A stretch of 64,000 nt of DNA from Catellatospora sp. TT07R-123 (GTDB taxonomy: Bacteria > Actinomycetota > Actinomycetes > Mycobacteriales > Micromonosporaceae), in the NCBI RefSeq assembly GCF_018327705.1, contig NZ_BNEM01000002.1:1984001-2048000 (forward strand), read 5' to 3'. Of the stretch, positions 1 through 64,000 are shown one piece after another (the stretch's first letter is position 1; each line of letters begins with the position of its first letter). A program made the position numbers and the translations under genes. Below the pieces are notes generated by a model. The model had not been told where the DNA came from. It saw only the letters and a list, made by a program, of their open reading frames with translations, and searched no databases.

Positions 1-4165
<4,165 letters not shown>

Positions 4166-4362
4166 GAATTCAAAAACCCGGCAAAAAACAACCACCGACA
4201 TAAAAAATGTCCGAATGTTTGCTTAATACCAAAGGAATGACCACGACGAGGTGATCAATAAATTGGCACTGGCATATCTAGCACCCTGTTGAGTTCTCAA
4301 AGAACAAGCACACACCGCGACTTCCGAGATCTTGTCTCGGTCGCCTCCGGGGCAACTCATCC
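4166..4362 (-). promoter_or_regulatory. rrn leader with boxA-like and processing-stem sequences
   Basis: Between promoter P2 and 16S, the minus strand contains TGTTCTTTGAGAACT (4292-4306), the conserved actinobacterial rRNA leader motif that includes a boxA-like antitermination element. The 30-base block 4279-4308 is complementary in RNA to the spacer at 2452-2481, with 27 Watson-Crick pairs and one wobble, giving the 16S processing stem. The antitermination role is inferred from other bacteria. Confidence 0.75.
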
Positions 4363-4391
4363 AGCCTACCCATCCGGCCGCTTCGTGTCAA
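4363..4391 (-). promoter_or_regulatory. rrn promoter P2 (proximal)
   Basis: On the minus strand a perfect -35 TTGACA (4386-4391) is followed after 17 bases by the -10 TAGGCT (4363-4368). It lies about 200 bases upstream of 16S and points into the rRNA genes. The spacing and hexamers fit a housekeeping sigma-70/HrdB-type promoter. Confidence 0.8.
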
Positions 4392-4550
4392 ACCCGATTT
4401 TTCGGATCTGCCCGACTCGTCCGTTTGGACACCCCGCACACACCAAACCCCTGAGGGTTTGAGCGGTTCGGGGAGAACCAGTGACCCGGCCGACGCGGCT
4501 CGCCGAAGATCTCGGCACCGCTGTCCGCCCGGCTCGTCACCGGCTCGATT

Positions 4551-4579
4551 ACCGTACCCGGTCGGGTTCGCGCGATCAA
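4551..4579 (-). promoter_or_regulatory. rrn promoter P1 (distal)
   Basis: On the minus strand -35 TTGATC (4574-4579) is followed after 17 bases by -10 TACGGT (4551-4556). It lies between the tyrS terminator and P2. Tandem promoters are normal for actinobacterial rRNA operons. The rest of the 4392-4755 gap shows only a short hairpin near 4443-4461 and the tyrS terminator. Confidence 0.65.
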
Positions 4580-4669
4580 ATCCGCCCCGCCCGGTGCGCT
4601 CCGTCCACTTTCACCTAGACCCTCAGGCCCTGGCGTTTTTGTCCGTTCCGCGCTGGCAGAGAGAACATT

Positions 4670-4716
4670 ACGGGGGACGCGGCTCCGATCGCAAATCGGC
4701 TGGCCGCGTCCCCCGT
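4670..4716 (-). terminator. hairpin terminator of tyrS
   Basis: Two 14-base arms (4670-4683 and 4703-4716) are perfectly complementary and very GC rich. They lie about 40 bases beyond the tyrS stop codon. There is no strong T-run, which is common in actinobacterial terminators. The hairpin would separate tyrS transcription from the rRNA promoters downstream. Confidence 0.7.
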
Positions 4717-4755
4717 CACATGATCCAGAGGCCCCTATACGGGCAGGTCAGCGCG

Positions 4756-6012
4756 TCATCGGGCCAGCTCCGCGCCCGCGATGGTCTTCTTGCCGCGCCG
4801 CAGCACCAGGAACCGGCCGTGCAGCAGCAGGTCCTCAGACAGCGGGGCGTCCGCGTCGGTGATGCGCTCGTTGTTGACGTACGCCCCGCCCTCGCCGACC
4901 GCGCGGCGAGCCTCGCCGAGGCTCGCCGCCAGGCCCGACTCCTTGAACAGCACCGCCACGCTGGGCAGCTCCGACACGCTCACCAGGCCCGCCTCCGCCA
5001 GCGCGGAGCGCAGCGTCGACGGGGCCAGCGCGTCCAGCGCACCCCGGCCGAACAGCGCCTGCGAGGCCGCGACGACCTGCGCGCACTCGTCCTTGCCGTG
5101 CAGCAGGGTGGTCAGCTCCTCGGCCAGCGCCTTCTGCGCCGCCCGCGCGAACGGCCGCTCGGCGGTCTCGCGCTCCAGTTCCACCAGCTCCTCGCGGGAG
5201 CGGAAGGAGAAGAACTTCAGGTAGCGCAGCACGTCGCGGTCGTCGGTGTTGATCCAGAACTGGTAGAACGCGTACGGGCTGGTCATGGTCGGGTCGAGCC
5301 AGATCGCCCCGCCCTCGGTCTTGCCGAACTTGGTGCCGTCGGCCTTGGTGACCAGCGCCGTGGTGAACGCGTGCACCGGCCCGGCGCCCCGGCGGCGGAT
5401 GTAGTCCACGCCCGCGGTGATGTTGCCCCACTGGTCCGAGCCGCCGAACTGGAGCCGGCAGCCGTACCGCTGGTGCAGCTCGAAGTAGTCGTGCGACTGG
5501 AGCAGCTGGTAGCTGAACTCGGTGTAGCTGATCCCGGTCTCCAGGCGGTTCTTCACCACGTCGCGGGCCAGCATCTTGTTGACCGGGAAGTGCTTGCCCA
5601 CGTCGCGCAGGAACTCGATCGCCGACAGCTTCGACGTCCAGTCCAGGTTGTTGACCATGCGCGCGGCGGCCGGCCCCTCGAAGTCGAAGAACGGCTCCAC
5701 CTGCGCGCGGATCTTGTCGACCCAGCCCTCGACCACCTCGGGCGAGTTGAGCGTGCGCTCGCCGCTCTCCTTCGGGTCCCCGATCAGCCCGGTCGCCCCG
5801 CCGACCAGCAGCAGCGGGCGGTGGCCCGCGAGCTGGAAGCGGCGCGCGGTGACCACCTGTGCCAGGTTGCCGAGGTGCAGGCTGGGCGCGGTCGGGTCGA
5901 AGCCGACATAGAAGGTCAGCGGGCCGTTGGCCAGGTCTTCGCGCAGCTCGTCAGGGCCGGTGCAGTCCTGCAGCAGGCCGCGCCACCGCAGATCGTCGAG
6001 GATGTCCGTCAC
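4756..6012 (-). CDS. tyrS: tyrosyl-tRNA synthetase
   Basis: Charges tRNA-Tyr with tyrosine in the cytoplasm. The 418-residue product has a class I synthetase fold: HLGN (residues 46-49, the HIGH motif), tyrosine-pocket segment [14 protein letters not shown] (163-176), GGSDQWGN (190-197), KFGKT (228-232, the KMSKS loop) and a C-terminal S4-type RNA-binding domain. I chose the GTG giving VTDILDDL; the open frame extends 50 codons further upstream, but that part has no synthetase similarity. The gene is followed by a terminator hairpin and then the rRNA operon in the same direction. It is divergent from the ABC transporter genes. No T-box-like leader is apparent. Confidence 0.97.
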
Positions 6013-6179
6013 GCCGTCGATTGTCGCGCATGGCGGCCGCGGCCCGGCAACCGGTTTGGTCGCGCGCCGCGCCCGGCCGCCAGCTCGCGACCAGCACTTC
6101 CACCAGGGGGTACGGCGTGACGCCGCGTTCGGCGTACCCCCGTGAAATTCCGTTGTCCCCACCCGGGACCCGCGCCACC

Positions 6180-6908
6180 ATGACGGATGTGACTGTCCTC
6201 GATGTATCCGCGATCCGTAAAGCGTTCGGGGCGGTGCAGGCGGTCGACGGGGTCAGCCTGCGCGTCGAGCCCGGTGAGATCGTCGGGCTGCTCGGCCCGA
6301 ACGGGGCGGGCAAGAGCACCACGCTGCACATGGTGCTCGGCCTGATCTCCCCCGACTCCGGCACCGTGCGGCTGTTCGGCCGCGACCCGGCCCGCCACCG
6401 GGTCGAGGTGCTCAGCCGCATCAACTTCGCCGCGGGCTACCTAGGCCTGCCCGGCTCGCTGCGGGTCGTGGAGATCCTGCGCGCGTTCGCCTTCTCGTAC
6501 GGCGTGGCCCGCCCGGCCGCGCGGGTGGCCGAGATGATCGAGCTGCTGGACCTGGGCAAGCAGCGCGACCAGCGTTTCCGCGAGCTGTCGTCCGGCCAGC
6601 AGACCCGGGTGCAGCTGGCCAAGGCGCTGATCAACGAGCCGGAGCTGCTGGTGCTGGACGAGCCGACCGCGAGCCTGGACCCCGACGTCGGCGACCGGAT
6701 GCGCGAGCTGCTGCTGACGCAGGCCCGCCAGACCGGCCGGGCGATGCTGATCACCTCGCACAACATGCGGGAGGTGGAGCGGATGTGCCATCGCATCCAT
6801 TTCATCGCCGGCGGCCGGATCGTCGCCGAGGGCGACGCCGCGCAGCTGGCCGGAGAGTTCGGAGTGGCCGACCTCGAAGAGGTCTTCCTGAAGGTGGCCC
6901 GCCAGTGA
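6180..6908 (+). CDS. ABC-2 type exporter, ATP-binding subunit
   Basis: Cytoplasmic ATPase that powers the membrane protein encoded next. The 242 residues carry Walker A GPNGAGKS (39-46), an ABC signature in the variant form SSGQQ (137-141), Walker B LLVLDE (156-161) and the switch histidine in TSHN (192-195). This is the compact form of the drug, antibiotic or lipid exporters of the NatA/DrrA class. The ATG at 6180 is chosen because the family's N-terminal strand begins there. The stop codon overlaps the GTG of the permease (GTGA), so the two are translationally coupled. The substrate cannot be read from the sequence. Confidence 0.93.
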
Positions 6909-7726
6909 CGACATCACCGCTGCTCGCCTCCGGTGCCGGCGCCTCGCGGCGGCGGATCTGGGGCATCATCCTGCGCGACTTCTACGCGTTCCGCGGCAAC
7001 ACGCCGCGATGGATCGAGACGATCTTCTGGCCGACCCTGGAGCTGATCATCTGGGGCTCGGTCTCGCTGTACCTACAGGCCAACGCGATGTCGGCGGCGG
7101 TGAGCGCGCTGCTGGGCGCGACCCTGCTGTGGCAGGTGCTCTACCGGTCGCAGGGCGAGCTGTCGCTGGCGTTCCTGGACGACATCTGGAGCCGCAACCT
7201 GGTCAACCTGTTCGTGACCCCGGTGACGGTGCGGGAGTACCTGACCGGGCTGGTGCTGTTCGGCTCGTTCAAGATGGCGGTCAGCGCGGCCGCGATGGGC
7301 GGGCTGGCGCTGCTGATGTTCGGGTTCGGGCTGTTCAGCATGGGTCCGGCGCTGGTGCCGTACATGGTGGTGCTGATCGTGATGGGGTGGGCGCTGGGCG
7401 TCTTCGCGATCGCGGTGGTGGTGCGGTTCGGGGCGAGCGCGCAGGTGCTGGCGTGGATCCTGTCGTTCGTGTTCCAGCCGTTCTCGGCGGTGTTCTATCC
7501 GCTGTCGGTGCTGCCGCAGGCGTTGCAGACGGCGTCGAGGGCGGTGCCCGCGTCGTACGTCTTCGAGAGCATGCGCACGGTGCTGGCGGGCGGGGCGATC
7601 GACTGGGGCGCGCTGGCCGCGGCGGCGGGGCTGGACCTGGTGTACGTGGCGCTCGCGCTGGCCTTCCTGGCGTACGCGCTGCGCCACGCCCGCGAGCACG
7701 GCAAGCTGTCACGCTTCGGCGACTGA
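6905..7726 (+). CDS. ABC-2 type exporter, membrane subunit
   Basis: A 273-residue integral membrane protein with about six hydrophobic segments, the usual layout of ABC-2 permeases. It begins at a GTG overlapping the ATPase stop codon. Together the genes encode a simple two-component exporter, presumably a dimer of each subunit. No adjacent regulator or biosynthetic gene hints at the substrate. The 3' end overlaps the convergent glycosylase gene by 18 bases, so there is no room for a separate terminator. Confidence 0.9.
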   Translation: MTTSPLLASGAGASRRRIWGIILRDFYAFRGNTPRWIETIFWPTLELIIWGSVSLYLQANAMSAAVSALLGATLLWQVLYRSQGELSLAFLDDIWSRNLVNLFVTPVTVREYLTGLVLFGSFKMAVSAAAMGGLALLMFGFGLFSMGPALVPYMVVLIVMGWALGVFAIAVVVRFGASAQVLAWILSFVFQPFSAVFYPLSVLPQALQTASRAVPASYVFESMRTVLAGGAIDWGALAAAAGLDLVYVALALAFLAYALRHAREHGKLSRFGD

Positions 7727-8371
7727 CTCCGGCGCGGTAGGTCCCCGCTCGGTGCGGCGGCGGGGCGTGTGGCGGCGGTACGCGCTGACGGTGCGGTCGC
7801 CCGCGATCCAGAACCGCCACGGCACGTCGTGCGCGGCGGCCACGCCCACGCGCGGACCGGCGGTGACGGATGCGGGATCCATCGGGCGGGTCGGCGGGGA
7901 CAGCAGCAGCGGGCCGCTGCCGTCGATCATCGAGCTGCCGTTGGCGGACGGGTCGACGCCCAGCGCCCGGACCAGCCGGGCCGGGCCGCGGGCCAGGTCG
8001 CGGTGGGCCACCGCGCCGCGCCGGGTGCGGGCCAGGTCCTCGCCCGCGATCACCTCGCCGGCCCGGATCAGGACGGCGGCGGCCTCACCGGGGCGGCCGC
8101 AGACGATGTTGAGGCACCAGTGGGCGCCGAAGATGTAGTACAGGTACGCGTGCCCGGCCGCGCCGTACATGACGGTGGTGCGCGGGGTGGGGCCCCGGTG
8201 GGCGTGCGAGGCGGGGTCTTCGCCGGTGCCCGCGTACGCCTCGACCTCGGTCAGCCGGACCCGCACGCCGCCGCAGCCGAGCTCCCAGCCCAGCAGGGTC
8301 TGCGCCGTCTGGGCCACCTGCGCGGCGGGCGCCCGCATCCACGCGTAATCCACCGCCCCAGCTAACCCCAC
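7709..8371 (-). CDS. mpg: DNA-3-methyladenine glycosylase (AAG/MPG family)
   Basis: Base-excision repair enzyme removing alkylated purines such as 3-methyladenine from DNA. The protein of about 220 residues has the family core: an N-terminal region ending in LTEVEAYAG, then the segment TPRTTVMYGAAGHAYLY and the active-site region with HWCLNIV. Size and motifs match the single-domain Mpg family. The start is either GTG at 8371 or GTG six codons later at 8353; neither has a clear ribosome-binding site. It is convergent with the ABC permease, overlapping by 18 bases. In mycobacteria mpg is also a near neighbour of tyrS and argH, supporting orthology. Confidence 0.93.
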   Translation of the reverse strand: MGLAGAVDYAWMRAPAAQVAQTAQTLLGWELGCGGVRVRLTEVEAYAGTGEDPASHAHRGPTPRTTVMYGAAGHAYLYYIFGAHWCLNIVCGRPGEAAAVLIRAGEVIAGEDLARTRRGAVAHRDLARGPARLVRALGVDPSANGSSMIDGSGPLLLSPPTRPMDPASVTAGPRVGVAAAHDVPWRFWIAGDRTVSAYRRHTPRRRTERGPTAPESVAEA

Positions 8372-8450
8372 CCGGTGCCTGCCGCGCTGCCCGGGTCCGC
8401 CGCACAGCCACCCGGTTCCGGCTCGTGCGGTGTCAGCCGACCCCGTTTTT

Positions 8451-8517
8451 CATAAACGTTGGCCTATCTCATCGAGAATGATCTCGATCCAGTCGATGAG
8501 ATAGGCCAACGTCTGTG
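8451..8517. repeat. PAL-1 inverted repeat, copy a
   Basis: Two 25-base arms (8451-8475 and 8493-8517) with two mismatches enclose a 17-base loop. The core is ACGTTGGCCTATCTCATCGA. It lies 52 bases downstream of the argH stop and upstream of mpg. The loop shares TGATCT and TCCAG with the reverse complement of the loop of copy b. It may act as an argH terminator but lacks a T-run. Confidence 0.9.
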
Positions 8518-8569
8518 AAAGGACGGGCTCGGCGGCCTCGCCGGTGGGCGGGTCGGCCGGGGTGGGCGG

Positions 8570-9982
8570 TCAGCGGGGGACGACGGTCTCCGCGGCCCAG
8601 TCGTGCCAGGTCTTGAGCTGGTCCTGGACGGCGGCGAGCTGGTCGGCGACCGGGCCGGGGCCGGTGGAACCGGGGGTGGTCCGAGCGGCCAGGGCCGAGT
8701 CGACGGTGAGCACGTCGCGCACCGACGGGTCGAGGTGCGCGCTGATCGCGGCGAGGTCGGTGTCGCTGACCTCGTGCAGCTCGCAGCCGCGCAGCGCGCA
8801 CAGCGCCACCAGCTTGCCGGTGATCTCGTGCGCGTCGCGGAACGGCACGTGCCGGCGCACCAGCCAGTCGGCGACCTCGGTGGCCAGCGAGAACCCGACC
8901 GGGGCGGAGGCGGCGAGGCGGTCGGTGCGTACCGTCATGGTGGCGATCATGCCGGTGAGCGCGGGCAGGACCAGGCTGAGCGTGTCGAGGGCGTCGAACG
9001 CGGGCTCCTTGTCCTCCTGCATGTCCCGGTCGTACGTCAGCGGCAGGCCCTTGAGCATGGTGAGCACGTTGACCAGGCCGCCGATGAGGCGGCCGGCCTT
9101 GCCCCGGGCCAGCTCGGCGATGTCGGCGTTCTTCTTCTGCGGCATGATCGACGAGCCGGTGGCGAAGGCGTCGTCGAGCTCGACCCAGCCGAACTCGTAC
9201 GAGGTCCACAAAACCACCTCCTCGCCGAGCCGGGACAGGTGCACCCCGAGCAGCGCGGTGACGAACAGGAACTCGGCGACGAAGTCGCGGTCGCTGACGG
9301 CGTCCATCGAGTTGGCGAACGAGGTGCGGAAGCCCAGTTCCTTGGAGACGGCGACCGGGTCCAGCGGCAGGCCGGAGCCGGCCAGCGCACCGGCGCCGAG
9401 CGGGCTGACGGCGGCGCGGTGGTCCCAGTCGCGCAGCCGCTCCAGGTCGCGCAGCAGCGGGTGTACGTGCGCCAGCAGCCAGTGCCCGAAGGTGACCGGC
9501 TGGGCGTGCTGCACGTGGGTCATACCCGGGGCCGGGGTGCCGACGTGGCGGGCGGCCTGGTCGGTGAGCGCCTCGGCGAGCTCGGTGATCACTCCGGCGA
9601 GGCCGCGGGCGTGGTCGCGCAGGTACAGCCGCAGGTCGGTGGCGACCTGGTCGTTGCGGGAGCGCCCGGCGCGCAGCTTGCCGCCGAGCGTGCCCAGCCG
9701 CTCCAGCAGCCCGCGCTCAAGGGCGGTGTGCACGTCCTCGTCCTCGATGGTGGGCCGGAACGTGCCGGTCGCGACCGCGGCGTCGAGGTCGTCCAGCGCC
9801 GCGAGCATCTGCCCGAGCTCGTCCGGGTCGAGCAGCCCCGCCGCGGCCAGCACCCGGGCATGCGCACGCGACCCCGCGATGTCGTACGGGGCGAGCCGCC
9901 AGTCGAAGTGGACGCTCACCGACAGCCGCGCCAGCGCCTCGGCGGGCCCGTCGGCAAACCGCCCTCCCCAGAGCCTGGTCAT
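8570..9982 (-). CDS. argH: argininosuccinate lyase
   Basis: Last step of arginine synthesis: splits argininosuccinate into arginine and fumarate. The 470-residue protein belongs to the fumarase/aspartase superfamily, with the signature GSSIMPQKKN (276-285, holding the catalytic serine) and THVQHAQP (155-162, holding the catalytic histidine). The ATG at 9982 gives the normal N-terminus beginning MTRLWGGRF. It is separated from argR by 118 bases containing PAL-2 copy a, so it may be transcribed on its own. argG, which precedes argH in mycobacteria, is absent here. Confidence 0.97.
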   Translation of the reverse strand: MTRLWGGRFADGPAEALARLSVSVHFDWRLAPYDIAGSRAHARVLAAAGLLDPDELGQMLAALDDLDAAVATGTFRPTIEDEDVHTALERGLLERLGTLGGKLRAGRSRNDQVATDLRLYLRDHARGLAGVITELAEALTDQAARHVGTPAPGMTHVQHAQPVTFGHWLLAHVHPLLRDLERLRDWDHRAAVSPLGAGALAGSGLPLDPVAVSKELGFRTSFANSMDAVSDRDFVAEFLFVTALLGVHLSRLGEEVVLWTSYEFGWVELDDAFATGSSIMPQKKNADIAELARGKAGRLIGGLVNVLTMLKGLPLTYDRDMQEDKEPAFDALDTLSLVLPALTGMIATMTVRTDRLAASAPVGFSLATEVADWLVRRHVPFRDAHEITGKLVALCALRGCELHEVSDTDLAAISAHLDPSVRDVLTVDSALAARTTPGSTGPGPVADQLAAVQDQLKTWHDWAAETVVPR

Positions 9983-10010
9983 GTGTCTCCCTCACCAGTT
10001 CACAAAAATG

Positions 10011-10074
10011 CGTTGATCATGAAGTTATGGGTGCCGACACACCGTCGAACACTGCCATAAGTTCATGATCAACG
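10011..10074. repeat. PAL-2 inverted repeat, copy a
   Basis: Arms of 20 bases (10011-10030 and 10055-10074), one mismatch, with core GTTGATCATGAAGTTATGG. The 24-base loop contains CGACACACCGTCGAAC, identical to the loop of copy b near hisE. It lies 26 bases beyond the argR stop codon, in the argR-argH gap. Confidence 0.9.
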
Positions 10075-10100
10075 TTCGGGGTGGGCCGGGGCCGGGTGGG

Positions 10101-10625
10101 TTACAGGGGGTCGTCGGGGTCGTCGGCGACGGGGGTGGTGTCGAGGGCCCAGGATTGGAACTTGGCTGCCAGGGCTTCGCCGGCCTCGGGGCCGCGGGCC
10201 ACGACGAAGATGGTGTCGTCGCCGGCGATGGTGCCCACCACGTCCGGCAGGCCGCTGCGGTCGATGGCGCTGGCCAGGTAGTGGGCGGCGCCGGGCGGGG
10301 TGCGCAGGACGGCCAGGTTGCCGCTGTGGTCGGTGCCGTTGAGGACCTCGCGCAGCAGGCGGATCAGGCGGGCGGGGCCCATGGTGGCGGGGCGCAGGGC
10401 GGGGTGGCCGTCCTCGGGGATGAGGTAGACCGCCGGTCCGCCGTCGCGGCCGCGTACCTTCACCGCGCCGAGCTCCTCCAGGTCACGCGAGAGCGTGGCC
10501 TGGGTGACCTGGACGCCGTCGGCGGCCAGCAGCTCGGCGAGCTGGGTCTGCGAGGTCACCCCGCCGCCGCGGATCAGCTCCTCGATACGGGCGTGGCGCG
10601 CGGTGCGGGTCTGCGGTGCGGTCAT
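10101..10625 (-). CDS. argR: arginine repressor
   Basis: Hexameric regulator that binds ARG boxes when loaded with arginine. The 174 residues comprise an N-terminal winged helix (SQTQL... and [13 protein letters not shown], about residues 25-53) and a C-terminal arginine-binding oligomerisation domain containing [19 protein letters not shown]. The start is the ATG at 10625, giving [14 protein letters not shown]. It follows argF by 16 bases in the same operon and presumably represses the operon from the ARG-box-like sites before argC. PAL-2 copy a lies just after it. Confidence 0.96.
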
Positions 10626-10641
10626 CTCGGCTCCCCCTGGT

Positions 10642-12811
<2,170 letters not shown>

Positions 12812-12815
<4 letters not shown>

Positions 12816-13696
12816 GACGTCTCCTCAGTGTCGGCGCCGGGGACGACCATCGTCCCGAAGCCCTCGTCGGTGAACAGTTCCAGCAGGGTCGAGTGCGGCA
12901 CCCGGCCGTCGACCACGTGCGCGGCGGGCACGCCGCCCTGCACGGCGCGCAGACACGCCTCCATCTTCGGCACCATGCCCGCCGACAGCGTCGGCAGCAG
13001 CGCCTCCAGCTCCTTGGCGGTCAGCCGCGAGAGCAGGGTGGAGGTGTCGGGCCAGTTGGCGTACACCCCGGGCACGTCGGTGAGGACGATCAGCTTGCGG
13101 GCGCCGAGCGCGACCGCGAGCGCGGCGGCGGCGGTGTCGGCGTTGAGGTTGTGCGGCACGCCGTCCGCGTCGGGGGCGACCGTGGAGACCACCGGCACCA
13201 CGCCCTTGTCGAGCAGGCCGTGCAGCAGCGCGGTGTCGACGTCGCCCGCATCGCCGACCTGGCCCAGGTCGACCTGCTGTCCGTCGACGACCGTGCCCCG
13301 GCGTACGGCGGTGATCAGGCCGCCGTCCTCGCCGCACAGCCCGACCGAGCGCACGCCGTGCGTGCCGATCGTGCGCGCGAGGTCCTTGCCGATGCCCAGC
13401 AGCACCATCCGGACGACCTCCATCGCCTCGGCGGTGGTGACCCGCAGGCCGCCCTTGAACTCCGAGGCGATGCCCATCCGGTCGAGCATGGCCGAGATCT
13501 GGGGGCCGCCGCCGTGCACCACCACCGGGCGCAGCCCGGCGGCGCGCAGGAACGCCATGTCGGCCGCGAACGAGCCGCGCAGCTCGGGGGTGGTCATGGC
13601 GTGGCCGCCGTACTTGACCACGACGATCGCCCCGCGCAGCCGGTTCAGCCACGGCAGCGCCCCGACCAGCGCCTGCGCCCGGTCCTGCGGCGTCAC
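12812..13696 (-). CDS. argB: acetylglutamate kinase
   Basis: Phosphorylates N-acetylglutamate, the second step of the cyclic arginine pathway. The 294 residues have the amino-acid-kinase motifs KYGGHAM (28-34) and HGGGPQI (61-67). An N-terminal helix (about residues 5-22) of the kind found in arginine-inhibited hexameric kinases precedes them, so feedback inhibition is plausible but inferred. The GTG start overlaps the argJ stop (GTGA). The open frame runs much further upstream, but that part is a shadow of argJ. Confidence 0.96.
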
Positions 13697-14847
13697 GAGC
13701 TGTACGCCGAGTTCTCGTGCACGTACGCGTGGGACAGGTCGTTGGTCCACACGGTGGCCGACTCGTCGCCGGCGTTGAGGTCGATCGTGATCTTCACCTG
13801 CACTCCGCTCAGGTCCACCTTGGCCCGGTCCTCGGCTGCGGCGCCGGAGCGGCACACCCATACCCCGTTGATGGCCACGTCCAGCTCGTCGCTCTCGAAC
13901 ACCGCACCGGTGGTCCCCACCGCGGCCAGGACGCGGCCCCAGTTCGGGTCCTTGCCGAACAGCGCGGCCTTCACCAGGTTGTTGCGGGCCACCGCCCGGC
14001 CGACCTCGACCGCGTCCTCCTCGGTATCGGCGTTGACCACCTCGACCGCCACCTGCTTGGTGTGCCCCTCGGCGTCGGCCAGCAGCTGCATGGCCAGGTC
14101 GCGGCAGGCCGCGGTGACCGCCTCGGTCAGCTCCTCCTGCGTGGGCTCCAGGCCGGAGGCGCCGGAGGCCAGCAGCAGCACGGTGTCGTTGGTCGACATG
14201 CAGCCGTCGGAGTCGAGCCGGTCGAAGGTGACCCGGCACGCCTCGCGCAGCGCCTCGTCCAGCGCGTCCGCCCCGGCGACCGCGTCGGTGGTGAGCACGC
14301 ACAGCATCGTGGCCAGCGCCGGGGCGAGCATGCCCGCGCCCTTGGCCATGCCGCCGACGGTCCAGCCGTCCCCGGCCACCTCGGTGATCTTCGCCTTGGT
14401 GTCGGTCGTCATGATCGCCTCGGCGGCGGCGAACCCGCCCGCCTTGGCCAGCGCCTTGGCCGCGCCCTCGATGCCCGACAGCAGCTTGGGCATGGGCAGC
14501 CGCTCGCCGATCAGGCCGGTCGAGCAGACCGCGACCTGGCCGGCACCCATGCCGCCGAGGCGGCGGGCGACGTACTCGGCGGTGGCGTGGGTGTCCTGGA
14601 AGCCGCCGGGCCCGGTGCACGCGTTGGCGCCGCCGGAGTTGAGCACGACCGCCTTGACCGCGCGGCCCTTGATGATCTGCTGCGACCACATGACCGGCGC
14701 GGCCTTGACCCGGTTGCCGGTGAACACGGCCGCGGCGGTGGCGTCGGGCCCGTCGTTGACGATCAGCGCCACGTCGAGCTTGCCGGACCCCTTGAGACCC
14801 GCGGCGACACCGGCGGCCCGGAAGCCCTTGGGCGAAGTGACAGTCAT
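13693..14847 (-). CDS. argJ: bifunctional glutamate N-acetyltransferase / ornithine acetyltransferase
   Basis: Moves the acetyl group from acetylornithine to glutamate, recycling it in the arginine pathway. The 384-residue precursor is expected to cut itself before the threonine of the segment PALATMLCV (T180), leaving that threonine as nucleophile; the preceding KGAGM motif is intact. A further conserved segment [15 protein letters not shown] follows. It starts at the ATG overlapping the argC stop (ATGA). Whether it is mono- or bifunctional cannot be read from the sequence, but no separate argA or argE is seen nearby. Confidence 0.96.
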
Positions 14848-15857
14848 GGTGCGACCCCGAACACCGACAGGCCCGCGGTCTCGGGCAGCTCGAACATGAT
14901 GTTGGCGTTCTGCACCGCCTGCGCGGCGGCGCCCTTGCCCAGGTTGTCGATCGCGCTGACCACGATGACGCGGCCGCTGTCGACGTCGACGGTCGCCTGG
15001 AGGTGCGCCGCGCCGGAGCCGAGCGTCGCGGCGGTGTGCGGCCACGCCCCTTCCGGCAGCAGGTGCACCAGCGGCTCGTCGCCGTAGGCGTCGGCGAGCA
15101 CCGCGCGCACCACGGACGGGGTGATGTCGCAGCTGGTGGGCTTGGCGGTGACGGTGGCCAGGATGCCGCGCGGCATCGGGGCGAGCACCGGGGTCAGCGA
15201 CAGCGAGCGCGCCCCGGTGGCCTGCTTGATCTCGGGCACGTGCTGGTGCGCCCCCACCTTGTACGGGCTCAGGTCGCCCATGACCTCGCTGCCCAGCAGG
15301 TGCAGCTTGGCGGACTTGCCCGCGCCGGAGGTGCCGGAGGCGGCGACCGCGACCACGTCGTCGGCCTCGGCCAGGCCGCTGTGCAGCAGCGGCGCCAGCG
15401 CCAGCGTGATCGCCACGGCGTAGCAGCCGGTGTTGGCGACCCGCTGCGCCTGCGCGATCTTGGCGCGCTGGCCGGGCAGCTCGGGCAGGCCGTAGACCCA
15501 GGCGCCCGCGTGGGCGCCGCCGTAGTAGCTGCTCCAGGCGTCGGCGTCGTGCAGCCGGTGGTCGGCGCCGAGGTCGACCACCTTGGCGGTGGCGGGCAGG
15601 GTGGCGGCCAGGGCAGCGGACTCGCCGTGCGGCAGGGCCAGGAACACCAGGTCGGCGTCGGCGAACGCGTCGGGGCCGGTCTCGGCTAGGGTCAGGTCGA
15701 GCCCCGTCAGGTGGGGGTGGACCGTGGCGAGCGGCTTGCCGGCCTGGCTGTGCGCCGTGGCGGACACGAGTTCGAACTCGGGGTGCCCGGCGATCAGGCG
15801 CAGCAGCTCGCCGCCTGCGTACCCGCTGGCGCCGGCGACCGCGACCCGGATTCCCAT
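14844..15857 (-). CDS. argC: N-acetyl-gamma-glutamyl-phosphate reductase
   Basis: NADPH-dependent reductase making N-acetylglutamate semialdehyde. The 337 residues begin with the nucleotide-binding GASGYAG (9-15) and carry the catalytic cysteine C145 in ANTGCY. The ATG at 15857 is chosen because [12 protein letters not shown] matches the family start; an upstream in-frame ATG would place coding sequence across the operator region. This is the first gene of the arg operon, and two ARG-box-like palindromes lie within 60 bases upstream. Confidence 0.96.
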
Positions 15858-15873
15858 GATGACCTCCGTATAA

Positions 15874-15913
15874 GTATTCCTGATGAGAATACGGCCCACT
15901 GCATTTTCATGCA
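15874..15913 (-). promoter_or_regulatory. pair of ARG-box-like operators before argC
   Basis: Two palindromes lie next to the argC start: GTATTC with a 7-base spacer and GAATAC (15874-15892), and TGCAT-TTTC-ATGCA (15900-15913). Their centres are about 23 bases apart, close to two helical turns. Paired AT-rich palindromes of this kind are the binding sites of ArgR hexamers in other bacteria. Operator function is inferred. Confidence 0.65.
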
Positions 15914-15930
15914 AGTGAGGTCCGGGTCAC

Positions 15931-16197
15931 TCACTCCGGCGGCGCGGCGCCCACGAGCACCTCGAACAGGCAGGCGCACGCGGCGGCCTCGGTGTCGAAG
16001 GACTCGCGCACCTCGTACCGGCCGCGGCCGTACGCGCCGATCTCCCAGCGCGGGCCCGCCTGCCGCAGGAACCAGCACTCGTCCGGCACCGGCACATGCT
16101 CATGCACCCCCGGAAGCTGGAACGACTCGGGCGGCTGCCCGGCCTCCAGCAGGGCCAGCGCCAGCTCGTGCCGATCCACGTCCACCCCCGTCGCCAC
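15931..16197 (-). CDS. small protein of unknown function
   Basis: I do not recognise this 88-residue product with certainty. It is soluble and acidic, has no signal peptide, and is rich in tryptophan and cysteine around VPDECWFLRQAG and RWEIGAYGRGRYEVR. This looks like a small beta-sheet protein ending in a helix. The start is a GTG at 16197. Codon use matches neighbouring genes. It lies upstream of argC in the same direction, with the ARG boxes in the 73-base gap. It is divergent from the ArsR-type gene, so it may share that control region. Confidence 0.6.
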   Translation of the reverse strand: MATGVDVDRHELALALLEAGQPPESFQLPGVHEHVPVPDECWFLRQAGPRWEIGAYGRGRYEVRESFDTEAAACACLFEVLVGAAPPE

Positions 16198-16277
16198 CGC
16201 CCGATCGAATCCCGCCTTCCAGCTTGTACTGGATGCCGGGCCCAGGTTGCCCGAACCAGGAGCGACGCGCCGGGAAA

Positions 16278-16337
16278 CTCCCCAACAACTCTTTGACAGT
16301 CGCCCGGCCCGCTCCTAGACTCCCCAACATGTCTTTG
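16278..16337 (+). promoter_or_regulatory. promoter with flanking direct repeats, leaderless start
   Basis: A consensus -35 TTGACA (16293-16298) and -10 TAGACT (16316-16321) are spaced 17 bases apart. The ATG of the regulator lies only 7 bases after the -10, so the transcript is expected to be leaderless. An 18-base direct repeat, CTCCCCAACANNTCTTTG, occurs at 16278-16295 (into the -35) and again at 16320-16337 (across the start codon), 42 bases or four helical turns apart. These are candidate autoregulatory operators. Confidence 0.7.
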
Positions 16338-16901
16338 GGAGACACGGACGACGTCTTCGACGAACCGTCCCTGCGCGAGGTCACCGAGGGGCTGCGGGCC
16401 TTCGCCCACCCCATCCGGCTGCGCATGCTGTCCCTGCTCACCGGCGCGGCGATGAGCGCCGCCGAGGTCGCCCGCGAGCTGGACATCACGCATGCCAACG
16501 CCAGTTACCACCTGCGGTTGCTGCTTGCCAGCGGCACCATCACCACCGCCGGGGAGGAGCAGGTGCGCGGCGGCCGCGCCAAGCGCTACCGGTACGACCA
16601 CGACCACGAGCTGAACAGGCCTCCCGGCCGGCCCGACCGAGCGCCCGACCCCGACGGCGCCCGGCTGGTCTACGCCGCGCTCGCCGCCGAGCTGCAACGC
16701 CGCGCCCGCGCCATGATCCCCGGCGGAGCCAACTTCCTCACCGACGCCGAGTTGTGGGTCGACCCCGACCAGTGGCGCGAGATCCGCGACCGCGTCGCCG
16801 CGGCCGCCGACGACCTGCACCGTATCGCCCAACGCCCCCACACCCCCGGGACGCTGCACGTCAGCGCCACGATCGCCCTGTTCCGGATGGAAGACCGATG
16901 A
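16329..16901 (+). CDS. ArsR-type winged-helix transcriptional regulator
   Basis: The 190-residue protein has an N-terminal winged helix (about residues 15-95) containing AHPIRLRMLSLL, MSAAEVARELDITHANASYHLRLL as recognition region, and a basic wing GGRAKRYRY. There are no clustered cysteines, so metal sensing is not indicated. The C-terminal half may bind a small molecule. The stop codon overlaps the ATG of the MFS gene (ATGA), the typical regulator-exporter pair. Autoregulation is suggested by the direct repeats over its promoter. The ligand is unknown. Confidence 0.88.
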   Translation: MSLGDTDDVFDEPSLREVTEGLRAFAHPIRLRMLSLLTGAAMSAAEVARELDITHANASYHLRLLLASGTITTAGEEQVRGGRAKRYRYDHDHELNRPPGRPDRAPDPDGARLVYAALAAELQRRARAMIPGGANFLTDAELWVDPDQWREIRDRVAAAADDLHRIAQRPHTPGTLHVSATIALFRMEDR

Positions 16902-18151
16902 CCCTGGCCGCCGCGCTGTCACCCCTGCGCCACTCCGCCTTCCGCAACCTCGCCCTCGGCCGCCTGATCAGCCTGCTCGGCAACGCCGTCGCGCCGATCG
17001 CGCTCGCCTTCGCCGTGCTCGACCTGACCCACTCGGCCAGCGACCTGGGCCTGGTCGTCGGCGCCCGCTCGCTGACCAACGTCGCGTTCGTGCTGTTCGG
17101 CGGCGTCATCGCCGACCGCCTGCCCCGCCACCTGGTCATGGTCGGCTCCAGCCTGATGGCGGCCGCGACCCAGACCGCCGTCGCCGCACTCGTCCTCACC
17201 GGTTCGGCCACCGTGCCGCTGCTGATGGCACTGAGCGCGGTCAACGGCATGGTCAGCGCGTTCTCGCTGCCCGCCACCGCCGCCCTGATGCCGCAGACCG
17301 TCCCCGGCGACCTGCTCCAGCAGGCCAACGCGCTCAACCGGCTGGCCGGCAACGGCGCGATGATCGGCGGCGCCGCGCTCGGCGGGGCACTGGTCGCCAC
17401 CGCCGGGCCCGGCTGGGGCCTGGTCGCCGACGCGGCCACGTTCGCCGTCAGCGCCCTGTTCTTCGCCCTGGTCCGCGTCACCGACGTACGCGACCGCACC
17501 GCGCCCCGCGACGGCGTCCTCGCCGAGCTGCGGGTCGGCTGGACCGAGTTCACCTCGCGCAGCTGGGTGTGGATCATCGTGCTGGCGTTCATGGTGCTCA
17601 ACGCGACCTGGGTCGGCGGTTTCTACGTGCTCGGCCCGGTCGTCGCGGACGGCACCGTCGGGCGCTCCGGGTGGGGCGTGGTGCTGGCCACCGTGACCGC
17701 GGGCATGGTCGCCGGGGCGCTGGTCGCGCTGCGGCTCAAGCTGCGGCGGCCGCTGCTGGTCGGATGCGTGTGCATGCTCGCCGAGGTGGTGTTCCTGGTG
17801 GCACTGGCCGAGTGGCCCGGGTCGCTGGCGGCGCTGGTCGTGGTCGGGTTCCTCAGCGGGGCGGCGGTGGAGCAGTTCAGCATCGCCTGGGACATGTCCC
17901 TCCAGCAGCACATCCCGGCGGACCGGCTGGCGCGGGTGTACGCGTACGACATCCTCGGCTCGATCCTGGCGGTGCCGCTGGGGCAGATCGCGGCCGGACC
18001 GGCCGCCGCGGCGATCGGCACGTCGAACGCGCTGCTGGCGGCGGCGGGGATCAACGCGGTGGTGGTGCTGGCGATGATCGCGTCACGCGGGGTACGCAGC
18101 CTGCACGGCCCCGCCCCCGCACCCGCCACCCCTGACCCGGTCACCGCGTAA
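16898..18151 (+). CDS. major facilitator superfamily exporter
   Basis: A 417-residue membrane protein with about 12 hydrophobic segments and the loop motif GGVIADRLPRH after the second segment, as in drug:proton antiporters and the EntS-like group. It is translated from an ATG overlapping the regulator stop. The job suggested by context is export of a toxic or signalling small molecule sensed by the regulator; the substrate is not deducible. It is convergent with the RibD-like gene, with PAL-1 copy b in the 92-base space between the stop codons. Confidence 0.9.
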   Translation: MTLAAALSPLRHSAFRNLALGRLISLLGNAVAPIALAFAVLDLTHSASDLGLVVGARSLTNVAFVLFGGVIADRLPRHLVMVGSSLMAAATQTAVAALVLTGSATVPLLMALSAVNGMVSAFSLPATAALMPQTVPGDLLQQANALNRLAGNGAMIGGAALGGALVATAGPGWGLVADAATFAVSALFFALVRVTDVRDRTAPRDGVLAELRVGWTEFTSRSWVWIIVLAFMVLNATWVGGFYVLGPVVADGTVGRSGWGVVLATVTAGMVAGALVALRLKLRRPLLVGCVCMLAEVVFLVALAEWPGSLAALVVVGFLSGAAVEQFSIAWDMSLQQHIPADRLARVYAYDILGSILAVPLGQIAAGPAAAAIGTSNALLAAAGINAVVVLAMIASRGVRSLHGPAPAPATPDPVTA

Positions 18152-18181
18152 CCCACGCGGCCGCGCCGACCGACGCTTCTT

Positions 18182-18248
18182 CATAAACGTTGGCCTATCT
18201 CATCGACTGGACGTAGATCAAAGTCGATGAGATAGGCCAACGTTTATG
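18182..18248. repeat. PAL-1 inverted repeat, copy b (perfect)
   Basis: Two perfectly complementary 25-base arms (18182-18206 and 18224-18248) enclose a 17-base loop beginning CTGG and ending AAAG. This is the best-preserved copy. It lies between convergent genes. The TAA stop codon of the RibD-like gene (18244-18246) is part of the right arm. Confidence 0.95.
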
Positions 18249-18951
18249 GGCGGCGGTAGCGCAGGAACAGGTGGGTGCCGTCGGTGAGGGTGTGGGCCAG
18301 TTCCAGGCGGCGCGGCGCCGTCCCCGACTCCCCCGCCACGATCCGCGACGCCCCCGGCCCCGCCAGCACGGGGCTCACCGTCAGGCACACCTCGTCCAGC
18401 AGATCCGCCGCCGCGAACTGCCCCGCCAGCCTCGGCCCGCCCTCGCAGAGCACCTGCGCCAGCCCGTACCCCCGAAGCCCTGCCACCATCGCCGCCGGTC
18501 CGTCGGCCCGCACCACGTCGGCGGCCTCCGCGAACGCCGCGGGGACCACAGCCTCGGCGGAGGTGACCAGCAGCGGCCGCACCGGGGACGTGGTCAGCAC
18601 GGCCGGGTCCAGGTCGAGGCGGCCGCTGACGACCGCCAGCCGCGGATGCGGCGCCAGCCCGGCCGCCTCCCGCAGCGCGACCAGGGCGTCGCCGATCAGC
18701 GCTCCGGTGTACCCCTCGGCGCGGATCGTCCCCGCCCCCACCAGCACCACGTCGGCCTGCGCCCGCAGCAGCCCCAGCAGCGCCTGGTCGGCCGGACTGC
18801 CGAGCCCGCCGGAGCGCCCGTCCACGGTCGCCGCGCCGTCCAGCGACGACACCATGTTGAGCCGGACCACCGGCTGCCCGCCGCGCGGATAGGCCGCGAG
18901 CAGCCCCCGCTGGTCCAGCTCCTCCTCCGGTACGGGCCACAGCCTGCGCAT
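18244..18951 (-). CDS. RibD C-terminal-like (pyrimidine/dihydrofolate) reductase
   Basis: The 235 residues match the NADPH-dependent reductase domain of RibD without the deaminase domain: LNMVSSLDG (31-39), VGAGTIRAEGY (71-81) and a late LCEGGPRLAG glycine loop. A full ribD lies elsewhere (32616-33704), so this is a paralogue. The related Mycobacterium tuberculosis protein Rv2671 has been shown to act as a dihydrofolate-reductase analogue. The ATG at 18951 is preferred because GAGGA lies just upstream; a GTG at 18963 overlapping the previous stop lacks such a site. Its partner upstream is a dihydropteroate-synthase-like gene, which suggests pterin or folate chemistry, not riboflavin. The stop codon lies inside PAL-1 copy b. 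Confidence 0.85.
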   Translation of the reverse strand: MRRLWPVPEEELDQRGLLAAYPRGGQPVVRLNMVSSLDGAATVDGRSGGLGSPADQALLGLLRAQADVVLVGAGTIRAEGYTGALIGDALVALREAAGLAPHPRLAVVSGRLDLDPAVLTTSPVRPLLVTSAEAVVPAAFAEAADVVRADGPAAMVAGLRGYGLAQVLCEGGPRLAGQFAAADLLDEVCLTVSPVLAGPGASRIVAGESGTAPRRLELAHTLTDGTHLFLRYRRP

Positions 18952-18959
18952 CGACGTCC

Positions 18960-19850
18960 TCACATGTTGTGCACGGTGTACGCCGGCGCCCGCCAGCCCA
19001 TGATCGCCTCGGTCATGCGCACCGCGTCGACGGACTCGGGGATGTTGTGCATGCGCACGATGCGGGCGCCCTCCATGACGCAGACGACCGCGGCCGCGAG
19101 GCTGCCGGACAGGCGCTGCTCGCGGGGGCGGTTCAGCGTCTCGCCCACGAAGTCCTTGTTCGACACCGCGGCCAGGCACGGGTAGCCGATCGAGGTGATC
19201 TCCGACATGCGCCGGGTCAGTTCGAGGGTGTGGAAGGTGTTCTTGTTCAGGTCGTGGCCCGGGTCGATGACGATCTGCTCGGGCCGTACCCCCCGGTCCA
19301 GGGCGACCTGGACGCGGGCCCGCAGGAACGCGGCGATGTCGCCCGCGACGTCGGCGTACTGCGGCTTCGGGAAGTGGGTGCGCGGCTTGGCCAGGCTGTG
19401 CGTGATGATCAGCTGGGTGCCGGGGCGCTGGGCGACCAGGTCGGCCAGCGCCGGGTCGTGCAGGCCGGTGGTGTCGTTGACGACGTGCGCGCCCGCCTCC
19501 AGGCACGCCTGCGCGACGTCGGCGCGGAACGTGTCCACGCTGATCACCAGGTGCGGGTGCCGCGCGACGGCGGCCTGCACCACCGGCAGCACCCGCGACA
19601 GCTCCTGCTCGGCGGGCAGCTCGCCGTCGTTGGGCGAGAACTTCACCCCGCCGATGTCGATCCAGTCCGCGCCGGCGGCGGCCGCGGCATCGACTGCCGC
19701 GACCGCCTTGTCCAGCGCGTACGTGGCCCCCTGGTCGTAGAACGAGTCAGGGGTCCGGTTCACCACCGCCATGACCGCGACCTCGCGGTCGAAGTCGAAC
19801 TCGCGTCCGGCGATGACCCGCTTCGGGGCGATCAGTTCGGGGATGAACAT
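18960..19850 (-). CDS. divergent dihydropteroate-synthase-like protein
   Basis: A 296-residue TIM-barrel protein of the pterin-binding family. It keeps NRTPDSF (31-37), SVDTFRADV (104-112), VNDTTG (124-129) and DPGHDLNKN (196-204). It departs from true FolP at key sites: the loop normally reading DxGGESTRPG is DIGGVKFSPNDG (65-76), and the usual MHM segment is THSLAK (150-155). The p-aminobenzoate/sulfonamide loop is therefore not canonical, and normal dihydropteroate synthesis is doubtful. The ATG shares a base with the pheT stop (TGATG), so it is coupled to pheST translation. It is followed by the RibD/DHFR-like reductase 8 bases later. Confidence 0.85.
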   Translation of the reverse strand: MFIPELIAPKRVIAGREFDFDREVAVMAVVNRTPDSFYDQGATYALDKAVAAVDAAAAAGADWIDIGGVKFSPNDGELPAEQELSRVLPVVQAAVARHPHLVISVDTFRADVAQACLEAGAHVVNDTTGLHDPALADLVAQRPGTQLIITHSLAKPRTHFPKPQYADVAGDIAAFLRARVQVALDRGVRPEQIVIDPGHDLNKNTFHTLELTRRMSEITSIGYPCLAAVSNKDFVGETLNRPREQRLSGSLAAAVVCVMEGARIVRMHNIPESVDAVRMTEAIMGWRAPAYTVHNM

Positions 19851-22330
19851 CAGGCGCCGCGCAGCACCGCGCCGAACCGCTCGGCCGTGACCGCCACGGC
19901 GGCGTCGCGCGCGGCGACGGCCTCCTCGACGGTCAGCGTCCGGTCCGGCGCCCGGAAGGTCAGCTTGTACGCCAGGGACCGCTGGTCGGCCCCGAGCTGC
20001 TCCGACGTGTACACGTCGAACAGCCGCACCGACTCCAGCAGCGGACCGGCGCCCTCGGTCAGCGCCGCCTCGACCTGCGCCGCAGGCACCGAGGCCGACA
20101 GCACCAGCGCCACGTCGATCAGCGCGGGCGGGTACGTCGAGAACACCGGCGGCGGGGTCGTGCCCGGCAGCGGCACCGCGTCCAGGTCCAGCTCCATCGC
20201 GCAGGCCCGCTTGGGCAGGTCCAGCGCGGTGCACACGGCCGGGTGCAGCTCGCCCGCGTGGCCGACCACGACACCGTCCACGGCGATCGCGGCGCAGCGG
20301 CCCGGGTGCCACGGCGCCTTCTCGGCGGCGGCGACCGTCACCGACGCGGCGGGCACCGCGGCGGCCGACAGCACGTCGCGCGCGGCCTGCACGGCGTCGG
20401 ACCACGACGCCGCCCGGCCCGCGCCCCACCAGCCGGAACGCTCGAACTCGCCGCACAGCACCGCGGCGACGCGCCACGGCTGGGCGGGGACGCTGGCGTT
20501 GGCCTTCTCCCACAGCGCGGGGTCGGGCCGCCCGGCCACGCCCAGCACCGGCGGGACGCCGGCCGACAGGTCGGGCAGGAAGACCAGGCCCTGCTCGTAC
20601 AGGGCGAGGTCGCGCTGACCGCGGCCGACGTTGCGCCGCAGCGCCGCCAGCAGCGGGGGCAGCAGACTGGTCCGCATCAGCGGTTCCTCGTCCGACAGCG
20701 GGTTGGCCAGCTTCACGCCGTCCGTGGGCAGGCCCAGGGTCGCCAGCACCGAGGCGGAGACGAACGGGTACGACAGCACCTCGACGTACCCCTGCTCGGC
20801 CAGCGCCCGGCCCACGGTCCGCTTGCGCCGCTGCGACGGGGTGAGGCCGTTGCCGGGCGGGGCGATCGGCAGCGTGCTGGGCACGTTCTCGAACCCGTCC
20901 AGGCGCACCACCTCCTCGACCAGGTCCGCGGTCTCGCGCAGGTCGGGGCGCCACGACGGCGGGATGACGTCGACGTGGTCGTCGTACACGGCCGTGTCGC
21001 AGCCGATCTCGGTGAGCAGGTCGCCGACGCGGTCCACGGAGTAGTCCACGCCGATCAGGCGGCTGGCCCGGTCGCCGGGCATGGAGATCATGACCGGTGC
21101 GGGGACGTGGTCGATGTCGAGGACGTCGGCACCGGCCTGGCCGCCGCCGTGCTCGACCAGCAGCGACACCGCGCGCTCGATCGCGACCAGGCACAGCTGC
21201 CGGTCGACGCCGCGCTCCCAGCGCTTGGCCGCCTCGCTGAACAGCCTGTGCCGCCGCGCGGTCCGGCCGACCATCGTCGGGTCCCAGTGCGCGGCCTCGA
21301 ACAGCACGTTGGCCGTGCCGTCGACGACCTCGGAGGTCTGCCCGCCCATGACGGCGGCCAGCGACACGGGCCCCGTGTCGTCGCAGATCACCATGTCCTC
21401 GGCGGAGAGGACGCGGGCCTGGCCGTCGAGCGTGGTCAGCTTCTCGCCCTCGGTGGCGCGGCGCACGACGAGGCCGCCGGTGATCCGGTCGGCGTCGAAG
21501 GCGTGCATCGGCTGGCCCAGCTCCAGCATCACGTAGTTGGTGATGTCGATCGCCAGGCCGAGGGTGCGGACGCCCGCGGTGAGCAGCCGCTTGGCCATCC
21601 AGGCCGGGGTCGGCGCGGCCGGGTCGATGCCGCGCACCTGGCGGGCGGCGAACCGGTCGCAGCCCTCGGTGTCGAGCACCGTCACCGGCCAGGCCGGGGT
21701 CGCGGTGGCACCGGGCGCGGCGCCCAGGCCCGGGTCGCGGAACGGCACCTTGAAGGCGTGCGCCAGCTCGCGGGCCAGGCCGCGCACCGACATCTGGTAG
21801 CCGCGGTCGGGGGTGACCGTGACGTGCACCTCGATGTCGTCCAGGCCGACGACCGCGCGGGCGTCGTCGCCGACCGCCGCGTCGACCGAGGTCGGCAGGA
21901 TGATGATGCCGTCGTGGTCGCCGGACAGGCCCAGCTCCGCGGCGGAGCAGATCATGCCGTGCGAGTTGCGGCCGTACGTCTTGCGCGCGCCGATCTCGAA
22001 CCCGCCGGGCAGCACGCCGCCGGGCAGGATCACCACGACGAGGTCGCCCTCGGCGAAGTTGCGGGCACCGCAGATGATCTCCTGCGGTGCGCCGGTGCCG
22101 TTGGCCTGGCCGACGTCGACGGTGCAGAACCGGATCGGCTTCTTGAACCCGGTCAGCTCCTCGACGGTCAGCACCTTGCCGACCACGAGCGAGCCCTGCA
22201 CCGAGTGCCGCTGGTCGTGGATCTCCTCGACCTCGATGCCGAGGTTGTTGAGCGCGAGGTCGAGGTCCGCCGCGGTGAGGTCGGCGGGCAGATCGACATA
22301 CTCCCGCAGCCAGGAAAGACCAACCTTCAT
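19850..22330 (-). CDS. pheT: phenylalanyl-tRNA synthetase beta subunit
   Basis: Large subunit of the alpha2-beta2 enzyme charging tRNA-Phe. The 826 residues run from an N-terminal tRNA-binding OB domain (about 40-155, with VVGKVLTVEELTG) through B3/B4 editing and B5 domains to a C-terminal anticodon-binding FDX-ACB domain (about 735-826). The ATG at 22330 gives the normal start MKVGLSWLREYVDLP and is preceded by GAGGT. This ATG overlaps the stop of a 21-codon ORF that links it to pheS. Confidence 0.97.
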   Translation of the reverse strand: MKVGLSWLREYVDLPADLTAADLDLALNNLGIEVEEIHDQRHSVQGSLVVGKVLTVEELTGFKKPIRFCTVDVGQANGTGAPQEIICGARNFAEGDLVVVILPGGVLPGGFEIGARKTYGRNSHGMICSAAELGLSGDHDGIIILPTSVDAAVGDDARAVVGLDDIEVHVTVTPDRGYQMSVRGLARELAHAFKVPFRDPGLGAAPGATATPAWPVTVLDTEGCDRFAARQVRGIDPAAPTPAWMAKRLLTAGVRTLGLAIDITNYVMLELGQPMHAFDADRITGGLVVRRATEGEKLTTLDGQARVLSAEDMVICDDTGPVSLAAVMGGQTSEVVDGTANVLFEAAHWDPTMVGRTARRHRLFSEAAKRWERGVDRQLCLVAIERAVSLLVEHGGGQAGADVLDIDHVPAPVMISMPGDRASRLIGVDYSVDRVGDLLTEIGCDTAVYDDHVDVIPPSWRPDLRETADLVEEVVRLDGFENVPSTLPIAPPGNGLTPSQRRKRTVGRALAEQGYVEVLSYPFVSASVLATLGLPTDGVKLANPLSDEEPLMRTSLLPPLLAALRRNVGRGQRDLALYEQGLVFLPDLSAGVPPVLGVAGRPDPALWEKANASVPAQPWRVAAVLCGEFERSGWWGAGRAASWSDAVQAARDVLSAAAVPAASVTVAAAEKAPWHPGRCAAIAVDGVVVGHAGELHPAVCTALDLPKRACAMELDLDAVPLPGTTPPPVFSTYPPALIDVALVLSASVPAAQVEAALTEGAGPLLESVRLFDVYTSEQLGADQRSLAYKLTFRAPDRTLTVEEAVAARDAAVAVTAERFGAVLRGA

Positions 22331-22391
22331 CGCGCACCTCGCGTCTCGTCGTGGTGGAGGGGCAGGCAGCGCGTAGCGCCGGTCACCTTCA

Positions 22392-22392
<1 letters not shown>
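22327..22392 (-). CDS. 21-codon ORF coupled between pheS and pheT
   Basis: Minus strand, MKVTGATRCLPLHHDETRGAR. Its ATG shares a base with the pheS stop (TGATG), and its TGA overlaps the pheT ATG (ATGA). A strong GGAGGTG lies 6 bases before its ATG. Its first codons, ATGAAGGT, repeat those of pheT. Function is unknown; it may simply carry ribosomes across a gap that would otherwise uncouple the two subunits. It could also be a duplicated pheT start. Translation is untested. Confidence 0.45.
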
Positions 22393-23525
<1,133 letters not shown>

Positions 23526-23742
23526 TCAGCCACGACGCGCGCGGCTTCGCCGCAGCCCACCGGTGCGGATCTCAGGAGGAGAGGAGCTGAGCGCAGTCAG
23601 TCCCGCCGCCCGCCACCGGCGGGCCGACTAAAGGAGAGGCGCTCTGTCACGCCCCACACGATACCGCCCGCCGCGCGCCGCGCGCACCCGCCTTCGCGCC
23701 CCGCCCTCGCCGCCCCGCGCCCCCGCCCCCGCCGGGTGGGGC

Positions 23743-23808
23743 GGTGCAGTTTCGGGGAAAGTGCTGGAATTTTGGCCGGGATTCGTGCAGTTTCCCCGAA
23801 ACTGCACC
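23743..23808. repeat. PAL-3 inverted repeat, copy a
   Basis: Perfect 18-base arms (23743-23760 and 23791-23808) with core GTGCAGTTTCGGGGAAA enclose a 30-base interior. The interior matches that of copy b at 41411-41438, including GTGCTGGA and GGATTCGTGCA. It lies 45 bases beyond the stop of the rRNA/tRNA methyltransferase gene. The rest of the 23484-23853 gap holds only short stems. Confidence 0.92.
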
Positions 23809-23853
23809 CACCCGCGGCCCCGCCCACGGCCGCACCCGCGGCCGCGGGCGGGG

Positions 23854-24666
23854 TCAGCGGCGGTGGGCGCGGGCCGAGGCGTAGAGGCAGACCGCGGCGG
23901 CGGCGGCGAGGTTCAGGCTCTCGGCACGGCCGTGGATCGGCACCCGGACGGCGGTGTCGGCGGCGTCGCGCAGCTCGTCGGGCAGGCCGTGGGCCTCGGA
24001 GCCGAACAGCCAGGCGGTGGGCGCGGCCAGCGAGCCGTCGTCGATCAGGTCGTCGAGGTCGGCGGCCCCGTAGCCGGAGGTGGCCAGGGTGCGCAGGCCC
24101 GCCCCGCGCAGCGCGGCCAGGGTGGCGGCGGCGTCGGGGGCGCGTACCACGTCGAGGTGGAACAGGCTGCCTGCCGAGGAGCGCACGCACTTGGGGTTGT
24201 ACGGGTCGACCGCGTCCCCGGCGAACACGACCGCGTCGGCTCCGGCGGCGTCGGCCGTACGCAGCACCGTGCCGGCGTTGCCGGGGTCGCGGATCTCGAC
24301 CGCCACCGCGACGAGCCTCGGCCGCTTGGCCAGCGCCGCGTCGAGGGGGATGTCGAGCAGGTCGCAGACTGCGACGACGCCCTGCGGCACCACGGTGTCG
24401 GCCAGGGCGTCCATCGCGTCGTCGGTGACGACGGAGAACGGCTCGCCGTGCAGCAGTTCGCGGTGGCGGGTGCGGCCGGACTCGGTGACGAACAGCTCGC
24501 GTACGGCACCGGCGGCCAGCGCCTCGCGGACCGCCTGCGGCCCCTCGGCCAGGAAACGCCCGGCCTTGTCCCGGTCGCGGCGGCGGTGCAGTTTGACCGC
24601 GGAAACGACCCGGGGAGTCCGCTGTGTGAACAGCGGATCCCCGGGTCGGAAGTGGTGCTGGGTCAC
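23854..24666 (-). CDS. TrmH/SpoU-family 2'-O-methyltransferase
   Basis: Methylates a ribose 2'-hydroxyl in rRNA or tRNA using S-adenosylmethionine; the exact target is not deducible. The 270 residues have an N-terminal substrate-binding domain and the knotted SPOUT domain with motif 1 NAGTVLRTADAAG, motif 2 WLFGSEAHGLP and motif 3 RVPIHGRAESLNLAAAAAV. The GTG at 24666 lies 5 bases after the rplT stop, giving VTQHHFRPGD; a later start is possible. This position, next to rplT and before pheS, is that of the actinobacterial tsnR-like gene. Thiostrepton-resistance activity should not be assumed. Confidence 0.92.
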   Translation of the reverse strand: MTQHHFRPGDPLFTQRTPRVVSAVKLHRRRDRDKAGRFLAEGPQAVREALAAGAVRELFVTESGRTRHRELLHGEPFSVVTDDAMDALADTVVPQGVVAVCDLLDIPLDAALAKRPRLVAVAVEIRDPGNAGTVLRTADAAGADAVVFAGDAVDPYNPKCVRSSAGSLFHLDVVRAPDAAATLAALRGAGLRTLATSGYGAADLDDLIDDGSLAAPTAWLFGSEAHGLPDELRDAADTAVRVPIHGRAESLNLAAAAAVCLYASARAHRR

Positions 24667-24671
24667 CGGGA

Positions 24672-25046
24672 TCAGGCGGCGGCCTGGGCCTCGGTCACGG
24701 CCTTCTTGGCGACCGCGACGATGCCGGCGAACGCCGCCTCGTCGTTGACGGCCAGGTCGGCGAGGATCTTGCGGTCCACCTCGACACCGGCGAGCTTGAG
24801 GCCCTGGATGAGGCGGTTGTAGGTCATGCCGTTGGCGCGAGCGCCCGCGTTGATGCGGGTGATCCACAGCTGCCGGAAGTCGCCCTTGCGGTCCTTGCGG
24901 TCCCGGTAGGCGTACTGCATCGAGTGGAGGATCTGCTCCTTCGCCTTGCGGTACAGGCGGGAGCGCTGGCCCCGGTAGCCGCTGGCGGCCTCGAGCAGGG
25001 TACGGCGCTTCTTCTGGGCGTTGACCGCCCGCTTGACGCGTGCCAT
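24672..25046 (-). CDS. rplT: 50S ribosomal protein L20
   Basis: Early-assembly protein of the large subunit. 124 residues, highly basic N-terminal half starting [14 protein letters not shown], with the conserved [15 protein letters not shown] and LWITRINA segments. It is third in the classical infC-rpmI-rplT operon. In other bacteria L20 represses this operon by binding its leader; a possible attenuator hairpin upstream of infC would be the place for such control here. Confidence 0.98.
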
Positions 25047-25129
25047 TCGTCTTCTCCTTGGTAGGTCTGCGTGTGGAACCGGCGTGGGTCGGTGTCGCTA
25101 CCGGTTCCGCCCGTTTCGTTTGGCGCGCG

Positions 25130-25324
25130 TCAGCGGCCGAGCATCTTCTTGATGCGCTTGAGGTCGGGCTTGGCAACCTCAACCGTGCCGCTCAGGCTGC
25201 GGGTCTCCTTGGAGGCCTTGACCTCCAGGCGGTGGCGCAGGCCCGTCTGCTGGCGAACGATCTTGCCGGAGCCGGTCACACGGACCCGCTTGCCCATGCC
25301 AGTGTGGCTCTTCATCTTCGGCAT
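25130..25324 (-). CDS. rpmI: 50S ribosomal protein L35
   Basis: Small basic large-subunit protein of 64 residues starting MPKMKSHTGMGKRVRVTGSG, full length for the family. It lies between infC and rplT with short gaps (69 and 83 bases), as in nearly all bacteria. Confidence 0.98.
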   Translation of the reverse strand: MPKMKSHTGMGKRVRVTGSGKIVRQQTGLRHRLEVKASKETRSLSGTVEVAKPDLKRIKKMLGR

Positions 25325-25393
25325 CTCGAGGTTCTCCCCTGTTACTTAGTGGCCGCTCGGCGGGGGCCGGGCGGCTGGTGCCTCATCGAGGCG

Positions 25394-25999
25394 TCAGGCC
25401 TGCGCCGTCGGCTCGACGACCGTCTCGACGGTCTCGTCCGCCTCGGGCAGCGCACCGTCTTCACCCTTGCGGGCGCCGGCGACCTTGCTACCGCGGTGCG
25501 GTGCCAGCACCATGATCATGTTCCGGCCGTCCTGCTTCGCCGACGACTCGACGAAACCGACCTCGGCGACCTCTTCCTCGAGCTTGCGCAGGAGCCGGAA
25601 GCCCAGCTCCGGGCGGCTCTGCTCGCGGCCACGGAACATGATCGTCACTTTGACCTTGTCCCCGGCCTTGAGGAATCGCACGACGTGACCCTTCTTGGTC
25701 TCGTAGTCGTGCGAGTCGATCTTCGGTCGGAGCTTCATCTCCTTGATGACCGTCTGCTGCTGGTTACGCCGGGCTTCACGGGCCTTGAGCGCGCTCTCGT
25801 ACTTGAACTTGCCGAAGTCCATGAGCTTGCAGACCGGCGGGCGTGCCATGGGCGCAACCTCGACCAGGTCCAGGTCGACGTCGGCGGCCAGCTGCAGGGC
25901 GCGCTCGAGCGGGACGATGCCCACCTGCTCACCCTCAGGGCCGACCAGTCGGACCTCTCGTGCCCGGATCTGATCGTTGATGCGTGGCTCGACGCTGAT
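25394..25999 (-). CDS. infC: translation initiation factor IF-3, apparent AUC start
   Basis: Binds the 30S subunit, blocks premature subunit joining and proofreads initiation codons. The conserved N-terminal domain begins [20 protein letters not shown], and the C-terminal domain includes [22 protein letters not shown] (26009-26011) closes the frame 9 bases before the ATC at 25999. No ATG, GTG or TTG occurs until a GTG inside the conserved domain (25924). AGGAGG lies 4 bases before this ATC. The start is therefore most likely AUC, giving 201 residues. Enterobacterial infC uses AUU for IF-3 autoregulation, so the same logic is likely here. A short C-terminal tail rich in acidic residues follows the core. 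Confidence 0.93.
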
Positions 26000-26061
26000 G
26001 TGGCCTCCTCAAATCGTGTTCCACGCCCTCGGACCACACCCGGGGACGTGCTTGGCGTCTG

Positions 26062-26096
26062 ACCGAAAGCAGAAGGCCCAGGCATATGCCTGGGCC
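26062..26096 (-). promoter_or_regulatory. infC leader hairpin, possible attenuator
   Basis: A perfect 22-base palindrome (26075-26096, core GGCATATGCC) is followed on the minus strand by a pyrimidine-rich stretch TTCTGCTTTC. It lies in the leader 63 to 97 bases ahead of the infC start. Shape and position suggest conditional termination of the infC-rpmI-rplT operon. The remaining leader up to 26306 shows no clear promoter I can defend. Confidence 0.55.
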
Positions 26097-26306
26097 CGCT
26101 CGACCGGTCAATGCGCACGCCAAGTGCACAACCTGAGCTCAGGACGGAGAACGCCCCTACCAGGTGACCGGACCCGGCTCGCTCAAGGCGATCGGGTGGG
26201 AGCAGGCGCCCCGCTTGTCGTGGACTCCTACCGGTGCTCTCGCACGGCACAGCCCACAGGTCGACCTGCCAAGGTTAACACACGCTGAGAGCAGGCCCCG
26301 CCGGGG

Positions 26307-26747
26307 TCAGGCGGTCCGGGCCGCGGCGTGCAGGCGGCGCAGCTCCTGGATCGCCGCCAGGGCGTGCTTCTTGTCGACGGCCTGCACGGCCAGCACCGAC
26401 ACGGTGTCGTCGTTCTCCAGCTCCAGGCTCAGCCACGGCTGGTTGCGCTCCAGCCGGATGGCGCGCACGGCACCCCACGGCAGCTCGTACGCCCCGATGA
26501 TGTTGCGGACCCGGATGCTCGCCGCGTCGGCCTGCACCCGGGGCCGGGCCAGCGACAGGATGCCGAGCCCGAACACGATGCCCAGCCCGACCATGGCGGC
26601 CTGGTCGCCGGTGCGGAACACGCCGTGGCCGACCGTGGTCAGCGCGGTGCCGATCACCGCGAACAGCAGGGCCACCGCGACCGCGGCGGCGATCGCCACG
26701 GTGCGGGTGCGCCGGGGCCGGAAGGTCACAGCCTGCACGTCAGTCAC
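26307..26747 (-). CDS. PH-like domain membrane protein
   Basis: A 146-residue protein with two hydrophobic segments near the N-terminus (about residues 18-38 and 48-66) followed by a soluble beta-rich domain containing PWGAVRAIRLER, resembling bacterial PH-like domains. It is probably anchored in the membrane with the domain in the cytoplasm. Function is unknown. It follows hisG with a 72-base gap, a position where a small membrane protein is also found in mycobacteria. The GTG at 26747 is chosen; an ATG six codons upstream is possible. Confidence 0.75.
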   Translation of the reverse strand: MTDVQAVTFRPRRTRTVAIAAAVAVALLFAVIGTALTTVGHGVFRTGDQAAMVGLGIVFGLGILSLARPRVQADAASIRVRNIIGAYELPWGAVRAIRLERNQPWLSLELENDDTVSVLAVQAVDKKHALAAIQELRRLHAAARTA

Positions 26748-26819
26748 GCGACGAGTCTGGCACACGCACCGCCCGGCCGGGCGCGGGCAGGTGCCCGGCC
26801 GGGCGGTGCGTGGGCACGG

Positions 26820-27665
26820 TCACAGGCGGCAGGCGTGGATGTCGGTCACCAGGATGGCGCGGGCGCCGATCTCGTACAGCTCGTCCATGATCCGGTGCAC
26901 CTCGCCGCGCAGCACCATCGCCTGCACCGCCACCCAGCCCTCGCGGTGCAGCGGCGACACGGTCGGCGACTCGATCCCGGGGGTCAGCGCCACGGCCCGG
27001 TCGAGCTGGTCGGCGCGCACGTCGTAGGCGAGCATCACGTACCGGCGGGCCACCAGCACGCCCTGGAGGCGGCGCAGCAGCTGGCCGACGGCGCCGTTGC
27101 GCCCGGCGTCCACCCGGCCGATCAGCACCGCCTCGGAGACCAGGATCGGGTCGCCCAGCGGGACCAGCCCGGCCTGGCGCAGCGTGGCACCGGTCTCGAC
27201 CACGTCGGCGATGGCGTCGGCCACGCCCAGGCGCACCGCGTTCTCCACCGCCCCGTCGAGCTTGACGATGTCCGCCTTGATCTCGTGCTGGTCCAGGTAG
27301 CGCGCGACGACCCCCGGAAACGCGGTGGCGACCCGCCGCCCGCCCAGATCCGAGTGGTCACGCACCGACTCCGGCGGCGCCGCGAACCGGAACGTCGCCC
27401 GCGCGAACCCCAGCGCCAGCAGCTCGGCCACCGGCGACCCGGAGTCCACCAGCAGATCCTGCCCGGTCACCCCGAGATCAAGATCCCCCGACCCCACATA
27501 AGTGGCGATGTCCCGAGGCCGCAGATAGAAGAACTCGACATCATTGTCCGCATCCACGCAGACCAGATCGCGGTCATCCCCCCGCTGCCGATACCCCGCC
27601 TCTTTGAGCATCTCGGTAGCCGGCCGGGACAACGTCCCCTTATTCGGAACAGCAATACGCAGCAT
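26820..27665 (-). CDS. hisG: ATP phosphoribosyltransferase (long form)
   Basis: First step of histidine synthesis: joins ATP and PRPP to give phosphoribosyl-ATP. The 281 residues are the long HisG with a C-terminal ACT-like regulatory domain (about 205-281), so feedback inhibition by histidine and independence from HisZ are expected. Active-site segments include VPNKGTLSRPA near the start and GVADAIADVVETGATL in the PRPP region. The ATG at 27665 (MLRIAVPNKG) is the family start; an ATG four codons earlier is possible. hisE lies upstream, separated by PAL-2 copy b. Confidence 0.96.
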   Translation of the reverse strand: MLRIAVPNKGTLSRPATEMLKEAGYRQRGDDRDLVCVDADNDVEFFYLRPRDIATYVGSGDLDLGVTGQDLLVDSGSPVAELLALGFARATFRFAAPPESVRDHSDLGGRRVATAFPGVVARYLDQHEIKADIVKLDGAVENAVRLGVADAIADVVETGATLRQAGLVPLGDPILVSEAVLIGRVDAGRNGAVGQLLRRLQGVLVARRYVMLAYDVRADQLDRAVALTPGIESPTVSPLHREGWVAVQAMVLRGEVHRIMDELYEIGARAILVTDIHACRL

Positions 27666-27704
27666 CTGTCTCGTCAACCCATCTCATAGCTCACGTCACG
27701 ATGA

Positions 27705-27765
27705 GTTGATCATGAAGTTATGGGCGCGACACACCGTCGAACCGCGCCATAAGTTCATGATCAAC
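27705..27765. repeat. PAL-2 inverted repeat, copy b
   Basis: 19-base arms (27705-27723 and 27747-27765), one mismatch, core GTTGATCATGAAGTTATGG. The 23-base loop includes CGACACACCGTCGAAC, shared with copy a. It lies 24 bases beyond the hisE stop, between hisE and hisG. Confidence 0.92.
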
Positions 27766-27789
27766 CGGAAGGGGGTGTGGTGGCGCGAC

Positions 27790-28062
27790 CTACAGATGTC
27801 GGTAGACGTCCTTCAGGGACAGGTTGGCTGCCAGCATCAGGACCTGGGTCTGGTAGAGAAGCTGGGAGATCTCTTCGGCGGCTCGGTCGGGGCCCTCATG
27901 CTCTGCCGCCATCCAGCTCTCGGCCGCCTCCTCGACGACCTTCTTGCCGACCGCGTGCACGCCGGCGCGGACCGCCTTCACCGTGCCGGAGGCCGGGTCG
28001 CCCGCGGCCACCTTGGCCTGCAGCTCCTCGAACAGCTCCTCGAACGTCTTCACGCCCGACAT
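27790..28062 (-). CDS. hisE: phosphoribosyl-ATP pyrophosphatase
   Basis: Second step of histidine synthesis, hydrolysing phosphoribosyl-ATP to the monophosphate. 90 residues, an all-alpha MazG-like fold with the metal-binding segment [14 protein letters not shown] and [15 protein letters not shown]. It is the stand-alone form, not fused to HisI. The ATG at 28062 is used; a GTG three codons later is possible. It precedes hisG but is not overlapped with it: 124 bases with PAL-2 copy b lie between. Confidence 0.95.
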
Positions 28063-28145
28063 TCTGCCCGACCGCCGCGCGGCACCCCCGCCCAGCCCGG
28101 CCGCGTCGGCACATGCTGGGACGATCCAGCGAGGATCATGGGGGT

Positions 28146-29093
28146 ATGACCGAACGCATGCTCGCCATCCGCCAGGACGCCCTCGGCGGACCCGAGGTGC
28201 TGCGCCTGGCCGAGGTGGACCGCCCCCACCTGCGCCCCACCGAGGTGCTGGTGCGGGTGCACGCCGCCGGGGTCAACCCGGTCGACTGGAAGGTGCGCCG
28301 CCGCGGCGGCGCGTTCGGGGACCCGCCGTTCACGGTCGGCTGGGACGTCAGCGGAGTCGTCGAGCAGATCGGACCGGGCGTGACCCGCTTCGACGTCGGC
28401 GACGAGGTGTTCGGCATGCCCCGCTTCCCGATGGCCGCCGGGGCGTACGCCCAGTACGTCACCTCGCCGTCGCGCCAGCTCGCCCGCAAACCCGCCGGGC
28501 TGGACCACGTGCACGCCGCCGCGCTGCCGCTGGCGGCGCTCACCGCCTGGCAGGCCCTGGTCGACACCGCCGACGTGCGGCCCGGCCAGCGGGTGCTGGT
28601 GCACGCCGCCGCGGGCGGGGTCGGCCACCTGGCCGTCCAGATCGCCAAGGCGCGCGGGGCGTACGTGCTGGGCACCGCCCGCGAGGCCAAGCACGGGCTG
28701 CTGCGCGAACTGGGCGTCGACGAGCCGATCGACTACACCTCGGTCGACTTCGAGCAGGCCGCCCGCGACGTCGACGTGGTGCTCGACACCATCGGCGGCG
28801 ACTACGAGGACCGCTCGCTGCGTACGCTGCGCCCCGGCGGGATCCTCGTCGGCATCCTCAACGCCGGGACCGCCGACCAGACCCGCGCCAAGGCCGCCGC
28901 CCTGGGCGTACGCGGCACCGGCCTGCTCGTCGAACCCGACCACACCGCGCTGGAGGCCGTCGCGGACCTCGTCGAGGCCGGCCGGCTGCACCCGGTGGTG
29001 GCGGCGACGTTCCCGCTGGCCGAGGCGGCCCGCGCGCACGAACTCGGCGAGGCGGGCCGCACCAGCGGCAAGATCGTGCTGACGGTGGACTAG
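28146..29093 (+). CDS. zinc-independent MDR-family NADP-dependent oxidoreductase
   Basis: A 315-residue quinone-oxidoreductase-like enzyme. A catalytic GroES-like domain (1-120, with [11 protein letters not shown]) is followed by a Rossmann domain with [21 protein letters not shown] (about 150-170) for NADPH. The structural and catalytic zinc ligands of true alcohol dehydrogenases are missing. It probably reduces quinones or activated double bonds; the substrate is unknown. It is divergent from hisE with an 83-base gap and is convergent with the GerMN lipoprotein gene 10 bases away. Confidence 0.9.
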
Positions 29094-29103
29094 CGCGGAC
29101 GCG

Positions 29104-29985
29104 CTAGCGGACCGTCACCGTGTGGTTGTCCAGGTGCTGCCGGGAGCTGTCGTTGGCGGAGATCTCGAACGCCTCGACGACGTACGTCCCCGGCTCCAGC
29201 GTGATCGTCACCTTGGCCTCGCCCTGCGCGGGCTTGCCCGCCGACAGGGTCACCGCGCCGTGCTTGACGACCGTCGAACCGCGCCGGATCTCGTAGTTGA
29301 CCGTCGCCTCGAACACCATCCCGGCCAGGTGCAGGGTGAACTCGCGGCCGACCACGGCGCCGTGCTGGGGGTCGATCAGCCATACCGCCAGCAGGGTGTC
29401 GGCGGCCTCGGCGCGGCGCACCGGATCGTGGATGTCGACGTGGCCCCACAGCTCGTCGGCGCGGGCGCCGTCGAGCAGGACGCGCACCGCGGGCTTGCCG
29501 CTCGCGGCGGTCGCCGTCCACACCAGCTGCTGCACGGCCTGGACCGAGCCGAGGCTGCCCGCGCCGTTGACCGCCGCGCCGGACAGGTCGACGGTCACCG
29601 TGTCGCCCTCGACCGATGTGGCCCGCACCCGCGCGCTCGCGGGCCACAGGCTGCTGTAGTCGGGGTCGTACGCCGTGCGCCCGTCGAGCATCTCCGTGAC
29701 CGCCGCCCTGGTCCGGGCGGCCGGGGAGCCGTCGCCGACCGGCAGCCGGTGGAACTCGCGCACCAGCTTCGGGTCGCCCTTGTCGCTGGCCAGGTAGTAG
29801 ACGGCCAGCGCACCGGCCGGTGCCGTCGTCGCACCCGGATCGGTGGTGGGACCGGGGGCGCTCGCCGAGGCGGCCGGGCCGCCCGGGGAAGCGGGCGGGG
29901 TGGTGGGGCCGGGCGTGGAGGGTGTGCACGCCGCGAGGAGCGCGACCAGGATCAGCGGCAGCAGGCGGAGCCGATGGACCGACAT
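29104..29985 (-). CDS. GerMN/Gmad2-domain lipoprotein
   Basis: 293 residues. A signal peptide with lipobox LLAAC (Cys20) is followed by a Pro/Thr/Ser-rich linker to about residue 60. Then come a GerMN-like domain (about 65-175, with VTVDLSGAAV) and a C-terminal Ig-like Gmad2 domain (about 200-293, with ATVNYEIRRG and EPGTYVVEAFE). It is expected on the outer face of the membrane. The domains were named from sporulation proteins but are widespread in non-endospore formers. The role is unknown, perhaps envelope-related. It stands alone between a convergent oxidoreductase gene and the PAL-1 region. Confidence 0.85.
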   Translation of the reverse strand: MSVHRLRLLPLILVALLAACTPSTPGPTTPPASPGGPAASASAPGPTTDPGATTAPAGALAVYYLASDKGDPKLVREFHRLPVGDGSPAARTRAAVTEMLDGRTAYDPDYSSLWPASARVRATSVEGDTVTVDLSGAAVNGAGSLGSVQAVQQLVWTATAASGKPAVRVLLDGARADELWGHVDIHDPVRRAEAADTLLAVWLIDPQHGAVVGREFTLHLAGMVFEATVNYEIRRGSTVVKHGAVTLSAGKPAQGEAKVTITLEPGTYVVEAFEISANDSSRQHLDNHTVTVR

Positions 29986-30065
29986 CCCTCAGGTGTACGC
30001 CCGCCCCGCAACCCCCACCAGTCCCCGATCAGCCGACGCGGCCCTGACCCCGGTGCCGCCACGCT

Positions 30066-30081
30066 TCGACGCTGGCCTATC
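30066..30081. repeat. PAL-1 solitary half-arm
   Basis: TCGACGCTGGCCTATC is identical to the arm of PAL-1 copy c located 60 bases to the right, but no matching second arm follows. It may be a decayed or truncated copy. Confidence 0.7.
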
Positions 30082-30123
30082 CAGTGGGCTGACCGCGTCC
30101 CGTGGACCGACCGCGCCGCATAG

Positions 30124-30190
30124 CATCGACGCTGGCCTATCTGGAGGACAGTTGATCACTGTCAGTCCTCTAGATAGGCCAGCGTCGATG
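30124..30190. repeat. PAL-1 inverted repeat, copy c
   Basis: 26-base arms (30124-30149 and 30165-30190) with one mismatch, core CATCGACGCTGGCCTATCT, around a 15-base loop containing TGATC. It lies 25 bases beyond the ribH stop. The right flank TGACAAGCGGGG is shared with copy e. Confidence 0.93.
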
Positions 30191-30215
30191 ACAAGCGGGG
30201 TCCGGGGGCGACGGG

Positions 30216-30712
30216 TCAGGCGAAGCCGACGGTGCGGTTCCGGCGGTTGACCTCGCGCAGCGCGATCGCGGCGTCCAGGGCCGCGACGACCGCGCCCCAG
30301 CCCTTGTCCTCGCTCGATTCCGGCAGCCCCGCCCGGTCGCGGGCCTGCGCCACGTTGTCGACGGTCAGCACGCCGTGCGCGACCGGCGTGGACTCGTCCA
30401 GCGCCACCCGGGTCAGGCCGTCGGTGACCGACTGGCTGACGTACTCGAAGTGGGCGGTCTCGCCGCGGATGACCACGCCGAGGGCGACCACCGCGTCGTG
30501 GCGGCGGGCCAGGGCCTGGGCCACCACGGGCAGCTCGACCGAGCCCGCCACGTGCGCGACGACGACCTCGTCCACGCCGCAGGCCTTGGCGGCGGCCTGC
30601 GCCCGGTCGAGCATCTGCTCGACCAGGTCGGCGTGCCAGCGGGTGGCGACGATGCCCAGGCTCAGCCCGGCCGCGTCGACGGTGGAGAGTTCGGGGGCGC
30701 CGTGACCGGCCA

Positions 30713-30713
<1 letters not shown>
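30216..30713 (-). CDS. ribH: 6,7-dimethyl-8-ribityllumazine synthase
   Basis: Penultimate riboflavin step: condenses the pyrimidine from RibD (after dephosphorylation) with dihydroxybutanone phosphate from RibBA. The 165 residues include VIRGETAHFEYVSQSV, which holds the catalytic histidine, and VLTVDNVAQARDRAG. The ATG shares a base with the ribBA stop (TGATG). It is the last gene of ribD-ribE-ribBA-ribH, with PAL-1 copy c following. Confidence 0.96.
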
Positions 30714-31953
<1,240 letters not shown>

Positions 31954-31957
<4 letters not shown>

Positions 31958-32559
31958 GCCTTGTCCTTCAGGTGCGGCGCGACCAGCTTCTCGACGTATT
32001 TGGCGATCACATCGACCTCCAGGTTCACCTGCGCGCCGGGGCCCTTGCGGCCGAGCGTGGTGAGCTCCAGCGTGGTGGGGATGAGGCTCACCGTGAACGA
32101 CTCGTCGTCGACCGCGACCACGGTCAGGGAGATGCCGTCGACGGTGATGGACCCCTTCTCCACGATGTACCGCGACAGGCCGGCCGGGAGCAGGATCCGG
32201 ACATCCTCCCAGCCGCCGCCGGGCTGCTTGGAGGCGATGGTGCCGACCCCGTCGACGTGGCCCTGCACGATGTGGCCGCCGAGCCGGGTGTGGGCGCTGA
32301 CCGCCCGCTCCAGGTTGACCCGGTCGCCGGGGGCGATGCCGCCCAGCGAGCTGCGGTCGAACGTCTCCTTCATCACCTCGGTGTCGAAGGTGTCGCCGTC
32401 GGTGGACACGACGGTCAGGCAGACGCCGTTGACCGCGATGGAGTCGCCGTGGCGCGCGTCGGTCACCACGAGCGGACCGCGTACGGTCAGCACGGCGCCG
32501 TCGCCCTGCCAGGTGAGGCCCAGCACCTCGCCGAGTTCTTCCACGATGCCGGTGAACAC
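31954..32559 (-). CDS. ribE: riboflavin synthase alpha subunit
   Basis: Dismutates two lumazine molecules to riboflavin. The 201 residues form two lumazine-binding barrels: the first begins [12 protein letters not shown] and includes [10 protein letters not shown], the second includes [10 protein letters not shown] (about residues 100-190). It functions as a trimer, usually with the RibH capsid. It lies 56 bases after ribD. I saw no FMN riboswitch in the short gaps of this cluster. Confidence 0.96.
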
Positions 32560-32615
32560 TGGCCCTCCTATGCCGCTGCGTCGCGGCGGTCCTCGTCTGG
32601 CGTCCCTGGGGGACG

Positions 32616-33704
32616 TTAAAGGTTGCCGCTGTCCGCACTCACCCGCGGACGTGCGGTGAGCCGGAGATCCGGCCCGACCCGGTCAACATCTAACACTTCC
32701 AGATCGATGGCGTCCGTGACCGTTGTCACGCCCGCCCCGACCAGGGCGGCGGGTCCGTCGCCGAGCAGTTTCGGCGCGACATACGACACGATCAGGTCTA
32801 CCAGACCGGCGGCGAGGAAGGCACCGGCCAGGTGCGGGCCGCCCTCCAGCAGGACGCTGCGGATCCCCCGGTGGTGCAGTTCACGCAGGACCGCGCGCAG
32901 GTCGAGGCGGCCGTCGGGGCCGGCCCCGAGCAGGGCGGTGGTGGCGATCAGGGTCGGCGCGGCGCTGTCGCGCACGCGGGCGTCGGCGGGGGTACGACCG
33001 TGCGAGTCGATCACGACCCGCAGCGGCTGCCGGATGGCCAGGCTGCCGGTGCGCAGGTCGCGGGCGGTGAGCCGGGGGTCCTCGGCCAGCACGGTGCCCA
33101 CGCCGATCATGATCGCGTCGACGGTGCCGCGCAGCCGGTGCACGTCCATCCGCGCGGCCTCGGACGTGATCCACATGCTGCTGCCGTCGGCGGCCGCCGC
33201 GCGCCCGTCCATGGTCGCGGCGGTCTTCCAGATCAGGTACGGCCGGCCGCGCCGCACCGAGGTCAGCCACGCGATGTTGCCGTCCTCGGCCTCGGCGGCG
33301 CGGACCCCGACGATCACCTCGACCCCGGCGTCGCGCAGCGTCTGCGCACCCCCGGCGGCCAGCGGGTTGGGGTCGACCACGGCGATCACGACCCGGGCCA
33401 CGCCCGCGCGGACCAGCGCCTCGCTGCACGGGCCGGTGCGCCCGGTGTGGTTGCACGGCTCCAGGGTCACCACCGCGGTGCCGCCCTTGGCCTTCTCCCC
33501 GGCCTGGGCCAGGGCCACGATCTCGGCGTGCGGGCCGCCCGCGTACGCGTGGAAGCCTTCGCCGACCACCTGGCCGGACCCGTTCAGGATGACGCAGCCG
33601 AACACCGGGTTGGGGCTGGTGGCGCCCAGACCACGCGCGGCGAGCTCGATCGCGCGCGCCATCGCCTTGTCCTCGGCCGGGCTGACCATGGGCTGTTGCC
33701 CCAT
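32616..33704 (-). CDS. ribD: bifunctional pyrimidine deaminase / reductase
   Basis: Two successive riboflavin steps. The 362 residues have an N-terminal zinc deaminase domain (HAEIVAL and the cysteine motif [12 protein letters not shown]) and a C-terminal NADPH reductase domain (about 150-350, with [17 protein letters not shown] and [10 protein letters not shown]). The ATG at 33704 ([15 protein letters not shown]) is chosen because GGAGGAG lies upstream; the frame is open for 42 further codons that look non-coding. It is the first rib gene, 79 bases after the REC-GGDEF gene. Confidence 0.95.
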
Positions 33705-33783
33705 CCGTGCTCGCTCCTCCCAAAGCAGCCCGCCGTGGCTCGCGGCGCGGGCACGCCGAGGGCGCTGGCGGGAGGCCAGTGTG

Positions 33784-34803
33784 TCACGCGCCGGAGCCGG
33801 CCTCGGCGGCGGCATCGGATTCCGGTTCACGTTGGGAGGGCAGCGCCAGCCGGTCGCGGCGCTGGTCGACCGCGACGAACGACCCGTGGATCTTCTTCGC
33901 CTTCGACTTCATCTCCGACGCGACCGCGACTACCTCGCCGGGGTGCTCGAACACGCGTGTCGTCGACAATGCCACGCCGATGGACAGGGTGACCAGGTTG
34001 ACCACGAAGACCTTGCCCCGACGGTCGACCACCTCGATGAAGCCGCGCTCGGCGTCCAGCGGGTCGTAGAGCTGGTCGGCGGCGGCCTGGAAGTCCCAGA
34101 TCGCCCGTTCCATCATCGGTTTGACCTGGAGCGGGCTGCACACCACCACGAAGTCGTCGCCGCCGACGTGCCCGAGGAAGGCGGGCGGCAGCCCGGCGGC
34201 GACCGTGGCGCGGCGCAGCGAGCGGGCCAGGGCGCCGATGAACTCGTCGCCGCGGCCGAAGCCGTACACGTCGTTGACGGCCTTGAACCGGTCGATGTCG
34301 ATGTAGCAGACCGCGTAGTCGGTGCCCGACTCCAGCCGGTCGGTGATCTCGCGCAGGATGCGCGTGTTGCCGGCCAGGCCGGTCAGCGGCGACACCTCGC
34401 GCGCCTCCTGGTTGCGGCGCAGCGTCGCGCGCACCCGGGCGATCAGCTCCGAGGTGTCGAACGGCTTGACGACGTAGTCGTCGGCGCCCGCGGCCAGGCC
34501 CGCCACCTTGTCGGAGGTGAGCGCCTTGGCGGTGAGCATGATGATCGGCAGCGCGGTCACCAGGGGGTCGGCGCGCAGCTGGCGGGTCAGCTCCAGCCCG
34601 TCCATCCCCGGCATCATCAGGTCCACGATGGCCAGATCGGGGCGCTGGTGCTCCAGCAGGGCCAACGCCGCGGCGCCGCTGTGCGCGGTCATCACGTCGA
34701 ACCCGTGCAGCCGCAGGTTGACCTCGACGACCCGCACGATGTCGGGGTCGTCGTCGACGACCAGGATCACCTCGGCGGCACTGCCGTGGGGTTCAGTGGT
34801 CAA
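33784..34803 (-). CDS. response regulator with GGDEF (diguanylate cyclase-like) domain
   Basis: 339 residues. A receiver domain (about 12-130) has phosphoacceptor D61 in IVDLMMPGMDG and the conserved lysine in YVVKPFD. It is followed by a GGDEF domain (about 140-310) with DIDRFKAVNDVYG (169-181) and the active-site loop GGDDF (214-218). There is no RxxD inhibitory site just before the loop. Both domains look usable, so phosphorylation-controlled c-di-GMP synthesis is plausible; GGDDF differs slightly from GG(D/E)EF. The start is a TTG with GGAGG 9 bases upstream. No partner histidine kinase is adjacent. It lies between rpe and ribD in the same direction. Confidence 0.88.
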   Translation of the reverse strand: MTTEPHGSAAEVILVVDDDPDIVRVVEVNLRLHGFDVMTAHSGAAALALLEHQRPDLAIVDLMMPGMDGLELTRQLRADPLVTALPIIMLTAKALTSDKVAGLAAGADDYVVKPFDTSELIARVRATLRRNQEAREVSPLTGLAGNTRILREITDRLESGTDYAVCYIDIDRFKAVNDVYGFGRGDEFIGALARSLRRATVAAGLPPAFLGHVGGDDFVVVCSPLQVKPMMERAIWDFQAAADQLYDPLDAERGFIEVVDRRGKVFVVNLVTLSIGVALSTTRVFEHPGEVVAVASEMKSKAKKIHGSFVAVDQRRDRLALPSQREPESDAAAEAGSGA

Positions 34804-34831
34804 ACCGTCGTGCCTCCACTGTCCGATGTGG

Positions 34832-35506
34832 CTAGCGTGCTGCCGCTTGCGCCAGAGCCCGCAGTTTACGACAGGCTTCGGCCGGATCGCTGGCGCCGTA
34901 AACGGCCGTCCCGGCGACGAACGCGTCCGCGCCCGCCTCGGCGGCCGCGGCGATGGTGTCGTCGGCGATGCCGCCGTCGACCTCGATGCGGATGTCCAGG
35001 TGGCCCGCGTTCGCGTGGCGGCGGGCGGACCGGACCTTGTCCAGCAGCTCGGGCATGAAGCGCTGGCCGCCGAAGCCCGCCTTGATCGTCATGATCAGCA
35101 GGGTGTCGAAGTGCGGCAGCAGCTCCAGGTACGGCTCGACCGGGGTGTCGCGGTCGATGGCCAGCCCGGCCCTGCTGCCCGCGGCGCGCAGGTCGTTGGC
35201 CAGCGCGACCGGGTCGGCGCAGGCCTCGGCGTGGAAGGTGACGTTGTACGCCCCCAGCTCGGCGTAGCCCGGCGCCCACCGCTTCGGGTCCTCGATCATG
35301 AGGTGGCAGTCGAACGGGATGCCCGTCGTCGCCCTCAGGCTGGCCACCACGGCCGGACCGATCGTCAGGTTGGGCACGAAGTGGTTGTCCATGACGTCCA
35401 CGTGCAACCAGTCCGCCGCACCCTCGACGGCCCGCGCCTCGGCGGCCAGATTGGCGAAGTCTGCGGCGAGGATGCTGGGGGCGATCACGATCTCCGGTCC
35501 GGTCAC
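34832..35506 (-). CDS. rpe: ribulose-phosphate 3-epimerase
   Basis: Interconverts ribulose-5-phosphate and xylulose-5-phosphate in the pentose phosphate pathway; ribulose-5-phosphate is also a riboflavin precursor. The 224 residues start with [12 protein letters not shown] and have [24 protein letters not shown] and [10 protein letters not shown], the metal and phosphate sites of the TIM barrel. The GTG at 35506 gives [13 protein letters not shown]. The 353-base gap upstream, before rsmB, holds PAL-1 copy d and no gene. Confidence 0.96.
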
Positions 35507-35687
35507 GCTGATCAGCTTACGGACGGTGAACCACCGATCGCACCCGCACCCGTGGTTGCATCCCACCACCCCAACGGTCACCGGCCCCACCCGCGAGACG
35601 GACCCCCGACGTGGACGCCCGACCCAGCTCACCCACCGCCCCGCCGACCCCCCAGCGGCCTCGCGGGCAGCTACACCACCCGCCCCG

Positions 35688-35755
35688 CATAGACGTTGGC
35701 CGATCACATCGACTGGTGGCCGCGAAAAGTCAACGTAATAGGCCAACGTCTATTG
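35688..35755. repeat. PAL-1 inverted repeat, copy d (degenerate)
   Basis: The outer 12 bases of the arms (TAGACGTTGGCC) pair perfectly, with a one-base bulge outside them. The inner parts have drifted. The 17-base loop (35713-35729) still begins CTGG and ends AAAG as in copy b. It lies 104 bases beyond the rsmB stop. Confidence 0.8.
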
Positions 35756-35859
35756 AAAACGGGGCGGGACGGGGGCGGGCGGGGCGGCGAGGTCGGGCGG
35801 AGGCGGACCAGCCCCGCGCCGGTGGGCCGGGGCGGGGCTGGTCGGAGCGGATGAGCCGG

Positions 35860-37317
35860 TCAGGCGGTGCGGCGGAGCAGGGCCAGGAACATGGCGTCCG
35901 TGCCGTGCCGGTGCGGCCACAGCTGCACCGTCGGCCCGTCCCCCAGCCCCGGCATGCCCGCGGGCAGCGCGGCCCGCGCGTCCACGAACTCCACGTCCAG
36001 CCCGGACCGGCGCACCGCCTCGGTGACGCTGACCTGCGTCTCCACCAGATGCGGCGAACACGTGACGTACGCCACCAGCCCGCCGGGCCGGACCGCGCGC
36101 AGGGCCGCGCCGAGCAGTTCCCGTTGCAGCTTGGTCAGCGGCGGCAGATCCGACGGCTGGCGCCGCCAGCGCGACTCCGGCCGCCGCCGCAGCGACCCCA
36201 GCCCGGTGCACGGCGCGTCGACCAGCACCCGGTCGAAGCCGCCCTCGGGCAGGTCCCGGTCGCTGCCGACGCTGCGCCCGTCGGCGCACAGCACGGTGGC
36301 GGGCAGGTTGCGTACGGCGTTGGCGACCATGTTGGCACGGTGCTCGGTGACCTCGACCGCGGTCAGGTGGGCGCCGCGCTGGGCGCCCAGCGCCGCCAGC
36401 AGCCCCGCCTTGCCGCCGGGCCCGGCGCACAGGTCGAGCCACCGCTCGTCGCGCCCGTCCAGCGGGGCGTCGGTGAGCGCGGCGGCCACGAGCTGGCTGC
36501 CCTCGTCCTGTACGTGCGCCCGCCCGGTCTTGATCTCGACCAGGTCGCCCGGCGAGCCACCGGGCAGGTACACCGCGTACGGCGAGAACGCACCCGGCTG
36601 CCCGCCGACCTGGTCGGCCAGTTCGGCCGCGTCGGCGCGCCCCGGCCGGGCGCACAGGTGCACCTCGGGCCGGTCGTTGTCGGCCGACAGCATCCGCATC
36701 GTCTCGCCCAGGTCGCCGCCGAGCGCCTCCCGGAACGCCCGGACGATCCACTCGGGGTGGTAGCCGGTGACCGACAGGTGGCCGATCGGATCCTCGGCCT
36801 CGGCCGGGGCCACCTGCTCCAGCCAGGTGTCCAGGTCGCGTTCGGTGATGCGGCGCATGACCGCGTTGGCGAAGCCGGCCGCGCCCGGCGCGACCGAGCG
36901 CACCAGGTCGACCGTCGAGGCGACGGCGGCGTGCGCGGGCACCCGGGTGTGCAGCACCTGGTATGCCCCCAGGCGCAGCGCGTCGCGGGCGGGCGGGTCG
37001 ATCCGGGACACGTCCCGGTCGGCGGCCGCCGCGATGATCAGGTCGAGGGTGCCCCGGGTGCGCAGGGTGCCGTACGTCAGCTCGGTGGCGAACGCGGCGT
37101 CCCGGCCGAACAGCCCCGCGTCGCGCAGCAGCGACGGCAGGATCAGGTTGGCGTACGCGTCGTCGCGGTGCACCGCCAGCAGCGCCTGGTACGCGGTCAT
37201 CCGCGCCGGGTCGTGCGCGGGCCGTCCGGCGCGCGGGCCGCGCCCCGCCTGGCTGTCGCGGTCGTGCCGGGGCGGGTGCCCCGACGAGTTCGCGCTTCCT
37301 CCACGGAAACCTGTCAC
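35860..37317 (-). CDS. rsmB: 16S rRNA (cytosine-967-C5)-methyltransferase
   Basis: Methylates C967 of 16S rRNA. 485 residues: a basic N-terminal stretch, a NusB-like RNA-binding domain (about 38-175), and a C-terminal Rossmann methyltransferase with [14 protein letters not shown] for S-adenosylmethionine. The two cysteines of the m5C mechanism lie in [15 protein letters not shown] and VTCSPH. It starts at a GTG overlapping the fmt stop (GTGA); the first 38 residues are low-complexity and a downstream ATG ([10 protein letters not shown]) could be the true start. The order def-fmt-rsmB-rpe is the usual actinobacterial one. Confidence 0.95.
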
Positions 37318-38240
37318 GAGAAGCTGTCCTCCGTACCGACCCGCACACCGCGGGCCCAGTCCACCGCCGACATTGCCTTCTTGCCCGCCGCCCGGACCTC
37401 GCCCAGCGCCAGCGGGGTGGTCGCGGTGCCCACGAGCACGCGCTTCTTCTCCACCAGCAGGTCACCGGGCTTGAGCGCGGGCGCGTCCGGCGCGGGCGCC
37501 GCCGGTCCGAGCTTGACCCGCTCGCCCCGGAACGTGGTCCACGCGCCCGGGGCGGGCGTGGTGGCCCGGATGCGCCGGTCGACGGCGAACGCGGGCTCGT
37601 CCCAGCGCACCTCGGCGTCCTCGACCGTGATCTTCGGGGCGAGGGTGACGCCGTCGGCGGGCTGCGGCACCGCGCGGGCGCTACCGGCCTCGATCGCGTC
37701 GAGCACGGTCACCAGCAGGCCCGCACCGTCGACGGCCAGCCGGGCGAGCAGGTCGCCGGAGGTGTCGGCGGGACGGATCGCCGCGGTGAGGGTGCCGTAG
37801 ACCGGGCCGGTGTCCAGGCCCGCTTCGAGCTGGAACACCGAGGCGCCGGTGATCTCGTCGCCGTGCCATACGGCGTGCTGCACCGGTGCCGCGCCGCGCC
37901 AGGCGGGCAGCAGCGAGAAGTGCAGGTTGACCCAGCCGTGCGCCGGGATGTCGAGGGCGGCCTGCGGCACCAGCGCGCCGTACGCGACGACCGGCACGCA
38001 GTCGGGCGCCAGCTCGCGCAGGCGCTCCTGGAACTCGGGCTCGCGCGGGCGCTGCGGGGTGAGCACCTCGATCCCGCGCTCGTCGGCCCACGCCGCGGCG
38101 TGCGAGCGGACGAGCTGGCGGCCGCGCCCGGACGGGGCGTCGGGGCGGGTGACCACGGCGAGCAGTTCGTGGCCGGACGCCGCGATCGCGTCCAGGGAGG
38201 GCAGGGCCACCTCGGGGGTGCCCGCGAAGACGATGCGCAT
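37314..38240 (-). CDS. fmt: methionyl-tRNA formyltransferase
   Basis: Formylates initiator Met-tRNA using 10-formyltetrahydrofolate. The 308 residues begin [16 protein letters not shown] and include [20 protein letters not shown], with the catalytic Asn/His region, and a C-terminal tRNA-binding domain. It lies 4 bases after def and overlaps rsmB, so formylation and deformylation are co-expressed. Confidence 0.97.
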
Positions 38241-38244
38241 CAGC

Positions 38245-38802
38245 TCACCGGCCCAGACCGAACGGACTCGGGGCGGCGTGCGGGGAGACCTTGACCACGG
38301 TCCGGGTGGGGTCGTACCACTCGGCGCGGCGGATGTCGCGCAGCGCGGTCTTGCGCACCTGGGTGTCGAGGCGGTCGATGAAGATGACGCCGTCGAGGTG
38401 GTCGGTCTCGTGCTGGATGCAGCGCGACATCAGGCCGGTGCCGACGATCTGGATCGGGTCGCCGCTCTCGGCGAAGCCCTTGGCGATGACGTTGGCGCGG
38501 CGCTTGGTGTCGTAGTAGAGCCCGGGGACGGACAGGCAGCCCTCGTCGCCGTCCATCTCCTCCTCGTCGGGGAAGTGCAGCACCGGGTTGATCAGGTGCC
38601 CGACCACGTCGTCGACGTCGAAGCTGAACACGCGCAGGCCCACGCCGATCTGCGGGGCGGCCAGGCCCACCCCTCCGGCGTCGCGCATGGTCTCGGTCAG
38701 GTCGCGCACGAGGGTGCGCAGTTCCTTGTCGAAGTCGACCACCTCGTCGGCGGGGGTGCGCAGCACCGGGTCCCCGAAAAGTCGGATCGGCTGAACGGTC
38801 AC
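38245..38802 (-). CDS. def: peptide deformylase
   Basis: Removes the formyl group from nascent proteins. The 185 residues have the three metal-site motifs [17 protein letters not shown] and QHETDHLDG, all intact. First gene of the def-fmt-rsmB operon; the 124 bases to the divergent small gene at 38927 must hold the promoters. Confidence 0.97.
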
Positions 38803-38926
38803 AGGTGTCGTCTCCAGGGCGGGGCGGAAAAGGATGCCTGATCAGTCTACGGAGTGTCTGATGTCCGGCTGCGCCATCGGTCGCCCAGGGTTAACTTTGT
38901 CCCGTTTTCGACATAGGGAGGGCACC

Positions 38927-39217
38927 ATGGGATTCATTCAGATAATCGAGTACGAGACCGACCGCTTCAACGAGGTCGCGGCGCTGATGCAGGCCCGCGA
39001 GCAGGAGATGGACGGCCCCCCGCCGTTCAAGCTGCTGCGGGTGGCCCGCGACCGGGACAACCCGCGCCGCTACCTGACCATCGTCGAGTTCGACTCGTAC
39101 GAGGCGGCCATGGCCAACAGCGCCGATCCGCGGACCGGCGAGATGGCCGGGGCGATGGCGGCCCTGGTCGCCACGGGCCCGGTCTTCCACAACCTGGACG
39201 TGCTGCACGCGATCTGA
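38927..39217 (+). CDS. small ferredoxin-like alpha/beta protein of unknown function
   Basis: 96 residues, starting MGFIQIIEYETDRFNEVAAL, soluble and without a signal peptide. The pattern of a first strand, a helix, FKLLRVARDRDNPRRYLTIVEFDSYEAAM and a final strand resembles dimeric alpha/beta-barrel proteins such as the ABM monooxygenase fold. I cannot assign an activity. The ATG at 38927 has GGGAGG just upstream; an open frame upstream of it is not supported. It stands alone on the plus strand between def and priA. Confidence 0.7.
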   Translation: MGFIQIIEYETDRFNEVAALMQAREQEMDGPPPFKLLRVARDRDNPRRYLTIVEFDSYEAAMANSADPRTGEMAGAMAALVATGPVFHNLDVLHAI

Positions 39218-39302
39218 CGGGCCGGGTGGCGTCGGTGTCCCACCCCCGGAACCGCCGCCACCCGCTCGGGATCCAGATCGGATCCTCAGTACAACTTAGT
39301 CG

Positions 39303-41267
39303 TCATAGTTCATGTGGGTCAAGTTGGACCCGCACCGGATCGGGCGCCTTGCGCGCGCTGCGCACCCCCGCCGCCTCGTGCAGCGACCGGGCCAGTGCCA
39401 ACCCGGCGCCGCGCGCGGTGCGCAGCAGCATCCGCTCCTGCTGCTCGTCCACCGGCAGCGGGCCCAGCACCTGCACCGACTCCGGCAGCCGGGCCAGCTC
39501 GATCAGCTCTTCCACCGCCGCCGCGGTGCCGGTCAGGGTCGCCAGCCGCGCCGCGGGCGGGAATCCCAGCTCGCGCCGCTCCCCCAGCTCGCGCTCGGCC
39601 AGCCAGGCCGGATCCCAGCGCACCAGCGCCTGCACCGGCGTCAGCGAGCCCTCCGCCACCACCACGACCCGGCCGCCGCGCGCCGCCGGGCGGGCCAGCG
39701 CCGCCGCGTTGAACCAGCGCCGCGCCGCCTCCTCGGTGGCCCGCAGATCGGCGCGGGTCAGCAGCGCCCACGTGTCCAGCAGCAGCACCGCGCCGTAGCC
39801 GCCCGGCGCCACCGGCTCGGCCCCCGGCGTGGCGAGCACCAGCGACGCCTCATCGGGCACCTCCGCGAGCACCGCGTCGCGGCCCGACGTGCGCACGGGC
39901 ACCCCGGGCAGGGCCCGGCCCAGCTCCTCGGCGGTGCGGCGTACCCCCGTGACGGCCGCGCGCAGCCGGCGGCCGCCGCACCTCGGGCAGGTCCAGCCGG
40001 CCGCGGGCCGCGCGCACCACCGGCAGCTGGCCACCTGGCCCGAACCGCCCAGCGCCAGCGGCCCCGCGCAGTGCGCGCAGCGGGCCCGGTCGCGGCACTC
40101 CTGGCAGGACACCGACGGCACGTATCCCCGGCGGGGCACCTGCACCAGCACCGGCGCCCCGGCCGCCAGCGCCTCGCGCGCCGCCTGCCAGGCCAGGCTG
40201 GGCAGCCGGGCCGAGGTCGCCGCCGGATCCCGGGCCAGCTGGTTGTCGTCGGCCGCCTGCACCGCGGGCGCGGCCCGCCGCAGCTCGTCCCGGGTCGCCA
40301 CCACCTCCCGCGCCCAGCCCGTGGCCAGCAGCTGCTGCGCCTCCGCCGTACGCGAGAACCCGCCCACCAGCACCCCCGCGCCGGTCTGCTGCGCCCGCGT
40401 GAGCAGGACCTCCCGCGCATTCGGGTACGGCGAGCGCGGCTCCGCGTGCAGGTCGTCGCCGTCGTCCCAGACCGCCACCAGGCCCAGGTCCCGCACCGGC
40501 GCGAACGCCGCGGCCCGGGTGCCCGCCACGGCCGCGACCTCGCCCCGGCGCGCCTTCAGGAACCGCCGGTAGCGCTCGCCCGGCCCCAGCGCGGCCGTCA
40601 GCGCGACGTGCCGGTCCGGGCCCAGCAGCGCGGTCAGCGCGGCGTCCAGGCGGTCCAGGTCACGGGCGTCGGCGACCACGACCAGCGCGCCCCGGCCGCC
40701 GTGCAGCGTCGCGGCCACCGCCTCGGCCAGGCGCTGCGGCCACTGCTCACCCGGCAGCGCCGACCAGACCGCCCGGGGGGCGCGCCCCTCGGCCAGTCCG
40801 CGCAGGAGCGCCGCGCCGGCCGGGTAGCGGCTCCAGCCGCCGGGCTCGGGCAGCGCGGGCGGCGTCGGCACCGCGCCGGTCGCGGGCGTCTCCGCCTTGG
40901 CCTGGCGTGGCGGCACGGCCAGGCGCAGCACGTCGGCCAGGCTGCCGGCGTACCGGTCGGCGACGGCGCGGGCCAGGGTCAGCACCTGCGGGTCCAGCGC
41001 GGACTCGGCGGAGACGACCTTCTCCAGCCAGGCCAGCCTGCCCTCGTGCTCGGTGCGCCCGGCGCGCTCCAGGAGCCAGCCGTCGACGAGCTGGCCGCTG
41101 AAGCGGATCTTGACTCGCACGCCCGGCTGGGCGGAGTCGGCGAGCTCGGCCGGGACCAGGTAGTCGAAGGGGCGGTCCAGGTGCGGCAGCGGGACGTCGA
41201 CGCAGACGCGGGCGATGGGCAGCTCCGGGGCGGGCTGCCGTTCGCGTGGCGGTTTGCGTACGGTCAC
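39303..41267 (-). CDS. priA: primosomal protein N' (PriA), helicase-deficient actinobacterial form
   Basis: Replication-restart factor recognising stalled forks. The 654 residues contain the N-terminal 3'-DNA-binding domain (PLPHLDRPFDYLVP) and the paired-cysteine zinc module (C-x2-C repeats in CQECRDRARCAHC and CRWCARPAAGWTCPRCGG). The helicase core lacks GxTGSGKT: no Walker A lysine is present. The DEEH box reads DDGDDLH. ATP-driven unwinding is therefore not expected, as reported for other actinobacterial PriA. The GTG at 41267 (VTVRKPPRER) is chosen; sequence upstream of it is PAL-3 repeat. Confidence 0.92.
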   Translation of the reverse strand: MTVRKPPRERQPAPELPIARVCVDVPLPHLDRPFDYLVPAELADSAQPGVRVKIRFSGQLVDGWLLERAGRTEHEGRLAWLEKVVSAESALDPQVLTLARAVADRYAGSLADVLRLAVPPRQAKAETPATGAVPTPPALPEPGGWSRYPAGAALLRGLAEGRAPRAVWSALPGEQWPQRLAEAVAATLHGGRGALVVVADARDLDRLDAALTALLGPDRHVALTAALGPGERYRRFLKARRGEVAAVAGTRAAAFAPVRDLGLVAVWDDGDDLHAEPRSPYPNAREVLLTRAQQTGAGVLVGGFSRTAEAQQLLATGWAREVVATRDELRRAAPAVQAADDNQLARDPAATSARLPSLAWQAAREALAAGAPVLVQVPRRGYVPSVSCQECRDRARCAHCAGPLALGGSGQVASCRWCARPAAGWTCPRCGGRRLRAAVTGVRRTAEELGRALPGVPVRTSGRDAVLAEVPDEASLVLATPGAEPVAPGGYGAVLLLDTWALLTRADLRATEEAARRWFNAAALARPAARGGRVVVVAEGSLTPVQALVRWDPAWLAERELGERRELGFPPAARLATLTGTAAAVEELIELARLPESVQVLGPLPVDEQQERMLLRTARGAGLALARSLHEAAGVRSARKAPDPVRVQLDPHEL

Positions 41268-41326
41268 GCGCCTGTTCCTACCAGACGGCCCCGACGCCCG
41301 CCCACCTCCGCCACACCACTCGCCTC

Positions 41327-41389
41327 CCCCGCACGGCTGCGCGGGGCGCCCAAGACGCCTCCCCGCGCGGCCGCGCGGGGCGCCCAAGA
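41327..41389. repeat. 34-base GC-rich tandem duplication with palindrome
   Basis: A 34-base unit (41327-41360) is followed directly by a second copy (41361-41389), sharing GCGGGGCGCCCAAGA. The second unit contains the perfect 20-base palindrome CCCCGCGCGGCCGCGCGGGG (41361-41380). It lies in the 347-base priA-metK gap together with PAL-3 copy b and PAL-1 copy e. Confidence 0.8.
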
Positions 41390-41392
41390 TCC

Positions 41393-41456
41393 GTGCGCTT
41401 TCGGGGAAAGTGCTGGATCCCCGGCCAGGATTCGTGCACTTTCCCCGAAAGTGCAC
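41393..41456. repeat. PAL-3 inverted repeat, copy b
   Basis: 18-base arms (41393-41410 and 41439-41456), one mismatch, core CTTTCGGGGAAAG. The interior matches copy a across its length apart from a few substitutions and keeps GTGCTGGA and GGATTCGTGCA. It lies 125 bases upstream of the priA start. Confidence 0.92.
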
Positions 41457-41486
41457 GCATTGGCCGCGTGGGGGCAGGGGTTGAAA

Positions 41487-41551
41487 ATAGACGCTGGCCT
41501 ATCTGGGGGAGTCTCCGGCAGTCGGAGTCCTCCAGATAGGCCAGCGTCTAT
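41487..41551. repeat. PAL-1 inverted repeat, copy e
   Basis: 20-base perfect arms (41487-41506 and 41532-41551), core ATAGACGCTGGCCTATCTGG, with a further partly paired interior. It lies 63 bases beyond the metK stop. The right flank TGACAAGCGGGG matches copy c exactly. Confidence 0.93.
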
Positions 41552-41614
41552 GACAAGCGGGGAACGGGTGCGCGCGGACGGAGTGGTGACACTCCGGCCG
41601 CCGGGTGGAGCAGG

Positions 41615-42802
41615 TCAGCCGATGGCGGACTTCAGGTCGGCGACGCGGTCGGTGCGCTCCCAGGTCAGGTCGGGCAGCTCGCGGCCGAAGTGACCGTACG
41701 CCGCGGTCTGCTGGTAGATCGGGCGCAGCAGGTCCAGGTCGCGGATGATCGCGGCCGGGCGCAGGTCGAACACCTCGCCGATGGCCTTCTCGATCCGGTC
41801 GACCGGCACGGTCTCGGTGCCGAAGGTCTCCACGAACAGGCTGACCGGCTGCGCCTTGCCGATGGCGTACGCCACCTGCACCTCGCACCGCTCGGCCAGC
41901 CCCGCGGCGACCACGTTCTTGGCGACCCAGCGCATCGCGTACGCCGCCGAGCGGTCGACCTTCGACGGGTCCTTGCCGGAGAACGCGCCGCCGCCGTGGC
42001 GGGAGTAGCCGCCGTACGTGTCGACGATGATCTTGCGGCCGGTCAGGCCCGCGTCGCCCATCGGGCCGCCGATCTCGAACCGGCCGGTCGGGTTGACCAG
42101 CAGCCGGTAGCCCTCGGTGTCCAAGCCCAGGCCGTCGAGCTCCGGGGCGATGACGTGCTCGCGCACGTCCGGGGTGAGCAGCGACTCCAGCGAGATGTCG
42201 GGCGCGTGCTGCGACGAGACGACCACCGTGTTGAGGCGGACGGGCCGGAAGCCGTCGTACTCGATGGTGACCTGGGTCTTGCCGTCGGGGCGCAGATACG
42301 GGATCGCGCCGTCCTTGCGGGCCGCGGTGAGGCGGCGGGCCAGGCGGTGCGCCAGCGCGATCGGCAGCGGCATCAGCTCGGGCGTCTCGGAGCAGGCGAA
42401 GCCGAACATCATGCCCTGGTCGCCCGCGCCCTGCGCGTCGAGGGTGTCCGAGCCGCCGGTGCGCTGCTCCAGCGCGCTGTCGACGCCCTGCGCGATGTCG
42501 GGCGACTGCGAGCCGATCGACACGCTCACGCCACAGGAGGCGCCGTCGAAGCCCTTCTTGGAGGAGTCGTAGCCGATCGAGAGGATGGTGTCGCGGACGA
42601 TGGCCGGGATGTCGGCGTACGCCTGCGTGGTCACCTCGCCGGCCACGTGCACCTGGCCCGTGGTGATCAGGGTCTCGACGGCCACGCGGCTGCGCGGGTC
42701 CTGGCGCAGCAGCGCGTCCAGGATGCCGTCGCTGATCTGGTCAGCGATCTTGTCCGGGTGCCCCTCGGTGACCGATTCCGAGGTGAACAGGCGACGTGCC
42801 AC
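41615..42802 (-). CDS. metK: S-adenosylmethionine synthetase
   Basis: Makes S-adenosylmethionine from methionine and ATP. The 395 residues contain the family signatures [17 protein letters not shown] near the start, [12 protein letters not shown] and [19 protein letters not shown]. The GTG at 42802 gives [11 protein letters not shown]; the frame remains open upstream into the intergenic region. No SAM riboswitch is seen in the 148 bases up to coaBC. The product feeds BioA and the two methyltransferases in this window. Confidence 0.97.
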
Positions 42803-42913
42803 TCGACTCTCCAATACTGCGATGGCTGACTGCGGCCAATGGTCTGTGCGGCCATGTGCGTCCTGGCCGAGAAGTCTAGTCAACGAGACCGGAACAGACA
42901 CGCATTGGGCGAC

Positions 42914-42932
42914 CCCGCGTCCGCAACGCGGG
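42914..42932 (-). terminator. hairpin after coaBC
   Basis: A 7-base GC stem, CCCGCGT/ACGCGGG, with a 5-base loop lies 19 bases beyond the coaBC stop codon on the minus strand. There is no T-run. It could terminate coaBC or shape the metK leader. Confidence 0.45.
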
Positions 42933-42950
42933 ACATTGAGCGATCTTTGT

Positions 42951-44144
42951 TCACAACAGCGCGGCGACGCGGTCCCAGACGGCGTCGGCGAGGTCTTCCT
43001 TGCGCTGCGACGGCAGGTCGACCCGGGTGCCGTCCGCGCCGAGGATCACCGCCTGGTTGTCGTCGGCGCCGAAGACCTTGTCGGTGCCGACCTCGTTGAC
43101 GACGATCAGGTCAGCCCGCTTGCGCTGCAGTTTTACGCCTGCGTGCGCAATGGCGTCGTGCGTCTCGGCGGCGAAGGCCACAAGCACCTGACCAGGGCGT
43201 TTGTTCGCCCCGATCTCGGCGGCGATGTCGGGGTTCACCGCGAGTTCGATGACGGGCACGGCACCGTCGTCCCGCTTCTTGATCTTCTGGTCCGCGTACA
43301 CGGCGGGGCGGAAGTCGGCCGGAGCCGCCGCCATCACGACCGCGTCGGCGTCGTGCGCGGCGGCCAGGACCGCCTCGCGCAGCTCGGCGGTGCTGCCCAC
43401 GCGCACCAGGTCCACCCCGGCCGGGGTGTCCAGGGCCACGTTGGCCGCGACCAGCGTCACCCGGGCGCCGCGGGCCACCGCGGTGCGGGCGAAGGCGTAG
43501 CCCTGCTTGCCCGAGGAGCGGTTGCCCAGGTAGCGCACCGGGTCCAGCGGCTCGCGGGTGCCGCCCGCGGTGACGACCACGTGCCGCCCGGCCAGGTCCG
43601 CGGCCGGCTGCGCGCCCCGGGCGAGCACCCGCAGCGCCACGGCGTAGATCTGCGCGGGGTCGGGCAGGCGGCCCTTGCCGGTGTCGACGCCGGTCAGGCG
43701 CCCGACTGCGGGCTCGATCACCACGGCGCCGCGGCGGCGCAGCGTGGCGACGTTGTCGGCGGTGGCCGGGTGCTCCCACATCTCGGTGTGCATCGCCGGG
43801 GCGAACACCACCGGGCACCGGGCGGTCAGCAGGGTGCTGGTGAGCAGGTCGTCGGCCAGCCCGTGCGCGGCGCGGGCGAGCAGGTCCGCCGTGGCCGGGG
43901 CGACCAGCACGAGATCGGCGGACTGCCCCAGCTTGACGTGCGGGACGTGCGGGACGTCGTCCCAGACGCCCGTGGCGACCGGCTGGCCCGACAGCGCCTC
44001 CCAGGTGGGGGCGCCGACGAAGCGCAGCGCGGCCTCGGTGGGCACCACGCGCACGTGGTGCCCGGACTCGGTCAGCAGGCGAAGCAGCTCACACGCCTTG
44101 TACGCGGCGATGCCGCCACTGACGCCCAACACGATCCGAGCCAT
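42951..44144 (-). CDS. coaBC: phosphopantothenoylcysteine decarboxylase / synthetase
   Basis: Two coenzyme A steps in one protein: CTP-dependent addition of cysteine to phosphopantothenate, then FMN-dependent decarboxylation. The 397 residues have the N-terminal flavin CoaC domain (1-180: [11 protein letters not shown] and the substrate clamp [13 protein letters not shown]) and the C-terminal CoaB domain (about 190-397, with [24 protein letters not shown]). It lies 10 bases after rpoZ in the gmk-rpoZ-coaBC operon. Confidence 0.97.
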
Positions 44145-44154
44145 GGACGGATGC

Positions 44155-44421
44155 TCAGGCCTCGCCGGTCGGCTCGGCCGTCAGCAGGCCGGCGTTGATC
44201 TCGCGCATCGCGATCGACAGCGCCTTCTCCTGCGGGGTGGTCTCCACCAGCGGGCCCACGTACTCCAGCAGGCCCTCGCCGAGCTGGCTGTAGTAGGCGT
44301 TGATCTGCCGCGCACGCTTGGCCGCGAAGATCACCAGGGCGTACTTCGACGAGGTCTTGTCGAGCAGCTCGTCGATCGGCGGGTTGGTGATGCCAATGGG
44401 ATCGGCGACGGTTCCAGCCAC
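44155..44421 (-). CDS. rpoZ: RNA polymerase omega subunit
   Basis: Small subunit that assists assembly of the beta-prime subunit. 88 residues, with [34 protein letters not shown] typical of actinobacterial omega. It sits between gmk and coaBC, as in mycobacteria and streptomycetes. Confidence 0.96.
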
Positions 44422-44457
44422 GGTGTCAATCCTTAGTCGTTGAAGTGTGCCGGTCGG

Positions 44458-45072
44458 CTAAATACGCGGACGCGCTGAGGCGAGGACCGGCGAACCGAGC
44501 AATCCTACCAACTCGTCCGCAGCACGCTCGAGGTAGTCGTTCACGACGGTCACGTCGAACTCCGACTCCGAGGCGAGCTCCTCATCGGCGTGCGCCAGGC
44601 GGCGGCGGATGGTGTCCGGGTCCTCGGTGCCGCGGCCGATGAGCCGACGGCGCAGCTCCTCCCGGCTGGGCGGGGCGAGGAACACCAGCTGTGCGTCGGG
44701 CATGGCGTCGCGGACCTGGCGCGCGCCCTGAAGGTCGATCTTGAGGAGGGTGGCGATCCCGGCCGACAGGCGGCCCTCCACCGCGGCCCGGGGCGTGCCG
44801 TAGAGGTTGCCGGCGAACTCGGCCCACTCCAGCAGCATCCCGCCGTCGACCAGGCGCTCGAACTCGGTACGGGAGACGAACGTGTAGTGCTTGCCGTCGA
44901 CCTCGTAGTCGCGCTTGCGGCGGGTGGTCACCGAGACCGACAGCCACACCCACGGATTGCGCTTGCGGATCACTTCGATGACGGCATCCTTGCCGACACC
45001 GGACGGACCGGACAGAACGGTGAGTCGGGCGGGCGCGGCCGCTCGTGCGGCGAGCGGTACGACGTCTTCCAT
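44458..45072 (-). CDS. gmk: guanylate kinase
   Basis: Phosphorylates GMP to GDP. 204 residues, P-loop GPSGVGKD near residue 25, followed by the GMP-binding segment [19 protein letters not shown] and the lid region. The ATG at 45072 ([10 protein letters not shown]) is used; a TTG two codons earlier is possible, and no ribosome-binding site is clear for either. It is the first gene of gmk-rpoZ-coaBC. The 318 bases to mihF hold two hairpins described separately. Confidence 0.95.
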
Positions 45073-45192
45073 TCTCAATTTCTACCCAATCGAGGAGTGG
45101 TCGTGGCAGCCGCCCCCCGGTGTCAAGGCTCACGTCACAGATCTGCCACACCGGCGAACGGGCCGAAAGGGTCCGTCACCGTCAGAAACGAA

Positions 45193-45225
45193 CCAGCGGC
45201 GCTGTCGATGCGACAGCGCCGCTGG
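45193..45225 (-). terminator. strong hairpin terminator after mihF
   Basis: Perfect 15-base arms (45193-45207 and 45211-45225) around a 3-base loop, followed on the minus strand by TTCGTTTCT. It lies 172 bases beyond the mihF stop and ahead of gmk. A second smaller 8-base stem (CCGGGCGC, 45307-45326) lies closer to mihF. Together they fill most of the 45073-45396 gap. Confidence 0.75.
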
Positions 45226-45396
45226 GCGACGATCCGTGGAACCTGGGGCCTTCACCCGAGGGCGTGTGAGACCACCCGGCTGGGGCTCCGAGGTTCCTTC
45301 GGCCCTCCGGGCGCCACGGCGCCCGGCTGGCCGGTCACCGCGGACGGTTGTCCTTCCGCGGCGGGGGGTTCAGCTCGGTACTGACGGTCCGACGGC

Positions 45397-45711
45397 TCAG
45401 GCCGCGAACTCGGCCAGCAGAGCCTTGCGCTGCTGGTCGCCCAGCCCACGCAGACGGCGGCTGTCGGCGATCTTCAGCTTCTCCATGATCTGCGTGGCCC
45501 GGATCTTGCCGATACCGGGGAGCGCCTGCAGCACGGCCGAAACCTTGAGCTTGCCGACGACGTCGTCGCCCTCGGCCCGGTCGAGCACGGCGGCCAGGGT
45601 CGTCTTGCCCTGCTTGAGCTGCTCCTTGAGCTCAGCGCGAGCCTTACGGACCTCCGCGGCCTTCTCCAGCGCGGCAGCGCGCTGCTCTGGGGTCAGTGAC
45701 GGGAGCGGCAC
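45397..45711 (-). CDS. mihF: actinobacterial integration host factor (mIHF)
   Basis: Nucleoid-associated DNA-bending protein required for L5-type phage integration in mycobacteria and for chromosome organisation. 104 residues: a long N-terminal helix (EQRAAALEKAAEVRKARAEL) and a helix-two-turns-helix DNA-binding domain with LQALPGIGKIRATQIMEKL. It lies between pyrF and gmk, its usual place. Its own promoter and a leader of about 150 bases precede it. Confidence 0.96.
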   Translation of the reverse strand: MPLPSLTPEQRAAALEKAAEVRKARAELKEQLKQGKTTLAAVLDRAEGDDVVGKLKVSAVLQALPGIGKIRATQIMEKLKIADSRRLRGLGDQQRKALLAEFAA

Positions 45712-45866
45712 CAGTTCTCCTCAGGTCCTCTTCCTCACGTCGACGGGATCGCCGACGCGTGTGGTGACACGCGCACCTCCCACCGGAAGGTTCGCATGGC
45801 ACCCGCCTCGCAGGTGAAACGCATGCGTGGCCACAGCCACGCAGGCAGATCAGCCCAGCGCCGGGA

Positions 45867-45895
45867 AACCTAGCGGTCGGAGGCGTTTTCGGCAA
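45867..45895 (-). promoter_or_regulatory. mihF promoter
   Basis: On the minus strand, -35 TTGCCG (45890-45895) and -10 TAGGTT (45867-45872) with a 17-base spacer, in the gap between pyrF and mihF. It would give mihF a 5' leader of about 150 bases, separate from the pyr operon. Confidence 0.6.
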
Positions 45896-45921
45896 CGTCA
45901 CCGCGCATGATCACGGAAAGG

Positions 45922-46767
45922 TCACGAGAGGCCCGGATGTCCCAATGCGGCCGCGCAGGCATCGAGCGCCCGGGATGCCGCGTCGCGCAGCGCCTGCACG
46001 GACGGCCCCGCACCGAGCACCTCGCGGGAGTACGACGGAAGCACCGATCCGAGGTTGCCCGCGAAGATCGAGCGAAGATCATCAGGCGTGCCGCCCTGCG
46101 CCCCCAGTCCCGGAACCAGGATCGGGCCGCCCAGCTTCGACAGGTCGTGACCGGTCTCGCCGATCGTCGCCCCGACCACCACCCCGATGCTCCCCATCGG
46201 CTGCGCACCCGCGTTGAGCTGGGAAATCTCGTCAACGATCGTCTGCGCAACGGTACGGCCGTCGATGTTGCGAGCGTGCTGCACGGACGGACCCTCCGGG
46301 TTGGACGTCAGCGCGAGAACGAACACGCCACCGCCGTGCGCGGCCGCCGACTCGAACATCGGCGCGAGCGACCCGAGGCCGAGGAACGGGCTCGCGGTGA
46401 TCGCATCGGCATACATGTGGCTCGATGGATTGAGATACGCGTCGGCGTACGCGGCAACGGTCGAGCCGATGTCGCCGCGCTTCGCGTCGAGGAGCACAAG
46501 TGCTCCGGCCTCTCGAAACTGTCGGATAGTTGACTCAAGAATCTCAGCCCCACGAGCCCCGAATCGCTCGAAAAAGGCTGACTGCGGCTTGACCACAGCC
46601 ACCCGGTCGGCCAGCGCGTCGACCACCGTGGCGCAGAACGAGGCGAGCCCCGCCGGGTCGTCGCCGAGCCCCCACTGCCTGAGCAACGCGGCGTGGGGGT
46701 CCACGCCCACGCACAGCGGCCCGCGCTCGTCCATCGCTGCCCGCAGCCGGGCGCCGAACGGCTCCAT
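45922..46767 (-). CDS. pyrF: orotidine 5'-phosphate decarboxylase (type 2)
   Basis: Last step of UMP synthesis. 281 residues, the longer actinobacterial type, with the catalytic Lys/Asp array LLDAKRGDIGST and a C-terminal phosphate-binding segment VPGLGAQGGTPDDL. The ATG at 46767 is chosen because AGGAG lies 8 bases upstream; a GTG three codons earlier overlaps that site. It follows bioA by 19 bases, the last gene of the pyrimidine operon. Confidence 0.96.
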   Translation of the reverse strand: MEPFGARLRAAMDERGPLCVGVDPHAALLRQWGLGDDPAGLASFCATVVDALADRVAVVKPQSAFFERFGARGAEILESTIRQFREAGALVLLDAKRGDIGSTVAAYADAYLNPSSHMYADAITASPFLGLGSLAPMFESAAAHGGGVFVLALTSNPEGPSVQHARNIDGRTVAQTIVDEISQLNAGAQPMGSIGVVVGATIGETGHDLSKLGGPILVPGLGAQGGTPDDLRSIFAGNLGSVLPSYSREVLGAGPSVQALRDAASRALDACAAALGHPGLS

Positions 46768-46786
46768 CACGTTCACTCCTGCCTGT

Positions 46787-48121
46787 TCACGCGGCGGCCG
46801 CGGCCGCCGCCATCGCCTTCGTGATCGCCGCCACGTCCGCATCGGAGCTGACGAACGGCGGCATGGTGTAGATGAGGTCGCGGAACGGGCGCAGCCATAC
46901 GCCGTGGGCCACCGCCGCGGCCGTGGCCGCCGCCATGTCCACTTCGTGGTCCAGCTGCACCACCCCGATCGCGCCGAGCACCCGTACCCCGGCCACGCCC
47001 GGCAGGTCCGCCACGGGCGCCAGGCCCGTGCGCAGGCCCGCCTCGATCCGGGCCACCTCGGCCCGCCAGTCGTGCGCCAGCAGCAGCTCGATCGAGGCGC
47101 TGGCGACCGCGCAGGCCAGCGGATTGCCCATGAACGTCGGCCCGTGCGCGAGCACCGGGACCGCGCCGGCCGAGATGCCCCGCGCCACCTCCGAGGTGCA
47201 CAGTGCCGCCGCGAGTGTCAGATATCCGCCTGTGAGCGCCTTGCCGACGCACATCACGTCCGGGGTCACGCCGGCGTGGTCGGCCGCGAACAGCTCTCCA
47301 GTACGCCCGAAGCCCGTCGCGATCTCGTCGAAGACCAGCAGCACGTCGTGCTCGTCGCACAGCCGCCGCAGCTCGCGCAGGTAACCCGGATGGTGGAAGC
47401 GCATCCCGCCCGCGCCCTGCACCAGCGGCTCGACGATGACCGCAGCCAGCTCGTGCGCGTGCGCGGCCAGCGCGGCGTCCAGCTCGGCCACATAGGACGG
47501 CTCGAAATCCACCGGCGGCACGCTGACGAACACCTGCCGGGGCAGGACGTCGCCCCACAGGCTGTGCATGCCGCCCTCGGGATCGCACACGCTCATCGGC
47601 TGCCACGTGTCGCCGTGGTAGCCGCCGCGCCAGGTCGCCAGCCGCCGCTTCCCGGGCCGCCCGCGCGACACCTGGTACTGAAGGCACATCTTGACGGCGA
47701 CCTCGACGCTGACCGAGCCCGAATCGGCCAGGAACACGTGCTCCAGCCCGGCCGGCGTGATGTCGACCAGCGTGCGGGCCAGCCGCACGGCGGGTTCGTG
47801 GGTGAGGCCGCCGAACATGACGTGGCTCATCCGGCCCAGCTGGTCGGTGACGGCCGCGTCGAGGACCGGGTGCCGGTACCCGTGGATCGCCGCCCACCAG
47901 CTCGACATCCCGTCGACCAGCTCCCGCCCGTCGGCCAGCCGCAGCCGCACGCCCTCGGCGCTGTCGACCACCAGCGGCTCGCGCGTGCCCGGCATCGGGC
48001 CGTACGGGTGCCAGACGTGCGCCCGGTCCAGCGCCAGCAGCTCGCCCTGAGCGAGCGGAAGGGCACCTTCCGCTCGCTGTCCGCCGAGGAAGGCGCCCTT
48101 CTCGGCGTCGACCGCCGTCAC
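46787..48121 (-). CDS. bioA: adenosylmethionine-8-amino-7-oxononanoate aminotransferase
   Basis: Biotin pathway PLP enzyme making DAPA, with S-adenosylmethionine as amino donor. 444 residues; core begins [14 protein letters not shown] and includes [25 protein letters not shown] and the Schiff-base lysine in [15 protein letters not shown]. It starts at a GTG overlapping the pyrD stop (GTGA). The first 22 or so residues precede the normal BioA start and are encoded largely by two palindromes (48050-48103). No other biotin gene is nearby. Its place between pyrD and pyrF in a pyrimidine operon is unusual. Confidence 0.94.
48050..48103. repeat. two palindromes within the bioA 5' coding region
   Basis: Bases 48050-48078 form a perfect 13-base stem (AGCGAGCGGAAGG) with a 3-base loop. 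Bases 48082-48103 form a second, imperfect palindrome with related core GGAAGGCGCCCTTC. Both stay in frame with bioA and encode its extra N-terminal residues (roughly [18 protein letters not shown]). They look like an inserted palindromic element that is translated. Confidence 0.75.
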
Positions 48122-49127
48122 CGGGCCGCCCGGCGGGCGGCGGCGCGGACGAGGGCCGGGCCGTGGTAGATGAAGCCGGTGTAGAGCTGCACCAGGCTCG
48201 CGCCCGCGTCGAACATCCGGGCGACGTCGTCCGGGGTCATCAGGCCGCCGACGCCGACGATCGGCAGCTGCCCGGCCGTCTCGTGGTGCACGAACGACAC
48301 CACCTTGTGCGCCCGCTCCGTCAGCGGCGCGCCCGACAGGCCGCCGGCCTGCCCGGCCGTCGCCTGGTCGGCGGCGGCGAGGCCGTCGCGGCTGAGCGTG
48401 GTGTTGGTCGCGATGAGACCGGCCACCCCGCGCGCCAGGCACACCTCCAGCAGCTCGGCGACGGCCTGCTCGGTCAGGTCCGGGGCGATCTTCACCAGCA
48501 CCGGCTTCGGGCCGCTCAGCGCCGCCAGGATCGCGTCGAGCGAGTCCTTGTCCTGGAGGCTGCGCAGGCCCGGGGTGTTGGGCGAGGAGACGTTGACCGC
48601 GAAGTAGTCGCCGAAGTCGCGCAGCGCGTCGTACGAGGCGCGGTAGTCGGCGACGGCGTCCTCCAGCGGGGTCACCTTGGACTTGCCCAGCGAGATGCCC
48701 AGCGGCACCCCGAGCGGGCCCAGCGCGGCCAGCCGCGCGGCCAGCGCGTGCGCGCCCTCGTTGTTGAAGCCCATCCGGTTGATGACCGCCTGGCTGGACG
48801 GCAGCCGGAACAGGCGCGGCCGGTCGTTGCCGGGCTGGGCGTGCGCGGTGACCGTGCCGACCTCGACGAACCCGAACCCGAGCGCGGGCCAGGCCCGCAG
48901 CGCCACGCCGTTCTTGTCCATTCCGGCCGCCAGGCCCACCGGGTTCGGGAACCGCACCCCGAACGCCTCGACCGGCGCCGCCGTGGCATACCGGCGGCGC
49001 AGCGCGCCCAGCAGCGCCGGGCGGCCCGACAGCGCCGCCAGGCGGCGCAGCGTCCACTCGTGCGCGTGCTCGGCGTCCCCGCCGCCCAGCCGGAACAGCA
49101 CCGGCCAGGCGGCCTTCTCGAACAACG

Positions 49128-49131
<4 letters not shown>
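48118..49131 (-). CDS. pyrD: dihydroorotate dehydrogenase (quinone), class 2
   Basis: Membrane-associated FMN enzyme oxidising dihydroorotate to orotate with quinone as acceptor. 337 residues; the N-terminal helices (about 1-40) are the class 2 membrane-binding part. [13 protein letters not shown] and [14 protein letters not shown] (with catalytic serine) are present. The ATG overlaps the carB stop (ATGA) and the gene's own stop overlaps the bioA GTG. Confidence 0.96.
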
Positions 49132-52484
<3,353 letters not shown>

Positions 52485-52485
52485 C

Positions 52486-53625
52486 TCACTTACCGCCTTC
52501 GATGAGCTCGGCACTGCGCTTCAGATCCGGCTCAACAAGCTCGACGAAGCGGTCGAACAGGTAGTCGGCGTCGTGCGGCCCCGCTGCCGCCTCCGGGTGG
52601 TACTGCACGGTGAAGGCGGGCACGTCCAGGCACCGCAGCCCCTCCACCACGTTGTCGTTCAGGCACACGTGGGAGACCTCCGCCCGGCCGAAACCGGTCT
52701 CGACCACGCCCTCCAGCGGCGCGTCGACGGCGAAGCCGTGGTTGTGCGAGGTGACCTCGACCTTGCCGGTGAGGCGGTCCATCACCGGCTGGTTGATGCC
52801 CCGGTGGCCGTAACCCAGCTTGTACGTGCCGAAGCCCAGTGCCCGGCCCAGGATCTGGCTGCCGAAGCAGATGCCGAACAGCGGGATGCGCCGCCGCATC
52901 ACCTCCTGCGCCAGCTCCATCGGGTGGTCGGCGGTGGCCGGGTCGCCCGGCCCCGGCGAGAGGAACACCGCGTCCGGCTTGACCGCGAGCAGCTCCTCGA
53001 TCGTCGAGGCGGCGGGCAGCACGTGGGTGGTGACGCCGCGGGCGGCCAGGCGCCGCGGCACGTTGCGCTTGATGCCCAGGTCGAGGGCGGCCACCGTGTA
53101 CCGGTGCACGCCGCTCGCGGCCACCGTGTACGTCTGCGGCGTGGTCACCTGCGCCGACAGGTCCGCCCCGCTCATCTGCGGCTGCTCCAGCACCCGCGCC
53201 AGCAGCGCCTGCGGGTCGGTCTCGGTGCTGGACACGCCCACGCGCATCGCGCCGCGCTCGCGCAGGTGCCGGGTCAGGGCCCGGGTGTCGATGCCGCTGA
53301 TGCCGACGACGCCCGCCTGCTCCAGCCGGGTGCCGAGATCGACCTTGCTGCGCCAGTTCGACGGCACCCGGGCGGGGTCGCGGACCACGTAGCCGGCGAC
53401 CCAGATGCGGTCGGACTCGTCGTCCTCGTCGTTGACGCCGGTGTTGCCGATGTGCGGCGCGGTCTGCACCACGACCTGGCGGTGGTACGACGGGTCGGTG
53501 AGCGTCTCCTGGTAACCGGTCATGCCGGTGGTGAAGACGGCCTCGCCGAACGTCTCGCCGACGGCGCCGTACGCCTGGCCGCGGAACGTCCGTCCGTCTT
53601 CCAGGACGAGGATCGCTTGCGTCAC
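52486..53625 (-). CDS. carA: carbamoyl-phosphate synthase small subunit
   Basis: Glutamine amidotransferase subunit feeding ammonia to CarB. 379 residues; the C-terminal class I glutaminase domain holds the nucleophile in [10 protein letters not shown] and the His/Glu pair in [13 protein letters not shown]. It begins at a GTG overlapping the pyrC stop (GTGA), giving [14 protein letters not shown]. Confidence 0.97.
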
Positions 53626-54929
53626 TTCTGCACCTTTCCGTCGAGCACGGTCGGCACGCCCCGCAGGAAGGTGGCGACGATGCGGCCGGGCACGGTCATC
53701 CCGGCGTACGGCGTGTTGTGGCTGAGACTGGCCAGCCCGGTCGCTTCGACCGTCCACCGCGCCGTGGGGTCGATCAGGGTGAGGTTCGCGGGGGCACCGG
53801 CCGTCAGGTCGTGCCCGTGGTTGTCGAGCCCGGCGATGCGCGCCGGGGCCCGGGACATGCGCTCGGCGATGAGGTCCCACATCGCCGGTTCCGCCGGCGT
53901 GCCGATGCTCTGCTCGCCGAGGGCCGCCAGCGTGATCGGCAGGGCGGTTTCGAGGCCGAGCATGCCGGGGCGCGCGTACGCCCACTCGCACTCCTTGTCC
54001 TCGGCGGCGTGCGGGGCGTGGTCGGTGGCGACGATGTCGATCGTGCCGTCGCGCAGGCCCTCACGCAGCGCCGCCACGTCGGCGTCGGTGCGCAGCGGCG
54101 GGTTCACCTTGTACACCGGGTCGTAGGACTCGGCCTTGACGTGGGTGAGCAGCAGGTGGTGCGGGGTGACCTCGGCGGTGACCCGCACGCCGCGGGCCTT
54201 GGCGACCCGGATGATCTCGACGCTGCCCGCGGTCGACACGTGGCACACGTGCAGGCGCGCGCCCACGTGCTCGGCCAGCAGCACGTCGCGCGCGATGATC
54301 GACTCCTCGGCCACGGCGGGCCAGCCGGTCAGGCCCAGGCGCGCCGAGACGTCGCCCTCGTGCATCTGGGCGCCCTCGGTGAGCCGGGGCTCCTCGGCGT
54401 GCTGGGCGATGACGCCGTCGAACGCCTTCACGTACTCCAGGGCCCGGCGCATCAGGCGGGGGTCGGCGACGCAGTGGCCGTCGTCGGAGAAGATCCGCAC
54501 CCGGGCGGCGGAGTCGGCCATCGCGCCGAGCTCGGCCAGGCGCTCGCCGGCCAGGCCGATGGTGACCGCGCCGATGGGCTGCACGTCGACCAGCCCGGCC
54601 TCCTGGCCCAGCCGGTACACCTGCTCGACCACGCCCGCGGTGTCGGCCACCGGCGAGGTGTTGGCCATGGCGCAGACGGCGGTGTAACCGCCCAGGGCGG
54701 CGGCGCGCGAGCCGGTGTACACCGTCTCGGCGTCCTCGCGGCCCGGTTCGCGCAGGTGGGTGTGCAGGTCGACCAGGCCCGGCAGGGCCACCAGGCCGTC
54801 GGCGTCGACGACGGTCGCGCCGTCGGCCGACAGGCCGGTGCCGATCTCGGCGATCACGCCGTCGCGCAGCAGCAGGTCGGCGGGCTCACCGCCGATGATG
54901 CGCGCACCCTTGATCAACACGACGCTCAC
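53622..54929 (-). CDS. pyrC: dihydroorotase
   Basis: Cyclises carbamoyl aspartate to dihydroorotate. 435 residues, type I zinc amidohydrolase with [11 protein letters not shown] (metal histidines) at about 52-62 and [13 protein letters not shown] near 310. The GTG start overlaps the pyrB stop (GTGA). In mycobacteria an extra membrane-protein gene separates pyrC from carA; here they overlap. Confidence 0.97.
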
Positions 54930-55834
54930 GAACGACCTCCGAGCAAGAGATAGAGGCAGGCCATCCGGACGCTGACGCCGTTGGTGACCTGCTCGACGAT
55001 GGTGGAGCGGGGCGAGTCGGCCACCTCGGGCGTGATCTCCATGCCCCGGTTCATCGGGCCGGGGTGCATCACGATCCCGTGCGAGGGCATCCGGCGCAGC
55101 CGCGCGCCGTCCAGGCCGTAGCGGCGCGAGTACTCCCGCGCCGAGGGGAAGTACGAGTCGGTCATGCGCTCGCGCTGCACGCGCAGCATCATCACCACGT
55201 CGGCCTGCGGCAGCACCGCGTCCAGGTCGTAGGAGACCTGCACGGCGCTGCTCAGGTCGGTGGGCACCAGGGTCGGCGGCCCGACCAGGGTGACCTTGGC
55301 ACCGAGGGTGTTGAGCAGCAGCACGTTGGAGCGGGCGACCCGGCTGTGCAGCACGTCGCCGACGATCGCCACGTGCAGCCCGTCCAGGCGGCCCATCCGG
55401 GCGCGCATCGTGTACGCGTCCAGCAGCGCCTGCGTCGGGTGCTCGTGCGTGCCGTCCCCGGCGTTGAGCACGCTGCCGCTGACCCAGGTCGCCAGCCGGT
55501 GCGGCGCGCCCGAGGCGGGGTGCCGGATGACCACCGCGTCGGCGCCCATGGCCTGGAGCGTCCAGGCGGTGTCCTTCAGGCTCTCGCCCTTGGCGACGCT
55601 GGAGCCCTTGGCCGAGAAGTTGATCACGTCGGCGCTCAGCCGCTTGGCCGCCGCCTCGAACGAGATGCGGGTGCGGGTGGAGTCCTCGTAGAAGAGGTTG
55701 ACCACGGTGCGGCCGCGCAGCGTCGGCAGCTTCTTGATCTCGCGGCCGGAGACGCTGGCCATCTCGGTGGCGATGTCGAGGATCTCGGTCGCGGTGGCCG
55801 CGTCCAGGTCGGCCGCGGAGAGGAGGTGCTTCAT
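54926..55834 (-). CDS. pyrB: aspartate carbamoyltransferase catalytic subunit
   Basis: Committed step of pyrimidine synthesis. 302 residues with the carbamoyl-phosphate loop [13 protein letters not shown] and [12 protein letters not shown] segments; the later conserved [12 protein letters not shown] is intact. The ATG overlaps the pyrR stop. No regulatory pyrI subunit is present in the operon. Confidence 0.97.
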
Positions 55835-56439
55835 GCCTGCTTGTCCTTTACCCCGGCGGTCAGTACGACCTCATCGATGCCGTCGATCTCCTGCAACCGC
55901 ACCTTGACCTGCTCGGACAGGGCGGTCGGGATGTTCTTGCCGACGTAGTCGGCCCGGATGGGCAGCTGCCGGTGGCCCCGGTCGACCAGGACGGCCAGCT
56001 GCACGGCGGCAGGGCGGCCCAGGTCGCCGATGGCGTCGAGGGCGGCGCGGATGGTGCGGCCGGAGAAGAGCACGTCGTCGACCAGGACGACCCTGCGGCC
56101 GTCGATGCCGCCGGGCGGCTCCTCGGTGCGGCCCACCGCACGGATGGAGTTGCGGCGCAGATCGTCGCGGTAAAGAGTGATGTCGAGCGTGCCGACGGGA
56201 ACCTCGCGGCCCTCGAAGGCGTGGATGCGCTCGGCCAGGCGGCGGGCGATGGGCACGCCGCGGGTGGCGATGCCGAGCAGGACCACGTCGCCGGCGCCCT
56301 GGGTCTTCTCCAGGATCTGGTGGGCGATGCGATCCACGACACGCTGCACGTCGGCGGCGGCGAGGACGATCTTCGAGGGTGCCTGCGCGGGCACCTGCTG
56401 GGGCACTGCTGCTGACTCGTCTGTCGTTGGGCGCGCCAA
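55831..56439 (-). CDS. pyrR: pyr operon RNA-binding regulator / uracil phosphoribosyltransferase
   Basis: Uridine-nucleotide-responsive RNA-binding protein controlling the operon, often with some uracil phosphoribosyltransferase activity. 202 residues; the PRPP loop [18 protein letters not shown] and [14 protein letters not shown] are present. The start is best placed at the TTG at 56439 ([11 protein letters not shown]), which has AAGGAGG 6 bases upstream; the longer ORF would begin inside that regulatory hairpin. A PyrR-type RNA hairpin lies over the ribosome-binding region, implying translational autoregulation as proposed for mycobacteria. Confidence 0.95.
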
Positions 56440-56453
56440 GGCAGACCTCCTTC

Positions 56454-56471
56454 CCCGCCTCACTGGACGGG
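56454..56471 (-). promoter_or_regulatory. PyrR-binding RNA hairpin at the pyrR start
   Basis: On the minus strand CCCGTCCAGTGAGGCGGG forms a 4-base-pair GC stem whose loop holds the PyrR recognition sequence (CCAGNGAGG). The AAGGAGG ribosome-binding site of pyrR begins a few bases after it. UMP-bound PyrR would therefore block translation of the operon's first gene. A possible extended -10, TGCTAAGTT (about 56533-56541), lies about 70 bases upstream. Confidence 0.75.
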
Positions 56472-56667
56472 TCGTTAAAGGATGTCGAGGTCAACGGTGC
56501 GCGGCCGAAACCGCCCCACCGTCATCTCAGTAAACTTAGCAGCGTGGGGTGCGGAACCCGCCGGAGGGTGCGCAACGAGCCGCAGCTCACACCGGTCACC
56601 CTGGCTGATCGGCTTAGTTGATCAGGCTATTCGGATGAGGTTGTCTCAACTAGTAGGCAGCCAGCAC

Positions 56668-56710
56668 TTGACCAAGGCATCGGTATCGCCGTACCGTCAC
56701 GCTGCGTAGC
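56668..56710 (+). promoter_or_regulatory. bldD promoter with BldD box
   Basis: -35 TTGACC (56668-56673), 18-base spacer, -10 TACCGT (56692-56697). Immediately over and after the -10 is GTCACGCTGCGTAGC (56696-56710), which matches the published BldD operator pattern NTNACNCWGNGTNAN at all but one position. BldD is known to repress its own gene, so this is a likely autoregulatory site. The rest of the 56440-56754 gap shows no gene. Confidence 0.75.
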
Positions 56711-56754
56711 GATCGCTGGGGAAACCACCCCGGCCCACAGCTGGGAGTGTCGGA

Positions 56755-57246
56755 ATGCCGTCTGATTACGCCAAGTCCCTCGGGGCGCGTCTGCGCTCGA
56801 TCCGGCAGCAGCAGGGTCTGTCGCTGCAGGGCGTCGAGGAGAAGTCGAACGGGCGCTGGAAGGCTGTCGTCGTCGGTTCGTACGAGCGCGGCGACCGGGC
56901 GGTGACGGTCTCCCGGCTGGCCGAGCTGGCCGACTTCTACCGCGTACCGGTCGGCGAGCTCCTGCCCGACGGCCCGGCTCCGCGCCAGGAGGCGACCAGC
57001 AAGATCGTCCTCGACCTGGAGCGGCTGTACGACCAGGCCAAGGAGGACCTCGCCTCGGTGGCGCGGTACGCCCGCGCCATCCAGCAGCAGCGCGGCGACT
57101 ACAACGGCCGGGTGCTGTCCATCCGGGCCGTCGATCTGCAGGCGCTGGCGGTGTTCTACGACTGCACCCCCAGCGAGCTGATCGAGCGCCTGGCCGACCA
57201 CGGAGTGCTCGTGGCCGACCCCCGGGCGTTCTTCGCCGGCAGCTGA
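56755..57246 (+). CDS. bldD: BldD, c-di-GMP-responsive developmental master regulator
   Basis: 163 residues. An N-terminal Xre-type helix-turn-helix (about 5-75, with GLSLQGVEEKS and VVVGSYERGDRAVTVSRL) is followed by a C-terminal domain carrying the c-di-GMP signature RGD (113-115), eight residues, RAVD (124-127). In Streptomyces a c-di-GMP tetramer glues two BldD molecules and represses sporulation genes; the signature predicts the same mechanism here. It is convergent with nusB and ends at a bidirectional terminator. Confidence 0.95.
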   Translation: MPSDYAKSLGARLRSIRQQQGLSLQGVEEKSNGRWKAVVVGSYERGDRAVTVSRLAELADFYRVPVGELLPDGPAPRQEATSKIVLDLERLYDQAKEDLASVARYARAIQQQRGDYNGRVLSIRAVDLQALAVFYDCTPSELIERLADHGVLVADPRAFFAGS

Positions 57247-57256
57247 CCGAACACCG

Positions 57257-57291
57257 AAAGAGGCCGCCCCCTCAGTGGGGGCGGCCTCTTT
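57257..57291. terminator. bidirectional intrinsic terminator between bldD and nusB
   Basis: A perfect 15-base stem (57257-57271 and 57277-57291) with loop TCAGT ends in AAA on one side and TTTT on the other, so it can stop transcription from both bldD and nusB. It is the clearest classical terminator in the window. Confidence 0.9.
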
Positions 57292-57302
57292 TCACGTCTG
57301 GC

Positions 57303-57743
57303 TCACTGCCTGCGGGGCGCGTAGTCCGCGATCCGGCCGAGCAGGCCGTTGAGGAAGCGCGGCGAGTCATCGGTGGACAGCTCCTTGGCCAGCTCGACCG
57401 CCTCGGTGATGGCCACCGGGTCGTCGATCTCCTCGACGTAGAGCAGCTCGAACACGCCGATGCGGGCCAGGTTGCGGTCGACGACCGGCATGCGGTCGAT
57501 CGTCCACCCCTCCGCGAAGGTGGCGATGGTCTCGTCGATGTGGTCCAGGTTGCGGTCCACGCCCTCGACCAGCGACACCGCGTAGGGCAGATGCTCGGGC
57601 CGGGGGCTCTCCATCCGCTCCAGGTAGGCCGAGAGCACCCGCGGGATCGGCAGATCCCGCAGGTCGGCCTCGTACAGGACGTCGAGGGCCCGCTTGCGCG
57701 CCTTGCGGCGGGCGGGCATCTGCGCCTTCGGTGCCTCAGCCAC
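57303..57743 (-). CDS. nusB: transcription antitermination factor NusB
   Basis: Binds boxA RNA with NusE during rRNA transcription. 146 residues, all-alpha, with KARKRALDVLYEADLR near the start and the conserved INGLLG-type ending FLNGLLGRIADYAP. The GTG at 57743 is used; the ATG in MPARRKARK is an alternative. It follows efp by 30 bases, the usual actinobacterial pair. Its likely targets include the rrn leader at the left end of this window. Confidence 0.95.
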   Translation of the reverse strand: MAEAPKAQMPARRKARKRALDVLYEADLRDLPIPRVLSAYLERMESPRPEHLPYAVSLVEGVDRNLDHIDETIATFAEGWTIDRMPVVDRNLARIGVFELLYVEEIDDPVAITEAVELAKELSTDDSPRFLNGLLGRIADYAPRRQ

Positions 57744-57773
57744 GACTCATCCCCCGATGGGTCGCAGGGGACA

Positions 57774-58337
57774 TCAGGCCCGGCCCAGGTAGCGGCTGTC
57801 GCGGGTGTCGACCTTGATCTTCTCACCGGTGGTGATGAACAGCGGCACCTGCACGATGGCGCCGGTCTCGATGGTGGCGGGCTTGTTGCCGCCGGTCGAG
57901 CGGTCGCCCTGCAGGCCCGGCTCGGTGTAGGTGATCTCGACGATGACGCTGGTCGGCAGTTCGACGTACAGCGGGGCGCTCTCGTGGGTCGCGACGATGA
58001 CCTTGGCCTCCGGCAGGAGGAAGTTCACACCGTCGCCGAGGACCGTACCGGGGACGTGGATCTGGTCGTAGGTGTCCAGGTCCATGAAGACGAAGTCCTC
58101 GCCGTCGGGGTACAGGTACTGCATCTCCCGCTTGTCGACGTTGGCGGTCTCGACCTTGGTGCCAGCGTTGAAGGTCTTGTCGACGACCTTGCCGGTGAGC
58201 ACGTGCTTGAGCGTCGTGCGCACGAACGCCGGACCCTTGCCCGGCTTCACGTGCTGGAACTCGACGACAGCCCACAGCTCCTTGTCGAGGTTGAGCACCA
58301 TGCCGTTCTTGAGGTCGTTCGTGGTGGCCACAGCCAT
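57774..58337 (-). CDS. efp: elongation factor P
   Basis: Relieves ribosome stalling at proline stretches. 187 residues in three beta-barrels; the tip loop reads [10 protein letters not shown], with the lysine that is modified in some bacteria. No modification enzyme is visible in the window. It heads an efp-nusB transcript. Confidence 0.97.
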
Positions 58338-58456
58338 GCTCCCATTACATGATCAGTTAGTTGAGAAAGAACAGACCAGACGAGTTTACCGGCCCGTGAT
58401 CTCAGCCGCTCGGCACGGGTGGCCCGCCCCCGCTCAGGCTGTGTAACGTCGCGCGC

Positions 58457-59122
58457 GTGCGGGTGCTGGTGGTCGAGGACGATCCTGAGGTGCGCGGCGT
58501 GGTCGTCACCGCGCTGCGCTCGGTCGGCTTCGCCGTGGACCAGGCCGCCGACTGGAGCCAGGCCGACCTGCGGATGAGCGTCAACGACTACGACTGCCTC
58601 GTCCTCGACCGGATCCTGCCCGAGGGCGACTCGGCCGGGCAGCTGCGCCGCCGCCGCCAGGCCGGGCTGGCCGTGCCGGCGCTGATGCTGACCGCGCTCG
58701 ACGACGTCACCGACCGGCTCGCCGGGTTCGAGGCCGGCGCCGACGACTACGTGGTCAAGCCGTTCGTCGCCGCCGAGCTGGTGCTGCGCGTGCGGGCGCT
58801 GTGCCGCCGCCGGGGCAGCACGGTCGCGGCGGTGCTGCGCGCCGGGGACGTCGAGGTCGACACCGCCCGGCGCGAGGTGCGCCGCGACGGCGTGCTGCTG
58901 ACGTTCACGCCCAAGGAGTTCTCCGTGCTGGAGCTGCTGCTGGTCCGCCGCCCCGCCGTGGTGAGCCGCACCGACCTGCTGGAGCACTGCTGGGACGAGC
59001 TGGCCGACCCCGCCTCCAACGTCGTGGACGTGGTCGTCGGGCAGCTGCGCCGCAAGCTCGGCGACCCGCCGGTGATCACCACGGTGCGCGGCAGCGGCTA
59101 CCGCGTGGACCTGGCCGGATGA
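58457..59122 (+). CDS. OmpR-family response regulator
   Basis: 221 residues: receiver domain with acidic pair EDD (7-9), phosphoacceptor D51 in LVLDRILPEGD and K101 in VVKPF, then a winged-helix DNA-binding domain (about 125-218, with FTPKEFSVLELLLVRR and GSGYRVD). It starts at a GTG. A TAACGT 7 bases before the GTG could be a -10, implying a leaderless message, but no good -35 is seen. The stop overlaps the ATG of the kinase gene. The signal and regulon are unknown. Confidence 0.92.
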   Translation: MRVLVVEDDPEVRGVVVTALRSVGFAVDQAADWSQADLRMSVNDYDCLVLDRILPEGDSAGQLRRRRQAGLAVPALMLTALDDVTDRLAGFEAGADDYVVKPFVAAELVLRVRALCRRRGSTVAAVLRAGDVEVDTARREVRRDGVLLTFTPKEFSVLELLLVRRPAVVSRTDLLEHCWDELADPASNVVDVVVGQLRRKLGDPPVITTVRGSGYRVDLAG

Positions 59123-60417
59123 GGCGGCGCCCGAGCAGGCCGCCGACCGCTCCCGGGCGGCAGTTGCAGACCGCCGAGCGCCTGCTCAGCCTGCGGCTGC
59201 GGCTGACCGGCCTGCTGCTGGCCCTGAACCTGATCGGCCTGGCCGGGATGGGCGCGGTCGCCCTGGTCGTCGACGAGCGCCAGCGCAACGAGGCGGTCAC
59301 CGCCGACCTGCACCGCACCGCGGGCACCGCCGTCGCGCTGCTGTACTACGACTCCGGCGTGCTGCGCCTGGACAAGCTGTTCGACAACGCGGTCGCCCAG
59401 GGCTCCACCGCCGTCTTCGTGTACGAGGCCGACCGCACCGACCTCAGCCTCGTCTTCGCCCACCCGGCGCACCTGGCCGTGATCCCGCCCGACACCCTGC
59501 TCACCCCCGCCCGCCAGGTGCGGCGCACCGCCGAGGACGCCAGCGCCACCGTCACCGACGAGCGCGACGAGATCGTGCACCTGCTCGCGGTGCCGTTCCG
59601 CCACACCGACACGGACGCCGTCGCCGGGACCGTGATCGCCGTCGCCGACCCCAGCCCCGGGCAGGCCGCGCACCGGCGGCTCGCGCTGGCCCTGGTCGTC
59701 GGCGGCACCGCGTTCACGGCCATGACCTGCCTCGGCGGGTGGATGCTGGCCCGCCGCGGCACCCAGCCCATCGCCGACGCGCTCACCCAGCAGGAGCGCT
59801 TCGTCGCCGACGCCGCGCACGAGCTGCGTACGCCGCTGACGGTGATCCGGGCCGTGTCCGAGTCCGCGCTGGCCGACACGGCCGCGCAGCCCGACGCGCT
59901 GCGCCGCGTCATCGGCGCCACCGACCGGCTCACCGACTCCGTCGCCGCGCTGCTCACCCGGGCCCGGCTGGTCGCGGGCCTGCGCCACCTCGAACGGCAG
60001 CGCTTCCGCCTCGACCAGCTCGCCGAGGAGGTGCTCGCCGAGACCGTGCAGCCGCCGCACACCGCCGCCGCCGACACCGCCGCGACCGTCGCCTCCGGCG
60101 ACCCGACCCTGGTCCGCATCGCGCTGCGCAACCTGATCCACAACGCGGTGCAGCACGGCCGGGCCGGGGACGCCCCCGCCGACATCCGGCTGTCGGTGCA
60201 CGACGGGGTCATCACGGTGCGCGACGCCGGGGCGGGCATCTCCGACGACGAGGCGGCCGGGCAGCGGTTCCGGCCCGGGGCGGCGGGCGGCACCGGGCTG
60301 GGGCTGGCGATCGCGCACTGGGTGGCCGAACTGCACGGCGGCACCCTGCGCCTGCAACCGTCCCCCGAGGGCGGCACCGAAGCGGTCCTCACCCTCCCAC
60401 CCGACCCCACCCGCTGA
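59119..60417 (+). CDS. sensor histidine kinase
   Basis: 432 residues, partner of the regulator just upstream (ATGA overlap). Two membrane segments (about 29-51 and 187-210) bracket an extracytoplasmic sensor domain of about 135 residues. The H-box is DAAHELRTPLTVI (H234), followed by N-box LIHNAVQHG, G1 RDAGAGIS and G2 GGTGLGLAIA. No separate HAMP domain is obvious. It is convergent with the next gene, 3 bases away. Confidence 0.92.
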   Translation: MRRRPSRPPTAPGRQLQTAERLLSLRLRLTGLLLALNLIGLAGMGAVALVVDERQRNEAVTADLHRTAGTAVALLYYDSGVLRLDKLFDNAVAQGSTAVFVYEADRTDLSLVFAHPAHLAVIPPDTLLTPARQVRRTAEDASATVTDERDEIVHLLAVPFRHTDTDAVAGTVIAVADPSPGQAAHRRLALALVVGGTAFTAMTCLGGWMLARRGTQPIADALTQQERFVADAAHELRTPLTVIRAVSESALADTAAQPDALRRVIGATDRLTDSVAALLTRARLVAGLRHLERQRFRLDQLAEEVLAETVQPPHTAAADTAATVASGDPTLVRIALRNLIHNAVQHGRAGDAPADIRLSVHDGVITVRDAGAGISDDEAAGQRFRPGAAGGTGLGLAIAHWVAELHGGTLRLQPSPEGGTEAVLTLPPDPTR

Positions 60418-60420
60418 CGG

Positions 60421-61035
60421 TCAGCGGCGGCCGGTGGCCTCGCCGAGGAGCTGGTGGACCTGGTCGCGGCCGATGAGGCGGACCGCGTGGCGGCCGTCGC
60501 ACGGCCCGTCGGTGATCGCGGTCAGCCCGAGCCGCCGTGCCGCCGCCACCAGCGTCTGCGCCGTCGAGGCCGAGCCGACCCGCACCGCCAGCGCCCCCGG
60601 CCGCAGCTCCGGCGCGTCGACCAGCAGCGCCATCCGCCACAGCCCGAGCGCGGCCTGGTGCCCGTCCATGTTCGGCCCGGGGGCGGCCAGCAGCAGCTCG
60701 CGGCTGCGCCAGGCGCCGGTCAGCGCCCGGGTGATCCGGTGGTACGACCCGATCGGCACCTCCACCCGCCAGCCGGTCCCGGCCGGGGCGACGGTGGCCC
60801 AGGTCAGCGTGGACAGCAGGCTGGCCAGCCGGGTCGCGGCGGCCTCGGTGCCGACGTGCGCGACGGCGGTGGCGCGGGCGGGCGCGTCGGTGCGGTGCCA
60901 GCCGGAGGGGCGCAGTTCGTGCCAGCCCAGTGCCGCCTCCAGCAGCGGGTACGCCCCGCCGGGGGCATCGGCCAGCGCCTGGTGCAGCGCCTGCGCGGTG
61001 CTCGGTGGAGCGGTCGCGATCAGGGTGGTCGCCAC
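60421..61035 (-). CDS. protein of unknown function
   Basis: I do not recognise this 204-residue product. It is alanine-rich and soluble, with no signal peptide or membrane segment. Conserved-looking stretches include GWHELRPSGWHRTD and VEVPIGSYHRITRAL, and the C-terminal part (TLVAAARRLGLTAITDG) suggests an alpha/beta fold. It lies 26 bases after the substrate-binding lipoprotein gene in the same direction, so the two may be co-transcribed. The gene has coding-like codon use and a clear ATG. Confidence 0.6.
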   Translation of the reverse strand: MATTLIATAPPSTAQALHQALADAPGGAYPLLEAALGWHELRPSGWHRTDAPARATAVAHVGTEAAATRLASLLSTLTWATVAPAGTGWRVEVPIGSYHRITRALTGAWRSRELLLAAPGPNMDGHQAALGLWRMALLVDAPELRPGALAVRVGSASTAQTLVAAARRLGLTAITDGPCDGRHAVRLIGRDQVHQLLGEATGRR

Positions 61036-61061
61036 GTCGGGCTCCTCTCGTGCGGGGGCGG

Positions 61062-62213
61062 TCAGCTCTTGGGTATCTGCTGGTCGGTGGTGACGAGGCC
61101 GTCGTGGACCCGGTACGCCCAGACCAGCACCACGCCGTCGACCAGTTCACCCTGTGGGGTGAACTGGATGCGGCCGGTGACCCCGTCGGCCGTGTACGCG
61201 TCGACCCAGCGCTCCATCGCGTCGCGGTCGGTGTGCCCGGCTTCGAGGCCGGACAGCAGGATGGTGGCGGCGTCGTACGCCTCGGCGCTGTAGGTCGCCG
61301 CGTCGCGGCCGTACGCGGTGCGGTAGCGCTCGGGGAACCCGTCCGACGCCCGCTCGGGCGGCAGGCAGGCGCAGGTGATGATGGCGCCCTCGGCCGCCGC
61401 GACGCCCGCGGCGCGGACGAAGCCCGCGTCCTTCACGCCGTCCCCGGCGACGAAGACGGCCTTCACCCCGGCCTCGCGCATGGCGCGCAGCAGCGTGCCC
61501 GCGCCGGAGTAGTAGCCGCCGTAGAAGACGACGTCGGCCCCGGCGGAGCGGATCTGGCTGACGATCGCGGAGAAGTCGAGCTGGCGGGGTGCGACCACGC
61601 CCCGCTGCACCACGCGGCTGCTGAGCGTCGCGGCGACCTCGTCGGCCAGGCCCTGACCGTACGCGCCTCCGTCGTCGATGACGAAGACCTTGCTCCCGCG
61701 CAGCACCGCGTCGATGTAGCGGGCCGCGGCGGGCCCCTGCGCCGCGTCGTTGCCGAGCAGCCGGTGAAAGGTCGACCAGCCGCGCTTGCTGAGGTTGGTC
61801 CGGGTGGCCGAGGTGGTGATCATCGGGACGCCGCCCTGGGCCAGCAGCGGCCCGGCCGCCTCGGACTCGCCGGAGAACGCCGGGCCGATCACGCCGACGA
61901 TGCGCGGGTCGGCGACCACGCGCTGGGCCAGCGCCGGGGCCTGCTTCGGGTCGGCCTGGGAGTCGAAGTCGAGCAGCCGGGCGGGGCAGTCGGGGTGGCG
62001 CTGGTTGTACTCGGCGAACGCGAGCGCGGCTCCGGAGCGGATGTTGGCACCCAGATCTGCCGAGTCACCGCTGAGCGGCCCGAGCACCGCCACCGACCGG
62101 TCGCAGGCGGCCTTCGGCGCGGCGGCGGGCGCGGCGGTGTCGCAGCCGGCCACGGCGGCCAGCCCGAGCAGGGCCGTCAGCATCCACACGGTTCGCCCAG
62201 CGGGGGTTCGCAC
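61062..62213 (-). CDS. type I periplasmic-binding lipoprotein (branched-chain amino acid type)
   Basis: 383 residues. A signal peptide with lipobox AVAGC (Cys24) leads into a two-lobed LivJ-like ligand-binding domain: AVLGPLSGDSADLGANIRSG, then VIGPAFSGESEAAGPLLAQ, ITTSATRTNLS and ADVVFYGGYYSGAGTLLRAM. Extracellular, membrane-anchored. No ABC permease or ATPase genes are adjacent, so it may be an orphan sensor or receptor. The GTG at 62213 is preferred because GGGAGG lies just upstream. Confidence 0.9.
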   Translation of the reverse strand: MRTPAGRTVWMLTALLGLAAVAGCDTAAPAAAPKAACDRSVAVLGPLSGDSADLGANIRSGAALAFAEYNQRHPDCPARLLDFDSQADPKQAPALAQRVVADPRIVGVIGPAFSGESEAAGPLLAQGGVPMITTSATRTNLSKRGWSTFHRLLGNDAAQGPAAARYIDAVLRGSKVFVIDDGGAYGQGLADEVAATLSSRVVQRGVVAPRQLDFSAIVSQIRSAGADVVFYGGYYSGAGTLLRAMREAGVKAVFVAGDGVKDAGFVRAAGVAAAEGAIITCACLPPERASDGFPERYRTAYGRDAATYSAEAYDAATILLSGLEAGHTDRDAMERWVDAYTADGVTGRIQFTPQGELVDGVVLVWAYRVHDGLVTTDQQIPKS

Positions 62214-62267
62214 AGCCCTCCCTCTCACGTAAGGTGCCAATCCTGCCCCGACGTGCGTGAGGATTGG

Positions 62268-62810
62268 ATGAGTAACCCGGTGGAAACGGTGGGCCCGGCC
62301 GCGCGCCGCGCCCTGGCGGTGACGTTTTCCCTGCTCATCGCCGTGCTGGCGGGTTGCGACAGTACCCTGTCGGCCGCCCCGGCGGCATCGCCGCCGCAGC
62401 AGCAGGTGCGCGCCTCACCGCCGCATCCCGCGCTGTTCGGGATCCGGTCGGACACGCTGGGCTCGATCGTCATCGACGTGCAGGGGTACGTGCTGTACCG
62501 CTTCGACGGGGACTCGGCCGCGCCGTCGCGCGCGCTGTGCGTGGACGAGTGCGTGGCGGCCTGGCTGCCGGTGCCCGCGACCGACCCGGTACGGGTGGAG
62601 GGCATCGACCGGCAGCTGATCGGCTCGGTGCTGCGCCCCGACGGGGGCTACCAGCTGACCCTGGCCGGCTGGCCGCTGTACGGCTACCGCGGCGACCGCA
62701 TGCCCGGCGACACGTTCGGCCACAGCCTGGACGGGCGGTGGTTCGCGGTCACCCCGGTCGGCACCCGGGCCGGGCCCTCCCCCGGCACCCTGGGCACCCC
62801 GGCGGGGTGA
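62268..62810 (+). CDS. lipoprotein with Lipoprotein_15-type repeats
   Basis: 180 residues: signal peptide with lipobox VLAGC (Cys30), a short Pro/Ala linker, and two repeats of the secreted-repeat family, around GSIVIDVQGYVLYRF and YQLTLAGWPLYGYRGD, with paired cysteines in CVDECVAAW. The function of these repeats is not known. It is divergent from the binding-protein gene (54-base gap) and abuts aroQ tail to tail with no spacer. Confidence 0.85.
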   Translation: MSNPVETVGPAARRALAVTFSLLIAVLAGCDSTLSAAPAASPPQQQVRASPPHPALFGIRSDTLGSIVIDVQGYVLYRFDGDSAAPSRALCVDECVAAWLPVPATDPVRVEGIDRQLIGSVLRPDGGYQLTLAGWPLYGYRGDRMPGDTFGHSLDGRWFAVTPVGTRAGPSPGTLGTPAG

Positions 62811-63245
62811 TCAGTCCGTCAGCCGCCGGAACAGGTGCTCCAGCGCCAGCCGGTATCCGTCGACGCCCAGCCCGCAGATGACCCCGGTGGCGATCGCCGA
62901 GATCACCGAGTGGTGCCGGAACTCCTCGCGGGCGTGGATGTTGGAGATGTGCACCTCGACCAGGGGGCCGTTGAGCATCGCGCACGCGTCGCGCACGGCG
63001 TAGGAGTAGTGGCTCCACGCGCCCGGGTTGAGCACGACCGCGGCCCGCTCGTCGGCGGCCTGGTGCAGCCAGCCCACCAGCTCGGCCTCGCTGTCGGTCT
63101 GGCGGCACTGCACGTCCAGCCCTAGCTGCGAGCCGGTCTTCTCGCACAGCTCGACCAGCCCGGCGTACGACGTCATGCCGTACACGTCGGTCTGGCGGGT
63201 GCCCAGGCGCCCGAGGTTGACCCCGTTGAGCACGTACACCTTCAT
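62811..63245 (-). CDS. aroQ: 3-dehydroquinate dehydratase, type II
   Basis: Third step of the shikimate pathway. 144 residues of the small dodecameric type: [17 protein letters not shown] (lid tyrosine), [15 protein letters not shown] and [20 protein letters not shown], holding the catalytic histidine and arginines. The first segments differ slightly from the common NGPNLNLLG and NPGAYTHTSVAL forms, but the key residues remain. It follows aroB by 28 bases. Confidence 0.95.
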
Positions 63246-63273
63246 GCGGCGCTCTCCTTGCCCTTGCGGTCGG

Positions 63274-64000
<727 letters not shown>

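Follow-up and report, generated by a model that had tools for sequence, protein, structure and literature searches.

The window, the whole 64,000-nucleotide stretch of Catellatospora sp. TT07R-123 analysed here, contains five copies of a palindrome termed PAL-1, together with a solo half copy and two slots that are occupied by PAL-1 in other species. These features, none of which is assigned to a strand, are as follows.

8451-8517, no strand: PAL-1 copy a, a 67-nt unit in tandem arrangement, with neighbouring genes 7709-8353 (-) and 8570-9982 (-)
18182-18248, no strand: PAL-1 copy b, a 67-nt unit with convergent neighbours 16898-18151 (+) and 18244-18951 (-)
23744-23807, no strand: slot P2, a PAL-2 palindrome in the window; six congeners have PAL-1 there
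26760-26815, no strand: slot P3, a GC-rich hairpin in the window; six congeners have PAL-1 there
30064-30090, no strand: solo PAL-1 left half, with its arm at 30068-30081; found at the same place in congeners G009 and G005
30124-30190, no strand: PAL-1 copy c, with an inner sequence of the GGAGGAC type, located 3' of gene 30216-30713 (-) at a distance of 25 nt
35688-35754, no strand: PAL-1 copy d, with left arm GGCCGAT, 3' of gene 35860-37200 (-)
41486-41552, no strand: PAL-1 copy e, a 67-nt unit 3' of gene 41615-42802 (-)

All five palindromes, each a 67-nt unit, lie where the original prediction had placed them, with slight differences at the boundaries of two: copy d had been extended one base too far, to 35755, and copy e had been given as 41487-41551. 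The flank TGACAAGCGGGG, reported as common to copies c and e, is present in the sequence. Copy b forms a stem of 27 perfect pairs, and its edge contains the stop codon of the right-hand gene. When up to two mismatches are allowed, the arm pattern matches the window 11 times, compared with an expectation of 1.09, and none of 100 shuffles gave as many as 11; the eleventh match is the arm of the solo left half. A scan of the window with Rfam at gathering scores produced two rRNAs only and no match to PAL-1. At copy e, permissive limits returned mir-3199, MNV_3UTR and RNase_MRP, all far below gathering score, and none was accepted.

The PAL-1 unit is 65-67 bp and nearly constant in length. Its arm (GACGYTGGCCTAT) is conserved, its inner stem covaries and its loop is variable. 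The stem comprises 25-27 pairs with paired ends, and a weak outer complementarity, CCCCG-TTTT...AAAA-CGGGG, lengthens the palindrome. Among the 33 copies found either in the window or in stretches syntenic to it, the arms are perfect in 24 and the spacing is identical in 30. The inner sequences are of many types, of which the two described originally are only two. In the pairing analysis, 92.9% of cells are paired, compared with at most 38% in slid controls, and double-changed cells number 249 versus 109 in shuffles. The mean predicted RNA folding energy is -44 kcal/mol. Among 68 tandem copies, the off-centre loop GATC lies to the left in 27 and to the right in 14, and 27 are without a single GATC; a transcription-related orientation of this motif was left unproven.

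A strict census based on the two-arm pattern at fixed spacing found 126 copies in the organism's own genome, which bears out the proposal of a dispersed family on a scale well beyond the five copies first seen. The same pattern occurs 1 to 129 times in each of 10 Catellatospora congeners (129 in G009) and is absent from 50 other genomes searched. Outside the genus, weak divergent matches are present in 4 of 139 genomes. With the pattern TCGACGTTGGCCGATC and at most two mismatches, G149 has 39 + 32 matches versus 7 + 2 for the control, and there is a small excess also in G077, G112 and G130. PAL-1 is thus an intergenic palindrome family centred on the genus Catellatospora. Viral carriage was rejected, since no stretch in viral_contigs matches the exact two-arm pattern. 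Literature searched on Catellatospora palindromes and related repeats yielded no description of PAL-1, and a search for IS30 with terminators and Streptomyces gave no match. ERIC/IRU elements are long intergenic palindromic repeats of about 127 bp near transcribed regions of enterobacteria; PAL-1 differs from them in sequence, and their length and host also differ. Integron attC sites were considered and set aside; the arm order of PAL-1 is the reverse of theirs. The rarity of solo arms, of which 464 kb contained 2 at no more than one mismatch, led to the rejection of a DNA uptake-like repeat.

PAL-1 is consistently found at the ends of genes. Among 178 classified copies, 175 lie 3' of a gene, with a median distance of 39 nt from the stop codon. 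The surrounding genes are convergent for 104 copies, tandem for 71 and divergent for 3, and divergent regions make up 20% of intergenic bases (binomial 4e-14 for this placement). Thus, PAL-1 has the covarying hairpin just after stop codons that marks a transcription-end hairpin in the wide sense. However, none of 272 readings has at least four U in the 8 nt downstream, where U accounts for 7% and A for 33% of bases and where 82 of the 272 have at least four A. Because no U-tract follows the hairpin, PAL-1 does not fit the classical intrinsic terminator; the 3'-end RNA role originally proposed is supported by position and pairing, but not in a classical form. U-less, "I-shaped" mycobacterial terminators likewise form hairpins close to the stop codon and lack poly-U; of the titles cited in the same source, one calls the U-tract dispensable and another states that the mycobacterial polymerase requires it, so that this class is disputed (PMC12288462). 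Unlike PAL-1, these terminators are not presented there as a repeated family (PMC12288462). Judged from sequence, the role that fits best for PAL-1 is that of a U-less bidirectional 3'-end hairpin. Because the conserved arm exceeds the needs of a terminator hairpin, a factor that reads its sequence may exist. By the criterion used, PAL-1 and other hairpins are both missing from 15 of the 63 combinations of slot and genome; therefore, a hairpin at these slots is not indispensable.

PAL-1 slots are common to several species, and at some of them a different hairpin takes the place of PAL-1 in part of the species. In the cross-species slot comparison of the window, from which the slot of copy a was left out, the slot orthologous to copy e contains PAL-1 in 8 of 11 species, and the remaining 3 have a different hairpin there. 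We compared 87 orthologous PAL-1 pairs with both flanks aligned at 73-98%, of which up to six (L022/L123, L161/L093 and L161/L071) may be cross-assigned, and found an inner identity of 0.54. For non-orthologous pairs, inner identity is 0.61 within a genome versus 0.50 between genomes, a difference (0.106) that 500 label shuffles do not approach (at most 0.018). The edge base (1/67) tracks orthology (0.68 versus 0.43), whereas position 9 tracks the genome and not orthology (0.43 versus 0.71). In G001, two slots whose contents differ in other species are identical over 66 bases (positions 2-67), and 24 paralogue pairs have an identity of at least 0.90. On average, own-genome paralogues are closer than the orthologue in only 55 of the 87 pairs. 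When both flanks are at or above 90% (33 pairs), interior identity is 0.62, compared with 0.59 for 10 ungapped nt adjoining the unit; therefore, the interior by itself does not diverge faster than intergenic DNA nearby, and replacement is argued from within-genome similarity and from the near-identical pairs. The sharing of slots between species, the resemblance of interiors to those of same-genome copies and the G001 pair suggest copy-and-replace turnover inside old PAL-1 slots.

A further property of PAL-1 is its use by insertion sequences (IS). All three copies of IS-A and all four of IS-C are inserted at the exact PAL-1 centre, in the loop, with a perfect 2-bp duplication at six of the seven. 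All three copies of IS-B reside in PAL-2, so that IS-A, IS-B and IS-C are each confined to one palindrome family. Only two of four IS-D copies lie in clear hairpins, and this element is not so confined. In G128, nine of nine IS copies adjoin an arm of one palindrome family, five of them on both sides, as judged by pattern. The transposase of the inserted element scores 242.8 bits against the NCBIfam model NF033563 (cut-off 80), as expected of the IS30 type; the Pfam domains HTH_38 and HTH_23 are above their cut-offs, and rve is just below. IS30-type transposases evidently recognise PAL-1, judging by these insertion sites. Seven genomes with PAL-1, among them the 129-copy G009, yielded no relatives of IS-A. 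The IS30-family elements are users of PAL-1, not its carriers. This use of the palindrome centre was not foreseen by the original prediction.

Several REP-specific IS (ISPa11, ISPpu9, ISPpu10, ISPsy8, ISRm22, ISRm19, IS1397 and IS621) have 4 of 4 to 10 of 10 copies in one repeated palindrome family; the families named are IS3, IS110, IS4, IS256 and IS5, and IS1655 is associated in only 2 of 13 and 2 of 6 copies (PMC1525189). IS1655 belongs to the IS30 family (PMC3898611). Our elements resemble REP-specific IS in that all copies of an IS reside in one palindrome family, but they are of the IS30 family, insert at the exact centre, and have siblings that use different palindrome families. IS1630, an IS30-type element that targets inverted repeats, has diverse target sites and 16-26 bp duplications in four copies (PMC3317919), and an IS30 hot spot has been termed nearly palindromic (PMC9333248). 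Palindromic targets are thus shared with these elements, whereas here there is one palindrome family per IS and the duplications are of 2 bp.

The dispersed, palindromic and intergenic character of PAL-1, its up to 129 copies and its near-identical paralogues might be expected of a miniature mobile element, of the REP/REPIN or MITE kind, on which a transposase acts in trans. REPs are dispersed extragenic palindromes, many of them downstream of genes and plausibly transcribed (PMC3733652, PMC3116915), and PAL-1 is like them in this respect. However, REPs have stems of 5-13 bp and an unpaired GTAG or CGTC tag (PMC3733652, whose main text nowhere mentions Actinobacteria or Streptomyces), unlike the long stem and paired ends of PAL-1. 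PF01797, the Y1/RAYT-type transposase family, is matched in 6 of the 11 genomes, chiefly by frames 150-157 amino acids long, but not in G000, G002, G009, G005 or G007, and four of these (G000, G009, G005 and G007) have 51-129 PAL-1 copies; RAYT/REPIN mobility was rejected on this basis. At the edges of 173 copies, words of 2-9 bases are repeated no more often than in 200 shuffles, although old copies could have lost their duplications, and a MITE with target duplications was likewise rejected. The ends of IS-A and IS-C differ from the arms between which they lie, so PAL-1 does not have with these two elements the common ends that a MITE would have with an autonomous element, and the arms are not their terminal repeats; together with the Rfam result, this agrees with the original view that PAL-1 matches no named family. 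The missing RAYT genes and edge duplications argue against REPIN or MITE mobility, as do the positions shared between species and the lack of IS-A relatives in seven PAL-1 genomes. The mobile origin first proposed is therefore quite improbable.

It is also unlikely that PAL-1 is a DNA site whose two arms, at their fixed spacing, are bound by a nucleoid or regulatory protein with sequence specificity. The nearly invariant arms and length, as well as the apparent recognition by IS30-type transposases, are consistent with such a site, but a site in duplex DNA does not require an inner stem that changes sequence yet stays paired, and almost every copy lies 3' of a gene. If PAL-1 units were classical Rho-independent terminators that descend from a common ancestor and evolve separately in each slot, with no copying between slots, this would account for the 3' location, the folding energy and an interior that diverges like nearby intergenic DNA. 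This explanation is very doubtful given the A-rich, U-less downstream sequence, arms that are kept where flanks are nearly saturated, the excess of within-genome similarity and the 66 identical bases in two old slots. A bolder proposal, which we consider rather unlikely, is that PAL-1 spreads by homing: when a palindrome at a gene end breaks, repair from another copy via the arms would overwrite other hairpins in equivalent slots, namely older PAL-1 and perhaps unrelated ones, without a dedicated transposase, and IS30-family transposons would follow such families and might cause the breaks.

We consider it probable that PAL-1 is a gene-end hairpin family with old slots, interiors that are occasionally overwritten and centres targeted by IS30 elements. 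Its position places PAL-1 at the 3' ends of transcription units, and together with the pairing this leads us to infer that it probably works in both directions, as an RNA hairpin without a U-tract that serves in transcription termination, in protection of the 3' end, or in both. Many slots would be old and vertically inherited, and the pattern of similarities supports the idea that the interior may now and then be overwritten by another copy from the same genome, presumably by breakage at the hairpin or cruciform followed by ectopic repair via the arms that the copies have in common. With its conserved arm, its nearly constant length and its paired interior, PAL-1 would offer the IS30 family a specific target at the centre.

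PAL-1 would thus represent an actinobacterial case of gene-end hairpins that mostly stay in the same slots but are renewed in content, and it lets one ask how short palindromes homogenise without a transposase. IS30-family members that use different palindrome families form a natural series for the study of how transposases read a palindromic target, and this group might also provide tools for insertion into the intervals between genes.

PAL-1 is a real, genus-wide family of 65-67 bp intergenic palindromes. The five palindromes originally noted in the Catellatospora sp. TT07R-123 window are all present there as 67-nt units, beside a second palindrome family (PAL-2) and a third inverted repeat.

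Palindromes in the window
8451, 18182, 30124, 35688 and 41486 (starts): PAL-1, copies a to e
23744-23807 and 41393-41456: PAL-2, constant 64 bp, arms GTGCAGTTTCGGGGAAA, target of the insertion sequence (IS) IS-B
10011-10074 and 27705-27765: third inverted repeat, TTGATCATGAAGTTATGG...CCATAAGTTCATGATCAA, from the inverted-repeat listing

In that listing, the inverted arms of copies a, b, d and e are 26-28 nt at 85-100%, and copy c is absorbed into a longer pair. The arm pattern RACGYTGGCCTATC, with ≤2 mismatches, has 11 matches in 64 kb versus 1.09 expected. Throughout the same genome (9.17 Mb, 2 contigs), a 17-mer arm with ≤3 mismatches gives 144 + 157 matches, versus 18 + 20 for a reversed control. 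The family had been proposed to be dispersed, and a two-arm pattern (fixed 33-nt middle, ≤2 mismatches) bears this out genome-wide, with 126 copies and none in the control. The spread is uneven in one contiguous 464 kb (G000:C2:1984001-2448000), where 11 copies lie in the first 203 kb and full copies are absent from the following 261 kb. PAL-2 arm pairs in these 464 kb number 17 at spacing 47, with 7 more at spacing 6 that reflect self-palindromic arms; among the BLAST matches listed, PAL-2 occurs in this genome and two congeners (G005 and G009). The third inverted repeat has 10 arm matches (≤2 mismatches) in the 464 kb.

The two-arm pattern is positive in 10 of 10 Catellatospora congeners (1 to 129 copies each) and in none of 50 genomes outside the genus (26 from other genera of the family, 24 from other families). 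Among the matches listed, at least 120 PAL-1 stretches come from named genomes, all Catellatospora (7 species or strains). The covariance-model search proposed earlier, with a model built on 77 of 173 copies (≤9 per genome), finds PAL-1 in 11 of 11 Catellatospora genomes; outside the genus, under stricter filters, 4 of 139 other family genomes give one or two weak matches each. The strict pattern counts 2 copies in congener G002 and 1 in G008, where the model yields 20 and 16 strand matches, respectively. Many of these are weak, so both genomes carry decayed copies. Viral contigs have no match to the exact pattern. In a genome of another genus (G149; L283 and other contigs), the matches listed include a repeated arm, TCGACGTTGGTCGATC, possibly a distant cousin of PAL-1.

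PAL-1 shows itself to be a hairpin-forming unit. Edge base 1 is followed by an outer arm (2-4), the nearly invariant GACGYTGGCCTAT (5-17), variable yet paired positions (18-23), and GA (24-25) pairing with TC (43-44); the loop holds a single off-centre GATC in 105 of the 173 copies. Across the full set, arm conservation partly reflects how copies were selected, since the searches demanded exact arms or few mismatches; two scans are fairer measures. Among 33 copies in the window and syntenic stretches (≤5 mismatches over both arms, spacings 44-48), spacing is 46 in 30 and 45 in 3, and the 26 arm bases are mismatch-free in 24. Among the 11 copies in the 464 kb (spacings 20-79 allowed), it is 46 in 10 and 45 in 1, the remaining spacings listed being second pairings of the same copies. 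Over 77 copies, 92.9% of cells are paired, versus ≤37.6% in slid controls. Double-changed cells number 249 versus 108.9 in shuffles (as high in 0 of 500), and 13 of 26 pairs have changes on both sides (as high in 1 of 500); pair 20/48, for example, is CG in 36, GC in 16, AU in 14, GU in 6 and other in 5. Outside the unit, the left side is C-rich then T-rich, the right side complements it, and pairing is above background. Covariation by itself fits RNA selection and arm-to-arm repair of a DNA quasi-palindrome alike, and does not separate them.

Genes were called with a purpose-written simple codon-score caller. After 12 of 190 unique copies without a flanking gene in their locus were left out, 178 were classified: 104 convergent, 71 tandem and 3 divergent. 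Called genes contain no copy. The median distance to the nearest facing stop codon is 39 nt (175 copies), and 60 of 71 tandem copies are closer to the stop than to the start. PAL-1 is thus most likely a 3'-end hairpin. Following the incoming gene's direction past the hairpin, the next 8 nt are 7% U and 33% A; ≥4 U occur in 0 of 272 readings and ≥4 A in 82. U-less, I-shaped terminators in mycobacteria are described in a review whose cited titles split on the need for a U-tract (PMC12288462). Termination without a U-tract is therefore plausible but not established.

The original prediction also allowed a mobile origin. REPIN or MITE identity was rejected: the Y1/RAYT-type transposase profile PF01797 has no match in five PAL-1 genomes (G000, G002, G009, G005, G007), and target-site duplications at PAL-1 edges are not above shuffles.

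PAL-1 centres are exact landing pads for IS30-family elements. IS-A is present as three identical 1135-bp copies in the TT07R-123 genome, each interrupting PAL-1 (transposase 352 aa; 242.8 bits to the IS30-type profile NF033563). All four copies of IS-C in congener G003, with a transposase 53% identical to that of IS-A, do likewise. The PAL-1 parts around these insertions are 34 + 35 or 35 + 34 nt in 7 of 7; they sum to 69, or 67 + 2, which places every insertion exactly at the centre. Six of the 7 have a perfect 2-bp duplication. Seven PAL-1 genomes gave no match for IS-A relatives, although draft assemblies may conceal some; the elements therefore look like users rather than carriers of PAL-1.

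Related elements have other palindromic surroundings. In the TT07R-123 genome, IS-B interrupts PAL-2 in 3 of 3 copies. All 5 copies of IS-E (G003) are flanked on the left by a hairpin arm of the AAGGAAGGGCACCTTC type, and in 4 of them arms were read on both sides; IS-D (G008) lies within clear hairpins in 2 of 4, and a hairpin target was resolved at 0 of 2 IS-F copies (G004). In other genera, flanks of IS relatives are palindromic by eye in G128 (4 of 4 examined), G032 (3 of 3), G069 (3 of 3 examined, of 7), G164 (2 of 2) and G099 (2 of 2). The G128 palindrome family GTGATACATGGCGCACCGTATGAG (L263, L270, L275, L278) is interrupted by one IS30-family element. Its arm gives 26 + 27 matches versus 0 for the control, and the core is 51 bp in 16 of 17 uninterrupted pairs listed, longer in one; a family arm lies alongside 9 of 9 IS copies, on both sides (≤3 mismatches) in 5. 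Hairpins of the AAGGAAGGGCACCTTC / AAGGAAGGGGCCCTTCC type are IS30-family targets in several genera (L233-L237 in G003; L269, L274 and L277 in G069; L267 and L273 in G164).

Palindrome-targeting elements are already known, and the PAL-1 case is of the same kind: elements of families IS3, IS110, IS4, IS256 and IS5 with every copy in REP elements (4/4 to 10/10; Tobes and Pareja, PMC1525189), the IS30-type IS1630, which targets inverted repeats (PMC3317919), and IS30, whose hot spot is nearly palindromic (PMC9333248). The literature searched yielded no description of the PAL-1 family, its near-constant geometry or turnover in old slots, or of an IS30 sibling group whose members differ in the palindrome family that they use.

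Slots, or orthologous intergenic places, were compared in syntenic stretches of all 10 congeners and TT07R-123; slot a was left out (interval 1.1-1.3 kb in eight congeners, absent in two). Slot e has PAL-1 in 8 of 11 species and a different hairpin in 3. Slots P2 (23744-23807) and P3 (26760-26815) have PAL-1 in 6 congeners; in TT07R-123 they are occupied by PAL-2 (P2) and by a GC hairpin (P3). At slots b, c and d, PAL-1 occurs only in TT07R-123 and G009, plus G005 for c; the other 24 assessable cells have a different hairpin (13) or none by the criterion (11). Overall, 63 slot-by-genome cells comprise 27 with PAL-1, 21 with a different hairpin and 15 with none, of which 10 just miss the criterion (12-13 paired bases, 1-2 mismatches) and 5 are empty. 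PAL-1 might spread by homing into other gene-end hairpins, with a break there repaired from another copy via the arms; we regard this route as improbable.

Interiors were compared in 87 between-species orthologous pairs, in which as much as 900 bp of flank aligns on both sides; they involve 85 of the 173 copies that are 67 nt long. Identity of the inner 33 nt is 0.54 in true orientation and 0.57 in the best of both (true fits better in 63, flipped in 18, tie in 6). Non-orthologous copies reach 0.61 within and 0.50 between genomes; the observed difference is 0.106, versus at most 0.018 in 500 genome-label shuffles. Position 1/67 tracks the slot (0.68 orthologous versus 0.43 within genome), and position 9 tracks the genome (0.43 versus 0.71). 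In congener G001, slot e and L092, a slot unrelated to it, are identical over 66 bases (positions 2-67), and this run is bounded by a mismatch at each end; other species' interiors have inner identities of 0.27-0.73 at slot e (seven genomes) and of 0.24 and 0.27 at L092 (two genomes). Among 24 within-genome pairs of ≥0.90 identity, both slots have an orthologue elsewhere in 8, one in 13 and none in 3; likeness stops at or near the unit edges in the alignments shown, with GC-rich exceptions such as L068/L071.

However, copies of the same genome are closer on average than the orthologue in just 55 of 87 pairs, and some orthologous copies are still 0.82-0.91 alike. Where both flanks are ≥90% identical (33 pairs), interior identity is 0.62 versus 0.59 for the ungapped 10 nt adjoining the unit; the interior diverges no more than the adjacent flank, which weakens the replacement reading. 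Copy-and-replace is nonetheless supported as a pattern, and we read interiors as occasionally overwritten within old slots, atop ordinary drift. SbcCD-type enzymes cut hairpins, and breakage at the hairpin could lead to gene conversion through the shared arms. On balance, PAL-1 is probably a family of 3'-end hairpins whose interiors are overwritten now and then in old slots; IS30-family elements target the centres.
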